Shown one piece after another: positions 1 to 64,000 of a stretch of 64,000 bases of DNA. The notes under the pieces are model-generated. The model made no database searches, was not told the origin of the DNA, and worked only from the letters and a program-made list of their open reading frames with translations. How positions within the stretch are numbered: position 1 is the stretch's first letter; each line of letters starts with the position of its first letter. Origin of the DNA: Tridacna crocea (Eukaryota > Mollusca > Bivalvia > Cardiida > Cardiidae); assembly GCA_943736015.1 (NCBI GenBank), contig OX031062.1, forward strand, positions 58,206,962 to 58,270,961. The letters are read 5' to 3'. Both the position numbers and the translations under genes were made by a program.

Positions 1-754
1 CGTATAAAACTAAAAAAAATATGAACAGTTGTGTCGGTATGATAATATGGGGGAGTGGGTGAGCGAGGGGGAGGGGGGGATGAATAAGCAAGGTCGAGGA
101 CTAAAGATTTCCATGTCTTTAATCTTGTAATATTAAATGTTGAAAAAATAAAGGGAATGGAGCGACACTTCAGGTCATGGGTTATGTATGGGGTGTGATG
201 GTATCCGTTGATTGTTAAGAGGAAAAGAAAAGTCTTGACATGACGGCGCACCGGAAATGGGTGGAATGGAGATTGGTACCCTGGACCTAAAATGTTCATT
301 TATTATAATGAAAAAAAAGTATATGGACAAAACCAGGACAGGAGGGAAGGGGAAGAGGATATATGGGATTGTATCCTTATATAGAAAGGACCACTGCATA
401 AGTATATTTGCTATTTTAAGACATTTAACAAAAGAAAATAGACGGTACCCCAATACATGGAGGTGGGGCTGCCATGGGTACTCATGGACTTATATTGTGT
501 ATTTAATATGAATATTAAAATGAATAACAACGAAATAACGAGGTGCGGTAAGATATGAACAAAGATGCCTTTGACACTCGTTGATTGTAACAGTCTTTCA
601 TTTATAATGCACCCTAACGGTTAACAAAAATCCGATCGTCCTATTCCGGTCGCCATGATTGACAGAAACATGTTGTTTCCCACCAGGCTCTTTTGAACTT
701 TGGGCGATTATTGTCAAGGTGAGGGTAACCTACACCTTGAACTGATTGTCTTCT
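1..754. other. Unassigned DNA at window start
   Basis: I see no supportable gene, MITE or SINE here. A G-rich stretch lies at 49-80. The overlapping ORFs near 175-511 have no splice or coding signature. Confidence 0.4.
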
Positions 755-981
755 TTAACTGACTTATTATCAGACGACACAAATTTAGACTTATCCAAAT
801 TCAAGTATTTGCAGACGACAATTAGTCACGTAGTTTTTATCCTTCCAAAAGACTTGTCCAGTGGTGTCTAAGTCACGGTTGTCTACCTTTCAGAGACGAT
901 TATGCCACATTTGATATGTGGTCTGTAAATGATTTGAATTTTTGGACAAATCTAAACCTTTGTCGTTTGGTTAAGAGTTAA
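755..981. mobile_element. hp1 TTAA MITE, symmetrical relic
   Basis: TTAA at 755 and 978. The left end carries CAGACGACACAAATTTAGAC and the right end TTTGTCGTTTGGTTAAGAG, so both termini are the same end type in mirror arrangement. The central palindrome has been lost. Confidence 0.6.
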
Positions 982-1133
982 GCGGACACCTGCCTTGACT
1001 AGCCGTATTTATGAGTATACCTTCGGTGCTTGCCAATTAGAGGTTGGAAGTATATATAATTCGAGTAAGAGCGAGAACGAAAAACTGTTACATTACTGTT
1101 AACTGATGACTTAATAACCATTATTAATTCGTT

Positions 1134-1367
1134 ATAAACCTTTCACCACACACTCCCAACGTATAACGACGCAGTATGAAAAGACTTGAAAACATTGTGG
1201 GAAAAGGAGAAAATGCTGGTTACCAGCATTTTCTCCTTTTCCCACAATGTTTTCCTGTCCTATCAACGACGGAAATCATCTATTTCGCAACATTGATTTT
1301 AATATGTCGTCTGCAACCGCTCCGAGTTCGGTCTAGTCCAAAATTTTGTCGTTTGGTAAACAGTTAA
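1134..1367 (+). mobile_element. hp1 TTAA MITE with intact palindrome
   Basis: The left end is TATAAACCTTTCACCACAC (TTAA decayed to ATAA) and the right end is TTGTCGTTTGGTAAACAGTTAA. Between them is a perfect hairpin with stem GTGGGAAAAGGAGAAAATGC and centre GGTTACC at about 1190-1252. The right inner arm keeps GTCGTCTGCAA. Confidence 0.8.
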
Positions 1368-1467
1368 ACTATTTTATCTGCACACACAAAAAAAAGTCGT
1401 TTAATGCCGATCGAGTCAAGAAAAAAAAGTTCAGCCATCTGTTGTCTAGGAAACATGCGGATGAAGG

Positions 1468-1703
1468 TTAACCCTCTCCCAAATAATCCCTGGTTTTTAC
1501 GACCCTGAAAAAGAAGCTTTTTGGAAACATCATGGGAAAAGGAGAAAATGCTGGTAACCAGCATTTTCTCCTTTTCCCACAATGTTTTTTTACCCTCTCA
1601 GAATAAATTTCAGTTTTGAGTCAGCTTAATTTTGTCGTCTGCAAATGCTTTCAATTTGAACCAGTCTAAAGTTTTGTCGTTTGGTAACGAGGCAATCCTT
1701 TAA
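1468..1703 (+). mobile_element. hp1 TTAA MITE, decayed right end
   Basis: TTAACCCTCTCCCAAATAAT opens the copy. The palindrome centre GGTAACC lies near 1557. The inner arm GTCGTCTGCAAATGCTTTC is present, and the right terminus is degenerate (GGTAACGAGGCAATCCTTTAA). Confidence 0.75.
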
Positions 1704-1814
1704 TTCCTGGATACCAAATAAATAACTTGCATTTTCAAACTTTGGGCTACAACTACAGTTTCTGTGCAATATTATATAAGAGAGATCATAATCTAGAACA
1801 AAACGGTTGCAAGT

Positions 1815-1860
1815 TCACGTTCTGTGCAGTCTGATCTTGATCTACACTGTCCACAAAAGG
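1815..1860 (+). repeat. hp2 half-palindrome
   Basis: Contains GTGCAGTCTGATCTTGATCT followed by ACACTGTCC, one arm of the hp2 stem. The other arm is missing. Confidence 0.6.
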
Positions 1861-1992
1861 CTTCTGGTGTCATCCGTGGTATGGAGAGAGATAAACCCTA
1901 GATTAAACTGGATAAATCCAAAAGTAGATATACCAAATATTGTGAGTTGAAAGTTCTTTTCGTCACTCCAAACCTTACTGTATCGGACTATG

Positions 1993-2083
1993 TAAATGCA
2001 AGATTACACTGCACTTTCCGTGCAGTCTGATTTTGATCTACACTGTCCCCAAAAGAGCAAATGAGTCAAGCTTAGCAGCCTAA
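1993..2083 (+). repeat. hp2 element fragment
   Basis: CACTGCAC and GTGCAGTCTGATTTTGATCT form a shortened hp2 hairpin. The typical hp2 right flank (GAGTCAAGCTTAGCAGCCTA, then AAGGGTC) follows. Confidence 0.6.
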
Positions 2084-2428
2084 AGGGTCAACAGCTCAAG
2101 GAATGGTTAGGGTTATGAAGAATGCTGGTGACGAAGTCACATGGTACAGACGTGCGCAAGCTGATCTTTGTCTTGTCAGTTCTCTGAAGACAAGACAGGT
2201 TTCCAATCGGATAATCAGATGTTTTGTTTGAGTTACATAAAATGTAACTTGACAATCAACTACTTTAAAGATATCTTTGTATTTGTATAGATTGTTGAAT
2301 GTATGTACTTTGAGCAGGAGAAAGACCGAAAAAAAGACTTATTGAAATTGTGACAGGGATTATTTAGAATAATTTCAAGGTAATATTTTTTTAACATTTC
2401 TATCTCAACATCTTCCCCCATCCTCACC

Positions 2429-2448
2429 CCCTCTCTCTCTCCCCTTTC

Positions 2449-2491
<43 letters not shown>

Positions 2492-2495
2492 TCTC
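2429..2495. repeat. (CT)n microsatellite
   Basis: An almost pure CT run, interrupted by a few CCTTT steps. On the opposite strand it encodes an Arg/Glu-rich ORF that I regard as spurious. Confidence 0.9.
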
Positions 2496-2679
2496 TCCGA
2501 TTTATTTGGAACACCAATCTTTGAAAGTTGCCTGTCCGCCAGTGTCCGGTATTTCTCATAAGTAAACTTCTCGTACGTAAGTCTTTATTCCCAGTTGAAC
2601 GGATGCTTTTTCTTCTAACTTCTATCTTTTTCAACTTTCGGCCCTTTTTTCTCCCTTGATTCCGAGGAGGACGACATTA

Positions 2680-2815
2680 ATTAACAATATCGTTACAAAA
2701 GGAGAAAATTCCGATGACTGTCATATTTCTCCTTTTCACACAATATTTTCTACTTGTTCATAGACACAGTTCATCATCCAAGTTGCATCTAATGTGTCTT
2801 CTACAAAAAGGCCTT
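2680..2815 (+). mobile_element. hp1 relic
   Basis: Diverged stem halves (AAAAGGAGAAAATTCCGATG and TTTCTCCTTTTCACACAATA) remain, with no recognisable left terminus. Confidence 0.5.
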
Positions 2816-3050
2816 TAACCCATTACCACACAATCCCTACTTTTGACGACCCTGTGAAAGAAACCGTTAGAAAGCATTGTGGGAAAAGGAGAAAATGCTG
2901 GTAACCAGCATTCTCTCCGTTTACCGCAATGTTTTCTACTCTTCACAGAACAAAACTTTAATATCAAATTTTCAGTCACTTCACTTTGGTCGTTTGCAAA
3001 TGCTTTCGATTTAGACAATCCTAAAATATTGTCGTTTGGTAATGAGTTAA
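2815..3050 (+). mobile_element. hp1 TTAA MITE, near complete
   Basis: TTAACCCATTACCACACAATC to TTGTCGTTTGGTAATGAGTTAA. The palindrome centre is GGTAACC. The right stem has two substitutions (TTCTCTCCGTTTACCGC). Confidence 0.85.
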
Positions 3051-3173
3051 TTTGTAAAAGCCTAAAATTCTGTTATCTGGTGAGAAAAACAACAGTTTTT
3101 AAATCCAAATCGTTGCATATCAAGTATTCTTTTCGGCACTACAAACGGAAATATTTTTCAACAGCATAGATAA

Positions 3174-3222
3174 AGATCAGGCTACGAAAACCTGCAGTCT
3201 GATCTTGGATTTACACCGTAAG
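3174..3222. repeat. hp2 short palindrome
   Basis: GATCAGGCTACGAAAACCTG followed by CAGTCTGATCTTGGATTTAC: a diverged hp2 hairpin. Confidence 0.5.
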
Positions 3223-3292
3223 GTCAATCTTATAAGATAAAGTTCCTAGAATTCAGTGGATTGTATATTAAGATCTCGAAAGGTCGAATTTA

Positions 3293-3405
3293 TTAACCCT
3301 GACACTGCCAAGTGCGATTCGCTGACCTTTGGCGGATAGTGCAGATCAAGATCAGACTGCACAGAACGTGCAGTCTGATCTTGATCTACACTTTCCGATG
3401 AGGAG
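3293..3405 (+). mobile_element. hp2 MITE with full central hairpin
   Basis: Opens at TTAACCCTGACACTGCCAAG. The hairpin at 3339-3395 has arms CAGATCAAGATCAGACTGCAC and GTGCAGTCTGATCTTGATCT around AGAAC. The right terminus is not clear. Confidence 0.7.
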
Positions 3406-3504
3406 ATATTTTTCTCAAAAATAAATAAAGGTTTGAAACAGCGTTATTCAGGTTATAACTATCAGCTATAAAGTTTCATTTAACCTTTTACCACACGACA
3501 AAAT

Positions 3505-3734
3505 TTAATTCATTACCAAACGACAATATTTTAGACTGGTCCAAATCGAAAGCATTTACAGACGACAAAATACAAGTGACTGAAAGTTCGAAATTTGATT
3601 TGTGAAGGGTAGAAAACACTGTGGGAAAATGAGAAAATGCTAGTTACCAGCAGTTCTTCTTTTCCTACAATGTTTTCAAAAGGCAATGTCTTCTCAGGGT
3701 CGTCAAAATTAGGGACTGTGTGGTAATGTGTTAA
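3505..3734 (-). mobile_element. hp1 TTAA MITE, first member of duplicated pair
   Basis: TTAATTCATTACCAAACGAC to GGACTGTGTGGTAATGTGTTAA. The stem is mutated (GAAAATGCTAGTTACCAGCA). A stray terminal copy (TTTAACCTTTTACCACACG) sits just upstream at 3479-3500. Confidence 0.75.
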
Positions 3735-3930
3735 GCATTGTCCAAATTGAAAGCATTTGCAGACGACAATTTCAATGTGGATTAAACAGCACAATTTTTG
3801 TTGGAGTAGAAAACATTTCGGGAAAAGAAGAAAGTGCTGGTTACCAACATTCTCTCCTTTTCCTAAAATGTTTTCAGAAGGCTTCTTTCCCAGTGTCGTT
3901 AAAAGTCGTCATTGTGTAGTCAAGGGTTAA
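3731..3930 (-). mobile_element. hp1 MITE lacking its left terminus
   Basis: It abuts the previous copy at a shared TTAA (3731) and enters directly at CATTGTCCAAATTGAAAGC, so about 25 bp of terminus are absent. It ends at TTAA 3927. Confidence 0.7.
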
Positions 3931-3943
3931 CTTATTTGACAAT

Positions 3944-4170
3944 TTAACTCATTACCAAATGACAAAATTTTTTGCTTGTCCAAGTCGAAAGCATTTGCAG
4001 ACGACAAAAAGTGACTGAAAATTCGAAATTTGATTTGTGAAGGGTAGAAAACACTGTGGGAAAAGAAGAAAACGCAAGTTACCAGCCGTTTTTCTCCCTT
4101 TTCCACAATGGTTTCGAATGGCGTCTTTCTTAGCGTCGTCAAAAGTAGGGACTGTGTGGTAATATGTTAA
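3944..4170 (-). mobile_element. hp1 TTAA MITE, second duplicated unit
   Basis: TTAACTCATTACCAAATGAC to TGTGTGGTAATATGTTAA. It shares with 3505-3734 the variants AGTGACTGAAA-TTCGAAATTTGA and an ACACTG stem, showing common descent by duplication. Confidence 0.75.
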
Positions 4171-4365
4171 GCCCTGTCCAAATTGAAAGCATTTGCAGAC
4201 GACAATTTCAGTGTAGCAGTGTAATAAATTTTTGTTGGAGCAAAAAACATTTTGGGAAAAGGAGAAAATGCTGGTTATCAGCATTTTCTCCTTTTTCCAA
4301 TTTTTTTTTCAAACGGCTTCTTTCCCAGTGTCGTTGAAAATCGTCATTGTGTGGTAAAGGGTTAA
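4167..4365 (-). mobile_element. hp1 MITE, second unit, truncated left end
   Basis: It has the same truncated start (CCCTGTCCAAATTGAAAGC) as 3731-3930, and the same TTTTTGTTGGAG linker before the stem. It ends in GGTAAAGGGTTAA. Confidence 0.7.
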
Positions 4366-4405
4366 CTTATTTAACAGTTTAAAGGTTTATCTGATGCTGA
4401 CAGAG

Positions 4406-4590
4406 TAAACCCTCCACTAAACAATAATTCGGCCCAGGTTTGAACGACCATGACATTGAAGCTTTCTGAAACCATACTGGGCGAAGTAGAAAATACCTTC
4501 TCCACAATGTTTCTACCATTTCAACGACAAATTTCTTGAAATTTCTTTACCCAAAATTAAGTGTTAGCCCTAAGTCAAAAATATGAATTT
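4406..4590 (+). mobile_element. hp1 relic
   Basis: AGTAAACCCTCCACTAAACAA begins a decayed left half. The stem is reduced to CCATACTGGGCGAAGTAG and CTTCTCCACAATGTT. Confidence 0.5.
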
Positions 4591-4601
4591 TTATTGAAAG
4601 T

Positions 4602-4832
4602 TTTATCTCTTTACCAAACGACAAAATTTTGGACTGGTCAAGATTGAAAGCACTTGCAGACGACAAGATGAACGTAACTTAAAAATTGAAATTTTCTTCC
4701 AGCAGGGTAGAAAACATTGTGGGAAAAGGAGAAAATGCTGGTAAACAGCATTTTCTCCTTTTCCCACAATGTTTTCAAAGGGCTTTTATCTCAGGGTCGT
4801 AAAAACCAGGAATTGTTTGGTAAAGGGCTGAA
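4602..4832 (-). mobile_element. hp1 TTAA MITE
   Basis: Left TTTATCTCTTTACCAAACGAC (TTAA mutated), hairpin with centre GGTAAAC, right TTGTTTGGTAAAGGGCTGAA. Confidence 0.8.
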
Positions 4833-4930
4833 GCCATTGCATGCGATGAATCAAACATGGCTCATAGAATGTATTTAGATCTATATCTGACATGAAAGAA
4901 AAATATAGAGGTAAAAGTTTTTTTTTTTTT

Positions 4931-5030
4931 AAATACTGGTTACCAGCTTTGTCTCTTTTTCCTCCAGTGTTTTCAATAGGCTTCTTTCTCAGGTACGTTA
5001 AAGTTCGGGAATCTCTGGTAAAGGGTTAAT
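4931..5030 (-). mobile_element. hp1 right half only
   Basis: Starts inside the palindrome (ATACTGGTTACCAGC) just after a T-run and continues to CTGGTAAAGGGTTAA. Confidence 0.6.
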
Positions 5031-5069
5031 AGCCATGATGAAAAGATGGGTACCATGTTTTGAAAGGTA

Positions 5070-5215
5070 GAAATTACAGATAACCAACATTTCCTCCTTT
5101 TCCCACAGTATTTTTTACCCTTTAAAAGACAAATCTCACCATATGAACCAAATAAATTTGTCGTCTGCAAATTCTTTGGATTTGGACAAGTCCAAAAATT
5201 TGTCTTTTGGTAAAA
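5070..5215 (+). mobile_element. hp1 partial copy
   Basis: The stem remnant ACCAACATTTCCTCCTTTTC leads into the arm GTCGTCTGCAAATTCTTTGG and ends at TTGTCTTTTGGTAAA. Confidence 0.6.
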
Positions 5216-5396
5216 TTTTACTCGATATCAACGTAAGTGTGACACATGTATATTGACGATGTCGTTCGGCTATTCATGATAAAACGCACTTAAGAAGCTG
5301 TGTTTTCTACGTCATTTACTCTTTACGAACCGACAAAACGTCAGCCTGACTATACTATACCAAATTCAAATCTCCATAATTATCTAACTTTGAAAG

Positions 5397-5453
5397 TAAC
5401 ACATCTTCTAATTGGCTAAGCCATTCGGTTTAGCCAATCAGAAGTTGTGTTAA
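5397..5453. repeat. Palindrome of the GGCTAAACC family
   Basis: Arms CTTCTAATTGGCTAAGCC and GGTTTAGCCAATCAGAAG. The same hairpin recurs in the TIR MITEs at 46.8 and 47.9 kb. Confidence 0.7.
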
Positions 5454-5525
5454 TTTCAATTCTGGACAAAGCAGCAAGCGCTTGCCAACTACTTCAAAAT
5501 TGCGACTGTCGTCTGCGCTAGACCA

Positions 5526-5806
5526 GTGTTGTGGTATATGACGTTGGATGGACTCACGACTAGATGCCCAGCTAGCTCAGTTGGTAGAGCTGCGGCAGTC
5601 GTGTTCCGGGGGTCGTGGTTCGAGTCCCACGTCGGGCACACTTTTCTGCCTTGATTTACTTCATTGGTGACGAGGATGGGATTGTTGAACGCGGGATGCG
5701 GCACCGACGGTCCATGGGGACTGAAGCGGGAGTTGGTTACTCCCAAAAGTTCAGAAGAGGGAGGAGTGTTGTGATATATAACGCTGGGTGGACTCACGAC
5801 CAGATG
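5526..5806 (+). mobile_element. tRNA-derived SINE flanked by a 41 bp direct repeat
   Basis: At 5566-5638 lies a 73 nt tRNA-like head with perfect box A (TAGCTCAGTTGG) and box B (GGTTCGAGTCC) and paired acceptor ends (GCCCAGC/GTCGGGC, one mismatch). The anticodon stem does not pair, so this is a tRNA-derived Pol III promoter rather than a working tRNA. A 41 bp segment (GTGTTGTGGTATATGACG...) at 5526-5566 recurs at 5766-5806, suggesting that the repeat is a SINE tail and that two units stood in tandem. Confidence 0.55.
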
Positions 5807-6529
5807 TACTATTTTCTCGATTTGCGAATTTTACCATACTTCAGCGTACTTCCTCACATTTTTGCTCAAATTATGGCTAGTTCCGTGGAAATGGCTAGAT
5901 AAAAGACATATGAAGATGTAAATAAACTAAAATATGTACTTTACATCTAGTTTAATCCACTAATAGAACGAGATCAAACAATTTCTGATCAAATGACCCT
6001 TCAAAATTTTAGTGAGTCGCGCTTAGCAGCATAAGGGTTACAATCAAGAAATATCTTTAAAAAAAGATAGACGGCGTAGATTTCCCTGCGAACAAGCAGA
6101 GGCCTTAACCATAAACATTTCTACATTTTTTACCAATCACAAACTTCTATTTATTCATTTGTAATCAGTACCTAGAAGAAGGTCAAAAGTCAGAACATTC
6201 AGCTACGCTGAAAAAAAACTATAGTTGACGCTGAATGTGACTTAATACCCCCGCCAACGTTTTGACAGAAACAGGCAATTATTTGTACACAGATGGATAG
6301 ACGGACGGACTTTCTTAGGAAAGGAATTTGTGGGGGTCGAATTGCTCTTTATTCTATATGCAACCCCACAAGTTCATTTTTTAATCCCACTAAGCCCTAT
6401 CCCTAACCCCATACCTACCAGATGGATGGAATGAACCCCATAGAGACTAAATGTACACTTACCCTAAACTCACAATGTTGGCCTCGTAAGGGCGGACACA
6501 CGGACACACGGACAGACAGGCTGATTCAG
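5807..6529. other. Mostly unassigned DNA
   Basis: Contains an hp2 right-end fragment at 5999-6042 (GTGAGTCGCGCTTAGCAGCA). Otherwise I recognise nothing apart from simple GGAC/GGATGG steps near 6290-6430. Confidence 0.4.
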
Positions 6530-6564
6530 TATACCCCCGAAAACATTCGTTTTGCGGGGGTATA
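6530..6564. repeat. TATACCCCCG palindrome
   Basis: TATACCCCCGAAAA / TTTTGCGGGGGTATA around a 5-6 nt loop, preceded by a GGACACACGGACAGAC-rich stretch. The arrangement is common at ends of dispersed molluscan repeats. Confidence 0.6.
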
Positions 6565-6633
6565 AAGATTGAAGCATTTACATGTGTGAATTTCAGCATC
6601 GAAGAACAAGCCAAAGAAATAGGAACCATTGTT

Positions 6634-6692
6634 ACTTCAAAATCCTCGTAACTACAGCTTGAAACAAGCTGTAGTAACGAGCTTTTGGAAGT
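6634..6692. repeat. 28 bp arm palindrome, first copy
   Basis: ACTTCAAAATCCTCGTAACT runs into CAGCTTG, then AAA, then the complementary arm with a few mismatches. A perfect version lies at 29867-29925. Confidence 0.75.
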
Positions 6693-7228
6693 AAATCGAC
6701 GATATGCTTTTTCCATACCGTGACTGGCTCTATAAAATTCAGTGGCAAAATCCATACGAGAAATTACATAAAACTCTGTCAGCAGTCGGACCCATTGACG
6801 AGGTGGTGCACCGAATATAGACAGGATTGCTAGCGATAGAACAACAGAAGCAGTAATATCCAGGTCATTGGCCCTGTTTTGTTATGTATGTATTCACAGT
6901 TAGAGACAAACAGTAATGGAAAAAATGCAACTGAAAACAGGTTTCTTTGACATGTCAGTGACGCACAACAGCTCGCCTTTTTGGCAAAGAATGACACTTG
7001 GAAGCTCTTGACACTTCCCAGCTGACTGCAATTTACTTGCAGATAAAATAAATATCCAATTCGATATTCCTAATTTACAGCTTAATACAGCGGGCCAACT
7101 GAAAAAAAGGGGGATTGCGGAAATGTCGAACGTTTAACACTTATCCTGCTAAATAACTAAAATTAAATTTTCCTTTCGATAGTAAAAACTCAAATATTGC
7201 TTCTTCGACGTTATGTTTTGCGGAATAC
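6693..7228. other. Unassigned DNA
   Basis: No repeat shared with the rest of the window and no supportable coding segment seen. Confidence 0.4.
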
Positions 7229-7345
7229 TGTCTCCTTATTGGACAGTGTAGATCCAAGATCAGACTGCACTTTTTGTGCAGTCTGCTCTTGATCTACACT
7301 GTCCGCAAAAGGTCAGTGAGCCGCGATCAGCCGCCAATGGGTTAA
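7229..7345 (+). mobile_element. hp2 element, right part complete
   Basis: Hairpin AGATCCAAGATCAGACTGCAC / GTGCAGTCTGCTCTTGATCT, then the typical right flank (GGTCAGTGAGCCGCGATCAG) and a terminal TTAA at 7342. Confidence 0.7.
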
Positions 7346-7802
7346 TCGACACTTGAAATCATAAAGTGTGACAGTCAAACACACATTAACCTAGTCTAAA
7401 GTCTTAGATAGAAATCGGCGCGATTTGAAGAAATCCAGGCCACTATCAAGCAGAACAGTCAAGATTTCTTTAGGTCATGTCTGTCAAAGTATACAGAAAT
7501 AGGGTTGAATCATTGAAATGGCAAGTTACATTCAATAAATTATTTTTCGTTTCAGTTCTTCTTCAAATTCAGTTTACTGTTGCACTATTACGTTTGAATA
7601 GTCCGCAGTACGCGACTGTGAAAAAAGGTCGATTGCTAAACCGCCTAAATTATGCATTTTTCAAGGCACGACTCGAAATATGGTAATGTGGTATGAGGTA
7701 ATTTGCTTTCTGCAGGGATGTCTTAAAATAAATAAATTTAGAACGTACAGTTACCCAGAAGTATGTCCATTGCTGGTATTGCTGCTGCTTGTTAACAAGA
7801 GC

Positions 7803-8030
7803 TTAACTTTTTACCAAACGACAAATTTATAGACTGGTCCAAATTGAAAACAATTGCAGACGACAAGATAAATGTGACTGAGGAATCGAAACTTGATTTG
7901 GGAAGGGTAGAAAACATTGTGGGAAAAGGAGAAAATGATGCTTACAGCATTTTCTCCTTTTTCAACAATGATTACTAAAGTCTTCTTTCTCAGAGTCGTC
8001 AAAAGTAGGGATTGTATGGTAATGGGTTAA
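7803..8030 (-). mobile_element. hp1 TTAA MITE
   Basis: TTAACTTTTTACCAAACGAC to GATTGTATGGTAATGGGTTAA. The stem is slightly asymmetric (GAAAATGATGCTTACAGCAT). Confidence 0.85.
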
Positions 8031-8272
8031 CTGATTCGCTTACTTTCATTATACGCCTATACACGGTGGAGTCTGCTCTTGGTATGGGCTACTTCTACGG
8101 CGGAATGTGTATTTAAAAAAATATCAGTCTCCAATGACTGATTATAATTTCTTTTACTTCCTCTCAAATAATGTTTTACTGTCTATAAGAAAGCCGGAAA
8201 AACGAACAGGACATGGGGCATCAAATACTTAACTGGTGGATAAAGTAATGGTTGTGCTTTCTCATTTTTTAG

Positions 8273-8648
8273 ATGGAAAATAGTGGTTACAACATAGATA
8301 GCTCGGACAGCCCTTCTGTTCCACACAAACTTGTTCAAGGCTCGGAAAGTCACGTGAAGGACAACAGCCAATTACAGATAGATGTGCAGGTCATTGAAAG
8401 TCACGTTGGCGAAGACGGCCAATCACAAATAACTAACACAGACGAGACTGGGCCGCCATCTGTTGATCACAAAGATGTTTCTGAACCTGATCCTGAAGCG
8501 ATAGAAAAAGAAACTAATGATACTCAAAGTGCAGTTGAAAATGAAAAATCGTGTGAACAAAGACCATTAGCAGATGGAATGCCATGTGAGCCAAGTCCAG
8601 TAGGAAATAGAAAGTATGAACAAAGACCAACAGCAAACGGAACACGAG
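8273..8648 (+). CDS. Coding exon of an unidentified plus-strand gene
   Basis: A 376 nt open segment sits between a strong acceptor (CTCATTTTTTAG, AG at 8271-8272) and a donor (ACACGAG|GTAGGG). It begins with ATG, which may be the start codon or simply the first exon codon. The 125 residues are polar, acidic and probably disordered (MENSGYNIDSSDSPSVPHK...). They contain two internal repeats: SESHVKDNSQLQI / IESHVGEDGQSQI and CEQRPLADG / YEQRPTANG. The exon ends in phase 1, which matches the acceptor phase of the next exon at 10178. No domain recognised. Composition and paired splice sites are the evidence; there is no homology. Confidence 0.5.
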
Positions 8649-8699
8649 GTAGGGATTCAAATAAACATGCAATACAAATCACTTACTTGAAAACTTCTC

Positions 8700-9050
8700 T
8701 TTCAAGTAGTCAGTGGCACCTATCTTGTAGTTCGTATTTACCTAAACGCTTACTTTGTGAGTCATATTGGCCTTCAGGAGCGCTTACCATGTTGTTCCCA
8801 TTGACCTGTAAGCGCGGCTTACTTTGTAGTTCGTGTTGTAGTTTGCATTGATTTGAAAGCGTACTTTGTATACAGTCCGTATTTGCCTGAGCACAAGTTA
8901 CTTTGTAGTTCGTATTGACCTGGGCGCTTACTTGGTACGTTGTATTAGCCTGGGCGCTTACTTGGTTGTTTGTAATGGTCTGTGCGCTTACTTGGGTTGT
9001 TTATGTTATGGTATGTACGCTTACTTGGGTTGTTTATATTGTCTTGATCA
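8700..9050 (+). repeat. Intronic minisatellite, roughly 36-48 bp unit
   Basis: Diverged repeats of GCTTACTTTGTAGTTCGT and TTGACCTGGGCGCTTACTTGG follow the exon donor. About eight units are visible, more regular toward the 3' side. Confidence 0.7.
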
Positions 9051-9365
9051 GACAATTGGCTTTGTCATTGTTTAACATGGCCTAATCCACCTTGTACTTT
9101 TAAAGTTTTGCCTGCGTCTCATCGAGACGAATCTAATGAGTACCCACAACATAGGGTTTGATTGAGAACAATTAATATTTTGAACTTTGAAACCAAAAAT
9201 CACTCCCACTATCTGGTGTTGAACAGTTTACCTTGTGCATGATACATGTCTATGTAAACGTAAGAGAATATGATAGATAGGTATTTATTTCACTTGTACA
9301 TAATAATGTACATCATGTTACAAGAAATTACATTAACAAACCAGCAATAGTCACAGTGACATCAA

Positions 9366-9367
<2 letters not shown>

Positions 9368-9406
<39 letters not shown>
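9368..9406. repeat. (GA)n microsatellite
   Basis: About 19 uninterrupted GA units. Confidence 0.95.
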
Positions 9407-9408
<2 letters not shown>

Positions 9409-9445
9409 TTATTACAGTTACTTATTCATTAATCATGAAGTAAAT

Positions 9446-9536
9446 CATCCTCGGATACCCCAGGGTCTCCCTATTTGCTACGCTACATCGTCGATGTAGC
9501 GTAGCAAATAGGGAGACCCCGGGGTATCCGAGGATG
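9446..9536. repeat. 91 bp near-perfect palindrome
   Basis: Two 45 nt arms around a single central T. The left arm starts CATCCTCGGATACCCC and ends GCTACGCTACATCG. The only mismatch is A at 9461 against the pairing partner of G. No other copy is visible in this window. Confidence 0.9.
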
Positions 9537-9588
9537 GAAGTAAATATAGGAAGATGTAAATAAAATAGTTTTCAATCTGCAGGAGTGT

Positions 9589-9815
9589 TTAACCCTTTCC
9601 CAAACGGCAAATTTGGGACCAGAGCAAATAGAAAGCATTTTGCAGATGACAAATTAACATTGCTAAAAAGATGATTTTTCTGTATGATAGGGTAGAAAAC
9701 ATTGTGGGAAAAGGAGAAAATGCTAGTTACCAGCATTCTCTCCTTTCCCATAGTGCCCTCAAAAGGCCTCTATTCCTGACCCGTAAAAATCAGGGATTGT
9801 TTGGGAAAGGGCCAA
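9589..9815 (-). mobile_element. hp1 TTAA MITE
   Basis: TTAACCCTTTCCCAAACGGC opens it, and the right end GATTGTTTGGGAAAGGGCC has lost TTAA. The stem has C-to-T changes on one arm (GAAAATGCTAGTTACCAGCA). Confidence 0.8.
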
Positions 9816-9835
9816 TATCACTTTACCTGCCTTTC

Positions 9836-9902
9836 AGGTAAGTACAAACTCAGATCAAGCTACACAGCTCGTGCATTCTGATCCTAGATTTGTACTTTCC
9901 GC
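9836..9902. repeat. hp2 diverged hairpin
   Basis: CTCAGATCAAGCTACACAGC with GTGCATTCTGATCCTAGATT: an hp2-like hairpin with many substitutions. Confidence 0.5.
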
Positions 9903-10177
9903 TATTAATTTTGGTTAGCGTTCCTTTTATTGAATGCAAACTTAATGAATGTGCATACCTTCTGAACAGTATTGTACTCTACAGATTTCATCAAACTTAT
10001 AAATTTAAACATACTTGGTCTAACATAGTACTTTTTTTCGATATATTTCTTGCGAAGACTATAGTAAAATTGACATTCAATAATGAAATGGTATTCATCC
10101 TGTATACAATTTATATCACAATATATACAAAATCTTTCATATGTCTATATTTATGATAATATCTTTCGCTTTCAAAG

Positions 10178-10315
10178 GTTACTATAAGAAATCTGCAGCC
10201 GATACCAACGATTATCCATCTAAACATGGACACTCGGACACAAACACAGACAAGCTTCAAACACCCTGTGTGCCGACTGTGAGTGGTTTGTTGCAAAGCA
10301 AACACGCCTTGAAAG
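10178..10315 (+). CDS. Coding exon, same plus-strand gene
   Basis: A 138 nt segment between acceptor TTTCGCTTTCAAAG and donor TTGAAAG|GTACTT. It enters and leaves in phase 1, so it joins 8273-8648 in frame (a junction Gly codon G|GT) and keeps the frame. The translation starts YYKKSAADTNDYPSKHGH, continues polar and His/Asp/Thr-rich, and ends near LLQSKHALK. No known domain. The ORF reads past the donor but then enters a palindrome at 10375, so the splice is the better explanation. Confidence 0.45.
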
Positions 10316-10374
10316 GTACTTTAGTTGTAATTATATGTGATCCGAGCTCTATGAAAAGGAGGCTTGATGCATTT

Positions 10375-10441
10375 GCGAAAAGTTTCGACCCATGTCAGCC
10401 TGCGCAGTCCGCGCAGGCTGACATGGGCCGAAACTTTTCGC
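10375..10441. repeat. 67 bp palindrome
   Basis: 31 nt arms (GCGAAAAGTTTCGACCCATG...CCTGCGC) around AGTCC with one mismatch (A/G). It lies in the intron 60 nt past the exon donor. A related GCGCAGTC..GCGCAGGCTGA motif style appears diverged at 19770-19880. Confidence 0.9.
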
Positions 10442-10580
10442 TATCTTTGAATATCAAAGGATAAGCATACATCAAGATTCCACTGGGTGTTAGATAAAGT
10501 GTACATTATCGATCTTTCATTGTGAGATTTCTTGCTTGGTACGATGCATAACGGAGTTGCATTAATTCCCTTTTTTCCAG

Positions 10581-10594
10581 AGCATGCATCAAGT
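10581..10594 (+). CDS. Candidate 14 nt microexon
   Basis: The polypyrimidine tract and acceptor CCCTTTTTTCCAG are followed by AGCATGCATCAAGT and a consensus donor GTAAGT. With phase 1 entry it adds Glu-His-Ala-Ser-Ser and exits in phase 0. Both splice signals are strong for so short a segment. A chance pairing cannot be excluded without transcript data. Confidence 0.35.
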
Positions 10595-10689
10595 GTAAGT
10601 CAATCCCACAATATAGTTATTTCTCAATAGAGGGAGGGGCTCTATGACAATGTCCATTGAAATTAGACAAATGTCCCATCATAATCTAT

Positions 10690-10830
10690 AGAGTATGAAA
10701 AACTCTGGAGAAAAAGCTTCTGACTAGATCTAGCATTAATCGAGAATTTTTGCCTTTTCTCACAATGTTGTCAGAAGCCATCTCCTTGCAGGTCTTGAAA
10801 ACACAGATTGTTTGACAAAACGTTAACTGA
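10690..10830 (-). mobile_element. hp4/hp1 relic
   Basis: Diverged stem (TTGCCTTTTCTCACAATGTT) and a right end, CAGATTGTTTGACAAAACGTTAA. Confidence 0.4.
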
Positions 10831-11033
10831 CTTTGAGGACTAAATATTGACATAAAAAATTGCATTCCTAGCTTAAGTAAACTTCGTGTTTTGTATGCAT
10901 AAATGAAATGGTGACATTATTTCAATACGTGTTGTATCTTCTCAATAAAGTACTGATCTGATCAAATAAACTAGTTTAAGTTTAAAAGAAAGATAGAACT
11001 AGGATCTTGTAGAGAATGCAACTTTAGCAAAAT

Positions 11034-12345
11034 GCTACGCTAGACTGGTTACCGCCCCTGATACTACTACGTGTGTAATACACGGGGGTATGTGTATTCC
11101 CCGGCCCCAATAAAAAAAATAGGCCATAATTCCCGGCCCTAACGGCCCCCCTAGCTAAATATTTTATTTGTAGGTAAATTTTAATAAGATTAGCACCAAA
11201 TTAAAGCTTAGGTAATAACCTTTGTAATGGTATATAGAAACTTGATTTTTCATGCATGTGTAGTTATGATAAAAGCATTTGAAATTCTTCATTCTTTTGC
11301 TGTTCATGCGTCGTAATTTGTTAGTGATAAAATCCGGCTCCACTTGCTAAATATTTCATTTATTGGTTAAATTTAATAAGATTAGCACCAAATTAAAGCT
11401 TAGGCAATAATCTTTCTAATGGTATGTAGAAACTTGACTTTTCATGCATGTGTTGCGTTTGAAATTCGTCCTTTTTTATTACTAAAATATGTTGTAATTT
11501 TTTAGAGATAAAAACCCGGCCCCTATATTTAAAACTTGTTTTTCCCTTGATTCTAAGAAATATTATATCGTTATAAAGTCCTTACCTTAAGCTATTGAAT
11601 GATATTAAGAATGTAAAAATTGACACATGCATGATTGGGTAATTATATTTTTAATTTTATAAATTTTTAGAAGGGAATACACTGTATTTCTATGTGTAAA
11701 TCCAACAACCTATCCGGCCTCTATATTAGAAATTAAACTTTTCAAACAATATAAAAAAATATTATATAATTTCAAAGTTCATATGAAAGCCTGATATCTA
11801 GGCTTTAATTTAATACTATTTTGAGCACAATACAACGAAAAATAAAAGATTTAGCATAGGGGCCGGATTTTTGTTACTCATCAAATACCTGGAAGAAAAT
11901 ACGAAAATCTTATCTACTTTTGATTGACAATGTTTCAGAAAGTTTTGCATTGACCATATTGTATTTTTTATCATATGAAAGTTTGAAATCTAGGCTTCAA
12001 TTTAATACTTTTTAGAGCATAATACAACGAAAAATAAAAGATTTAACATAGGGGCCGGATTTGTGTAACTCACCAAATACCTTGAAGGAAATACGAAAAT
12101 CTTACCCACTTTTGATTGACAATATTTCAAAAAAGTTTTGCAATGACCATATTGTATTTCACATTATATAAAAATCTGAAATCTAGGCTTCATTTTAATA
12201 CTATTCTGAGCATAATACAAGAAAAAATAAAAGATTTAGCATGGGGCCGCAAGGGCCGGGTTTTTACCCATTTTGACAGGTAGGGCCGGGGAATACACTT
12301 TGCCATACACGGTATACAACGGTGGCCAGTTCAATGCTACGCCAG
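11034..12345. mobile_element. 1.3 kb inverted-repeat element with internal 185 bp tandem units
   Basis: The imperfect inverted ends (about 75 bp) share the core GTGTATTCCCCGGCCC at 11091-11108 and its complement at 12282-12300, plus outer CTACGC..AGACTGGTTACC / GGCCAGTTCAATGCTACGC. Inside are two units of about 185 bp at 11160-11520 (TAAGATTAGCACCAAATTAA) and at least three at 11770-12250 (ATCTAGGCTT...AATAAAAGATTTAGCAT). Each unit carries GGGGCCGGATTTTT or its complement. No ORF, so it is non-autonomous. Confidence 0.65.
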
Positions 12346-12799
12346 GTACTTTGAGGTACTTTGATTATGACATTTGGCGGGAAAACGGGAATTAATTGAG
12401 GGAAACCAGCGATTAATGGGAGCTAACTCCAAGAGTGCATTCGTAAACTAAATCACGTTCGTGTCCCCCAAATGTCAATACGTGTTACAAAATGTCAATT
12501 GTATTGCATGCTCAAATTCTATCATTGAAATATCGAGCTCGCTTTTGATGATGAAGAAGTATGAGTAGGAAATGACTTTAACTGCAGACTGACTTTTCAT
12601 AAAAGTCTTTTGAAGATTTATGTCGAAAAAGGCAAAGGTCAAGACAGTTTTAGACAACATTGGCGACTTTGCCTTGAAGTGCTCAAAGTCGAGAAAATAG
12701 TTGAAACTTGAAAAGGGTCACAGAGGAAGGGCCATGGAGGAAACTGGAACAGGTAAAGCATGTCTGTGTTACGTCCCCGCATTATACAACCCCAATCAC

Positions 12800-12975
12800 T
12801 GGAGTATGAATGGTGTGTTGTCAAGGTTTTATAGAAAAGTTTTTTCGGATGACTAGATCCTGTTTGAACATTTCCTACCATGTTTTCTACCCTATTAAAA
12901 GCAACTTTCACAGTTTTGAGCACCATTCAATTTTTCAACTGCAAATGCTAGAGTTTAGCAAGGCTTGTGTTATCA
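12800..12975 (+). mobile_element. hp1 relic
   Basis: Stem trace CATTTCCTACCATGTTTTCTACCCTATTAAA, then CTGCAAATGCTAGAG. No termini. Confidence 0.45.
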
Positions 12976-13009
12976 TGATTATTGCCATTCGATAAATGTT
13001 TAAACCTAT

Positions 13010-13236
13010 TTAACCCTTTACCACTCTATGACGACTTTCGATATTGAGGTAGATGCCTTCTGAAAACATTGTGGGAAAAGGAGAAAATGCTGGTAACCAG
13101 CATTTTCTCCTTTTCCCACAATGTTTTCTACACTTCACAAGACAAATATCAAATTTTCAGTCTCTTTTATTTTGTCATCTGCAAATGCTTTCAATTTGGA
13201 CAAGGCTGAAATTTGGGTCATGTGGTAAAGGGTTAA
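13010..13236 (+). mobile_element. hp1 TTAA MITE, reference copy
   Basis: 227 bp from TTAACCCTTTACCACTC to ATGTGGTAAAGGGTTAA. The central palindrome 13062-13128 is perfect: two 33 nt arms from GAAAACATTG through GGAGAAAATGCTGGT around one central A. The right arm holds TTTTGTCATCTGCAAATGC and TTTCAATTTGGACAAGGC, the segment most conserved outside the hairpin. The copy has no coding capacity; the ORFs running through it simply translate the repeat. Confidence 0.9.
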
Positions 13237-13640
13237 AGGTATATTGGATCAGATTTCATTTTACAAGATTCGTAGAAAGTCTTTACATAGACTATATATA
13301 TACCAGATATAACTTGTGTCCCTTGGACTGCTAGTAAGCCCCTGGCTTCTAAAATTCCCTCTGCTTGGTTTGCATCTCTGTTTATTTTTTGAGTGCTGTA
13401 GCTGCTTGGACTGAATTGACCTTTCTGTAAGCGTGAGTTTGGCACACACCCCTTAGTAATACGCTATATTGGTTGTCAAGCCTGAGAAGCTAACCAGAAA
13501 TTGTATCAGACTTTTTTGTTTACATGACGCCCAATGCTGCATTTTCATTGGCCGATAAGATGTTGGTAGACCTGTCAATCAAAATTGACAGAAAGGTCAA
13601 TTTATGGGGGTGCTTTCTCTAATGATTGTTTAGTAGATTT

Positions 13641-13865
13641 TCAACTCTTTACCAAACAACAGAAATTTAGACTGGTCCAAATTGAAAGGATTTGCAGACA
13701 ACATACATGTAACTGAAATGATGACTTTTGTTTTTATCAGGTGGAAAACATTGTGTGAAAATGAGAAAATGCTGGTTTCCAGCATTTTCTCCTTTTCCCA
13801 CAATGTTTTCAAAAGCCTACTCTTACACGATTGTTAAAACTCTGGATTGTGCGGTAGTGGGTTAA
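13641..13865 (-). mobile_element. hp1 TTAA MITE
   Basis: TCAACTCTTTACCAAACAAC to GATTGTGCGGTAGTGGGTTAA. The palindrome is near perfect with centre GGTTTCC. Confidence 0.8.
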
Positions 13866-13923
13866 AGGAGTTTATACTAGCACTATGAATATGTCATTAT
13901 GATTCTGACTATATAGAAATGCC

Positions 13924-14003
13924 TGAACCCCCTACCACACAATTCCAACTTTCAACACCAGAGGAAAGAAACTGAGTTGAGCAATGAAAAAATGCTTTAA
14001 CCC
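13924..14003 (+). mobile_element. hp1 left-end fragment
   Basis: GAACCCCCTACCACACAATTCC runs about 75 bp, then is cut off by the hp4 copy that starts at TTAA 13997. Confidence 0.6.
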
Positions 14004-14204
14004 TTACGTGTCTGCAGTTAAAAGTCTTTTGAAAACACTGTGGGAAAAGGAGAAATTGCTCGTAACGAGCAATTTCTCCTTTTTCCCACAGTGTTTTCTA
14101 CCCTTTTTGACAACTTCCTCTCATTTCCTCAAAATCTAAAATTGTCATCTGCAAACTCTTTCAGTTTGGAAGAGTCCAAAATTTGTTGTTTGGGAAAGGG
14201 TTAA
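13997..14204 (+). mobile_element. hp4 TTAA MITE
   Basis: TTAA at both ends. The hairpin arms AAAACACTGTGGGAAAAGG..AGAAATTGCTCGT around one central A are perfectly paired apart from a T-run length change. The inner arm GTCATCTGCAAACTCTTTCAG is the hp4 variant of the hp1 GCAAATGCTTTCAA segment. Confidence 0.8.
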
Positions 14205-14209
14205 GGCTG

Positions 14210-14530
14210 CAATGTCTTTTCTCTCCATGCTTTCTGCCCAATTACAAGCAAATGTGCATTTTTCAGTCAGATTTATTTTATTGTCTGTGAGTTCTTTCAA
14301 TTTTAGCAATTTGAAAAAAATCATGATTTGGTAGGTTAAAGATTAAAACAGGAATACATTTTGTGGGTTTGAGCCTGAGCCATTTTTTTCCTCCACCACT
14401 TTCATTTTGGGTTTGTTTCTTCAGAACTAAAGGTATCCAAATGTTTTCTCCTTAAATTTGTCTATTCCCCATAATGTTTTAGTCACAGGTCTGCTGCAAG
14501 ATACAATAAATGTATTTAAGTAGTAATGGG
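14210..14530 (+). mobile_element. Two hp1 relics
   Basis: 14210-14340 keeps TGCTTTCTGCCCAATTACAA and TGTCTGTGAGTTCTTTCAAT. 14430-14500 keeps only TTTGTCTATTCCCCATAATG. Confidence 0.4.
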
Positions 14531-14872
14531 TCAAAACCGAGACATAATCATTGAAAATAAGTTTCGAATTTACCTTGGAATTTCATCCATTCTGTAATAC
14601 TTCCTTGATACATACCCTTATTATTATCAAGTATATAATGGACTACAGGAACTTAAACTGAACCTCAGCTGCAGTATAGATAGATGAAAATCATTGAGCA
14701 TCTTGGGATGGTTTGCGTGATAAAAGAAAACTTACAAATTTTGTATTATGTGTAACAAGAAAAGTAACTCTCATTTCTGTATTAAGTAATAGGTACTTAT
14801 TATCTCCCTTTTGTCACTCCCTACTTTCCTTTTATGGCTCTTTAGTACAGTAGTACCTAATAATTTTAACCT

Positions 14873-15195
14873 TTAAGCCTTTACTCCATAGACACTCATT
14901 TCTACACATTGGTTGTAGAAGCCTTTGGAAAACATTGTGGCAAAAGGTGAAATTGCTCGTGACGAGCAATTTCACCTTTTGTCACAATGTTTTCTATGCT
15001 ATCAAAAGGTGTCATATACACATAAGAAACGGCTTTATCCTTGCTGCTATTTAGGGTCAATTAGAGATACCATAGAAATGCCACATGCCACAGGAGCCTT
15101 TGGAAAACATTGTGACAAAAGGTGAAATTGCTCGTGATGAGCAATTTCACCTTTTGTCACAATGTTTTCTATGCTATCAAAAGGTAAAGGGTTAA
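14873..15195 (+). mobile_element. hp3 TTAA MITE, double-hairpin composite
   Basis: It begins TTAAGCCTTTACTCCATAG and ends GGTAAAGGGTTAA, but contains two complete hp3 hairpins (about 14930-14990 and 15105-15168). They are joined by one right arm (GGGTCAATTAGAGATACCAT) and a second left arm (CACAGGAGCCTTTGG). Stem GTGACAAAAGGTGAAATTGC, centres CGTGACG and CGTGATG. Confidence 0.85.
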
Positions 15196-15214
15196 AGAAA
15201 ATACCACAAGTTTA

Positions 15215-15345
15215 GGAGTTTTTACAACCCTAATGACGACAAGTTTTGAAAACGCTGTCAATGTAGGGGAAAATGCTGTGGTAACCAAACATTTTATCTT
15301 TTTCCCACCATGATTTCTACCATTTTGAGACAAATACATGTATCA
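15215..15345 (+). mobile_element. hp1 relic
   Basis: TTTGAAAACGCTGTCAATG and CTGTGGTAACCAAACATTTT are a decayed stem with 2-3 bp insertions. Confidence 0.45.
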
Positions 15346-15382
15346 TGTTACAACAAGGAAAATAGTTTTTTGCATTATTGTG

Positions 15383-16283
15383 GCGCCGCCTGAAGCGGCG
15401 GCACTATATTTTTATTCGGTTTTGTAAAATGCCTATAGAGGCAGCCATATCTGAACTGGTTCCATGCTTTCTTTAAACATCCATCTACCGGTATATCTAC
15501 TGTACTTTGATTACCAGATCAAGGTCCATATTAACTTTTTTTTATTTATTTGTGGGATTTTTTTTAATATATAATAATTATATTGTACTTTCATCGTTAG
15601 AAGGATAAAAAAATCCGGATTGTAGACATATCAACATTTTCCTTTCGAAAAATAATAATAAAGATCTATTTCGAAAAATAAGTCACGTGATAAAAAATTA
15701 CCTGTCACAAATTTTTGAAGCCGCCATTTTTAAATATCTTACCCTGGAAAAAGGTTAAGAGATATTTTCAAGCTCTTTGACCCTAGAGCACCCTATTTGG
15801 TACTTGTGACCCCCGTTATATTTTTGTTCTAGTATTGTATGGATTGTAGAAATATTATTTTCCTATCGCGATCGTGTTTTTAAGACCAGCTACCTGTAAC
15901 TAGGTCAATGTTTGAGCGGGTGACAGATCAGTCCCCCTAAACACAGAACCTTACCGAACCTTACCTAACCTTACCGAACCTAAGTTTTGTTTGGGCAATA
16001 CTGTGTTTGTATGACATTAAAAAGTATATTTTCTATCTCACAAACAGTTTGATAGTTATAATTGGAAAGAAAATGTAGCCATTTGTGATACATGACGAAA
16101 TATTTGGACCCTATTGTTCAACAAACCTAAAAACTCGCGTGACTGTTCATTCATTGCCGACAAATGTCCGTTTGTGTAGACAAAATCTTACAAGGGCGAC
16201 TATTTTCTCCACATATACGATATTTGATGTTAAAAGTGACAAAAATGAGTCAGGTGATCAACAATATGATTCCTTCTGAGCTG
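15383..16283. other. Unassigned DNA with GC palindrome and short tandem
   Basis: GGCGCCGCCTGAAGCGGCGGC forms a GC-rich hairpin at about 15382-15403. Four copies of CCTTACCGAA-type 10-mers lie at 15946-15980. ORFs at 16085-16373 run into the next MITE and are not supported. Confidence 0.5.
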
Positions 16284-16471
16284 TTAACCCATTACCACAC
16301 AATCCCTACTTTTGATGCCTCTAAGAAAGAATCCTTCAGAAAACATTGTGGAAAAAGGAGAAAATGCAGGTAACAAGACAAATTTCAATTTTTCAGTCAC
16401 TTTTATTTTGTCGTCTGCAAATGCTTTCGCTTTGGACAGTCCTAAAATTTTGTCGTTTGATAATGAGTTGA
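16284..16471 (+). mobile_element. hp1 MITE with right stem deleted
   Basis: TTAACCCATTACCACACAATC runs through AGAAAATGCAGGTAACAAG, then jumps straight to the right arm (AATTTTTCAGTCACTTTTAT). The right half of the palindrome has been lost. It ends at TTGAA. Confidence 0.8.
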
Positions 16472-16705
16472 ACGATCACGTGATTTTCATAAACGGTTTA
16501 ACGCGGCCCAATGCATTGTGCCCTGTTACAGAAATAAGTGGTTTGCGGCGCCATTGATGTTCAGCATCAATATTTTCTTGTCTGTATGTTTATTTGTTAT
16601 TCTGAATTGACAGACATCTAAAATTGTTGATGAAAATTGATGATATTTCATACATGAGTTCTTTGTCACAATAGTCCGCTGGTACACTATTCCTTTTTTT
16701 TATTA

Positions 16706-16912
16706 TTAACCCTTTGCCACACAATCCCGAGTTTTAACGACTCTGAAAAAGAAAGCTTTTGAAAACATTGTGGGAAAAGCAGAAGATGCTGGTGACCATC
16801 ATTTTTTCCTTTTCCCACAATGTTTTCTACCTGTTCAGACATTCTTTGACCAACACTGAGTTTGTCATCAGCAAAAACTCTTAATTCGATCAAGTCTAGA
16901 TTTTGTACTTAG
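16706..16912 (+). mobile_element. hp1 TTAA MITE, degenerate right end
   Basis: TTAACCCTTTGCCACACAATC opens it; the stem GTGGGAAAAGCAGAAGATGC has several mismatches. Confidence 0.7.
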
Positions 16913-16917
16913 GAGAA

Positions 16918-17045
16918 AACTTTTGAAAGTATTGTGGGAAAACAAGAAAGTTTCAGTAACCAGTATATTCTCCTTTTTCCCAAAGTTTTTACTGGTATTA
17001 CCCTACGAAAGATTCTATTGTTATCGACCTTAGACAACTCCAAAA
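16918..17045 (+). mobile_element. hp1 partial copy
   Basis: Decayed stem (GTGGGAAAACAAGAAAGTTT / TTCTCCTTTTTCCCAAAG) with no left terminus. Confidence 0.5.
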
Positions 17046-17049
17046 GCTT

Positions 17050-17122
17050 TTGTGGACAATGTTGATCAAGATCAGACTGCACAGAATCTGCAGTCTGATC
17101 TCTGATCAACTCTGTCCAGTGC
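17050..17122. repeat. hp2 hairpin
   Basis: GTTGATCAAGATCAGACTGC / GCAGTCTGATCTCTGATCAA around ACAGAATC. Confidence 0.7.
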
Positions 17123-17183
17123 TTTATTCCAGATACTGTAGCAGAGCTGTTTATTAGCCTGTGAGAAAATGAAAGTCAAGTAG

Positions 17184-17423
17184 CCAGTGCACTTTTCCAT
17201 ACCTTCCTGGAGTCTCTTTTACCAATACTCTGCACAATTTTCTTTCCAAGCCACTGGCTGCTTTCCCACCTATTCATCACTAAAGCAATGGTCAGCTGTG
17301 GGAGAGGAATGAATGCTTTTGTAATGACTATCACCAATGGAAGAAATTGGTCGAGCCAAGTATCGAACCGCAGACCCCCTGTTCTCAAGTCCTTTACACT
17401 ACTGATTGAGCCACCGGGGCTCG
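17184..17423 (-). mobile_element. tRNA-derived SINE, family A, reverse orientation
   Basis: Read on the minus strand it begins with GCCGAGCCCCGGTGGCTCAA (box A-like) and has GGTTCGATACTTGG as box B. It then has the body shared with 48.0, 42.5 and 35.0 kb (GCAGCCAGTGGCTTGGAAAG, GAGTATTGGTAAAAGAGACT). The poly-A-like tail is not clear. Confidence 0.65.
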
Positions 17424-17468
17424 GCAAAATTGGTTCTAAGTTTAAACAACCCTGATGAAGATGGTTTT

Positions 17469-17691
17469 TTAACCCTTTACCAAACAATTCCTGATTTTGA
17501 TGACTCTGGGAATGAAGGATTTTGGAAAAAAAACATGGTTGGAAAAGAAGAAAATGCTGATTACAAGCATTATCTCCTTTTTCCCCCAATGTTGTCTGCC
17601 ACATCAGAGAGCCAAAGCTCATTGGTATCTGTGTTGAATTTGTTGTCTGCATACATGTTGAATTTGAAAGAGTCATTAGGGAAAGGGTTTT
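17469..17691 (+). mobile_element. hp1 TTAA MITE, diverged
   Basis: TTAACCCTTTACCAAACAATT; stem AAAACATGGTTGGAAAAGAA with mismatches; right end GGGAAAGGGTTTTA. Confidence 0.7.
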
Positions 17692-17699
17692 AGCATTAG

Positions 17700-17825
17700 A
17701 GAAAAAAGAAAATGCTTCTAACCATTATTTTTGCCTTTTACAGACTGTTTTCAATCCTATCAAAGACAGATTCCAAAACAATGAAAATTTTGTTTTCAGC
17801 AAATACATGCAATTCGGTCAAGTAT
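17700..17825 (+). mobile_element. hp1 relic
   Basis: Stem trace GAAAATGCTTCTAACCATTA and arm TTCAGCAAATACATGCAATT. Confidence 0.4.
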
Positions 17826-17869
17826 GTTTTTATAAGAAAATGTTCATTACTGTATAGTAACAGATTATG

Positions 17870-17942
17870 TAAAGTATGCTGGGGGATGACCACGACCCCC
17901 GCATACCTATTGACATGCTAAATAAAGCACAAAAAAAAAAAG
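17870..17942 (+). other. AATAAA followed by A11: possible retroposed 3' end
   Basis: TGCTAAATAAAGCAC is followed directly by 11 A residues, preceded by a GC-rich hairpin GGGGGATGACCACGACCCCC. It looks like a polyadenylated 3' end copied into DNA, or an A-rich SINE tail. Confidence 0.4.
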
Positions 17943-18134
17943 TTTAACCTCTCTATGTGCAATTAACTTTTTTGGCACCATGGACAAAAACAGTGACTGT
18001 GGCAGAGGGCATAGATCAAGATCAGACTGAACAGAATGCATATGTAGCCAAGCCTAGACAATAAAAAATCTTTGTAATTTTTAATGGATTGGATTAAGAA
18101 CGGTAGAAAGGTTGAATTTTATTGATTTGAAGAT

Positions 18135-18362
18135 TTAACTCTGTACCACACAGTTCTGAGAATTCTGGTGAAAGAAAGCTTCTCAAAAAATTGTGGGAAA
18201 AGGAGAAAATGCTGGTAACCAGCATTTTCTCCATTTCCCCCAATGTTTTATACTCTCCAAATAGAAATTTTAGTTTTTGAGTCACATGTATGTTTAAATT
18301 GTAATCTGCAAATGATTTCAATTTTGACAGATCTAAAATTTCATCGTTTGGTAAAGATTTAA
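18135..18362 (+). mobile_element. hp1 TTAA MITE
   Basis: TTAACTCTGTACCACACAG; near-perfect hairpin (one change, CTCCATTTCCCCC). Its right arm TTTAAATTGTAATCTGCAAA is the uninterrupted counterpart of the site occupied by hp3 at 18675. Confidence 0.85.
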
Positions 18363-18639
18363 TTTTAAATCTGGAGATACCATGGTGCATATGCATCATG
18401 CATAAGGAAGGAGATAAAACAAACAAAATGGTTAGACTATTGATCTCCAAGTTCATAGAACATGGAGCCTAAGGTAAATTCAATCTGGTTTTGGCAATAA
18501 TCCACTGACTACTGCTTCCTATGCATGCTGCCTTTTTTACAGCTTCCTAGTACGAGAGGATCAATAGTGAAATCGTTATAGAGACAAGACGGAGTTAATA
18601 TGTTAAATTTATGGGATATAATGGTTTATTCTCTGGGTT

Positions 18640-18970
18640 TCGATATTCTGTGTTGACTTTTTTTACATGTACATTTAACCCTTTACCCCTTAAGGCATTT
18701 CTATGGTATCTCTAATTGACCCTAAATAAGAGCAAGGATAAAGCTGTTTCTTATGTGTATATGACAGCTTTTGATAGGGTAGAAAACATTGTGACAAAAG
18801 GTGAAATTGCTCGTCACGAGCAATTTCACCTTTTGTCACAATGTTTTCCAAAGGCTCCTACAAGCAATGCGTTGAGATGAGTATCTATGGACTAAAGGGT
18901 TAAATTGTAATCTGCAAATGATTTCAATTTTGACAGGTCTAAAATTTCATCGTTTGGTGAAGATTTAATA
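18640..18970 (+). mobile_element. hp1 relic split by an hp3 insertion
   Basis: Left remnant TTTTTTTACATGTACATTTAA. After the hp3 element the sequence resumes TTAAATTGTAATCTGCAAAT and runs to TCGTTTGGTGAAGATTTAA, matching 18286-18362. Confidence 0.65.
18675..18903 (-). mobile_element. hp3 TTAA MITE nested in hp1
   Basis: TTAA at 18675 and 18900. Left end CCCTTTACCCCTTAAGGC, perfect hairpin with centre CGTCACG, right end ATCTATGGACTAAAGGGTTAA. Confidence 0.9.
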
Positions 18971-19146
18971 TTCTGTGATGATTGCTGAGTGCTGAGTGAA
19001 ATGGGTTTTTTGTACATGTTAGCGGAAAATATGGGAAGATTTATTGCCTGACAGCAAGTTTTAGACTCTTCTTCTAGTTGAAAGCATTAGCAGACAGCTT
19101 ATTGAATGATTATGTGACTCAAATTTTGAGATTTGCCTTTCAAGGC

Positions 19147-19375
19147 TTAATCCTTTACCACACAATGACACCTTTTAATGCCCCTGAGGAAGAAGCCTTC
19201 TGAAAACATCATGGGAAAAGGAGAAAATGCTGGTAACCAGCATTTTCTCCTTTTCCCACAAAGTTTTCTACCCTATCAAAGCAAAATTGCACCATTTGAG
19301 CCACTTTGAAATTGTGGTCTGCAAATGCTTTAAATTTTGAAAGGTCTAAAATTTTGCCGTGTGGTAAAGGGTTAA
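19147..19375 (+). mobile_element. hp1 TTAA MITE
   Basis: TTAATCCTTTACCACACAATG to CCGTGTGGTAAAGGGTTAA. The stem is intact except CATCATGGGA at its base. It shares TTAA 19372 with the next copy. Confidence 0.85.
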
Positions 19376-19588
19376 CACATTACCACACAATCCTGTCTTT
19401 TAAAGAAGTCTTTTTAAAAGATTGTGGGAAAAGGAAAAAATGCTTGTTACCAGCATTTTCTCCCTTTCCCACGATGTTTTCTACCCTTCCCAAAACAAAT
19501 TTCAGTTTTTGAGCCACATGTGTTTTGTTGTCTGCAAATGCTTTCAATTTGGACAGGTCTAAAATTTTGCCGTGTGGTAAAGGGTTAA
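19372..19588 (+). mobile_element. hp1 TTAA MITE, joined head-to-tail
   Basis: TTAACACATTACCACACAATC to GCCGTGTGGTAAAGGGTTAA. The left stem is shortened (AAAAGATTGTGGGAAAAGGA). Confidence 0.85.
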
Positions 19589-20542
19589 AAAGCATTTTCT
19601 TTCTCTCCTGAAATGTTTTGAAAGCTTGCTGCCTTGGGGATTGTTTTGCAAAGTACTGATGGTAAAGGAAACCTCAAATTTATGGTTAGCAAACACTATA
19701 AGTGCATAATCATGGCCTGCAAAATCTGAAAAGGGGGCATTCTGACTTTTGTGTAAAGTGGCATCTCAGATCAGCCTACAAAGACCGTGCTGGCTAATCT
19801 GAGACTGCGCTTTAAGACTACATTAGATTTTGTGGAAAGTGTCGTTTTGGATTAGCCTTCGCAGACTGCGCATGCTGAACTGTAAAGACACTTTTCATGT
19901 GTTGAAGGCCATATGTATACAGAAATAAATCACTGAAACCTCAACCTAGAAGTGCTGTAAGTTAGGTTTTGTGATCAAGCTGTGTCCATGGCGTTGTGCG
20001 TCATCAATTGTCAACTTTTTGTATGCTGTAGAGGGCCCATTTTCAGTCCTATACTCATGGACTTTGATCAGAATGTTTGTCATAATAATTACTTGGGCAA
20101 GCTTGAAAATGGCTCATGTTCGGTGAAAAGCTAGTTCACTAGGTCAGTTCTTAGAAAAAGCTTGTGTATGCTGTTTAGACCACAATTTCAGTCAGGACTG
20201 GTACTCACTTTAAGTTTGTCAGAGTATTTATATTTATGATGTATCAGTTTGATAAAAAAAACTGAGATTACTAATGTTACTTGGTCACACCTTAGAAAAA
20301 GCTTGTTTATGCTCTAGAGGCCACATTTTTCAGTCCAAAACTAATGAAAGTTGTTGAGAATGTTTGTAATGATAATATCTTGGACAAGCTTGAAAATGGG
20401 TCATGTAAGGTCGTCAGCAAGGTCATTAGGTCAAATCTTAGAAAAAAACCTATGTATGCTCCAATATTTGAAAGTTGGTTACAATGTTTCTTTTGATAAT
20501 GTCTCAGACAAGTGAGAAACTCATGAAAGTTGGTCAGAATGT

Positions 20543-20776
20543 TCAACCCTTTACCAAACGACAATATTCAAGGCTTGTCCAAATCAAAAGCATTTGCAGA
20601 CAAACAAAATAAATAAGACTGAAAATTTGAAACTTTTTTTTTTTATGAAGGGTAGAAAACATTGTGGGAAAAGGAGAAAATGCTGGTTACCAGCATTTTC
20701 TCCTTTTCCCACAATGTTTTCTAAAGGCTTCGTTCTCAGAGGCGTCAAAAGTAGGAATTGTGTGGTAATGGGTTAA
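20543..20776 (-). mobile_element. hp1 MITE inside the satellite
   Basis: TTCAACCCTTTACCAAACGAC to GAATTGTGTGGTAATGGGTTAA. The palindrome is perfect, centre GGTTACC. Confidence 0.85.
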
Positions 20777-21235
20777 TGCTGATGCTGTCTAGGATATGAC
20801 TGAAAATTGGCCATGTCAAGTGAAAAGTAGGTCACTTGGTAAAAGTTTGAAAAGAATTATGTATGTACTAGAGGCCCAATTTTTCTGTCCAATATTCTCA
20901 AAGACGTCCTGATGGTATCTTGCACCAGTTTGAAAATGGGTCACAAGGGTTTAAAAACTAGGTCACCAGGTCAAATTGTAGACAAGAGCTTGTGTACACT
21001 CTAGGTGCTACAGTTACAAATTGATACTCAGAAAAGATAGTCAGAGTGTTCGTCTCAATGATATCTTTGATGAGTTCGGAAAAAAAAACCTTGATAAGTT
21101 TGGGAAAAATCCCTATGTTGGATAATAAACTAGGTTACCATGTCAAATTTTGAAATACCTTGTGTATGCTCTAGAAGACTTATTTTCTGTCCCCTACTTA
21201 TGGAAATTCCTCAGAATCTTTGTTTTGCTGGTATC

Positions 21236-21463
21236 TTAACTCTTTACCAGACAACAAAATTACAGACTGGTCCAAATTGAAAGCATTTGCAGACGACAAA
21301 ATAAATGTGATTAATAAATTGAAATTTGGTTTGGAAAGGGTAGAAAACATTGTGGGAAAAGGAGAAAATGCTGGTTACCTGCATTTTCTCCTTTTCCCAC
21401 AATGTTTTCTAAAGGCTTCTTTCTAATGGTCGTAATAGTCGGGATTGTGTAGTAAAGAGATAA
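21236..21463 (-). mobile_element. hp1 TTAA MITE inside the satellite
   Basis: TTAACTCTTTACCAGACAAC to GTGTAGTAAAGAGATAA. Perfect hairpin apart from the centre GGTTACCTGC. Confidence 0.85.
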
Positions 21464-21535
21464 AGCAGTTATAAATTGCTTAAATTGGTTCATTTTGGTC
21501 GAAAAGTAGGTTACCAGGTCAAATATTAACCCTTT

Positions 21536-21752
21536 ACTCCATAAATACTCATTTCAACGCATTGCTTGTAGGAGCCTTTGGAAAACATTGTGACAAAAGG
21601 TGAAATTGCTCGTGATGAGCAATTTCACCTTTTGTCACAATGTTTTCTATGCTATCAAAAGGTGTCATACACATAAGAAATGGCTTCATCCTTGCTTTTA
21701 TTTAGGGTCAATTAGAGATACCACAGAAATGCTTTATGGGGTAAAGGGTCAA
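21536..21752 (+). mobile_element. hp3 TTAA MITE inside the satellite
   Basis: TTAACCCTTTACTCCATAAAT to ATGGGGTAAAGGGTCAA; perfect hairpin, centre CGTGATG/CGTCACG-type with one mismatch. Confidence 0.85.
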
Positions 21753-22190
21753 CATCATTTTCTGCCATAATAACCATGAAAATTTGACAGGGTAATTATC
21801 TTGATGACACCTTGCATGAATTTTAAACTGGGTTATGTGGGGTCAAAATATAGGTCCCATGTCAAATTAAACACTTTATGCACCCTATAGAGGCTAATTT
21901 TAAGTGCTATACTCATAAAGAATCGTTACAATCTTTGTCTGGATTAAATCTGAGACAAGTATAAAATTGGTCACCTAAGGTGAAACACTAGGTCAGCAGG
22001 TCAAATCTTAGAATAATCTTATATATATAGTTTTAGAGGCCTGCCATATTTTCTGTAAGATATTCATGAAAGATTGTTAGAATGTTTGTCTGGATAAAAT
22101 CTACATGGGTTTGGGAATGGGCTGTGTTTGGCTAAAAAGTGGGTCACAAGCAAATTCTAGGAAAAGCTTCTGTAAACCCTGGAGACCCTG

Positions 22191-23032
22191 GGACCAGGGT
22201 TGGGATGCACATCTCCTGATAGGATTATTACAAGTATCATCCCAATAACTATACTTATAGTTAATGTAAAAAGGTGATAAGGAAAAGTAGGTAAATACTA
22301 TATTAGACTGGTGATTATTACCGGCTTTAAATTTACGTTTTTGGTTGGAAGTTATTGAGAATCTATTTTTCCTAGACACTAAGTACAATGAGAATGAAAA
22401 AGAATTTGAACCTTTCAGGAAGCATATAAATAATAATATTAAAAGGAAACGAAAGCGGAATTTCATAATCATGTTATATTTTGGCTCTATTTCAAAGAAC
22501 ATTTTTAAACCTTTTGCCATTTATACAGGAACCACAATAAAAGATGGCCTTTGAAATAGAGCCAAATAACATTTGAATAAATCTGCAACCAGAGATCATT
22601 AAAAAATATACCTCCAAGATTGTCAAAAAAGTCCATAAGAGAATAGAGAGAGAAAGAAGAAAAGAGACATTAATTTTGGTGAATAGTATTATCATACAAA
22701 CAAATACAACATTTTTGACAACATTCATTTTTGAGTAAAGATCAGTCATATGTGGTGCGAGGTTAAAATGAAAAACCTGGTTGCTAAATATTTTTGTAAG
22801 GAAAAAAAACAGAAAGGAGAATCTTAATGACCATGTAGCTGCTCTAAATACCTTAATTTATCAAAGGATATCAATGCACGACATCTGCTTTAGAATATCA
22901 AGCTATACAAATCTGTATTGTCTCACATATGTATATATAGAAACCATTAACACAAGACCAATGACATGAAGATAATGAAATATTACTGCCAAGATTTCAT
23001 GAAGTTATATTAAACATTACGTATAATTTGTG
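22191..23032. other. AT-rich DNA with a small hairpin
   Basis: TTTGGCTCTATTTCAAAG (22480) and CTTTGAAATAGAGCCAAA (to 22566) form an inverted repeat with a 50 bp loop. The ORFs here are Lys/Asn-rich and lack splice or start support. Confidence 0.5.
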
Positions 23033-23579
23033 GCATAAAATGAGGCATAAGTGATTACAGAGATAGAAAACATGTATTTATACAATTTACAGTAAGCAAT
23101 TATCAAGTAAGCATGCTTTCAGCAGTTTAGGTCAAGATCAGACTTCATATTCTACTGCATATTCTACTATCATCCTACTATCCTGCCATGGTCCTCTTCA
23201 GAATTCCTTGAAAGAATTTTATTCCTTCAAAAACTCTGATTGCCATGGCAAGAAAACTGAGAAATATTGAAATTTTTTAAAAATCTTCTTCTTTGAAACC
23301 ATGAGGCCTAGGGCTTACAAATTTGGCATGTAGCTTTATCTAGTGGACCTCGACCAAATTCCTTCAAATAATAGCCCTGGTGTCAAAATTGGCCTCGTCC
23401 CTGGGGTCAGAAGTTTTATATCAAGTGGTTGTCTTCCAAGAGTGCCCAAATGATAGCAAGTTCTATATGGGCTTATATAGGGAAAACTTTAATATCCTTC
23501 TGGCACCTAGCCATAGGACCTAGGGCTACCAAATTTGACATGTATCTTTATCAAGTGGTTGTCTACCAAGAGTGCCCAA
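23033..23579 (+). repeat. Segmental duplication, copy 1
   Basis: Runs from GCATAAAATGAGGCATAAG through CAATTATCAAGTAAGCATGC and CATATTCTACTGCATATTC into the first satellite units. Copy 2 lies at 23998. Confidence 0.8.
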
Positions 23580-23631
23580 AAGTTGGCATTGTGTGGTAAA
23601 GGGTTAGAGAGTTTGAGTAATTTATAATAAG

Positions 23632-23996
23632 TTAACCTTTTATTACATGATCCAGACTGTTAATAATCCTGAGGGAGATAAATTTTGGAAAAATTTTCTC
23701 CTCTGAGCCAAGTATTATTTTTTGCCTGCAAATGCCTTAACCCTCAAAGGGCTGGAACCGACTTAACTTGTTTTTGTGTACAGTGTAGATCAAGATCAGA
23801 CTGCACAGAACATGCAGTCTGATCTTAGATCTACACTGTCCACTATTTTGTTACATAATTATTCTGGCAAAGAAAAAACTTGGTACAGCAATATATCAGA
23901 TGATTTTCCTATTTAAAAATGTCTTTTGTTTTAATTCAGCACTTTAAGGGTTAAATTTGGACCAGTTTAAAATTTGGTTGTTTGGTAAAGGATTAA
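23632..23996 (+). mobile_element. hp1 copy carrying an hp2 insertion
   Basis: TTAACCTTTTATTACATGATC to TTGTTTGGTAAAGGATTAA. The stem has decayed (GGAAAAATTTTCTCC). The arm CCTGCAAATGCC is interrupted at TTAA 23737 and resumes ATTTGGACCAGTTTAAAATT at 23954. Confidence 0.75.
23737..23954 (+). mobile_element. hp2 TTAA MITE, full length
   Basis: 218 bp with TTAA on both sides. Terminal repeats CCCTCAAAGGGCTGGAA and, inverted, CCCTTAAAGTGCTGAAT. The central hairpin GTAGATCAAGATCAGACTGC / GCAGTCTGATCTTAGATCTA sits off-centre. This copy defines the boundaries of the family. Confidence 0.85.
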
Positions 23997-23997
23997 T

Positions 23998-24487
23998 GCA
24001 TAAATGAGGCACTAGTGCTTACAGAGATAGAAAACATGTATTTATACAATTTACAGTAAGCAATTATCAAGTAAGCATGCTTTCAGCAGTGTAGGTCAAG
24101 ATCAGACTTCATATTCTACTGCATATTCTACTATCCTCCCATGGTCCTCCTCAGAATTCCATGCAAGAATTTTATTCCTTCAAAAACTCTGGTTGCCATG
24201 GCAACAAAACTGAAAAAAATATTGAAAATTTTTAAAATCTTCTCTGAAACCATCAAGCCTAGGGCTTCGAAATTTGGCATGTAGCTTTATCTAGTGGACC
24301 TCTACCAATTTCCTTCAAATAATAGCCCTGGGATCAAAATTGGCCCCATCCCAGGGGTCAGAAGTTTTATACAGGCTTATTTAGAAAAAACTTAAAAATC
24401 CTTCTGGCACCTAGCCATAGGGCCTAGCGCTACCAAATTTGACATGTATCTTTATCAAGTGGTTGTCTACCAAGAGTGCCCAAATGA
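23998..24487 (+). repeat. Segmental duplication, copy 2
   Basis: About 490 bp matching 23033-23579, including CTTTCAGCAGTGTAGGTCAA and GGTTGCCATGGCAACAAAAC. It starts directly after the MITE's TTAA. Confidence 0.8.
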
Positions 24488-25370
24488 TAGCCCATGGGTC
24501 AAATTTTTTCCAGCCCTAGGGGTCACAAGTTTTATATAGGCTTATTTAGGGAAAACTTTAATATCCTTCTGGCACCTAGCCATAGGGCCTAGGGCTACCA
24601 AATTTGACATGTACCTTTATCAAGTGGTTGTCTGCAAAGAGTGCCCAAATGATAGCATAAGTGTCAAATTTGGCCCAGCCTCAGCAGTCACAAGTTTTAT
24701 ATGGGCTTATATAGGGAAAACTTTAAAAATCTTCTCATACCAAGCCATAAGGCCTATTGCTACTCAATTTTGCATCTAGGTTTATCAAGTGGTTGTCTAC
24801 CAAATTTGCCCAAATCACAGCCTTGGGATTACATTTGGCCCAGTCCTGGGTGTCACAAGTTTAACATGGGCTAATAATTGGATTTTAAAAAAAAAAAATC
24901 TACTTGTACCAAGCCATAAGGCCTAGTGGGCCCAAATTATAGCCTTGGGTCAGGTTTGTCCCTACACCAGGGGTCACAAGTTTACATGGTTTTTTTTTTG
25001 GTGAAATCTTTCTTAGTCATCTTCTTACTAACCATGATAAAGACTAGGGCTACTAAATTTAGCCCTGTTTCATGGGTTTCATGTTTTACAGGGCCTTTTA
25101 TTGAGAAAACTTCGAAAATCTTCTTGTTTATATTCACAAATTCTAGACCTGTATTATTATAGTCTATCTTGTGGACCTCCACCAGGATTCAAGTAATTAT
25201 AGCTTTGCAGTCAAAATTGGCTTTGCCTGGGGGGTCACAACTTTCTTGTGGGATTTTATAGAAAAAATTTTGTATACGCTCAAGTTTGAAACCAATTGGC
25301 CAAATATTGTAATATTTGGCTTGTAGCGTTTTTACTTATTAGTCAGTGGAGTGATACAGGGCCATTATGG

Positions 25371-25688
25371 CCCTCTTGTTACACAATGTATCTTCTTTAT
25401 GAATTATATTGACAATTTTAAAAAGAGTTTGCTCCTTTTTCTGTAATGTTTTCTAATGTTTTTGAGTTAAGTTCCACCAAATGAGCAACATTATTAATTT
25501 GTTCTCTGCAACAGCTTTCAACTTGGATGCATGTAAAATTATTTAAAAGACAGTGGAGCAATGCAAGGCTAAAATGGCCCTATTGTTGTAGATTGCATGG
25601 TGTTATGGACGTCATGCTTTTGTGAGATAACAGTCATTTTTTCAAGGATTTTATTGATTCCACGAAACAATAATTAAGTTAATAAACT
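25371..25688. other. Unassigned DNA with hp1 traces
   Basis: TTTGCTCCTTTTTCTGTAATG followed by TTGTTCTCTGCAACAGCTTT at 25430-25520 is a very decayed hp1 right half. Nothing else recognised. Confidence 0.4.
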
Positions 25689-25912
25689 CTGAACCCTTTA
25701 CCAGGCAATCCAACTTTTTACAACCCTGGGAAAAAGGATTTTGAAATCATTGTGGGAAAAGGAGAAAATGCTGGTAACCAGCATTTTCTCCTTTTCCCAC
25801 AATGTTTTCTACCCTTCCAAGGACAGAATTTTTGAGACACATTTATTTTGTCATTGGTAAATATTTTCAAGTTGGGACCAGGCCGAAACTTTGCAGTTTA
25901 GTGAAGAGTTAA
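25689..25912 (+). mobile_element. hp1 TTAA MITE
   Basis: CTGAACCCTTTACCAGGCAAT to GCAGTTTAGTGAAGAGTTAA. Palindrome perfect, centre GGTAACC. Confidence 0.85.
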
Positions 25913-26135
25913 CTCATTACCACACAATCCCTACTTTTGACGCCCCTGAGAAAGAAGCCTATAGAAAACATTGTGGGAAAAGGAGAAAATGCTGGTAAGC
26001 AGCATTTTCTCCTTTTTCCACAGTGTTTTCTACCCTTCCCAGAACAAATTTCAATTTTTCAGTCACCTTTATTTTGTCGTCTGCAAATGCTTTCAATTTG
26101 AACCAGTCTAAAATTTTGTTGTGTGGTAAAGAGTA
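25909..26135 (+). mobile_element. hp1 TTAA MITE, joined head-to-tail
   Basis: TTAACTCATTACCACACAATC to TTGTGTGGTAAAGAGTAAA; shares TTAA 25909. Stem centre GGTAAGC. Confidence 0.85.
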
Positions 26136-26409
26136 AACAGACAATTTATACATTATCTGCTGCAGATCATCATACTTTAGGGACAAATGCTGTGCCATCT
26201 GGCCCAAAGTAATTTGCACCAGCCTATCACAGAGCTTTTTGGTCAGACTGAAACTCCAACCAATCAAAAGGCTTGTTTCAAAAGTGAAGACTGGTTAATG
26301 ATAATAGAAATATTTTACTCAACAAATGTCTGGCTAATACAGCTAATAGGCTAAGAAAAAATTAGCACTAATAGATATTCTGTAAGACCTTCTAGAGTAA
26401 TCTTCTCTG

Positions 26410-26642
26410 TTAACCCTCTATCAAACAATCTTTTGTTTAAATAATCTTGAAGAATAAAGCATGTGAAAAAAAAAAGAGCAGAAAAATGGGGAAAATCCTA
26501 GGAACCAGTATTTTCTCCTTTTGCCACAATCATCATCTACCCATTCTGTGACAGACTCTGTCATCTGAGTGCCATATTATTTACCTGAATATGCTTCTAG
26601 CATGGACAAGTCAAAAAATTTTGTTGTTTGATTGAGTGTTAA
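26410..26642 (+). mobile_element. hp1 TTAA MITE, decayed stem
   Basis: TTAACCCTCTATCAAACAATC; stem AAATGGGGAAAATCCTAGGAACC; ends TTGTTTGATTGAGTGTTAA. Confidence 0.7.
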
Positions 26643-26838
26643 ATTTTTACCACATGACAAAATGTTAGACCTATCCGAATTCAAAGCATTTGCAGATGAC
26701 AATATCAATGTGGCTCAAATGATAAAACTTTTCATTGAGTAGAAAATATTGTGGGAAAAGGAGAAAATGCATTTTCTCCTTTTCCCACAATATTTTCGTA
26801 AGGGTTGTTAAAAGTCAGTATTTTGTGTGCTAAAGAGA
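26639..26838 (-). mobile_element. hp1 TTAA MITE with the hairpin tip deleted
   Basis: Shares TTAA 26639. The stem reads GGAGAAAATGCATTTTCTCC: the 13-14 nt tip (CTGGTNACCAG) is gone but the arms still pair perfectly. Confidence 0.8.
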
Positions 26839-27118
26839 CAAATGGCAAAAGGAATTGCTGAAGCAGCCAAAAAATTGGAATTGGTTAAGCAGCCAAAATA
26901 CAGATTCGATGAAATAATTTTTTGGAATAATTCAAACATTTTTATATGGAAAGTTCTCCTATTTATTGGTATAATACTGATAATAAATGAATTGTCATAC
27001 TAGAATCTATTTAATGATCATCAGGTCAGACTAGAGGCTATTTACAGAAAATTTGTGCACAGATTGGCAAAACATGTCCCCAGGAGTCACCCTGTAACAT
27101 ACAATTCCAACTGTAATA

Positions 27119-27545
27119 TACTACTCAAACTTTGATAGGGATCACTAACATATTTCTGTATGGGTTTATAAGTTACAATAGTTTTGCATAAACTATATAC
27201 CATACTGTAAAACTCTATAGATTTGTCCAGGTTGAAAGCATTTGCTGACCAAAAACTAAATGCAACATGCAATATGCTGTCTGTAATATGGTTGAAAACA
27301 TTGTTGAAAAAGGAGAAAATGCTGGATACCAGCATTTTCTCCTTTTCCAAAAGTGTTTTCCAAAGGCTTCTTTCTCAGTGTCTTTAACAGTCGAAATTGT
27401 GAGGTAAAGGCTTAAAGATCCATTTCCACTGGTTATTTTATTGTTCAGTGTGGTAACGTAACTTATTGTAAAACCATACATGATACATGCCACATATATT
27501 TAGAGTGAATCTTTTAGAGTGATCCCTAGCAAATTTTGAGTAGTA
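27119..27545. mobile_element. TA-flanked TIR MITE (CTACTCAA family) containing hp1
   Basis: CTACTCAAACTTTGATAGGG at 27121 and its complement CCCTAGCAAATTTTGAGTAG ending at 27543, each followed outward by TA. Same family as 46421-46658. The interior is largely occupied by an hp1 copy. Confidence 0.7.
27203..27415 (-). mobile_element. hp1 MITE
   Basis: The left terminus is decayed (GTAAAACTCTATAGATTTGTCC). The stem is good (GAGAAAATGCTGGATACCAGC). It ends GTGAGGTAAAGGCTTAA. Confidence 0.75.
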
Positions 27546-27970
27546 TAGTTATACTCTGAGGGAGAAGGCTGTAGAAAACATTGTGGATAAAGCAGAAAAT
27601 ACAGGTTATCATCATTAATTTTTCACCTATTCCCAGCCCGCCTGGGTGGCTCAGTGGTGAGTGTGTCGGACTGATAACCTGGTGGTTGTGAGTTTGTTAC
27701 CCGTTTGAGGCAAACTTTCTTTCTCTTGTATTTTCGCCTCTCACCTCTGCTGAAGCAAGTGAGAAAAGTAGTCGGTGGCTTTGGGAAGAAAGTAGTGTTA
27801 GTACTGGTATGAGAAAGCCAGGAAATATGTGCATCTCCGACCGCCATGATATGATCTTAGCTGTTAAAGTGGTGTTAAACCCCAATACAACCAACCAATC
27901 ACCTATTCCCACGAAGGTTTTTACTCTATCAAAGGACCAAGTTTATGTTTTGAGTTACATTTAAATTTTC
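27545..27970 (-). mobile_element. hp1 relic interrupted by a SINE
   Basis: The left part (TAGAAAACATTGTGGATAAAG) ends in CACCTATTCCCA. After the SINE the copy resumes with the same 12 bases and CGAAGGTTTTTACTCTATC. Confidence 0.6.
27636..27898 (+). mobile_element. Full-length tRNA-derived SINE, family B
   Basis: Head GCCCGCCTGGGTGGCTCAGT with box B-like GTGAGTTTGTTACCC; body GCAAACTTTCTTTC..CCTCTCACCTCTGCTGAAGCA and GTAGTCGGTGGCTTTGGGAA; tail GTTAAACCCCAATACAACC. Flanked by a 13 bp target duplication (TCACCTATTCCCA at 27623-27635 and 27899-27911), so both ends are known. Confidence 0.85.
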
Positions 27971-28000
27971 AGGAAATTCTTATACATTTTTGACCAGTGC

Positions 28001-28397
28001 CGAGCGCAGGTAGCTACTAGTCAGTAGCGTACAGGACTTGAGAAAGGAGGTTGCTGGTTTGATTCCCTGGCAAGGCTAATTTCTTTCCAAGGATTGATGC
28101 TTGTCATTGCCACAGGATTGAACCCATTTCCACATAATCCCTACTTTTGACGACCCTGAGCTAGAAGCCTTCAGAAAACATTGTGGGAAAAGGAGAAAAT
28201 GCTGGTTTGCAGCATTTTCTCCTTTTCCCACAATGTTTTCTACTCTTCACAAAACAAATTTTAAATTTTCAGTCACTTTTATTTTGTTGTCCCGAACTTG
28301 TCTGCAAATGCTTTCAATTTGGACCAGTCTAAAATATTGTCGTTTGGTAATGAGTTAAAGTGGCATTAAACCCCAATACAACCAACCAACCAACATT
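28001..28397 (+). mobile_element. SINE pieces around an hp1 insertion
   Basis: 28001-28130 is a family A SINE head and body start (GTAGCGTACAGGACTTGAG, GGTTTGATTCCC, TTTCCAAGGATTGATG). After the MITE, 28357-28397 is a family B tail (AGTGGCATTAAACCCCAATA). Confidence 0.7.
28128..28358 (+). mobile_element. hp1 TTAA MITE between SINE pieces
   Basis: TTGAACCCATTTCCACATAAT to TTGTCGTTTGGTAATGAGTTAA. An extra 10 bp (CCCGAACTTG) splits the TTGTTGTC..TCTGCAAATG arm. Palindrome centre GGTTTGC. Confidence 0.85.
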
Positions 28398-28403
28398 CCC
28401 TGA

Positions 28404-28507
28404 TGGCCCATCTTCGCCAGCCAAGTTTACGATCACTATGTGGATCTTACCTTGGCAGATTGAGCTTGATTTTTACAACCCCTCGATACACCTTTTCATT
28501 GGATGCA
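28404..28507 (-). repeat. Inverted copy of the exon at 28682
   Basis: Read on the minus strand it matches the last ~50 nt of the exon, its donor and about 50 nt of intron (CAAGCTCAATCTGCCAAG|GTAAGATCC). The last eight codons before the donor still read KNQAQSAK, against RNRAQSAK in the plus copy. Upstream, a length change breaks the frame. Confidence 0.75.
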
Positions 28508-28681
28508 GCCAGCTCTAGCTGCATCGAATAAAATCGCTTGTAGCATTTCATTTTTGATAAAAATAGAACATGGTCACTACCTTTCAAATAATAGGTAAAA
28601 CATGGAAAGCCACGTGGACGTCGCTTATCGCTTCATGTGTATTCGTAAGAGTTTGTAAAATGATATTTCATTTGCTTTTAG

Positions 28682-28765
28682 AAACATGATGTAAAGGGGA
28701 GTAATAACCAGCATCCAATAGAGGGTGCATCACAGGAATCTCGAAATCGGGCTCAATCAGCCAAG
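28682..28765 (+). CDS. Candidate 84 nt exon
   Basis: Acceptor TTTCATTTGCTTTTAG, then 28 open codons in phase 0 (KHDVKGSNNQHPIEGASQES, RNRAQSAK), then the donor CCAAG|GTAAGATC. The phase fits the end of the microexon at 10594, so it could belong to the plus-strand gene 18 kb upstream; that linkage is inference. The 3' half of the exon and the donor belong to a ~105 bp inverted pair with 28404-28507, so a repeat-derived origin is equally possible. Confidence 0.35.
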
Positions 28766-28871
28766 GTAAGATCCACGTAGTGATCGTAAACTTGGCTTGC
28801 GAAGATGTGATGGCCTGCAAAACATACAATTTCTAGCCATTGTAATCTGTGTAACCTTCAAGGCATCATGG

Positions 28872-28889
28872 GGGTGGGGGGGGGGGGGG
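28872..28889. repeat. G-run
   Basis: GGGGGTGGGGGGGGGGGG-type tract, prone to slippage and a possible G-quadruplex. Confidence 0.8.
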
Positions 28890-28999
28890 TGAAAGTAAGG
28901 GTAGATGTCATGTATCTTCAAGTTTTTTCCACTGGTATAAAGTACTATAAATTTTATTGTATCTTTCAGTTTTTCTTCTGGTGTAGAGCTATATAAATG

Positions 29000-29140
29000 T
29001 CAGTCCTTTATGAAAAAATCCCTATTTTTTTCTGACCCAGTCAAGAACAAGCCTTCAGAAAACCTTGTGGGAAAAAGTGAAAATGCTGGTAATCAGCATT
29101 TTCTCCTTTTCCCACAATACTTTCTGCTTTTTTAAAGTAC
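29000..29140 (+). mobile_element. hp1 partial copy between direct repeats
   Basis: CTTTATGAAAAAATCCCTATT and stem GAAAATGCTGGTAATCAGCA. Both sides carry AAAGTAC(T/C)ATAAATTTTA...TTTTTCTTCTGGTGTAGAG (28938-28985 and 29135-29183). Confidence 0.6.
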
Positions 29141-29194
29141 CATAAATTTTAAAATACCTTTTAGTTTTTCTTCTGGTGTAGAGGTCTGTAAACT

Positions 29195-29383
29195 TTAACC
29201 CTTTACCAAACAATCCCTGGCTTTTATGACCCAGAGGAAGAAGCCTTTAGGAAACATTTTCTCCTTTTCCCACAATATTTTCTACTTTTATAGAGTCAAA
29301 GTTCCAATTTTTGAGTCATGTTTATTTTGTCATACGCAAAGATTTGGACAAGCCTAAAATTCTGTCGTTTGGTAAAGACATAA
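29195..29383 (+). mobile_element. hp1 MITE with left stem deleted
   Basis: TTAACCCTTTACCAAACAATC, then GGAAACATTTTCTCCTTTTC: the first half of the palindrome is missing. Right end TTGGTAAAGACATAA. Confidence 0.8.
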
Positions 29384-29593
29384 TCCCGACTTTTGATGAC
29401 CCTGGAGTAGAGGGCTTTTGAAAACATTGTTGGAAAAGGAGAAAATGCTGGTAACCAGCATTTTCTCCTTTTCCCACAATGTTTCCTACCCTTCATGAAA
29501 CAAATTTCAAATTTTCAGTCACTTTTATTTCGTTGTCTGCAAATGCTTTTGATCTGGACAAGTCTAAAATTTTGTCGTTTGGTAATGAGTCAA
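29379..29593 (+). mobile_element. hp1 MITE, abutting copy
   Basis: It enters at ACATAATCCCGACTTTTGATG without the first ~15 bp. Palindrome perfect except one G-to-T (TTGTTGGAAAAG). Ends GGTAATGAGTCAA. Confidence 0.8.
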
Positions 29594-29866
29594 AGGAACA
29601 TAATTACCTTTTTCCCTGATGATCTGTGTTGCCAAGCTAAAAGTCCAATGTATTTGAGTTTTTTTGTCACTGAAACTGTCAGCCACTTAGATTCAATTCC
29701 CAAGTATACTGTATACACTAAACTGAAGTGTTGATCTTGCACCATATTTTGTTGTCCCAAAGGAATTCGTCTCAAATGGTATATCTGTATCTTTCTTTCT
29801 ACAATCTTCACATACTAGACAGAATAAAAAGTAAGAAAAGGAGGGTCTAAATTATATTGTAGGATT

Positions 29867-29925
29867 ACTTCAAAAACCTCGTAACTACAGCTTGTTTCAA
29901 GCTGTAGTTACGAGGTTTTTGAAGT
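29867..29925. repeat. Perfect 59 bp palindrome, second copy
   Basis: 28 nt arms (ACTTCAAAAACCTCGTAACT...CAGCTTG) around TTT with no mismatch. A diverged relative lies at 6634-6692 with the loop AAA. Confidence 0.9.
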
Positions 29926-29949
29926 AAATTGACGATAAAGGAGAACACT

Positions 29950-30115
29950 TCAACTTTTACCAGAAGATAACAATATAGACTTGTAAATTTCGAAAGCATT
30001 TGCTACTGGCTTGTGAGATATGGTTGAAGAAAATATTGTGGGTAAGGGAAAATGCTTGATGTCATCATTTTCCCCTTTTCTGACAATGTTTTTAAAAGCT
30101 TTCATTACGCCTGTC
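29950..30115 (-). mobile_element. hp1 relic
   Basis: CTTTTACCAGAAGATAACAAT, GAAAGCATTTGCTACTGG and stem GAAAATGCTTGATGTCATCA. Confidence 0.5.
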
Positions 30116-30244
30116 ATTTAAACAGAATATTCTGCATTTTTGGGATAGGATGAAAGTTTGAAATGACTTCCTCTCTGTCTATTATTTACCTTGCAAGTAC
30201 AATATTTTTGTTTTCATTTTGAAAAGTTTGATATTAATAGTCTG

Positions 30245-30425
30245 TACCTCATGACAAATTATAGACTTGTCCAACCCCAAGGCATATGAAGAGGCCAAAT
30301 TAAATTTTTGACAGGGTTGTGGAAGTTGCTTTTGGCAGGCTAGAAAACATTGTGGGAAATGGAGAAAATGCTAGTGTCAGTTATTATTATTTTCTGCTTT
30401 CTCCACAATTTTCTCATGCCGGTAA
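30245..30425 (-). mobile_element. hp1 relic
   Basis: ACCTCATGACAAATTATAGAC; stem GTGGGAAATGGAGAAAATGC; right part degenerate. Confidence 0.55.
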
Positions 30426-30449
30426 TTTGATTTTCTTAAAGCTATGCCT

Positions 30450-30645
30450 GGCTGGCTAGCTCAGTGGTTAGTGTATTTGACTTGCGACCCGGAGGTTGTG
30501 GGTTCAATACCCAGTTATGGCAAACTTTCTTTCGGGGATTTTTAACCTCTCACCTGATGCATGTGAGAAAAGTAGCCACTGAGCTTTGGGAAGAAAGCTG
30601 TGTTTTAATCATGTAAGAAATGGCGTTAAACTCCAAATAAACATT
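30450..30645 (+). mobile_element. SINE, family B, short form
   Basis: Box A GGCTAGCTCAGTGGTTAG; box B GGGTTCAATACCC; body GGCAAACTTTCTTTCGGGG and GAGAAAAGTAGCCACTGAGC; tail GGCGTTAAACTCCAAATAAA. About 60 bp shorter than the copy at 27636. Confidence 0.75.
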
Positions 30646-30655
30646 CTCAAGGCTG

Positions 30656-30809
30656 TTAAACCGTTTACTTCACAATCTTGTCTTGTAATGAAAGAGAAGG
30701 CTTTCGAAAACATTGTGGGAAAAGGAGAAAATGCTGGTAACCAACATTTTCTCCTTTCCCCACAATGTTTTCTACCCTGAGACAGAAATTGGCATCTTCG
30801 CAACATTAA
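30656..30809 (+). mobile_element. hp1 MITE, right arm truncated
   Basis: TTAAACCGTTTACTTCACAAT; full palindrome; then GAGACAGAAATTGGCATC directly to the next TTAA. Confidence 0.75.
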
Positions 30810-30898
30810 CCCATTACCTCACAATCCCTACTTTTGATGCCCCTGAGAAAGAAGCCTTTAGAAAACATTGTGGGAAAAGGAGAAAATGCTGGTAAACA
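30806..30898 (+). mobile_element. hp1 MITE, left half only
   Basis: TTAACCCATTACCTCACAATC through GAGAAAATGCTGGTAAACAG, where it stops. Confidence 0.75.
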
Positions 30899-30934
30899 GG
30901 ATGTGGATATCACATTGAAAGTAACTGTTGTGAA

Positions 30935-31062
30935 CACAATTTTAGATTTATCCAATTTCAAAGCCTTTGCAGACGACAAACCAGTGTGACTTGGGTGTTA
31001 AAATTTGTTATTGAAAAGGTTGAAAAAGTTCGTAAGAGTGCCTTTTGAAGGGTAGGAAACAT
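30935..31062 (-). mobile_element. hp1 left half, cut at the hairpin by the next element
   Basis: AATTTTAGATTTATCCAATT, GCAGACGACAAACCAGTGTG and GAAGGGTAGGAAACATTG, then abruptly TA-CAGTCCGCG at 31063. Confidence 0.6.
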
Positions 31063-31261
31063 TGTACAGTCCGCGTCACGCAATTGAACCAAATTTCTCG
31101 CGTCCGTGGTGGAACGTGTTACGCAATCGCGAAATCTCGTCACGGCAGTTCGAAAAACTTCGTCGTGACAGCATTGTTTCCACGAGGACACACGGGGAAA
31201 TTTCGTCGCGATTCGTCACGGAATTTCGTCGCGTGCCGTCACGACAGAGGTAAATCAGGAC

Positions 31262-32463
31262 CTGGGATTAAGGTGGGATCGGTTATAAATCATATTTGCC
31301 GCGGCGTCGCGCGACAATTTCCTTACAGTTTTGCTTGCTAGTACAGTGCAGGTAGGAATTTGTTCTGAGTAAAAAAAAAAGAGAATCGTCTGAAGGAAAT
31401 AGGTTGTTTACACAACTTTACTGCTAAATGAGATTTACCCATGGTTACAAAGTACACACTAAGGCCAGAATTTTTTAATTAGTTGATTTACAAACCCGCA
31501 GACTGCAATTTTCCGAAAAACGGAAATAAATATAAGAAGGTTCTATAAAAAAAAATTAAGTTTTTTCGCCGACCCTGATCATTATTTGTTTCGTCAGAAA
31601 AATGTATTTAAAGCCAATATTCACCCAAACTTTTTAACTGGTACCTGTTTTGCCTCATGTAACCATCCGATACGAACATCAATAACATGCAGAAGCGGGG
31701 CTCACGCTGTCGATCGCCTCTTTTGCCAAAAGCAGTTTTCCTTTGACTAGCGAAAATAAATGGCAAAAGGATTATTTATTGGCAATTTCTTCAGTTTTTT
31801 TTGTCTCAATTCACGTGATAAGTGGAGAAATACTGAAGCAGGAAAGATGGTACAGGGCGAAAAGGTTATCTTGAATGGCTCAACTTTGCCTCAAGCTCAC
31901 ACGGCGAAAAAACTTCGCCTTAAGGACAGTCCCGACCTTGCTTATTCTCATGAAATTTTGGCAATCTATGACAAAGGATGACAAGTTATCCCTTATTAAC
32001 TTTATCAATTTGCGCAAGACACCAGATTGTTATGATCCTTACCTGTCACTAATTTACTAAATCCACCTCTTTATCCCAAGAATTTTTTTTCCCACGGGTA
32101 AAGCATATTGATTTAAATTACGTCAGCCGATCGATCGGTACTGATTCTCAAAACACGAAATCATAAAAATAAACTTGAATTACCACTTCTTACAGCTTAC
32201 AAATTTATTTTTTAAATAAAACTTTATTTACAATGATGGATGATTAGATGGTAAACTGAAGGATTAGAAAAATCTTGAGGACAATCAATTGCCTTCCTCA
32301 CGCAGGCAGGTCAAGCAAAATCTGTTGTGTAGTGTTCTATTTTTAGAATACTCTATACCTTTTCTTTACCAGTCTGGACATTATTTGCAATCTGATGAGA
32401 AATATTACAGTTTGGAGTCAAGTGTAACTCTGGTATTTTTATGAAGGGAGTTCAATCTGCTAA
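31262..32463. other. Unassigned interior with one weak ORF
   Basis: An ORF at 31760-31981 (+) encodes 73 residues. The part from DKWRNTEAGKMVQGEKVI onward looks coding-like and follows a possible acceptor (CACGTGATAAG), ending in a stop at 31981. No start, donor or homology support. Confidence 0.3.
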
Positions 32464-32465
32464 AA

Positions 32466-32686
32466 TTATCTCATTACCAAACGACAAATACTCAGACTGG
32501 TCCAAATTGAAAGCATTTGCAGACGACACATTAAGTGTGAATGAAAAATAGAAATTTGTTTTTGGAAGGGTGGAAACTATTGTGGGAAAAGGAGAAAATG
32601 TTGTTTACCAGTGATTCCTTTTATAACAGTGTTTTCAAAAGGCTTCGTAAAATGGGCTGTTAAAAGTCTGGATTATGTCGCATCGA
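32466..32686 (-). mobile_element. hp1 MITE, decayed right stem
   Basis: TTATCTCATTACCAAACGAC; GAAAGCATTTGCAGACGACA; stem GAGAAAATGTTGTTTACCAG with its right arm partly lost. Confidence 0.75.
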
Positions 32687-32808
32687 CAGCCTTGGTCTTT
32701 AAGCGCGCAGTTAAAGAGAAACAATTATGCAAAGTGCAAACAACATACATGTACATGTTCAACAACATTAGACAAACATGATAAATGAGGAATGAATAAA
32801 AAAAAAAC

Positions 32809-32822
32809 ACACACACACACAC
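32809..32822. repeat. (AC)n run
   Basis: Short ACACAC run after an A-run. Confidence 0.8.
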
Positions 32823-32825
32823 AAA

Positions 32826-33020
32826 TTAACCCTGTCCCAAGCAACAAATTTTAGACTCTTCCAAAAAGAAAGAGTTCGCAGACGACAATTGTAAATTTGA
32901 CGAAAATGACAGAAAGTTCTCCAAATGGTTGTTATGAGCAGTTTCTCCTTTTTCCGCATTCTTTCAAAAGACCTGTACTGTGAACACGTAAAAACCACGG
33001 TTTGTATGGAAAAGTGATAA
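32826..33020 (-). mobile_element. hp4 TTAA MITE, decayed
   Basis: TTAACCCTGTCCCAAGCAAC, CTCTTCCAAAAAGAAAGAG, TTCGCAGACGACAATTG; the stem is reduced to GTTATGAGCAGTTTCTCC. Confidence 0.65.
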
Positions 33021-33208
33021 TGCCCCTTTTTTATCCAGTCAGACTATCAACCAGGATTCAGCGCAACTGAGGGAGTTGGTTTGGAGCAAAACCTTCTTCA
33101 GGTTGTACAAGCGCAGAATGATGTTGGACGCTAGAGATGATCGGTGAACACGCTGTGGATTTTGTTGGCAATTGTGTCCTTGATTTCGAAGTTAGTGGGG
33201 TGTCATTA

Positions 33209-33412
33209 TTAACATAATGATACAGATGTGCTGTGAGGCGGACTCTGGCTAACTAGCGAATGACTTGATGTTAGGGCATCTGCATCAGTTCTATTGCATT
33301 CTTCAACAGGTGCTGAAGAAAAGTTAGAGGGTTGTTTTTGTCCTTCTGCTCTAGTAACGGATTGTTTTGGAGACACTACCCGGATGACTTTGGCTTTTTT
33401 GGTACCAGCCTT
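33209..33412 (-). CDS. Terminal coding exon of minus-strand gene
   Basis: On the minus strand, an acceptor after a T-rich stretch (CATACTTTCAG) opens 67 codons and a TAA stop. The product begins KAGTKKAKVIRVVSPKQSVT and ends near PPHSTSVSLC. It starts basic, then is Ser/Thr-rich and probably disordered. Phase 0 matches the donor at 33964. It has no ATG. In the +1 frame a second open stretch (VNNDTPLTSKSRTQLPTKST..., stop at 33058-33060) overlaps its end, so a frameshift or alternative end is possible. Confidence 0.5.
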   Translation of the reverse strand, partial: KAGTKKAKVIRVVSPKQSVTRAEGQKQPSNFSSAPVEECNRTDADALTSSHSLVSQSPPHSTSVSLC

Positions 33413-33963
33413 CTGAAAGTATGATTTTTTTTCGTTTCAAACATATGAACTAAGAAAACTGAAAGTGTTTGCCTTACAAAATCACAACGGTATGTATACC
33501 CTATCTGCAATGTGATACAACCTTTACCATGCTTCCAACATTAAAATCCTACATGTCGCTGTGATTTGGTGAAAGGCCAACACTCACATGTTAATCATGA
33601 CATGAATTGTGCAGTGTACGATAATGAGCCATAATGGCCCAGACAAAAATTCAAAGTGGGTATGTGAGTGAAAAATTTTAAATACTAGGTGTAGCAGAGT
33701 TATTGCTTTTGTGCACTGCACTTTTCCATAATGTACATGTACTCAATCTGTGTATGACGTTAACAGTTTATAATTTGGAATAAATGACCCACACAAACAA
33801 TGAAAACGGACGGGACGTGCCTAATAGACTATTTTGTGAAAGGTCCGCTGGAAAAAGCATCCACTACTTTGATATGGAAATAGAGACAAATGAAGTAATA
33901 AGAAGTAAAGTAGAGATTTTAAGCCTTTTGTGAGAAACATTCATAAATGGGAAATTTTCTTAC

Positions 33964-34146
33964 CTGTTGTGGTTGTGTCCTTTCGAGAGTTGACGATGAC
34001 TTGATACTGATGCTGCCTGACAGATTGATTTTTTGTTCCTTCATCTCACCTTCTGTACCCGAATCAAGAACATTAGCTGTGGCGATCTCCTTTGCTCTAC
34101 CCCACTTTACTTTGTATGATTTCCGTCCGTCTGTTCGTCTGTCTGT
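33964..34146 (-). CDS. Internal coding exon of minus-strand gene
   Basis: 183 nt ending in a consensus donor CAACAG|GTAAG, phase 0. The codons read ...DGRKSYKVKWGRAKEIATAN, VLDSGTEGEMKEQKINLSGS and on to ERTQPQQ. The KYKVKW..A..ATANVL..G stretch resembles small beta-barrel (Tudor/chromo-like) segments, but this is only an impression. The acceptor end is uncertain: it lies in a short duplicated CTGTCTGTC tract; ATTAGTAG is the option that preserves frame from the ATG exon. Confidence 0.5.
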
Positions 34147-34510
34147 CTACTAATTAAAGGCCATACATGTACATGCTACGGAAAGAGCAGAAAGTACTCG
34201 TCACGAGCAATTTCCACGCAATGTTTTCAAATGTCTTGTAATGCACAGACACCTGAAAATAAGGGTTTGTTTGGAAAAGGGTAAATTTCTCTTTTTTCCA
34301 TTTATATCCATGTATCTTGCTCCTTTACCGTCTGTCTGTTCATCTGTCTGTCTACTAATTAAAGGCCATACATGCTGCGGAAAAAGCAGAAATTACTCGT
34401 CACTAGCAATTTCTCCTTTTTCACCCAGTGTTTTCAAATGTCTTGTAATACAGATACGTTAAAAACAGGGTTTGTTCGGAAAAGGGTTTATTTCTCTATT
34501 TCCATTTCTA
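34125..34510. repeat. Tandem duplication of about 205 bp carrying hp4 copies
   Basis: TCTGTCTACTAATTAAAGGCC occurs at 34140 and 34342, each followed by an hp4 remnant (CTCGTCACGAGCAATTTCC / CTCGTCACTAGCAATTTCTC) and TTTGTTTGGAAAAGGG-type ends. Confidence 0.65.
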
Positions 34511-34679
34511 TCCATATCAACTTCTATAAAACAAGGGACTTTCAGGGAAATGGGTAATTTCTCTCAAAAGGGCTTGTTCAAAAAGGGGTTAATTTCTCTC
34601 GCTCCATGTATTTACATGTATCTCTCTCATCGTCTCTCTATCTTCTAATGAAAGGCTATTCATGCTGGTAGAATAGTCC

Positions 34680-34930
34680 TACTTTCTCCTTATCCTAATT
34701 CAACTATCATCTAACAAGATTAAGTAACCTTATTCGATCGATATTAAGAATCATGGTCAGCACAACGAGCAAATTCTCCTTTTCCCTGGAGTGTTTTCAA
34801 AAGACTGAAAATGGCGGAACTTTCTCCAAAAGGACTGTGGCTAAGGGAGATATTGCTTGTTACGAGCAATTTCTCCTTTTCCCTCAATGTTTTCATTAAA
34901 GGAAAGTGAAGGTTGTTGGGAAATGGTTGG
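34680..34930. mobile_element. hp4 fragments
   Basis: Remnants near 34765-34805 (AGCAAATTCTCCTTTTCCC) and 34830-34900 (TTGCTTGTTACGAGCAATTT, TCTCCTTTTCCCTCAATG). Confidence 0.55.
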
Positions 34931-34954
34931 TCATTGGGTTTATTTATAGTATGT

Positions 34955-35245
34955 TGTGTAGTGCCGTTTCAACAGTATTTCAGTAATATCGCTGCTGCCA
35001 GTTCACCTATCCATGCGTTCCTAGAGGTTTTTAAACCAGTACTCCGCACCATATTCTTTCCAAGCTACTGGCTGCTTTCCCACATAACCATTGTCGAAAC
35101 AACAGATAGCAGTGCGAGAGGATTGAATCCTGTTGCAATGAGTATCATCAAAACTCGGAAAGAATATTGGCCGAGCCGGGGATCGATCAGTGTACGTAAG
35201 AGTTCGATTCTTCAGTGCGGGCACGACCGCGTCGTGTACTGAATG
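34955..35245 (-). mobile_element. SINE, family A, reverse orientation
   Basis: On the minus strand: a tRNA-like head near 35200, GATCCCCGGCTCGGCCAATA, and body GCAGCCAGTAGCTTGGAAAG, ending toward ACGCATGGATAGGTGAACTG. Confidence 0.65.
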
Positions 35246-35650
35246 AAGAAATCGGAAAGAGCTCGCACGTAAGTCGTGTCCCCAAGGCGATATTTCATAA
35301 GTCCGGGCACGGCCGTCGGGCACCCAACAAGTTTTTCTTCATTGAATACACGACAGTCGGCCTCGCAGTACGAATTTTCTTGAGTGCGTATACACAACTG
35401 TCAGGTAAATAGTCACTTTGTTTAAAATATTTGTTATTAGTAAGTGTGACAACTACGATGTACATGTGGCCTCGCGGAATATTCTTCTTACAAGCCAATC
35501 TGAAAAGTAAATTTATTCGACATTAAAAGTAATGCAATTAATGATATAAACTTAGAGATCTAGGGACATTTTTCAATGAACTGATGAAGAAGAAAAAGAT
35601 GAAGAAAACTTTTTCGGTACACTAATCATTGGTTTAACCCATTCGCTACT
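35246..35650. other. Unassigned DNA
   Basis: Overlapping ORFs on both strands at 35215-35498 give no consistent coding signal. GCGGGCACGACCG and CCGGGCACGGCCG at 35218 and 35304 may be a short duplication. Confidence 0.35.
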
Positions 35651-35934
35651 TACATCTGTCAAGACTCCTTGACGATAAAATGGTCGCGACGGTTCGTCAC
35701 GGATAAGAAGGTACTGCCAGAAAAATCCCTACAGCTAATAAAAAATCCAATTTGTTCTTCGTCGCGTGTCGTGATGAGATTTCGTCGCGCGGCGTCGCGA
35801 AATATCGTCACGGTAAATGGCCGTCCTCGCTGGCCGTGACGATGCTTTCAGCTGTCCTCGCTAACGGCCGTCGTCACGGACCGCGAAAATTGGTTCAATT
35901 GCGTGACGCGGACTGTATCTGTTTTACCATTAAA

Positions 35935-36039
35935 CAGGCTTTGGACAACGTTGCCGGAATGAGAGAAACTGATGATAACCTACACTTTCTCCTTTTCCCC
36001 CAACATATTCTTCCTTTTAAAAACTTACGACAAAATTAA
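35935..36039 (+). mobile_element. hp1 relic
   Basis: AGGCTTTGGACAACGTTGCC and CACTTTCTCCTTTTCCCCC are a decayed stem; shares TTAA 36036 with the next copy. Confidence 0.45.
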
Positions 36040-36257
36040 CCCTTTGCCGAATAATCCCTATGACCCTGAGAAAGAAGTCTTTTGAAAACATTGAGGGAAA
36101 AGGAGAAAATGCTGGTTACCAGGATTTTCTCCTTTTCCCACAATATTTCCCACCCATCCAAAAAACAAATTTCAGTTTTTGAGTCACATTAATTTTGTTG
36201 TCTGCAAATGCTTTCAATTTGGATTAGTCTAAAATTTTATCGTTTGATAAAGAGTTA
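36036..36257 (+). mobile_element. hp1 TTAA MITE
   Basis: TTAACCCTTTGCCGAATAATC to TATCGTTTGATAAAGAGTTAA. Base of stem ATTGAGGGAAAAGG. With its left flank (AAACTTACGACAAAATTAA) it duplicates the arrangement at 37480-37716. Confidence 0.85.
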
Positions 36258-37018
36258 AGCAATACTTATATAATTTGTTTTGTTACCTGAAAATGCTTTC
36301 AATTTGGACCAGTTTCAACCCCTATTATGCTAAATAAGTGAAATGAAACCTTCAACCTGGCAATAAAATCCATAGTTTTGCTATTTTAAAGTCCATTTTT
36401 GTGGTATTTGTCAAAGACAGTACCACTATGAGTTCAAGATTGAAATTTTGTTAACCATGTATCTTATTTTGTGCAAAGCTGAAGGAAATAAACCCAGTCA
36501 AACTTATATTTTCCTCAGGCAAATGAGTTTTTCGGTGGCACACAGATATGTAATTTGAAATGGCATTTTAAAATACACTGGGCGAGGCCATCGATCATTG
36601 AGATACTTATTTATGATTGAAAATAGCTTCTCTCGCTCATAGCCTTTTATTGGCACAATGAGACAAATTTGCCTACTTACCCTGGGCTTTTTCGTTCCAA
36701 ATCCAATTCTTTCCATGGCTTGTTCGTCCTATGATTGCGCGCTACTCCATTTGATTGCTCATGAATATTTATAGATCAAAGTAATTGATTGTAATGTTGG
36801 AAATTAAATGTAAAAGGCTAAAGATATTTCAATATTATAGTTTTAAGGTACATGAGTACTCTCCCTTCTACGGAAAAGGTATTCATTTGCTTTTATGCCA
36901 ATATTTGAACAATATGTTTCTTTCTCTTTCAAACTATTGATTCCACGCAATGGGTTTCCTTGACAAATACCACTTCAGCGTTCTCAACGCTTTGATTTTT
37001 TTGGGGAAAATATTTTCT
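36258..37018. other. Low-repeat stretch around the ATG exon
   Basis: Apart from the exon at 36681-36716 and an hp1 right-arm scrap at 36285-36315 (GAAAATGCTTTCAATTTGGA), nothing is recognised. Confidence 0.4.
36681..36716 (-). CDS. Candidate first coding exon, minus-strand gene
   Basis: GCCATGG gives a good initiation context, followed by MERIGFGTKKPR and a consensus donor CCAGG|GTAAGT in phase 0. That fits the phase 0 entry of 33964-34146, about 2.5 kb downstream. The predicted start of the joined protein is basic. The intron would contain the right TIR at 35922, a SINE and several MITE pieces. Linkage to the other two exons is inferred from phase, spacing and strand. Confidence 0.4.
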
Positions 37019-37019
37019 T

Positions 37020-37120
37020 ATCAGGCAGGGTACTGATGCCACATCAGACTGCAAATTCCATGCAGTCTGGTCTTGATCTATCCTGATGGCCAGAGAACCT
37101 TGAGTCATGCATAGCAGTTT
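37020..37120 (+). mobile_element. hp2 fragment
   Basis: CATCAGACTGCAAATTCCATGCAGTCTGG hairpin (shortened) and right flank TTGAGTCATGCATAGCAG ending at TTTAA 37118. Confidence 0.6.
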
Positions 37121-37347
37121 AACTCTTTACCAAACGACAAAATTGTAGACTGGTCCAAATTGAAAGCACTTGCCGACAACAAATTATATAGAACTCAAAA
37201 ATTGAAATTTGTTTCCAGCAGGGTAGGAAATATTGTGGGTAAAGGAGAAAATGCTGGTTACCAGCATTTTCTCCTTTTCCCACAATGTTTTCAAAAGGGT
37301 TCTATCTCAGGGTTGTTAAAAGTCAGGATTGTGTGGTAAAGAGTTAA
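37119..37347 (-). mobile_element. hp1 TTAA MITE, chain member 1
   Basis: TTAACTCTTTACCAAACGAC to GATTGTGTGGTAAAGAGTTAA. Stem nearly perfect (GTGGGTAAAGGAG on one side). Confidence 0.85.
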
Positions 37348-37497
37348 CCCATTACCACACAATCCCTACTTTTGACAACCCTGAGAAAGAAGCCTTTAGA
37401 AAACATTGTGGGAAAAGGAGAAAATGCTGTTAACCAGCATTTTCTCCTTTTCCCACAAGGTTTTCTACCAGATGGAAAAAACTTATGACAAAATTAA
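37344..37497 (+). mobile_element. hp1 MITE, chain member 2, right arm truncated
   Basis: TTAACCCATTACCACACAATC; hairpin tip CTGTTAACCAG; after ACCAGATGGAAAAAACTTAT it meets TTAA 37494. Confidence 0.8.
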
Positions 37498-37716
37498 CCC
37501 TTTGCCGAACACTCCCTACGACCCCGAGAAGGAAGCCTTTTGAAAACATTGAGGGAAAAGGAGAAAATGCTGGTTACCAGCATTTTCTCCTTTTTCCCAC
37601 AATGTTTTCTACCAGTCCCAAAACAAATTTCCATTTTTCAGTCACATTCACTTTGTTGTAAGCAACTGGTTTCAATTTGGACTAGTCTAAACTTTTGTCG
37701 TTTGGCAAAAAGTTAA
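37494..37716 (+). mobile_element. hp1 TTAA MITE, chain member 3
   Basis: TTAACCCTTTGCCGAACACTC to GTCGTTTGGCAAAAAGTTAA; centre GGTTACC. Confidence 0.85.
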
Positions 37717-37719
37717 GGG

Positions 37720-38446
37720 TTGAATTTTGTTATCTGATTTTATAATCCCAAAAGTATCAGACGATATGGATCAAATTACTGCAAACCATTATATTCACAA
37801 TACATAATACTGACTCATGAAGAGAGAGAGAGTTGAGAAAACAGAGAGGCAAATGGAGAAATCACATTATGCTTACCTATCATTTCATAACACCTTCTGT
37901 GAAAGATTCATGGAAAGATAATATTGTTTACTTTATGCTTGTGGAGTTAGTGAAACACACAGAACATTCTCCCACAATTTGAGAGCAGTGGATGGATGAC
38001 TACATCATGAAGCAAGACAGATATGTGAAAAAGTGTTAACAAGTGTTATTCTAAACCATTTCATGTAGCTGTTTCTGTACAAAATAATTGTGCTTTTACT
38101 CTGAAAATAAAATTGTTGGACAAGCTGAAAACAATATTGGTGGACATTTAAAGAAAAAACACAAGAAAATGGGAGTAAGTAAACCAATATCATCAAAATA
38201 CAAATACAAGAAGCTGCAAAACGGTAAATACAGTTAATATATTCTAATTTTGTGAAGATTTTATAGTCTCATGTAGTTTTCTTTTTTTTATTTTTAGTTT
38301 TATTTATATCATCAAAATGCAATATGGTATATAGCATACAATAAGGAAGCTGCAATATGGTAAATATACTTATTAAATTCTAACTGTTGAATATTATATA
38401 TTTTCATCACATATATTTTTCATTTTACTTGTTCATTCTTTTTACT
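37720..38446. other. Unassigned AT-rich DNA
   Basis: Short GAGAGAGAG run at 37818. CATCAAAATACAAATACAAG / CATCAAAATGCAATATGGTA (38192, 38308) is a weak local repeat. No supported gene. Confidence 0.4.
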
Positions 38447-38889
38447 CTTTATCATGCAGTTTTGAGTTTTAATGACCAAGAATTCTATTGAAAACATTGT
38501 GGAAAAGGAGAAAATGCTGGTTAACTCATTACCACATGACAAAATTTTAGGCTTGTTCAAATTGAAAGCATTTGCAGACAACAAAATAAAGGTGACTAAA
38601 AATTTGAAATTTGTGTAGTGAAGGGTAGAAAACGTGGTGGGAAAAGGAGAAAATGCTGGTTACCAGCATTTCCTCCTTTTCCCACTATGTTTTCTAAAGG
38701 CTTCTTTCTCAGGGGTGCCAAAAGAAGGGATTGTGTGGTAATGGGTTAAACCAGCATTTTCTCCTTTTCCAATGATGGTTTTTACCCTATTATAGAATTT
38801 ATGCTCATTTGTAGCAATCTCACATTTGTTGTCTGTAGATGTTTTGAATGTGGTAAAATCTAAAATTTGTTGTTTTTGAAAGTGTTAAG
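38447..38889 (+). mobile_element. hp1 copy split at its palindrome centre
   Basis: Left half 38447-38522 ends GAGAAAATGCTGG. The right half resumes at 38750 with ACCAGCATTTTCTCCTTTTC and runs to TTTGAAAGTGTTAA. The interruption is the complete hp1 copy 38521-38749. Confidence 0.8.
38521..38749 (-). mobile_element. hp1 TTAA MITE nested in hp1
   Basis: TTAACTCATTACCACATGAC to GATTGTGTGGTAATGGGTTAA; palindrome with two mismatches (GTGGTGGGAAAAGG, TTTCCTCCTTTTCCC). Confidence 0.9.
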
Positions 38890-38937
38890 CAATCTAATAG
38901 GGACAGAAAAAATGTACAAAAAGTAGGATTTGCTTGT

Positions 38938-39030
38938 ATTCTCTACCACTGAAGACAAAAATTTTAGACCTGTCCATCATGTAAACATTTGCAGACGGCA
39001 AATGTGAGATTGCTACAAATGAGCATATGT
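38938..39030 (-). mobile_element. hp1 left-end fragment
   Basis: TCTCTACCACTGAAGACAAA, AAACATTTGCAGACGGCAAA. Confidence 0.5.
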
Positions 39031-39141
39031 AGTCGCTTCAATCTAAACAAGGGAAATAACTCATGTTATAAATGGTAGATTGGTTACTATTTACCTCCCT
39101 TGATTATCAAACCTCAGTGATTCATGATTGGTGCTAGGTAT

Positions 39142-39360
39142 TTAACCCTTTACTCCATAGATACTCATTTCTAATCATTGCTTGTAGGAAATTTTGGAAA
39201 ACATTGTGGCAAAAGGTGAAATTGCTCATGGCGAGCAATTTCACCTTTTGCCACAATGTTATCTACACTCAGTCAAAAGGTGTAGAAACGGCTTCATCCT
39301 TGCTGTTATTTAGGGTCAATTAGAGATACCATAGAAATTCTTTATGGGGTGAAGTGTTAA
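39142..39360 (+). mobile_element. hp3 TTAA MITE
   Basis: TTAACCCTTTACTCCATAGAT to TTATGGGGTGAAGTGTTAA. The stem uses GTGGCAAAAGG on the left and CCTTTTGCCAC on the right, a matched change in both arms relative to other hp3 copies (GTGACAAAAGG). Confidence 0.9.
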
Positions 39361-39544
39361 GTTTTTTGATGGAAAATGCTCCTTTTTTTCAGGGAGAGTG
39401 ATTCACTTTGATGCTAATTGTTATGCTCTCCTGAGTGGCATATTAAATGCAAAGGAAGGTTTCTATCATTTAGGGTTTTTTCCCCAAGAACTTTACCTCA
39501 CATCCCGTTATGAATAGATCTGCTTGTATTGCTTGACAATGTTC

Positions 39545-39608
39545 AATGTTTCTGAAAGTCTTCTCTTTGAAGGTCATCAGTACTTTGATTTGTGTGGTAA
39601 AGGGTTAA
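39545..39608 (-). mobile_element. hp1 right-end fragment
   Basis: AATGTTTCTGAAAGTCTTCT...TTTGTGTGGTAAAGGGTTAA, ending at the TTAA shared with the next copy. Confidence 0.6.
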
Positions 39609-39831
39609 CTCTTTACCTCACAACAAAATTTTAGACTGGTTCAAATTGAAAGCATTTGCAGATGACAAAATAAATATTACTGAAAATTTGAAATTTTTTC
39701 TGGGAAGGGTAGAAAACACTGGGAAAAGTAGAAAATGCTGGTTACCAGCATTTTCTCCTTTTCCCACAGTCTTTTCAAAAGGCTTCTTTCACAAGGGTGT
39801 CAAAAGTAGGGATTGTGTGGTAATGGGTTAA
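39605..39831 (-). mobile_element. hp1 TTAA MITE
   Basis: TTAACTCTTTACCTCACAAC to GATTGTGTGGTAATGGGTTAA. The left stem lacks GTG at its base (CACTGGGAAAAG). Confidence 0.85.
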
Positions 39832-40056
39832 CTCTTTACCACACAACAAAATTTTAGACTGGTCCAAATTGAAAGCATTTGCAGACGACAAAATAAAGGT
39901 GAATGAAAAATTGAAATTTGTTCTGGGAAGGGTAGAAAACACTGTGGGAAAAGGAGAAAATGCTGGTTACCAGCATTTTCTCCTTTTCCTACAGTGTTTT
40001 CAAAAAGCTTCTTTCTCAGGGGCGTCAAAAGTAGGGATTGTGTGGTAATGGGTTAA
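39828..40056 (-). mobile_element. hp1 TTAA MITE, joined head-to-tail
   Basis: TTAACTCTTTACCACACAAC to GATTGTGTGGTAATGGGTTAA. The stem uses AACACTGTGGG and CCTACAGTGTT, a matched C/G variant of the usual AACATTGTGGG. Confidence 0.9.
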
Positions 40057-40104
40057 AAGGCTAAAAGGCTAGTGGAGCCATACAGGGCCATCATGGCCCA
40101 CTTA

Positions 40105-40440
40105 TTAATGACCATAAGAGAAAAGGCTTCAGAAAACATTGTTGGTAACTTGCATTTCCTCCTTTTTACACAATTTTCCTTCCTGCTTAAAAACAAATCC
40201 TATTGTTATGAGTGAAATTCGTCTTCTGCAAATTCTTTCAGTTTTATACTGCACAATGCCGACTTTTACTGACCCTGGGAAGAAGCCTTTTGAAAATATT
40301 GTGGGAATAGGAGAAAATGCTGGAAACCAGCGTTTTCTCCTATTACCACAAGGTTTTCTAACCAATTAAAGAACAATAGCACCATTTGAGCCACTTCGAA
40401 ATTAACGTCTGAAAATTCTTTCAATATGGACAATAATTAT
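40105..40440 (+). mobile_element. Two hp1 partial copies
   Basis: 40105-40236: hairpin tip reduced to ATTGTTGGTAACTTGCATTT. 40246-40440: ACTGCACAATGCCGACTTTT, stem GAGAAAATGCTGGAAACCAG, degenerate right end. Confidence 0.65.
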
Positions 40441-40497
40441 TTTGTGTTTCTGGTTAATTAGTTATACAAATCAACATTTGTGTCAGTGTGGGAAGAC

Positions 40498-40580
40498 TTA
40501 CTGAACTCTTGACCAAACAACAAATTTTAGACTGGTCAAAATTGAAAACATGTGCAGACAAAGTATCAAATGTGTGTTAA
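40498..40580 (-). mobile_element. hp1 left-end fragment
   Basis: GAACTCTTGACCAAACAACA to GTGTGTTAA, cut off at TTAA 40577. Confidence 0.6.
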
Positions 40581-40804
40581 CCCATTACCAAACAACAAAA
40601 TTTTAGACCAGTCCAAATTGAAAGCATTTGCAGACAACAAAATAAAAGTGGCTGAAAATTTGAAATTGTTTTATGAAGGGTAGAAAACATTGTGGGAAAA
40701 GGAGAAAATGCTGGTTACCATCATTTTCTCCTTTTCCCACAAAGTTTTCTAAAGGCTTTATTCTGAGGGGCAACAAAAGTAGGGATTGTGTGGTAATGGG
40801 CTAA
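40577..40804 (-). mobile_element. hp1 TTAA MITE
   Basis: TTAACCCATTACCAAACAAC to GATTGTGTGGTAATGGGCTAA; stem tip GGTTACCATCAT has one mismatch. Confidence 0.85.
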
Positions 40805-41032
40805 CCAATTACCACACAATCCCTACTTTTGATGACCCTGAGAAAGATGCCTTTAGAAAACATTGTGGGAAAAAGGAGAAAATGCTGGTATTAACTAGCA
40901 TTTTCTCCTGTTCCCCAATGTTTTCTACCCTTCACAAAACAAATTTCAAATTTTCAGTCACTTTTATTTTGTCGTCTGCAAATGCTTTCGATTTGGACAA
41001 GTCCAAAATTTTGTCATTTGGTAAAGAGTTAA
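40801..41032 (+). mobile_element. hp1 TTAA MITE, joined head-to-tail
   Basis: CTAACCAATTACCACACAATC to TTGTCATTTGGTAAAGAGTTAA; loop enlarged (GGTATTAACTAGC), which contains a TTAA. Confidence 0.85.
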
Positions 41033-41049
41033 ACAATTAGAGATATCTT

Positions 41050-41176
41050 ATAAAAGGTAGAAAATATTGTTGAAAATTGAGAAAATGCTAGTTATCATAA
41101 TTGTCTCCTTTTCCCACAATGTTTTTGAAGGCCTCTGTCAGGGTCATTGAAACCCGGAAGGTTCGGTAGAGTTAAT
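41050..41176 (-). mobile_element. hp1 right part
   Basis: GGTAGAAAATATTGTTGAAAA, stem GAGAAAATGCTAGTTATCAT, end GGTTCGGTAGAGTTAA. Confidence 0.6.
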
Positions 41177-41391
41177 ACTTCACTGGTTTATAAGCCATAT
41201 TGTCTTTGTTGAAAGATGGAAAATGTATGGAGTTATGTCTGATATTGAAAACAATTCTGACAGGAAGCAGATGTTTCAAAAACCATCTTCTACAAGCAGG
41301 GCCATAGGAACAATGTCTTGTTAAATTTTCGTCACAAAATCTGAAGGGCCACCTTTAAAATTTGGAATTGTTTGGTAAATTTGGTAAACTG

Positions 41392-41605
41392 TTAACTCTT
41401 TACCACACAATCTGAGGGTTTCAACAACCCTGGGGCAGAAGTCTTTTGAAAACATTGTAGGAAAAGGAGAAAATGCTGGTAACCAGCATTTTCTTCTTTT
41501 CCTACAATGTTTTCTACCCTATCACATAATTATAAGACCTATCATTTTAACTACATTCAATATGTCATCAGCTAATGCTTTGAATATGGTCGTCCTGAAT
41601 TTTTG
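41392..41605 (+). mobile_element. hp1 MITE, right end lost
   Basis: TTAACTCTTTACCACACAATC. The stem carries matched changes: GTAGGAAAAGGAG with CTTCTTTTCCTAC. Confidence 0.75.
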
Positions 41606-41805
41606 GACTAGACCAAATTGAAAGCATTTGCAGACGACAATTCATCTCTTGCTGAAAAGATGATTTCTGTCTATGATAGGGTAGAAAACATTGTGGGAAA
41701 AGGAGAAAATGCTGGTTACCAGCATTTTCTTCTTTTCCCACAGTGTTTACAAAAGGCTACTATTCCAGACCCGTAAAAACCAGGGATTGTTTGGGAAAAG
41801 GTTAA
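41606..41805 (-). mobile_element. hp1 MITE, left end lost
   Basis: It starts ACTAGACCAAATTGAAAGC, directly against the previous copy, and ends GATTGTTTGGGAAAAGGTTAA. Stem centre GGTTACC. Confidence 0.75.
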
Positions 41806-41950
41806 TGGGATTTGCTAATAGTTGCAATGCAAGGGGAGCAACAGTGTCAGGGCGAGCTGTGTGATTTGTACAAGGGAAGTAACCATAAATGAACATTTTC
41901 GTGGCATTTAAAGGAGTTGTTTCCCCTACTAGATTTGCAGGATGTAGCAC

Positions 41951-42180
41951 TTGAACCTTTAATCAGTAATCCACGGTTTTGACGTCCCTGAATAGGAAGC
42001 CTTCAGAAAACATCTTGGGAAAAGGAGGAAATGCTGATAACCAGCATTTTCTCCTTTTCCCACAATGCTTTTTTACTCATCCCTAAACAAATTTCAAATT
42101 TTGAATCACATTACTTTTGTCGTCTGTAAATGTCTCCAATTTGGACCAGTCTAAAATTTTGTCATTTGGGAAAGGGTTAA
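41951..42180 (+). mobile_element. hp1 MITE
   Basis: TTGAACCTTTAATCAGTAATC to TTGTCATTTGGGAAAGGGTTAA; stem with CATCTTGGGAAAAGGAGGAA. Confidence 0.8.
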
Positions 42181-42320
42181 ATAGCATAACTGAAGCAGCT
42201 ATTTTGGTCTATGTTGATCAAGATTATATTGCACTGAGGTGGTCATGATCTACATTGGTATTCCTTGAGATGTTGTGCTTAACAGTCTTGACACTGGAAC
42301 GTTAGGTTTATTTTTCACTC
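42181..42320. mobile_element. hp2 relic
   Basis: GTTGATCAAGATTATATTGCAC and GTCATGATCTACATTGG, decayed. Confidence 0.35.
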
Positions 42321-42332
42321 AGGAAAGCCAGT

Positions 42333-42660
42333 CTGGTAACTGAGCCGGTAGCTTGCAGGACTTGAGAACAGGGGGTCTGGGTTTGAACCCAGGCTTAGCC
42401 AGTTTTTGTCAAAGGATTGATAATAGTGACAGGATTCACCCCTCTTCCTCCACAGACCATCTTCATGAATGATTGATTATTTGTATGGTGTTTAACGATA
42501 TTTTCAACATTATTTCAGTTATATTGCCTTAGCCAGTGCACCTATCCATTCTTTCCTGGAGTTTCTTTTACCAGGACCCAGCCCAATTTTCTTTCCAAGC
42601 CACTGGCTGCTTATCCACTTTACCATGTTCAAAATAATTGGCAGCGATGGGAAGAGGGGT
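42333..42660. mobile_element. Inverted pair of family A SINE pieces
   Basis: 42333-42460 is a plus-strand head (GAGCCGGTAGCTTGCAGGAC, GGGTTTGAACCC). 42475-42660 is the minus-strand 3' part (TTGTATGGTGTTTAACGATA, CCAGTGCACCTATCCATTC, AAGCCACTGGCTGCTTATCC). Confidence 0.7.
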
Positions 42661-42663
42661 GAT

Positions 42664-42743
42664 TCGAGTCACATTAATTTTGTCGTCTGCAAATGCTTTC
42701 AAATTGGACCAGTCATAAATTTTGTCGTCTGGTAAAGAGTTAA
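42664..42743 (+). mobile_element. hp1 right-arm fragment
   Basis: GAGTCACATTAATTTTGTCG to GTCTGGTAAAGAGTTAA, fused to the SINE end. Confidence 0.7.
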
Positions 42744-42939
42744 GGGTTAGATTTACAGGTACAGGTATTGTAATGTGCTATTTAGTACTGTCAGGCAGTC
42801 ATAAAAGCTGCACAAACTGCAAATTGGCATTTACTTGTTTTTCTGGACAGTTTGATTACAAAAATGTCTGAAGATGAAACACTTAATTGTGGCAGCCATG
42901 ACACAGGTCCATACTGTAGGTACTCTGAATGTGATGGCA

Positions 42940-43123
42940 ATATGACTCTTTACTGCACAATCCTGACTTTTAATGACCCTGAAAAAAAAGCTTTTGAAAA
43001 CATTGTGGTAAAAAATGTGGGGAAAGGAGAAAATGCTGGTTACCAGCATTTTCTCCTTTTCCCACAATGCTTTCAAAAGGTTTCTTTCTCAGGGCCATTA
43101 AGGATTTTGTGGTAAAGGGTTAA
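42940..43123. mobile_element. hp1 MITE, mirror-symmetrical
   Basis: Both sides are the same end type: ACTCTTTACTGCACAATCC..AATGACCCTGA on the left, and the complement TCAGGGCCATTAAGGATTTTGTGG to GTTAA on the right. An 11 bp insertion (TAAAAAATGTG) lies in the left stem. Confidence 0.75.
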
Positions 43124-43274
43124 TCCTTCCTCACATAATGTCTCGTTTTAACAAACCTCAAAAAAGTGCTTTTTAAAAACAGTGTGGGAAAAGGAGAAAA
43201 TGCAGCGTATTAGCATTTTCTCACAATATTTTCTGTTGTTCTTTTGTAACCTTCCATGGACAAATTCCAACATT
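43120..43274 (+). mobile_element. hp1 MITE, truncated
   Basis: TTAATCCTTCCTCACATAATG; stem GTGGGAAAAGGAGAAAATGC then CAGCGTATTAGCATTTTCTC; the right end is lost at the next copy. Confidence 0.7.
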
Positions 43275-43511
43275 CGACCCTTTACCAAACGACAAAATTT
43301 TAGCCCTGACGAAATTGAAAGCACTTGCAGACGACAATTTCATCGTGTCTCAAAAGGTGCAATTATTTACTAATTTTCTTGATACGGTAGAAGAAATTGT
43401 GGGAAAAGGAGAAAATGCTGGTTACCAGCATTTTCTTCTTTTCCCACAATGTTTTCAAAAGGCTTCTTTCTCAGCTTCGTTAAAAGTCATTATTGTGTGG
43501 TAAAGGGTTAA
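43273..43511 (-). mobile_element. hp1 MITE
   Basis: TTCGACCCTTTACCAAACGAC to TTGTGTGGTAAAGGGTTAA; hairpin centre GGTTACC; right arm CTTCTTTTCCC. Confidence 0.8.
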
Positions 43512-43792
43512 GCCACCTTGGTTTGCAGATTTTTCCAAATTTGTTTACAACAATTTTGTTGCCTAGTAGAGGGTTGATGTGACTGAAGTTGGCCCCAAGA
43601 CCTGAATGGTGACCCTTGAAAACCCATAAAGGTTATTCGAGGCTGACACCTGTTAGCCTGACATGACCATGCATACATTGTCATGACTTTCATTGTTCTT
43701 GACTTTTGTAGGTTTGTTATCTGGCAGTAGTGCAGAACTTATCTTATTATCTTTTTACTTATCTGCAAGCAAAGTCTACTTTCAAGTTTAGA

Positions 43793-43910
43793 ATAGATGG
43801 ACAAACAGACGGATGGATGGATATACATATTGGTAAATGGCTAGCTGAATAGATGGCTGGATGGATGTTCAGGTAGCTGGCTGGCTGGATGGATAGGTGG
43901 GCAGAAGGAT
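43793..43910 (+). repeat. Degenerate GGAT/GGCT tetranucleotide tract
   Basis: GATGGATGGATATACATATTG, then GGCTGGATGGATGTTC and GGCTGGCTGGATGGATAGG. Confidence 0.8.
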
Positions 43911-44154
43911 TTGTCAGGAGGACTGGATGAATTATGAGAGTGGATAGCAAATTGTCCATCTTTGATCGACATTCAGGACCATCTTATGTAACTGACAGTC
44001 AACAGGCACTTACTAGGCCTTCTTGACCATCACAAACAAATCACAATGCATGATTATAAAAAAAGTCTTTTCATTAACTTCTCTGCTTGTCAAGCAAAGA
44101 TCTACTTGTCTGACAGAATTAATCTTTATCATGCTGAATAAACGTAACGAAACT

Positions 44155-44383
44155 TTAACTCTTTACCAAACGGCAAAATTTTAGGCAAGTGAAAATTGAA
44201 AGCACTTGCAGACGACAAAATAAAGGTAACTCAACAAGTGAAATTTGTTTCCAGCAGGGTAGAAAACATTGTGGGAAAAGGAGAAAATGCTGGTTACCAG
44301 CATTTTCTCCTTTTCCCACAATGTTTTCAAAAGGCTTTTATCTCAGGGTCGTAAACACCCGAGATTGTTTGGGAAAGGGTTAA
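44155..44383 (-). mobile_element. hp1 TTAA MITE
   Basis: TTAACTCTTTACCAAACGGC to TTGTTTGGGAAAGGGTTAA; palindrome perfect, centre GGTTACC. Confidence 0.9.
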
Positions 44384-44464
44384 AGCCAATAGACAAAAAA
44401 AACCAACAGATTTTGCAAATTCTAAGGTACTTTTTTGTGGGAAAAGATCTCTGTATGGTACAAT

Positions 44465-44562
44465 AATTTCAAAGATCAGACTGGATGTTCTGTTCATTCT
44501 GATCTTGATCTACACTGGTAGGTCACTCAGTGAGTTGGGTTTAGTGGCGTAAGGGTTATTAT
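44465..44562 (+). mobile_element. hp2 right part
   Basis: AAGATCAGACTGGATGTTCTGTTC hairpin remnant, GATCTTGATCTACACTGG, right flank GTCACTCAGTGAGTTGGG and AAGGGTTA. Confidence 0.65.
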
Positions 44563-44695
44563 ACTTCGGGACAAGTAGGAAATAATTCCACACTGCTGCT
44601 CAAGCAGTTGCTCTTTACTGTACAATACGACAAGCTGTCAGCTGCAGGGATATAACAAGTTTTGTAATTGGATTGTCAGTTATCTGTGGAACCTT

Positions 44696-44920
44696 TTAAC
44701 AAAAAGTGCCTGGTTATAATGACCATATTGGAGAGGCTTTTTGAAAACATTGTGAGAAGAGAAGAAAATGCTGGTAACCAGCATTTTCTTCTTTTCCCAC
44801 AAAGTTTTATACCGTACGCTTTCAAAACCAAATCTGATCATGTGAGTTCAAGTTATTTTATCATTGCAAATGCTTGCACTTTGGGCAGTTTTAAATACAT
44901 TGTGTTGTATACTGATTTCT
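44696..44920 (+). mobile_element. hp1 MITE, diverged ends
   Basis: CTTTTAACAAAAAGTGCCTGG; stem GTGAGAAGAGAAGAAAATGC / TTTTCTTCTTTTCCCAC; arm TTGCAAATGCTTGCACTTTG. Confidence 0.65.
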
Positions 44921-45458
44921 AGCATTTTCTCTGTTTGGGCCAATATTTTCCAAAGCGTCTTTCCTGTGCCAGGTCTTAGATAAAACGCGGTTGTCCGTCA
45001 AATACATTATAACTGCATGGTTGCATGTTTCTTAACCTTTTATTACAATAAAGAATTGAAGATTTAAAGGCCTTGGTCTCACTAAGCTAACAGATGATTA
45101 ATATATAAAAAGTATTTTTATCCGTTTGTGTCTGTATCAGTTTCTGTTTTATGTCCCTTTCTTATCAACTGAATCCACTGCTTGTCTGACAATGTCGAGC
45201 AATGTCCGTTCTGTTTCAAGTTTTGAGCATGTTCAAAAATTTCCACTTCACAAGAGGGACAGAGACATGCAAATGATAGACTTTGGATGCACCTGACAAT
45301 TTATATCCTCGGTGTGTCATGTGACAGGTTTGCTTCTCATATGTTAGTGTTCGGTACATTTCTGTTCATCGTATGTTGGAAGAATGTTTTATCTGGTTCT
45401 CATGCATTGCACTTCTGTCTTGCCAGGTAAAAGTCACTTACTTGTACAATGATATCCT

Positions 45459-45689
45459 TTAACCCTTTACCCCATAAGGCATTTCTATCGTATCTCTAAT
45501 TGACTCTATGAATAACAGCAAGGATGAAGCCGTTTCTTATGTGTATATGACACCTTTTGATAGCATAGAAAACATTGTGACAAAAGGTGAAATTGCTCTT
45601 CACAAGCAATTTCACCTTTTGCCTCAAGGTTTTCCAAAGGCTCCTACAAGCAATGCGTAGAAATGAGTATCTATGGAGTAAAGGGTTAA
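45459..45689 (-). mobile_element. hp3 TTAA MITE
   Basis: TTAACCCTTTACCCCATAAGG to ATCTATGGAGTAAAGGGTTAA; hairpin centre CTTCACAAG; right arm CCTTTTGCCTCAAGG shows decay. Confidence 0.85.
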
Positions 45690-45794
45690 AGAATTAAATT
45701 TTGCAGATTACAAACTGAATGTGGATCAAATCGTTTGCCTTCTTTGAAACCTTTTTCCTAAGATTTGTTGAATTATGAGACTGTGTTGTTGTTC

Positions 45795-46027
45795 AGTTGA
45801 CCATTCATCAGGCAATGTCCTTTTGTACACAACCCTGGAAAAAAAGGTTTTGATAACCTATAGGCAAAAGGTGAAAACGATGGGATCCAGAATTTTCTCC
45901 TTTCTCACAATATTTTCTAGCCTTTCAGAGATGATGTCATTCACTTCAACCACATTAATGATTTGTGGTCTTCAAATGCTGGCAATTTGGACTAGTCCTA
46001 AATTTGTGTTGTTTGGTAAAGGGTTGG
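45795..46027 (+). mobile_element. hp1 MITE, diverged
   Basis: GTTGACCATTCATCAGGCAAT; stem AGGCAAAAGGTGAAAACGAT; right end GTGTTGTTTGGTAAAGGGTTG. Confidence 0.6.
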
Positions 46028-46029
46028 TA

Positions 46030-46415
46030 CAATGACAATTGTGAAGTTGCCATTGTTTCTGTTTTGAAGATTCACCTGTCATTGTAATAAACATGTATGT
46101 TACTGTCATATTATCTTGTCATGTTGATTTTAACATGAATGTTAAATTTGGATGACATGAAGTTTCCATAACAGACAAAATTAATTGTTCCATTGACTAA
46201 TTATAATTATTTTGTCAGTCTCAACATTTTAAAAATAAAATTGCAAGTGTTTCTAACACTTTGGCGAACTTAATGTCTACATCTCAATTTACATGTATTT
46301 GAAATTACTACGTGCAAAAACTCTTCCGAAAGGAGCAAAAAGTTCTCTAAAACTGCCTGCTGCAATACAAACCATGCTATTGATTAGGACTGATTTGAAA
46401 ACCAATAGATGTGAA
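46030..46415. other. Unassigned AT-rich DNA
   Basis: No repeat or gene recognised. Confidence 0.4.
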
Positions 46416-46420
46416 ATATA

Positions 46421-46658
46421 TACTACTCAACTTTTGCTAGGGATCAAAACAAAACATGAATATTTTTTTTTTTTCCAAAATTAAATGTATATTCAAACAA
46501 AAACAAGTTCATTTCATCTATGGTCATCATAGTAAAGAAATCATTATCAAATAGACAGAATAAAGTTCGTTGAAACATCGTGGAAGGCAAAAAAAAAACA
46601 GATTGCTGAAAAAATAAGCTATATTTTGGTTTTGATCCTTGGCAAAAGTTGAGTAGTA
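46421..46658. mobile_element. TA-flanked TIR MITE, CTACTCAA family
   Basis: TA-CTACTCAACTTTTGCTAGGG at the left and CCTTGGCAAAAGTTGAGTAG-TA at the right. The inverted match extends to GATCAAAAC(A/C)AAA. 238 bp, non-coding, AT-rich. Confidence 0.8.
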
Positions 46659-46727
46659 TATATTTTGGCAATGCTTTCTATGCACATGGCAGTCTGATGT
46701 CTTGTATCCTGTGTCCTTATCTTCAAC

Positions 46728-46885
46728 CTTTCTCAAAAACATTCTTAGTCTTATTCTTCAGAATTTCTTAAATGTGAATGTAACAGATCTTCTGATTGGC
46801 TAAACCAAATGGTTTAGCCAATCAGAAGTTCTGTTACATGACAGTCAGGAAATCATGAAGATTAAGAATGTTCTTAAAAATGGTC
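46728..46885. mobile_element. TIR MITE with GGCTAAACC palindrome
   Basis: Outer inverted ends AACATTCTTAGTCTTATTCT / ATTAAGAATGTTCTTA. Central hairpin CTTCTGATTGGCTAAACCA / TGGTTTAGCCAATCAGAAG is perfect. Confidence 0.75.
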
Positions 46886-46942
46886 GACTGGATTCATTTC
46901 ATACAATACTCTTCACAGTTATAACTACTTGTCTTTGTGGCC

Positions 46943-47003
46943 AGTTCAGATCAAGATCAGACTGCAGAAAATTTGCAGTCTGATCTTTGATCTACACTGT
47001 CCA
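46943..47003. repeat. hp2 hairpin
   Basis: CAGATCAAGATCAGACTGCAG / TTGCAGTCTGATCTTTGATC. Confidence 0.75.
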
Positions 47004-47082
47004 TTTCGCTACGACTTTCTCAAGAAAAATCATTCTAGAAATTGCAATTATCTGCTTCTAATTTCTAGAATGAAAACATCCA

Positions 47083-47311
47083 TTAACTCATAACCAAACA
47101 ATCCGTACTTTTGACAACCCTGAGAAAGAAGCCTTTAGAAAACATTGTGGGGAAAGGAGAAAATGCTGGTAAACAGCATTTTCTCCTTTTCCCACAATGT
47201 TTTCTATCCTTCATAAGAAAAATTTCAAATTTTCAGTCACCTTTATTTTGTCGTCTGCAAGTGCTTTCGATTTGGACAAACATAAAATTTTGTTGTTTGG
47301 TAATGAGTTAA
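47083..47311 (+). mobile_element. hp1 TTAA MITE
   Basis: TTAACTCATAACCAAACAATC to TTGTTGTTTGGTAATGAGTTAA; centre GGTAAAC. Confidence 0.85.
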
Positions 47312-47442
47312 GTACATTAATTTTGTTACTGTACAGGCTAATACTAATTTACAGGTGTCTCAATTTGTTTCCACTTCTTGATTGATTGTAGTTCCTCAAT
47401 ATTGGTAACAGAACTGTGTTATTGGCCAGAGAATTTTGTTCG

Positions 47443-47622
47443 TTAACCATTAACCACACAATCCTGACCGTGAGAATGCCGTATCGAGTGTTACATACAT
47501 TTCTTACAATGTTTACTGGCTTAGAGAACTTCAGCTCATTTGTTTTAATTTCAAAGTCATCACCTGCAAGCAGATACTTTCAATTTAGAGGAGCCAAATG
47601 TTAGTGGTATAGGAAAGAGTAA
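47443..47622 (+). mobile_element. hp1 relic
   Basis: TTAACCATTAACCACACAATC; no hairpin left; arm CATCACCTGCAAGCAGATAC; end GGTATAGGAAAGAGTAAA. Confidence 0.6.
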
Positions 47623-47806
47623 ATCATAAAAGCCAGGGCCTGATTTTGTCAAAAAACTTAAGTCTTTTACCTAGCTCAAATCTGCTTATGAACTCATATT
47701 CTGTCTTGGCTGAAACGACAGTTTGTTCAAAGGGTATTGTAAGAGGAAGAGTAAATTTTGTTTATAGTATACATAATGTTTTCTAACCATTTCAGGTCAA
47801 GGCCAT

Positions 47807-48002
47807 GGCCCGTATTCACCCACCATTCTTGAGAATATTCTTAGTCTTATTCTCCAACGTTTGCAAAATTTGTAAGTAACACAACTTCTGATTGGCTAAA
47901 CCAAATGTTTTAGCCAATCAGAAATTGTGTTACCTACAAATGTAGAAAATTCTGGAGAATAAGACAAAGAATGTTCTTAAGACTGGTCGATGAATACGGG
48001 CC
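47807..48002. mobile_element. GGCCCGTATTC-type TIR MITE
   Basis: GGCCCGTATTCACCCACCAT and GACTGGTCGATGAATACGGG close the element. Inner inverted blocks TTCTTAGTCTTATTCTCCA / TGGAGAATAAGACAAAGAA. Centre hairpin TTCTGATTGGCTAAACCA / GTTTTAGCCAATCAGAA. Confidence 0.8.
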
Positions 48003-48302
48003 CAGGTGGCTCAGTCTGTAGTGTGAGAACAGTGTGTTGTGGGTTAGATCCCTGGTTATGACCCTTGGCTTGGCAAATTTCTTTCCAAGACTTGATGATA
48101 GTCATTTTGACAGGATTCATTCCTCTCTCACCACTTGTTGTTTTCATGATGGGTATGTGGGAAAGCAGCCAGTGGCTTGTAAAGAAGATTTTGCAGAGTA
48201 CTGGTAAAAGAGGCTTCACTGGAAAGCATGGATAGGTGCAATGGCTGCCAGGATATGATTGAAATAGTGCTGAAAATGGCATTAAACACCATACAATCAG
48301 TC
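48003..48302 (+). mobile_element. Full-length-like SINE, family A
   Basis: Head CAGGTGGCTCAGTCTGTAG; box B GGGTTAGATCCC; body AATTTCTTTCCAAGACTTGA, GACAGGATTCATTCCTCTC, GGGAAAGCAGCCAGTGGCTT, GCAGAGTACTGGTAAAAGAG, AAAGCATGGATAGGTGCAAT; tail GGCATTAAACACCATACAAT. Best plus-strand reference for the family in this window. Confidence 0.8.
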
Positions 48303-48435
48303 AAGTCCGTCAATCTAACCCTGTTAAAAATGAAAGGTCTGGTCTGATTGAAGCCATGTATGAATTGCCCATTAAAAGATACTTTCAGTATTGTCAAGTT
48401 TCAAGACGTCTCCCCATGCTATGTGCTTCCAAAAC

Positions 48436-48665
48436 TTAACCCTTTACTCCATAGATACTCATTTTGACACATGGCTTGTAGGAACCTTTGGAAAACATTG
48501 TGGCGAAAGGTGAAATTGCTCATGACTAGCAATTTCACCTTTTGTCACAGTGTTTTATATGCTATCAAAAGGTATCATTTACACCATAAGAAATGGCTCC
48601 ATCTTTGCTGTTATTTAGGGTCAATTAGAGATACCATAGAAATGCCTTTTGGGTTAAAGGGTTAA
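48436..48665 (+). mobile_element. hp3 TTAA MITE
   Basis: TTAACCCTTTACTCCATAGAT to GGGTTAAAGGGTTAA; hairpin centre CATGACTAG mismatched; stem base GTGGCGAAAGG. Confidence 0.85.
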
Positions 48666-48903
48666 GAAACACAAGAATGAGTGAACTGATGCTGTAATAT
48701 AATTGAAATTCTGATGAAAGCGTCAGCATGATGCATTGTTCAAACAATGATACCATCAGTTGAAAAAGATATTTAGTGCATAGATGAAATATCAAAACTT
48801 ATTTCATTTTACGATAAAGTTTATGTTTCATAGCATCAGAAGAATTCTCCTAGTAACATTTTTTTGTGTAGCTGAATGCACAGGCTCTTTGATCTACTTC
48901 ATT

Positions 48904-49106
48904 GTATAACTCTTTACCACATGACAACTTGTAAGACTTGCCGAAATTCAAAGCACTTGCAGACGACAAAGTATTAATTCAACTCAAATTTTTAATTTGT
49001 TGTTGAATGAGTAGAAAACATTGTAGGAAAAGGAGAAAATGCTGGTAACCAGTATTTTCTCCTTCTCTGGCCATGTTTTCTTAAGCTTTTTTCTCAGGGT
49101 CGTTGA
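48904..49106 (-). mobile_element. hp1 MITE, right end lost
   Basis: ATAACTCTTTACCACATGAC; stem GTAGGAAAAGGAGAAAATGC with decayed right arm; stops at CAGGGTCGTTGAA. Confidence 0.7.
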
Positions 49107-49312
49107 ACTCTTTACGAAACGACAAAATTTTAGACTGGTCCAAATTCAAAGCACTTGCAGACGGCAAAATAAACGCAATTCAAAAATTTAAATTTGTTTC
49201 CAATAGGATAGAAAACATTGTGGGAAAAAGAGAAAGTGCTATTCCCACAATGTTTTCAAAAGCCTTCTGTCTCAGGGCTGTAAAAACCAGGCATTGTTTG
49301 GTAAAGGGTTAA
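49103..49312 (-). mobile_element. hp1 MITE with shortened hairpin
   Basis: TTGAACTCTTTACGAAACGAC to TTGTTTGGTAAAGGGTTAA. The hairpin keeps only GTGGGAAAAAGAGAAAGTGC then ATTCCCACAATG, so the right stem is mostly deleted. Confidence 0.8.
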
Positions 49313-49464
49313 CAAAACTGAAGGAATAAACAGTAGTCTGCAGTTGGTCAAAAGGTGTCCTTTGAAGTCTTATTGTTTTTTGTGGTTGTACTTACTTCGA
49401 TGACGCCAAGTAAATTCCTTGATACATAAATAAAGAATTGTAAATAAATTTATGGGTGTAAATA

Positions 49465-50562
49465 TTCTGCCCTTTGGAAGAAATCTTTTAAGAACAGTTG
49501 GAAAAATACAAAACACTGATGACCTGTATATTTCCTTTCCACACAATGCTTTCTGGCTTTTTAAAGAAACAAAAATGCCACCATAGATACCATATTTTGA
49601 TTTCTTCCTTGCATTACACTTAGAATTTTGGACAACTCAAGACTTATTGACTCATTGTTAAGATTCCTTTTTCTCAGTTTGATGATGAATATTCTTGCCT
49701 GGGTGTAGACAAGGGTCCGGCAGGTACAGCATTCGTCATACCAGTGTAACTTTTGGTTGGTACGGCTGATGCGGTGTGATGCCATATCAATTATTTGTGC
49801 TAAAAATACACCCTAGAATGCACAAAGTCGTACCATTTTTTCAAAAAATTTTCCGGGGGGTGGGCAGGCATGGCCCCAGACCCAGCTAAGCACAGCTTAG
49901 CCCCAAAGGTGCTTGCATTTGCTCCTTCGGAGTTCAATTTGGCAATCGAAATAAACATTGCTACGCCTCTGTCTTGCGCATAATTATTATGTTTGCGTGA
50001 ACACCTGGGAAATTTCAACAAAAAGAAAATTTGCATTGTTGAGTTCCAAATTTGAAATGCCTTAGTATAAGTATACTGGACGCCTTTATTTTTTTGAAAT
50101 TTTCTGTGTCAATGTCAAAGTTTGACCATTAAGTTCTATCTTCAGTTCACCGCATGATTTTGTCTCTCTCATACATGCTTTTTTCTCAAACAGAATAGAG
50201 CAGATTTCTAAGTCAAATCAGAAATACGTTCCAAATATGTTCTAAAAGTTCTCTATAGTGTTTTCTTCTGTAGACTGTTCATACAATAACATTTACAAAG
50301 TGATAATTATCTACACCATGCATGGGAATGTTGAAAATTAAAATAAAGGTAGTTTTGGCAGTTCAGTGAGAGAATGTCGACTCATTTTGAGTCGAATGTT
50401 ATTGAAAAGTAATTTTCAATTGATTTAAAAAAAAAAAACACTGAGAAAAAAGTTTATGTAGTAGATTTAGATATAATAAGAATTTAGATAAAGGTGGTTG
50501 AGATTTAAAAAAAAAACTGAATAAAGAACACAATCAAGGAAATTCAAATGATTTAAATTGTT
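49465..50562. other. hp1 scrap and unassigned DNA
   Basis: 49465-49570 is an hp1 relic (CCTTTCCACACAATGCTTTC). 49840-49960 carries GGGGTGGGCAGGCATGGCCC and CCCAGCTAAGCACAGCTTAG, a dispersed-repeat-like segment of unknown type. Nothing supportable in the rest. Confidence 0.4.
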
Positions 50563-50792
50563 TTAACTCTTTACCACACAGCAAAATTTTAGACCTATCC
50601 AAATTGAAAGCATTTGCAGACAAGTTAATATTGGCTCAATTGACGCAATTTATCTTAGATATGGCAGAAAACTTTGTGGGAAAAGGAGACAATGCTGGTT
50701 ACCAGCATTTTCTCCTTTTCCCACAATGTTTTCGAATGGCTTTTTCCTCAGAGTTGTTAAAAGCCGTCATACATGGATCCGTGGTGATAAGA
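50563..50792 (-). mobile_element. hp1 TTAA MITE
   Basis: TTAACTCTTTACCACACAGC; stem GTGGGAAAAGGAGACAATGC (one mismatch); right end ATCCGTGGTGATAAGATAAA, decayed. Confidence 0.8.
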
Positions 50793-51023
50793 TAAACCGA
50801 CTACCTTAGTTACTATACATATACAGTATAGCAGATAGGCTACTTAAATCGTGCTGTCATGACTGTTTCTCTCAATAAAATTCCGGAAAAAGTATTTTAA
50901 TCATATATTTCTATCGATGATAAATTCTGAGTAAACAATATTTAAAGAAGCTTAACTAATTTACATACGGAGATGTATTAAAAGGGCGAATTACGAGGGC
51001 GACGTGCAATGTAACAGATTTAC

Positions 51024-51284
51024 ATGTTTAAACAAAAATTTGAACATATAAAAAACATCAACAAATCTCCGTTTTGCCACAGTATAATAGAATTAACGAT
51101 ACTTATTGCTTTCGTTGGGCTAGTAAAATCATCTCAGCATCATACCAAATTAAATAACGCTGAATTACAAACCTTTAGAAAAGTTTATAGAATGTCTGAT
51201 TCTACAGAGAGGTTTAAGTTAATGAAAAATTCTAATATCAGGTTAAGGGGAAAAGGGTTGTCTGGTGATTATAAAATGCCTTAA
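51024..51284 (+). CDS. Small ORF of unknown function (weak)
   Basis: 86 codons in a stretch free of the window's repeats. A hydrophobic segment (about residues 20-35, IIELTILIAFVGLV) follows a Lys/His-rich N-terminus, and the rest is polar. This could be a signal-anchored peptide or the last exon of a larger gene (possible acceptor GTAACAG just upstream). No AATAAA seen close downstream and no homology recognised. Confidence 0.25.
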   Translation: MFKQKFEHIKNINKSPFCHSIIELTILIAFVGLVKSSQHHTKLNNAELQTFRKVYRMSDSTERFKLMKNSNIRLRGKGLSGDYKMP

Positions 51285-51462
51285 GTGTGTTGTCAATTAA
51301 GAAAATTGTTAATATCATTGACGGTAGTATATGATATACTGATGACAACGGGTGGTCAAGTTGATTAGAGCGGTAATTTGCTTTGCAATCAAACACACTT
51401 CCTATCAAATTAACAGTTTACCAACACACCCTTTGTGCTAATGTGCAGATGTGTTTATCCAT

Positions 51463-51683
51463 TTAAATTCGTTACCAAATGACAAAATTTTTAGAGCAAT
51501 GCAAACTCAAACATTTGCAGACAACAAAATAAATGATTCAGAAATTGAAATTTGTTTTTGAAAGAGCGCAAAACACAGTGAGAAAAGGATAAAATGAATG
51601 TTACAAGCAGTTTCTCCTTTCTCCACAATGCTTTCAAAAGCTTTCTACGGGTCATTAAAACCGGTCATGTTGTAAACGGTTAA
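51463..51683 (-). mobile_element. hp1 TTAA MITE, diverged
   Basis: TTAAATTCGTTACCAAATGAC to CATGTTGTAAACGGTTAA; stem GTGAGAAAAGGATAAAATGA. Confidence 0.75.
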
Positions 51684-52440
51684 AACAGGTCAAGAGAAAA
51701 AATTCCAAGTTCCACCAGATCAGAAGTTGGACTTTTTTTAGAATTGAAATATACTCCTGGTGAGGAAGAACTACACGTCAAAGTGCTTATTGTAATCAGC
51801 AGGTTCTTTAAATCCAAGACTAATCATCATGTAATTTGCAATCTGATCTATATCTTCACATCAGAGATCGTATATACGATCCCAGTACACATTCAGCATA
51901 TTCTTTAAGATTAATGTCAAATTGAAACATTGGTGACAAAATACGCGGCCACTTTTTGGATGTGCATAGGTTATTGAACAAGGTTAGATATTCAAGTAAA
52001 AGTATTTTTCTTGTAATTAATACTTCATTTAGATCTTTTTTTGCCTTTGTTTTCCAGTTTTCTCTTTCAGAGAGGAAAAATTATAGAATACTTTGAAATA
52101 ATCCATTATCCAGCGCTGATCAGCTCTTTGCATAAGTTCAAATTTTCAGTAATCATCACAATTTAAACTTGTCTATAGCCTCTGCATGATCTCACGTCAT
52201 CGGTACACGTTCGCAAAGCACATTTTTTAAGCTTTTTTTTTTTTAATTCAAACGTTAAAAACACAAGATAAATAAAGAGAATTGCATTCTTCCAACGTTA
52301 ACAGTCGTTTATTTGTGAGCCGAAATAGCAGAAACCAAGGTAGGACATCGGGTAGAATAAATGCGATGTCCTGATTGGTCAAATATCGATTTCCACGGAT
52401 CCATGTATTGTGTAATAAAGGGTTAAAATTTGAATGTTTT
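51684..52440. other. Mostly unassigned DNA
   Basis: An hp1 right-end scrap at 52399-52427 (ATGTATTGTGTAATAAAGGG TTAA). No gene supported. Confidence 0.4.
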
Positions 52441-52452
52441 GAGGAAGCTTAC

Positions 52453-52479
52453 ATGTGTGTGTGTGTGTGGGGGGGGGGG
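52453..52479. repeat. (GT)n then G-run
   Basis: GTGTGTGTGTGTGTGG followed by a run of G. Confidence 0.85.
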
Positions 52480-52616
52480 ATTTAAAGCTCAATGAGCAAA
52501 TAAAAAAAGCAAGAATGATAACAACAAGGCATAGAGTCAGTGTATGCAGTGCACTGCTTGTAAAATTGATAAGTTACAAAAAAAAAATGTTTTAGGGCAC
52601 ATATAAACCCTTGGCC

Positions 52617-52805
52617 TCAGAGTAGGCAATGATCAGGCCAGACAGAAAGAGCAATAATTACCCTCTGTACGTATCCATCCGATCTTATCTGGTAAAATTT
52701 TCCAGGCAGAACAATGTAGTAAAGGGGAGAAAAGTGTTGATCGTATTTTGCTGTCAGTTGGTAGAAGATAGGTAGGTTGTCCCTTATGGTAGGTGTCAGT
52801 CTCAA
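52617..52805 (-). CDS. Possible terminal exon, minus strand (weak)
   Basis: An open segment without ATG, read from about 52800 downward: RLTPTIRDNLPIFYQLTAKY, DQHFSPLYYIVLPGKFYQIR, SDGYVQR, then either a donor (AGAGG|GTAATT) or on to a stop at 52617. Composition is balanced and protein-like, unlike the neighbouring ORFs. The acceptor (TATTGAG) is poor. Function unknown. Confidence 0.3.
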   Translation of the reverse strand: MRLTPTIRDNLPIFYQLTAKYDQHFSPLYYIVLPGKFYQIRSDGYVQRVIIALSVWPDHCLL

Positions 52806-53039
52806 TATTTAGGAGACTTGCTGCTCAGCGTTCACTCACAAAGCTACTGTGGTAGTGATAAGTTGTGATATGGTGTGTCTTGGCAATTTGTAGTGCACAG
52901 CAGTTTAAACTTGTCAAACAAAAAAAAAAATTTGAGATAAAGATATCATTGTTCAAATCATGTCAGGTAAGAAGATAGATAACAGTGCATTTGTATCAGT
53001 ATTTATAATTTGTAGTTATACAGGAATGTGGTTCACTTA

Positions 53040-53268
53040 TTAACCCATTACCACACAATCCCAACTTTTGACGATCCTGATAAAGAAGCCTTTAGAAAAC
53101 ATTGTGCGAGAAGAAGAAAATGCTGGTAACCAGCATTTTCTCCTTTTCCCACAATGTTTTCTACTCTGTACAAAACAAATTCCAAATTTTCAGTCACTTT
53201 TACTTTGACATCTGAAAATGCTTTTGATTTGGACAAATCTAAAATTTTGTTGTTTGGTAATGAGTTAA
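53040..53268 (+). mobile_element. hp1 TTAA MITE
   Basis: TTAACCCATTACCACACAATC to TTGTTGTTTGGTAATGAGTTAA; left stem decayed (GTGCGAGAAGAAGAAAATGC), right stem intact. Confidence 0.85.
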
Positions 53269-53566
53269 TGCTTTACCTAACAATGCATAGTTTCCCAACT
53301 CTGAGAAAGAAGCTTTTTGAAAACATTGTGGGAAAAGGAGAAAATGCTGGTAACCAGCATTGTCTCGTTTTCCAACAAAGTTTTCTGTCATATCAAAGAA
53401 AAATTGTGTCAATTGAGCTGGTAACCAGCATTTTCTCTTTTTCCCATAATAGTGTTTCTTATATCCAAAACAAATTCTAATCTTTTGAGTCGCGTGATTT
53501 TTTTTCATCTGCAAATGCTTTCCACCTGGGACAAGTTTAAAATCTTGTTGTTTAGTAAAGAGTTAA
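53265..53566 (+). mobile_element. hp1 MITE with one and a half hairpins
   Basis: TTAATGCTTTACCTAACAATG; full stem with centre GGTAACC at about 53350; then a second tip and right stem (GAGCTGGTAACCAGCATTTT) at about 53415; ends TTAGTAAAGAGTTAA. Confidence 0.75.
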
Positions 53567-53791
53567 CTCATTACCACACAAACCCTACTTTTGACGCCCA
53601 TTAGAAAGAAACCTTTAGAAAACATTGTGGGAAAAGGAGAAAATGCTGGTAACCAGCATTTTCTCCTTTTCCCACAATGTTTTCTACCCTTCACAAAACA
53701 AATTTCAAATTTTCAGTCACTTTTATTTTGTCGTCTGCAAATGCTTTCGATTTGGACAAACCTAATATTTTGTCGTTTGGTAATGAGTTAA
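53563..53791 (+). mobile_element. hp1 TTAA MITE, joined head-to-tail
   Basis: TTAACTCATTACCACACAAAC to TTGTCGTTTGGTAATGAGTTAA; perfect palindrome, centre GGTAACC. One of the best-preserved copies. Confidence 0.9.
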
Positions 53792-53875
53792 CCCATGACT
53801 GCTCTGACCTGGGTCAATACTTTTCACAGGTGCATCAAGCCTGCTTTTCACAGAGCATAGCACATTTATTGACCT

Positions 53876-54099
53876 TTAACCCATTACCACACAATCCCTA
53901 CTTTTGACGCCCTTGAGAAAGAAGCCTTTTGAAAACACTGTGGGAAAACCAGCATGGTAACCAGCATTTTCTCCTTTTCCCACAGTGTTTTCCACCCTTC
54001 CCAGAACAAATTTCAATTTTTCAGTCACCTTTATTTTGTCGTCTGCAAATGCTTTCAATTTGGACCAGTCTAAAATTTTCTCGTGTGGTAATGGGTTAA
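53876..54099 (+). mobile_element. hp1 TTAA MITE, left stem short
   Basis: TTAACCCATTACCACACAATC to TCTCGTGTGGTAATGGGTTAA; left stem GTGGGAAAACCAGCATGGTAACC lacks about 8 bp. Confidence 0.85.
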
Positions 54100-54104
54100 A
54101 AAGT

Positions 54105-54180
54105 AGAATGTATTTAGGGAAAAGGAGCTTTCTCCTTTTCTCAAAATGTTTTCAAAAGCTAAGCAAAGATTTGGGTTGAA
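54105..54180. mobile_element. hp1 stem scrap
   Basis: GGGAAAAGGAGCTTTCTCCTTTTC: a miniature hairpin left from an hp1 copy. Confidence 0.55.
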
Positions 54181-54660
54181 ATTTTATTGCACATGTTGTC
54201 TTTTTTACCACGAACATATTTTCAATGTACTTTTATATAAAGAAGAAAGCTTGTTGCTTGTAACATGCAATAATTGCTTCTTTTCTAAGTTTTTTTTTTT
54301 CGGAGACTAGTATATATATCAAGGTTATGAAATGTGGTATTTCTTACATTGAAGTGGGTTTTTTTTTTTTGTTTGAAATATTGATTGAGACACATGTTGA
54401 GTTTGTTTTGATTTGCGATCAACAAATGGATTCAGGTTTTTAAATGGAAAGTCCTAGTTGCAAGCAATTACTTCTTTTCCTGCAACTTTCTTTTTTCGAA
54501 GAAGTATGTGACAGGGTTGTGAAAAGTTGTAATTGCTACATTTTAAGTGCTTTTTTTTTTAAATATTCATTTAGGTGCATGTTCAGTTTGTGTCTTGTTT
54601 TATGACCTCCAATTGTCATAAATGTACTATTTTTTAAAGAAAGAAACTATTATTTAATGC

Positions 54661-54889
54661 TTAACCCATTACCACACAATCCCTACTTTTGACGCCCCTG
54701 AGGTAGAAGCCTTTTGAAAACATTGAGGGAAAAGGAGAAAATGCTGGTTACCAGCATTTTCTCCTTTTCCCACAATGTTTTCTACCCTTCCCATAGCAAA
54801 TTTTAACTTTTCAGTCACATTTATTTTGTCGTCTGCAAATGCTTTCAATTTGGACCAGTCTATAAATTTGTCGTTTGGTAATGAGTTAA
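54661..54889 (+). mobile_element. hp1 TTAA MITE
   Basis: TTAACCCATTACCACACAATC to TTGTCGTTTGGTAATGAGTTAA; stem base ATTGAGGGAAAAGG; centre GGTTACC. Confidence 0.9.
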
Positions 54890-54971
54890 ACTTTAATTTC
54901 AAGTCTTTACGAATTTTCAGAAATTGGTTTTGAAATCACTATTATATCATTTCATATGAGCCATGTTGAAA

Positions 54972-55030
54972 CAGTTATCTGCAAATGCTTTCAATTCGGA
55001 CAGGTCTACAATTTTGTCATGCAGTAACCA
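54972..55030 (+). mobile_element. hp1 right-arm scrap
   Basis: TTATCTGCAAATGCTTTCAA to TTGTCATGCAGTAACC. Confidence 0.6.
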
Positions 55031-55299
55031 CTATAGTTGACTTTTAGGGCATTGTAGAAACATGCATAACTATGTGAAATATGCTGTCTGTTATCTCAAA
55101 AACCCTGTCCATTTTGCTGGGATATTTTGGACTGGAGTAACCACGACAAAACACTTACTTTGGGTTGCTTTTGAGACTGAAAAGTGTCCGTAAGGTTCAT
55201 TCAGCACTGTTTGGATGAAAATATTTGACATACTTTGATAAAAGTCATAGGGTTTGATTGACCCATTTTTTTGCAGTATTTCAATTCTTTTAACTCTTT

Positions 55300-55633
55300 G
55301 ATCTGACCCTTTGGCCTTCACCCAACAATCACAACTTTTAACAATCCTGCTGAAGATACATAATATGAAAGAATGGGATCAGGAGAAAAGTCTAGTTATC
55401 AGTTTAGTTTCAAGAAGTCCAAATTTTTTGGCGTTGAAAAGGGTCAACAGAAATTTTGTTGTCTGGTTTACTCTCTACCAAATGACAGAGTTTTAGGATT
55501 GTCAACATTTATGGGATTTGCAGACCACATGCAAGATGTGTCATACATGATTAGACTTATCTGTAGACAGATGGAAAACATTCTGGAAAAAGAAGAAAAT
55601 CCTGCAGATCAGGATTTTCTCCTGTCCCCTTAA
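55300..55633 (-). mobile_element. hp1 relics
   Basis: 55464-55633 keeps CTCTCTACCAAATGACAGAG, a stem TGGAAAAAGAAGAAAATCCT and a GCAGATCAGG tip. 55316-55400 is a poorer copy. Confidence 0.55.
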
Positions 55634-55847
55634 CCCTTTACCACACAGTCCAGAGTTTTAACGACCCTGAGGAAGAAGCCTTTTGAAAACGTGGGAAAAA
55701 GGAGAACATGCTGGTCACCAGCATTTTCTCCTTTTCCCACAGTGTTTTCTACACTTTCCAACACAAATTTCACTTTTTGAGCCACATTTATTTTGTCAAC
55801 TGCAAGTGCTTTCAATTTTATGATTTTGTCGTTTGGTAAAGAGTTAG
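55630..55847 (+). mobile_element. hp1 TTAA MITE
   Basis: TTAACCCTTTACCACACAGTC to GTCGTTTGGTAAAGAGTTAG; tip CTGGTCACCAG. Confidence 0.85.
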
Positions 55848-56618
55848 AACCTATCCATGCTGTGCATAGTTTATAAGGGCAATAGGGCACATTGATAAAA
55901 GAAATAATTTCATGGATACCTAGTTACAACTTTTACATAATGCAAGGTTTAGATCCCCCAAAATAAAATGTCCCAACAATTAAAGCCCCTGTAAAGTCCA
56001 AAAATTAGGCAATTTTCATCATTTATAATACAAAATTATAATGGATCATCACAATACACGGAGAAAACATGTCAGTTACTACATTGGTTGTCTTGATATA
56101 TGTGTGCGAAAAATGCATGCAGAAGTCTGTTGATTTTCAGGGACGCCATTGATCAAGACAACCTTCATTATCGTTGATGGATATTCAAACTAGATCTTCG
56201 AGAACATATCACGATAACATTGCATCTCAGTAGTGTTACGACATAGTACAGAGGACTATTGTTTACACTTCCAATGTTATGTCATCAGAGAGTAAGATTT
56301 TTCATTCTGAACTTGTTTTCTTATTTTGATGTCTTCCTGTATTGATGATAATACGAATAAGCGATGATCAGCCTGCCTAGAGTGGAGACAAAGTGAAGCG
56401 AATAAAGGGTCTATTTGGACACATTGAATTATCAGAGTCACGGTGTTTACGTCACTGTTATGTTACTGTGGAAATTTACGATAAAAATTTGGCAAATCTT
56501 AGGAGATAGTCATTGTAAACAAACAGATAATGCGACATGGTACCTGATCTGTTCTAGTTGCAAAATTCTTTTTTCTGCCATTGACTTGAACTTTTACAAA
56601 CTGCACCTTTACATACCA
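55848..56618. other. Low-repeat DNA, no gene supported
   Basis: Unlike its surroundings, it lacks MITEs. The ORF at 56415-56648 runs into the next MITE end. GCCATTGATCAAGACAACC with GGTTGTCTTGATATATG (56088, 56149) is a weak inverted repeat. Confidence 0.4.
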
Positions 56619-56846
56619 TTAACTCTTTACCACATGAGAAAATTTTAGACTGGTCCAAATTGAAAGCATTTGCAGACAACAAAATAAAGGTGATTAAAAA
56701 ATAGAAATTTGTTCTGGGATGGGTAGAAAACACTGGGGGAAAAGGAGAAAATGCTGGTTACCAGCATTTTCTCCTTTTCCCATAGTGTTTTCAAAAGGCT
56801 TCTTTCTCAGGGGTGTCGAAAGTAGGGATTGTGTGGTAATGGGTTA
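56619..56846 (-). mobile_element. hp1 TTAA MITE
   Basis: TTAACTCTTTACCACATGAG to GATTGTGTGGTAATGGGTTAA; stem AACACTGGGGGAAAAGG / CCTTTTCCCATAGTGTT. Confidence 0.9.
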
Positions 56847-56928
56847 AGGTCATAATTATCGCCATATTTTCATAGGGTAAAAATGAGATTTACTTTTATT
56901 TTATGAACAGGCCAATTTTTGTTGTGAC

Positions 56929-57156
56929 TTAACTCATTACCAAACGACAAAAATTTAGGCTTGTCCAAATTGAAAGCATTTGCAGACGACAAAATAAAAG
57001 TGACTGAAAATTTGAAATTTGTTTGTGAAGGGTGGAAAACATTGTGGGAAAAGGAGAAAATGCTGGTAACCAGCATTTTCTCCTTTTCCCACAATGTTTT
57101 CAAAAGGCTTCTTTCTCAGGGGCGTCAAAAGTAGGGATTGTGTGATAATGGGTTAA
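56929..57156 (-). mobile_element. hp1 TTAA MITE
   Basis: TTAACTCATTACCAAACGAC to GATTGTGTGATAATGGGTTAA; palindrome perfect, centre GGTAACC. Confidence 0.9.
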
Positions 57157-57219
57157 GGTCTAGTACGGACCTTAACCCGCAGATTAAAAGACGAAAGCGG
57201 CTGAGATTGGCTGAACAGC

Positions 57220-57446
57220 CTAAACTCTTTACCACACAATCCCCACTTTTAACGACCCTTGGAAAGAAACTTTTTGAAAACATTTTGGGAGAAGGAGAAA
57301 ATGCTGGTTACCAGCATTTTCTCCTTTTCCCACAATGTTTTCTACCCTTCCCAAAACAAATTTCAAACTTTCAGTCAGATTAATTTTGTCGTCTGCAAAT
57401 GCTTTCAATTTGGACCAGTACGTAATTTTGTCGTTTGGTAAAGATT
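57220..57446 (+). mobile_element. hp1 MITE
   Basis: CTAAACTCTTTACCACACAATC to TTGTCGTTTGGTAAAGATTGA; centre GGTTACC; left base TTTTGGGAGAAGG. Confidence 0.85.
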
Positions 57447-57482
57447 GATGAGTATAAGTAAAAAATTACAGAAAAGAAAGTT

Positions 57483-57575
57483 TGTCTCAGATGGGTTTCG
57501 AACTGGTAACTTCCAGGTCAGAATGATATGCTTACCACTGAGTATCTGGACAGGCTGAGAGCAATCGAAGACCGT
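57483..57575 (-). mobile_element. tRNA-like SINE head
   Basis: Minus strand reads GGAAGTTACCAGTTCGAAACC (box B) downstream of CTCAGTGGTAAGCATATC (box A-like). The body is not followed further. Confidence 0.55.
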
Positions 57576-57614
57576 GTATTGAATGTAATATATGTCAAGT
57601 AATGATATCTTTCT

Positions 57615-57690
57615 GATAAATGTAAAAAATATTATGGGAAAAGGAGAAAATACAAACATTTTCTCCCTATCCCACAATGCTTTAGAAAAA
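57615..57690. mobile_element. hp1 stem remnant
   Basis: ATTATGGGAAAAGGAGAAAAT and ATTTTCTCCCTATCCCACAAT with the tip replaced by ACAAAC. Confidence 0.6.
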
Positions 57691-57715
57691 AATGTTATCA
57701 CAATCTTTAACAAAA

Positions 57716-57962
57716 TGTTGCAGCACAACAAAATTTTTGACCATTATCTAGGTTGAAAAAATTCAACTGATTTGATTTCATCAGCTCACATGGCATGTGC
57801 TATGTGAAAAAGTTTAGAAAACATAGAGAAGAAGAAAATGCTGGTTACTTGTATTTTTTTCTTTCCCTACAATGCTTTCAAAAGCATCTTTTGGTCGTTT
57901 GATCTTCTGATTGTGACTATCAAAGACCGGTTAAAAAAGTGATTTGCTTGGCAAAGGGTTAT
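57716..57962 (-). mobile_element. hp1 relic
   Basis: GTTGCAGCACAACAAAATTT; AGAAGAAAATGCTGGTTACT; GGCAAAGGGTTA at the right. Confidence 0.5.
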
Positions 57963-58161
57963 ATTGTTTGTTCATTGCATGCAGCATAGCTGCAATATAT
58001 TCTACTCAACAGTTAGTAAACTGCTTGCCAAAGGCAATCGTTATTTGCCATTGGCTCTAAATTGACAAGATAAAAAGGAGAAGATACTTCATATCTGATT
58101 ATGTCATGGGATGAAACGGGTTGTTTGTGCTATAGTGTCTCTCGAGGTCTTTCGGTGCTTA

Positions 58162-58260
58162 TTAACCCTGAAAGCATTGTCTTTGCAGCCAGTGCAGATA
58201 AAGATCAGACTGCACAAAACGTGCAGTCTGATCTTTGATCTACACTGTCTGCTTTGCATA
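58162..58260 (+). mobile_element. hp2 element, left part complete
   Basis: TTAACCCTGAAAGCATTGTC; hairpin GATAAAGATCAGACTGCAC / GTGCAGTCTGATCTTTGATC. Confidence 0.7.
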
Positions 58261-58318
58261 GAAATTGTTAGCTAAATTTTAACCTTGATATTCCACCTAT
58301 TTGGATCTTATTTCTGGA

Positions 58319-58505
58319 TTGAACTCTTTTATCATACAACCAGAGTTTAGACTTGTCCAAAATAGAAGCATTGATTTGCAGATGACAGAAATACCTTGAC
58401 TCAAAACTGAAAATGGAAAAAATGGGACAAAAAATCATCGTTGGAAGATAACAAAATGTTATTTACCATCATTTCCTCCTTTCACCTCTGTTTTTTAGCT
58501 CTATT
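58319..58505 (-). mobile_element. hp1 relic
   Basis: TTGAACTCTTTTATCATACA; GATTTGCAGATGACAGAAAT; no clear hairpin. Confidence 0.5.
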
Positions 58506-58629
58506 GGCTGTTGCCTTTAAAAAAAAAAATCAACATGATTTCAGTAAGAAAAATCAAATGTATCATAAACTTTTCTGTCATGTGTAAGTATGTGGCAGAA
58601 AGTGCATCAGTGGACTATGTCATGAACCC

Positions 58630-58858
58630 TTACCTCATTACCAAATGACAAAGGTTTAGGCTTGTCGAATTCGAACGCATTTGCAGACGACAAAATAAGA
58701 GTGACTGAAAATTTGAAATTTGTTTTGGGAAAGGTAGAAAACATTGTTGGAAAAGGAGAAAATGCTGGTTACCAGCATTTTCTCCTTTTCCCACAATATT
58801 TTCTAAAGGCTTCTTTCTCAGGGTCGTCAAAAGTAGGGATTGTGTGGTAATGGCTTAA
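58630..58858 (-). mobile_element. hp1 MITE
   Basis: TTACCTCATTACCAAATGAC to GATTGTGTGGTAATGGCTTAA; centre GGTTACC; base TTGTTGGAAAAGG. Confidence 0.85.
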
Positions 58859-59065
58859 CCACACCATCCAGACTTTTAACAAAAAGCCTTTGAAAACATT
58901 TAAGGGAAAGAAGAAAATGCTGGTAACCAGCACTTTCTCCTTTTCCCATCATGTCTTCTACACTTCCCAAATCAAATTTCAATTTTTCAGTAACATTCAT
59001 TTTGTCGTCTGCAAATGCTTTGAATTTGAACCACTCTATAAACTTGTCGTTTGGTGAAGGGTTAA
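58855..59065 (+). mobile_element. hp1 TTAA MITE, joined head-to-tail
   Basis: TTAACCACACCATCCAGAC: the terminus lacks the CCATTA block; stem TAAGGGAAAGAAGAAAATGC; right end GTCGTTTGGTGAAGGGTTAA. Confidence 0.8.
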
Positions 59066-59289
59066 CCCTTTCCCAAACGATAAATTTTAGACTCTTCCAA
59101 ACTCAAAGAGTTTGCAGATGACAATTTCATATTTTATAAAAATGGCAAAAAGTTCCCCAAATGGGTAGAAAACACTGTGGGAAAAGGAGAAATTGCTCGT
59201 TACGAGCAATTTCTCCTTTTCCCACAATGTTTTCAAAAGACTTGTACTGCAGACACGTAAAAACAAGGGCTTGTTTGGGAAAGGGTTAA
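59062..59289 (-). mobile_element. hp4 TTAA MITE, reference copy
   Basis: TTAACCCTTTCCCAAACGAT to TTGTTTGGGAAAGGGTTAA. Hairpin AACACTGTGGGAAAAGGAG..AAATTGCTCGT around T is perfect for the inner 26 nt. The arm CTCTTCCAAACTCAAAGAG, TTTGCAGATGACAATTTC replaces the hp1 GGTCCAAATTGAAAGC. Confidence 0.9.
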
Positions 59290-59344
59290 GTGCCATTCTC
59301 AAGAATCAAATTCTGTAGTATTGTGCACATGTAGAGATGCCTTT

Positions 59345-59474
59345 TCCTCTATACCAAATGATGAATTTTTTTTTGAGACTAAATTGAAAGCATTTGCAGA
59401 TGACAAACAGATATGTCTCATTGGACTTGGTCTGTCTTTGATTGGGAAGAAAAAATTGTGTGGTAAGAGGTTAA
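59345..59474 (-). mobile_element. hp1 MITE without hairpin
   Basis: CTCTATACCAAATGATGAAT, GAAAGCATTTGCAGATGACA, then directly TTGTGTGGTAAGAGGTTAA. Confidence 0.65.
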
Positions 59475-59702
59475 CCCTTTCCCAAACAAGCCCTGGTTTT
59501 CACGCGCCTGCACTACAAGTCTTTTGAAAACACTGTGGGAAAAGGAGAAATTACTCATAACGAGCAATTTCTCCTTTTCCCAACAGTGTTTTCTACCCTT
59601 TAGGAGAACTTTCTACCATTTTCATGAAATTCAAAATTGTTGTCTGCAAACTCTTTCAGATTGGATTAGAGTCTAAAATTTTGTTGTTTGGTAAAGGGTT
59701 GA
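59471..59702 (+). mobile_element. hp4 TTAA MITE, joined head-to-tail
   Basis: TTAACCCTTTCCCAAACAAG to TTTGTTGTTTGGTAAAGGGTTGA; hairpin AGAAATTACTCATAACGAGC has two mismatches. Confidence 0.85.
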
Positions 59703-60193
59703 AGATATAAATGATAAATGTGTCTGAACAAAAATGTTTGGCATACAGGAGGGACTATCACAGTCGATGATTACTTTGGTCAAATGTCGATGTCAGAATA
59801 AAACAATGCTTTCATCATTAAATTTCAAAATTCTTTAGATTCATAGTTATCAGTCACTAAAAAGACTGATTATGAAATTTGTCTTTATGTACACATCAAT
59901 TTCATTACAGAAACCATATTTTAGGTTGCGTTGAACTGTATTGTCAAACTTTGATAGAGCTTTTAAAATTTTATAATATTTCCTTCAAATGTTACCATGG
60001 AAACATTTTTGTCATAATTGCAATTTTTGATGATTTAAAATGATTGATCTTTTGACGTTTTGATTGAGTGTGACATACAGAAGGAATTACATAATCAGTC
60101 ATTGTTTTTTTGACAGTTTATTTTCCTTGCCCTTTTAATACCAAGTGAGTGAAACATTCTCAGTCAGACTTGAAAACATCCAGTTACTTTTAC
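59703..60193. other. Unassigned AT-rich DNA
   Basis: No repeat or gene recognised. Confidence 0.4.
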
Positions 60194-60400
60194 TTCACTC
60201 TTTACCAAATGACAAAATTTTAGACTGGACCAAATTGAAAGCAATCGCTGATGACAAAATTAATGTGACTCAAAAATTGAAATTTGTTCAGGGAGGGTAG
60301 AAATCATTGGATACCAGCATTTTCTCCTTTTCCCATGATGTTTTTAAAAGGCTTCTTTTACAGGGTTGTGAAAATCAGGGATTTTTTAAGAAAAGGTTAA
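60194..60400 (-). mobile_element. hp1 MITE with left stem deleted
   Basis: TTCACTCTTTACCAAATGAC; GGGTAGAAATCATTGGATAC then CAGCATTTTCTCCTTTTCCC; ends AAGAAAAGGTTAA. Confidence 0.8.
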
Positions 60401-60451
60401 GTTTTTATAGTAAGATGATTTAAGAACTGCTTGCAGAGATGGGGATGTCAC

Positions 60452-60581
60452 TTAATTCTTTACCACACAGTCCCGACTTTTAACGAACCTGAGAAAGAAG
60501 TCTTCTGATAACCAGCATTTTCTCCTTATCTCACAATGTTTTCTACCCTTCACGAATTTTTGTTGTTTGGTAAAGAGTTAA
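60452..60581 (+). mobile_element. hp1 internal-deletion derivative, 130 bp
   Basis: TTAATTCTTTACCACACAGTC to TTGTTGTTTGGTAAAGAGTTAA with both ends intact. Missing: the left stem (TCTGATAACCAGCATTTTC) and nearly all the right arm (CTTCACGAATTTTTG). Confidence 0.85.
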
Positions 60582-60609
60582 AAAATGTAGTTTATATGAG
60601 AAACAGTTC

Positions 60610-61280
60610 AAAGAATTCTTGTCAAAAGAAAAATGCTGCAAATCAGAATTTTCTTTTTTCCTCCACAACATTTTTTTTTTTTTTTGATGAGCCAGCTTTC
60701 CATTAGCAAGACATTGTTGTCACAGTGTCACTCTTGTGTGTGTTTTAGTGTTTTCATTTGTCTGTGTGCATTTGTCCAGACCAGAACTACTAGATTGTAT
60801 AGTCGTCCTCGCCGGTACCGTGTCATCTATGATACGGTTTTAATCTGGAAAAATACCTAATTTGCATACATAGCGCCACCTAACCACTGTCAAATCAAAA
60901 GCATCGGCTAAAAAAATAGATGTTTCTTCATCAATGATAAATTACTTTCAATAGTCAAAAATTGCAATAATAAAGCACAATTTTCCTCCACCTTTAAGAA
61001 AAAATTAAACCCCCATCCCCCCACCCTCTTGTCTATAAGTACTTTCAGTGCTTTGATTTTTTTCTTGAAATAATTATAAAGCTGATTAGACAGGACTTAA
61101 TGGACTTTATGTAACCAGCGTTAATAATTTCTGTTCAATCCTATATGAACCGGCCAAGTTTTATCTTTTCTGAGGCCTCTTAATGTGCATGCGCTAGTCT
61201 GTCAGTACTTTCGGTACTTTGATTATTTTTTGGACGAAGCTTAGCCATACTTTTAAAAAAGCGTTATTGAAGCGAGGGCT
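60610..61280. other. Unassigned DNA with an hp1 scrap
   Basis: 60620-60680 has AAAAATGCTGCAAATCAGAA, an hp1 tip remnant, and a T-run. The ORF at 60633-60860 starts in that remnant and is not supported. Confidence 0.4.
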
Positions 61281-61509
61281 TTAACCCATTACCACTCAAT
61301 CCCTACTTTTGACGCCCCTGAGAAAGAAGCCTTTTGAAAACACTGTGGGAAAAGGAGAAAATGCAGGTAACCAGCATTTTCTCCTTTTCCCACAGTGTTT
61401 TCTACCCTTCCCAGAACAAATTTCTATTTTTCGGTCACCTTTTTTTTATCATCTGCAAATGCTTTCAATTTGGACCAGTCCAAAATTTTCTCGTGTGGTA
61501 ATGGGTTAA
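61281..61509 (+). mobile_element. hp1 TTAA MITE
   Basis: TTAACCCATTACCACTCAATC to TCTCGTGTGGTAATGGGTTAA; AACACTGTGGG/CCCACAGTGTT matched variant as at 39828 and 53876. Confidence 0.9.
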
Positions 61510-61619
61510 GGCTTCTGTCTGGCTACATACCTGCAGAAGAACACTTTGTGGTATCATTAGGTCAGAGAAGACGATGCTTAGCAAAATAACCCAGCCAAAC
61601 CCAGTAGTTCAGTATATAA

Positions 61620-61770
61620 CATGCAGGGTTTTAAACAAGGACTCACTGGTCTGTATCCTTAGCATAGCCAATTTCATTTTGAGGATTGATACTAGCCATT
61701 TCTACAGGATTTATTCCTCTCCCAGAGCTAAACATTGTGGTGATGATGTTTATATTGGAAAGCAGTCAGT
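61620..61770 (+). mobile_element. SINE family A piece
   Basis: AGGACTCACTGGTCTGTATC (head), TTTGAGGATTGATACTAGCC, CTACAGGATTTATTCCTCTC, ATTGGAAAGCAGTCAGTCAG, where it stops. Confidence 0.6.
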
Positions 61771-62036
61771 CAGCTTGCCCGGGTTGCTAAGTGGTGAGCA
61801 TGTTGGACTCATGACCTGGTGGTTTTGAGTTTGATACGTGGTTGAGGCAAACTTTATTTCTGGTGTATTTTTGCCTCTCACCTCTGCTGAAGCATATGAG
61901 AAAAGTAGTCAGTGGCTTTGGAAAGAAAGTTGTGTTAGTACTGGTGTGAGAAAGCCGGGAAACACAATGTGTGTCACTGACCGCCATGATATGACCTTAG
62001 CTATTAAAGTGGCATTAAGCCCCAGTACAACATGGA
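61771..62036 (+). mobile_element. SINE family B
   Basis: Head TGCCCGGGTTGCTAAGTGG, GAGTTTGATACGTGG; body GGCAAACTTTATTTCTGGTG, GAGAAAAGTAGTCAGTGGCT, GTGTGAGAAAGCCGGGAAAC; tail GGCATTAAGCCCCAGTACAA. Inserted beside or into the family A piece. Confidence 0.8.
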
Positions 62037-62314
62037 AAGCTTTGGAAGAATATTGTGTAAATTACCATTATTTGGCCAATGTATTTGGACAGAAAAAACT
62101 ATTATTTCTTTTTAGTGTCCAGATCTTCAGGAATTTATAATTTTGAAAAATGGGAGGAGGAGGGGTGGCCAAAAAAAATGATATTACTTTGATGTCTGAA
62201 TATGTGTCCGAAATTAAATAAGGAATATGCGACAAATTTTGATCTATTGTTGCACCGTTCATAGCATGGGGTCATAAGCATAGCAGATCTACAGTTTTGC
62301 ATTGTTTTCAACCT

Positions 62315-62594
62315 TTAACGCATTACCACACAATCCCTACTTTTGACGCCCCTGAGAAAGAAGCATTTAGCGCATTACCACATATTCCCACTTTTGACGC
62401 CCCTGAGAAAGAAGCCTTTAGAAAACATTGTTGGAAAAGGAGAAAATGCTGGTAACCAGCATTTTCTCCTTTTCCCACAATGTTTTCTAACCTTCACAAA
62501 ACAAATTTCAATTTTTCAGTCACTTTTATTTTGTCATCTGCAAATGCTTTCGATTTGGACAAGTCTAAAATTCTGACGTTTGGTAATGAGTTAA
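62315..62594 (+). mobile_element. hp1 TTAA MITE with duplicated left end
   Basis: TTAACGCATTACCACACAATC..GAGAAAGAAGCATTTAGCG is followed by a second GCATTACCACATATTCCC..GAGAAAGAAGCC before the hairpin. Hairpin intact except TTGTTGGAAAAG; right end TGACGTTTGGTAATGAGTTAA. Confidence 0.9.
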
Positions 62595-62604
62595 GTACTT
62601 GATT

Positions 62605-62715
62605 TATGGTACTAGTGGAAGAAACTCGGGAAAGCGTGGATAGGTGTACTTGCCAGCCAGATATAACATGAATTAATATTGAAAATGGCATCAAGCTTAC
62701 TACAAACAAACAAAT
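62605..62715 (+). mobile_element. SINE family A, 3' fragment
   Basis: GGTACTAGTGGAAGAAACTC, AAAGCGTGGATAGGTGTACT, GAAAATGGCATCAAGCTTAC, tail ACAAACAAACAAA. Confidence 0.65.
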
Positions 62716-62820
62716 TGTTAAGAAAAATGAAACAAGTGCCTGTATCTCCACGATGTAATATGTAGAGGAGAGGGCTATAATCTGGATTATTAATTTGATG
62801 CATAGTTCAGTTGTCAAGCT

Positions 62821-63050
62821 TTAACCCTTTACTCCACAGATACTCATTTCTACACATTGCTTGTAGGAGCCTTTGGAAAACATTGTTGCAAAAGGCGAAA
62901 TAGCTCGTCACGAGCAATTACACCTTTTGCCACAATGTTTTTTATGCTATCAAAAGGTGTCATTTACACATAAGAAACAGCTTCATCCTTGCTGTTATTT
63001 AGGGTCAATTAGGGATACCATAGGAATGCCTTATGGGGGTAAAGGGTTAA
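62821..63050 (+). mobile_element. hp3 TTAA MITE
   Basis: TTAACCCTTTACTCCACAGAT to GGGGTAAAGGGTTAA; stem TGTTGCAAAAGGCGAAATAGCTCGT with three mismatches. Confidence 0.85.
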
Positions 63051-63059
63051 TCTATAAAT

Positions 63060-63275
63060 CTATTATTAATCCTTCTCTTTACCTGCAAGAGGGAAGCCTT
63101 TTGAAAACATTGAGGGAAAAAGAGTAAATGCTGGTTATGAGCATTTTCTCCTTTTCCCAAAGTATTTTCTATTCTTCCTAAAGCAAATATTATAATTTGA
63201 ACCAGATTTAATTTGTTTTATCTGTCTAATGTTTGCAGTTTTGACTAGTGTAAAATTGTGCGCTTTGGGATAATG
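63060..63275 (+). mobile_element. hp1 MITE, diverged ends
   Basis: ATTATTAATCCTTCTCTTTACC; stem GAGGGAAAAAGAGTAAATGC; right end TGCGCTTTGGGATAATG. Confidence 0.65.
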
Positions 63276-63483
63276 TTCATCTGTATCTTTGTTTTAAGAC
63301 CTTTGACATTTTAGATACCGGTTGTCTAGCTCATTTGACCTGGCAAATTATTGTACAAAACCATTGCAAAGATATGATTCTTTTTTCAATATTTTTCGGG
63401 CTAAGTTTGATCATATGTCTTAGAATATTTCATTATGGATAAATCATAAGTCTTTAATGCACAATGCAGAGTTTTAACAACCA

Positions 63484-63679
63484 TTAACCCTTTATCAGAT
63501 GACAAAATTTTAGCCCTTTTGAAATTGAAAGCATTTGCAGCAGCAATTTCAATGTGGCTCAAAAGATGCAACTGTTTATTGATAGGATAGAAAATATCAT
63601 GGGAAAGCAGCTTCTGCCTCAGGGTCAGTAAAAGTTGGGATTGTGTGGTAAAGAGTTAAATGTGTGGTAAAGAGTTAAA
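63484..63679 (-). mobile_element. hp1 MITE, hairpin deleted, right end duplicated
   Basis: TTAACCCTTTATCAGATGAC; ATATCATGGGAAAGCAGCTTC skips the palindrome; the terminal TGTGTGGTAAAGAGTTAAA occurs twice in direct tandem (63641, 63661). Confidence 0.8.
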
Positions 63680-63710
63680 TCATGACTCTTTAAAAATTTT
63701 TGCAAGAAAT

Positions 63711-63895
63711 TTAACTTTCTACCACCTGACAAAAAATTATAGACTCATCCATTAACTAACAGCATTTGCAGACTACTAAATGGGTGTGACTCAAAGATCA
63801 AACTTGATCTTTCAAAGGGAAGAAGGCATTGTGGAAAAGGGAGAAAATGCTTCTTACCAGCATTGTCTCTTCTTTCCCCCCCTCCCTCCAGTTTT
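63711..63895 (-). mobile_element. hp1 MITE, right end lost
   Basis: TTAACTTTCTACCACCTGAC; GCATTTGCAGACTACTAAAT; stem GAGAAAATGCTTCTTACCAG with a C-rich right arm. Confidence 0.65.
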
Positions 63896-63974
63896 ATGGG
63901 AGAACGCTCGCTGACATTCATGGCTTCATCCTGGTTTAATGCAATACCTAATTATATAAACTTTGTTAGGGAGA

Positions 63975-64000
63975 ATTCTCTTTAGCTCAGTGGTTATGGT
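63975..64000 (+). mobile_element. Start of a SINE at the window edge
   Basis: CTCTTTAGCTCAGTGGTTATGG carries a tRNA box A; the rest lies outside the window. Confidence 0.5.

Follow-up and report, generated by a model that had tools for sequence, protein, structure and literature searches.

How does the central palindrome of a mobile element keep pairing while its sequence changes? The question is raised by a 64-kb stretch of the Tridacna crocea genome (the window, used here for the whole stretch analysed), which is packed with TTAA-flanked piggyBac-type MITEs of ~229 bp each, carrying a 67-bp central palindrome made of 33-bp arms and a one-base centre. A preliminary description of this DNA had proposed that the element families share such a hairpin, and a manual count bears this out, as 65 of the 78 strong palindromes in the window are the MITE hairpin. 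Hairpins with at most 18 mismatches from a stem consensus number 74, with none in a letter-shuffled window and none in a reversed one. Genome-wide, the perfect 35-base core of the type-A stem occurs 174,607 times and that of the type-B stem 14,604 times; extrapolated to 1.05 Gb, the total comes to about half a million hairpins. The stem pattern has 0 matches in viral contigs. Nor did 12 tests (lowest p 0.027, uncorrected) bear out a descent of the arms from the terminal repeats.

The stems fall into types A, B and C, which have most of their sequence in common. Types A and B are paired at every position of their consensus and differ at four pairs, with both arms altered at each. Type C differs from type A at two pairs and one polymorphic pair, and its consensus contains one unpaired position, the polymorphic pair 7. 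Hairpins of all three types are found in the window (their coordinates carry no strand). Perfect type-A hairpins lie at 1188–1254 (33-bp arms, divergent linkers), 13062–13128, 20653–20723 and 53616–53686 (the last two with 35-bp arms), and at 57035–57101 within a full-length element on the minus strand (56928–57156). Type-B hairpins range from perfect (18782–18848), through one mismatched pair (14928–14994), to a decayed copy with four mismatched pairs (62877–62941); the copy at 14928–14994 is adjoined by a second, judged by eye to be truncated, with its hairpin at 15103–15169. The type-C hairpin at 59168–59234, with CACTG in its left arm and TTGCTCG at its centre, has one mismatched pair.

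Four matched changes had been singled out as signs of change in both arms within families. All are present: AACACTG/CAGTGTT in two full-length type-A elements, at 39828–40056 (minus strand, hairpin 39935–40001) and 61281–61511 (plus strand, hairpin 61336–61402), GTAGG/CCTAC in the type-A hairpin at 41448–41514, and GTGGC/GCCAC in the type-B hairpin at 39197–39263, which belongs to the element previously placed at 39142. However, each of these stems also contains at least one unmatched change, amounting to one mismatched pair in each of the three type-A hairpins and to changes at the centre and outer end of the type-B hairpin. Moreover, GTGGC/GCCAC is not a private change of its copy, but is identical to the sampled type-B consensus.

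A larger sample shows how seldom single copies are intact. We collected 140 type-A stems with at most 14 mismatches, a cut-off that under-represents decayed stems, from the window, 20 arbitrary 10-kb stretches and 10 transposase loci. All 33 pairs are intact in only 15 of the 140. The clean hairpin beside drifted linkers described earlier does occur, as at 1188–1254, but is not the usual state of a copy. Unmatched changes heavily outnumber matched ones in this sample (587 single changes versus 42 Watson-Crick doubles and 20 other doubles), one of the two outcomes that the preliminary description had named as speaking against its reading, and 16 of the 42 matched doubles represent one subfamily site. 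Rare stem variants, with at most four carriers among 137 copies, comprise 271 unpaired and 6 paired events, which does not support arm-to-arm conversion as the main process. The commonest matched change is a marker of a linker subfamily: pair 7 C:G tracks linker subfamily markers, with a linker identity of 0.78 compared to 0.717 in random sets (p 0.005). For the matched changes noted in the preliminary description, inheritance therefore seems in the main a better account than repair within the copy.

These counts also bear on whether selection on hairpin RNA or small RNA from resident copies keeps the stems. MITE-derived microRNAs are known, and the stem folds very stably, the type-A hairpin at 13062–13128 reaching −37.2 kcal/mol (z −14.45) when computed as single-stranded DNA; nevertheless, with at least one broken pair in 125 of the 140 sampled type-A stems, and with copies numbering in the hundreds of thousands, we regard such selection as highly improbable.

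Next to the linkers, the stem is the slower part of the element to diverge. In an alignment of family 1, for which 137 near full-length copies were kept from 660 profile matches, divergence is 0.06–0.08 (~0.07) in the stem, 0.14–0.22 (~0.17) in the linkers and 0.11–0.14 in the ends. Equal stem and linker divergence, the other outcome named as speaking against the earlier reading, is thus not what we find. With linker sites for measurement kept separate from those used for binning, the ratio of stem to linker divergence is 0.59 (95% interval 0.46–0.73) in the nearest bin of copy pairs and 0.42–0.49 in distant bins, and per site the stem has roughly half as many rare variants as the linkers. An initial ratio of 0.75 (0.51–1.02), suggestive of equal decay in close copies, was biased because one set of linker sites served both for binning the pairs and for measuring them, and neither the split-site ratio nor the rare variants uphold it. 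The outer stem (0.045) is close to low-polymorphism linker sites (0.049), an equality that is partly by construction because those sites were picked for low divergence. Neither the split-site pairwise test nor the rare-variant test demonstrated resident stems decaying as fast as linkers.

The best account of this low stem divergence is constraint on those copies that turn into sources. On balance, we think it slightly more probable than not that the MITEs are a non-autonomous piggyBac-type superfamily amplified from many sources, in which the palindrome aids transposition in cis and so filters the sources. The palindrome would help the element transpose, a broken stem would rarely allow a copy to act as a source, and changes in the stem would gain high copy number only if both arms match, after which the copy would spread. 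Amplification from several sources, one of the explanations offered in the preliminary description, together with a constrained palindrome, best fits the matched family consensus, the subfamily-linked change and the broken single copies. The palindrome would probably act either as a site read by a transposase or a host factor, or by forming a cruciform or hairpin and so making the element more mobile.

A different reason for two like arms would be that a dimeric DNA-binding protein uses them as half-sites and holds each to one motif, with pairing as a by-product. Cysteine-rich domains of the piggyBac family bind palindromes as dimers, and in piggyBac and piggyBat two such domains together bind a palindromic part of the transposon end (PMC11707139), which also favours the account preferred above. 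The four piggyBac transposases that we read from this genome have Cys/His-rich C-termini by eye, and inner stem pairs are on the whole less variable than outer ones, as half-sites would allow. However, matched changes are scattered along the arm, at pairs 7, 13, 20, 25 and 31 between types or subfamilies and at pairs 19, 27 and 28 in the counts, including 2,206 copies with the matched change at pair 19, a pattern not expected of a fixed motif. In addition, the MITE palindrome is longer (67 bp) than the published transposase-bound palindromes, which counts against half-sites and the preferred account alike, and its central position also counts against the latter. We consider half-sites decidedly unlikely.

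Genome-wide counts leave room for some rewriting of one arm from the other. Matched doubles exceed independence 9.5-fold at pair 19, 4.4-fold at pair 28 and 3.1-fold at pair 27, while four unmatched control doubles exceed it 1.4-, 1.4-, 2.3- and 2.5-fold; a copy enters these pattern counts only if the remaining letters of the core are intact. Since the controls give 1.4 for distant sites and 2.3–2.5 for adjacent ones, the matched excess is a range, ~1.2–3-fold over controls at the two inner sites and 4–7-fold at the outer site. Conversion, not supported above as the main process, may make a smaller contribution, given that all three sites tested have more matched doubles than the unmatched controls would predict. 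In distant pairs, with pair 7 set aside, matched doubles are hardly above chance.

Such an excess could arise from recurrent template switching (quasi-palindrome correction), a mechanism published for RNA genes (PMC8794818), in which the nascent strand copies arm onto arm in replication, so that resident mismatches are occasionally paired or turned back without selection. Copies with the matched change at pair 19 (the first places listed on contig 1, 19 of 20 passing filters) have no common linker background, the nearest neighbour being in the class for 3 of the 19 against 2.25 expected, and one or few sources would not be expected to give this class. Those matched at pair 27 (the first places listed on contigs 1–4, one listed place skipped, 18 of 20 passing filters) likewise have unrelated linkers, and are richer in other matched changes (7 matched and 31 unmatched, compared to 7 and 250 in random copies; Fisher p 0.0006). 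Of the three sites, the one most distant from the loop shows the largest excess, a pattern that fold-back priming should produce as far as three sites can tell, and restoration of arm from arm would also fit the low stem divergence in near pairs. On the other hand, the rare variants and the many broken stems indicate that resident copies seldom gain new pairs, the excess varies several-fold among sites, and pair 27 by itself is weak when set beside the adjacent-site control, whose ratio of 2.4 would give ~97 copies where 126 are seen. The linkers of the pair-27 copies are also the most divergent, so deep lineages would give the same picture. We hold recurrent template switching to be possible but rather unlikely, and less likely still the stronger claim that it rewrites mismatched stems recurrently and independently, more so far from the loop, and alone keeps the element palindromic in the long term. 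The matched doubles beyond controls may stem either from numerous lineages that were compensated independently or from template switching that recurs.

The proposed link to piggyBac is consistent with much of what the genome contains. TTAA stands at the 5' end of 97 of the 137 near-complete copies, at the 3' end of 88 and at both ends of 67, with ~1% expected at any given place. The end consensus is TTAACCC(T/A)TTACCA, and the opposite end read inwards is TTAACTC(T/A)TTACCA, giving CC[C/T]T-type inverted ends that are strictly CCC at one end only. The genome also encodes piggyBac transposases with intact open frames and TTAACCC ends, some copies being >99% identical. Among 118 transposase matches, 20 loci were fetched, ends were inspected in nine and both ends set in eight; these elements have TTAACCC and 16–17-bp inverted ends, whose match to the MITE ends stops after 9–11 bases. 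No autonomous element with the MITE ends was found among the nine inspected, and none with the hairpin among the loci fetched. The MITEs resemble piggyBac and TTAA MITEs generally in their TTAA flanks, short body and short inverted ends; what sets them apart is how soon those ends part from the ends of the autonomous elements inspected here.

The top matches in open-licence PMC literature included no piggyBac MITE built around a long palindrome. The REPINs of bacteria are likewise very numerous short palindromic mobile sequences, although they are bacterial and are not known to have TTAA ends. The nearest known kind is the CMITEs of Acropora corals, which according to PMC2872659 have TTAA target sites and CCC-type ends, form several families of ~100 bp with an estimated ~1,600 copies, and coexist with piggyBac elements, one of six of which shares its ends with a CMITE family. 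CMITE families differ at their ends but retain a better conserved internal region, which the authors suggest aids transposition. The clam MITEs share the target sites, the type of end and an internal region more conserved than ends and flanks; in contrast, they are ~229 bp long and far more numerous (~500,000 by extrapolation), and their conserved region is a 67-bp palindrome, while the best palindrome in the 60-bp CMITE consensus given there has a 5-bp stem. In sequence, the likeness of the CMITE consensus to the clam MITE is borderline for one strand (score 12, shuffle p 0.028), and the opposite strand shows none (p 0.98).

The conserved internal region between coral MITE families has been called a mystery (PMC2872659). 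In the giant clam, that region is a perfect palindrome, numerous enough for single base pairs to be counted across the genome. From here, whether internal palindromes drive the success of MITEs, and at what rate one arm of a palindrome is rewritten in a natural genome, are directly testable.

We counted 78 strong palindromes in the window, 65 of which are of one kind, a hairpin of 67 bases with arms of 33 bases and a one-base centre. Allowing up to 18 mismatches from a stem consensus, the window contains 74 such hairpins, and the same criterion returned 0 hairpins each in the letter-shuffled and the reversed window. The hairpin is carried by elements of ~229 bp, which start at the 5′ end with TTAACCC(T/A)TTACCA and finish at the 3′ end with a shorter inverted match, then TTAA. 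Among 137 near-complete copies, TTAA is kept at the 5′ end in 97, at the 3′ end in 88 and at both in 67, against a chance occurrence of ~1% at a given place. The assembly holding the window spans 1.049 Gb in 31 contigs, the window itself occupying 58,206,962-58,270,961 of contig 7. A sample of twenty 10-kb segments, set at fixed positions across 17 contigs, contained 95 hairpins in 200 kb, extrapolating to a genome total of about 500,000. Profile matches to type A, one of three stem types (A, B and C), make up 17% of this 200 kb sample and 35% of the window. Genome-wide, the exact 35-base core was found 174,607 times for type A and 14,604 times for type B (forward counts), with 0 occurrences of the reversed pattern of either core. 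The element is real and very abundant, of an ordinary class but with an unusual palindrome.

Other palindromes are also present in the window. A near-perfect palindrome of 91 bases at 9446-9536, with 45-bp arms and one mismatch, is of another kind. A second short family, AAGATCAGACTGCA...TGCAGTCTGATCTT, occurs at four places (3333-3397, 23792-23826, 46953-46987 and 58200-58236), a third hairpin family is built around CTTCTGATTGGCTAAACCA, with variants (5390-5459, 46778-46839 and 47844-47965), and a fourth, TTACTTCAAAAACCTCGTAACTACAGCTTG, is found at 6632-6694 and 29865-29927, one copy being perfect over 30 bp. ARAGORN reported a tRNA-like sequence with undefined anticodon at 5565-5639.

Like this MITE, coral CMITEs have TTAA sites and are better conserved internally than at their ends (PMC2872659), but a long palindrome is absent from the published CMITE consensus. 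The piggyBac transposase domain has 118 matches in the T. crocea genome, and several of these run the full length without interruption. Copies >99% identical lie at different places and have TTAACCC...GGGTTAA ends of 16-17 bp, and this near-identity with a shared end type suggests recent piggyBac activity. Three sets of piggyBac elements (L026, L029, L031, L035; L025, L027, L028, L030; L033, L034), 98-99.9% identical to each other and with open frames, occupy different places, which also suggests recent activity. One piggyBac gene lies at L037-L040, loci that are 99.5-99.9% identical across all 4.1 kb, nested MITEs included, as if within a larger duplicated segment. In eight piggyBac elements with both ends set, the agreement with the MITE termini stops after 9-11 bases; the hairpins near them sit outside the elements. 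Cysteine-rich domain pairs of piggyBac and piggyBat are described as binding palindromes in transposon ends (PMC11707139). By eye, the C-terminus is Cys/His-rich in the four transposase frames inspected.

Comparison of 140 type-A, 12 type-B and 9 type-C stems revealed palindromic consensus stems throughout, the sole exception being one polymorphic pair in C. The A and B consensus sequences differ at four pairs, each with both arms altered, and C is set apart from A by two pairs plus the polymorphic one; the preliminary description, which held that both arms change together between families, was therefore right. Judged by eye, the right-hand linkers (element sequence between hairpin and end) of types A and B can scarcely be aligned. 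Within the 140 type-A stems, 15 have all pairs intact, and the changes divide into 587 singles, 42 matched doubles (both arms changed, Watson-Crick pairing kept) and 20 other doubles, where 37 doubles of all sorts are expected under independence; slid controls gave 1.07 to 1.3 times their expectation. Numbering pairs from 0 (outermost) to 32 (innermost), a T:A to C:G change at pair 7 accounts for 16 of the 42 matched doubles, and it is associated with the linker markers that define a subfamily. Rare stem variants, with at most 4 carriers among 137 copies, comprise 271 unpaired and 6 paired events.

Mean divergence from consensus is 0.17 in the linkers and about 0.07 in the stem. In a split-site test, with copy pairs binned on some linker sites and measured on different ones, the stem/linker ratio was 0.59 (0.46-0.73) for the nearest bin, then 0.42 and 0.49 for the middle and furthest bins. 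An unsplit ratio of 0.75 (0.51-1.02) for the nearest bin was discarded as biased, since binning and measuring used the same linker sites. Median rare transitions per site in the 137 copies were 4 in the stem versus 7 in the linkers, and rare transversions 2 versus 4. Because the split-site ratios lie at 0.42-0.59 and rare variants are about half as frequent per site, the stem is ~twofold conserved at every depth reached, the nearest bin being already at 0.116 linker divergence. The 137 copies were sampled from some half a million, and the rare variants are therefore not all recent; given this and the depth of the nearest bin, the conservation figures apply to divergence at these depths rather than to the decay of resident stems after insertion.

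Genome-wide, matched doubles were compared with independence using the 174,607 perfect type-A cores as reference count. Single changes at pair 19 number 6,395 (G to A, one arm) and 6,358 (C to T, other arm), and matched doubles 2,206 versus 232.9 expected (ratio 9.5). At pair 27, 2,696 (G to A) and 2,598 (C to T) single changes accompany 126 matched doubles versus 40.1 expected (3.1), and at pair 28, 1,896 (C to T, left) and 1,966 (G to A, right) accompany 94 versus 21.3 (4.4). Unmatched controls gave 74 and 67 doubles for 27 x 28 (ratios 2.5 and 2.3), and 136 and 135 for 19 x 27 (1.4 and 1.4). Copy-age differences lift all doubles, and matched doubles are lifted more: the excess over unmatched controls is about 3.7-6.9-fold at pair 19, about 1.7-3.2-fold at pair 28 and a weak 1.2-2.3-fold or so at pair 27.

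Such an excess could be inherited or recurrent. Usable elements came from 18 of 20 fetched places for copies matched at pair 27 and 19 of 20 at pair 19. Linker likeness among pair-27 copies was 0.631, versus 0.717 for random and 0.644 (0.629-0.662) for age-matched copies, with the nearest neighbour within the class in 1 case versus 2.03 expected; for pair 19, likeness was 0.693 versus 0.698 age-matched, with 3 versus 2.25. Since linkers are no more alike than in age-matched copies, one or few sources for either class are unlikely. In the rest of the outer stem, pair-27 copies carry 7 matched and 31 unmatched changes, compared with 7 and 250 in random copies (p 0.0006), and pair-19 copies 3 and 26 (p 0.07). 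Outer stems of pair-27 copies are fairly clean (0.068) given their divergent linkers, in which divergence is 0.157 at low-polymorphism and 0.343 at high-polymorphism sites. Many long-diverged lineages, each with a matched palindrome kept, would give this pattern, as would template switching with tracts; template switching is described as making compensatory pairs in RNA genes (PMC8794818). In two pair-27 stems (L055 and L058), the left-arm A run is one shorter; in L055 the right-arm T run is shortened too, an indel that may also be matched between arms. Overall, differences in which copies spread seem to account for most of the matched changes, and the leftover surplus of independent matched changes is the interesting part.
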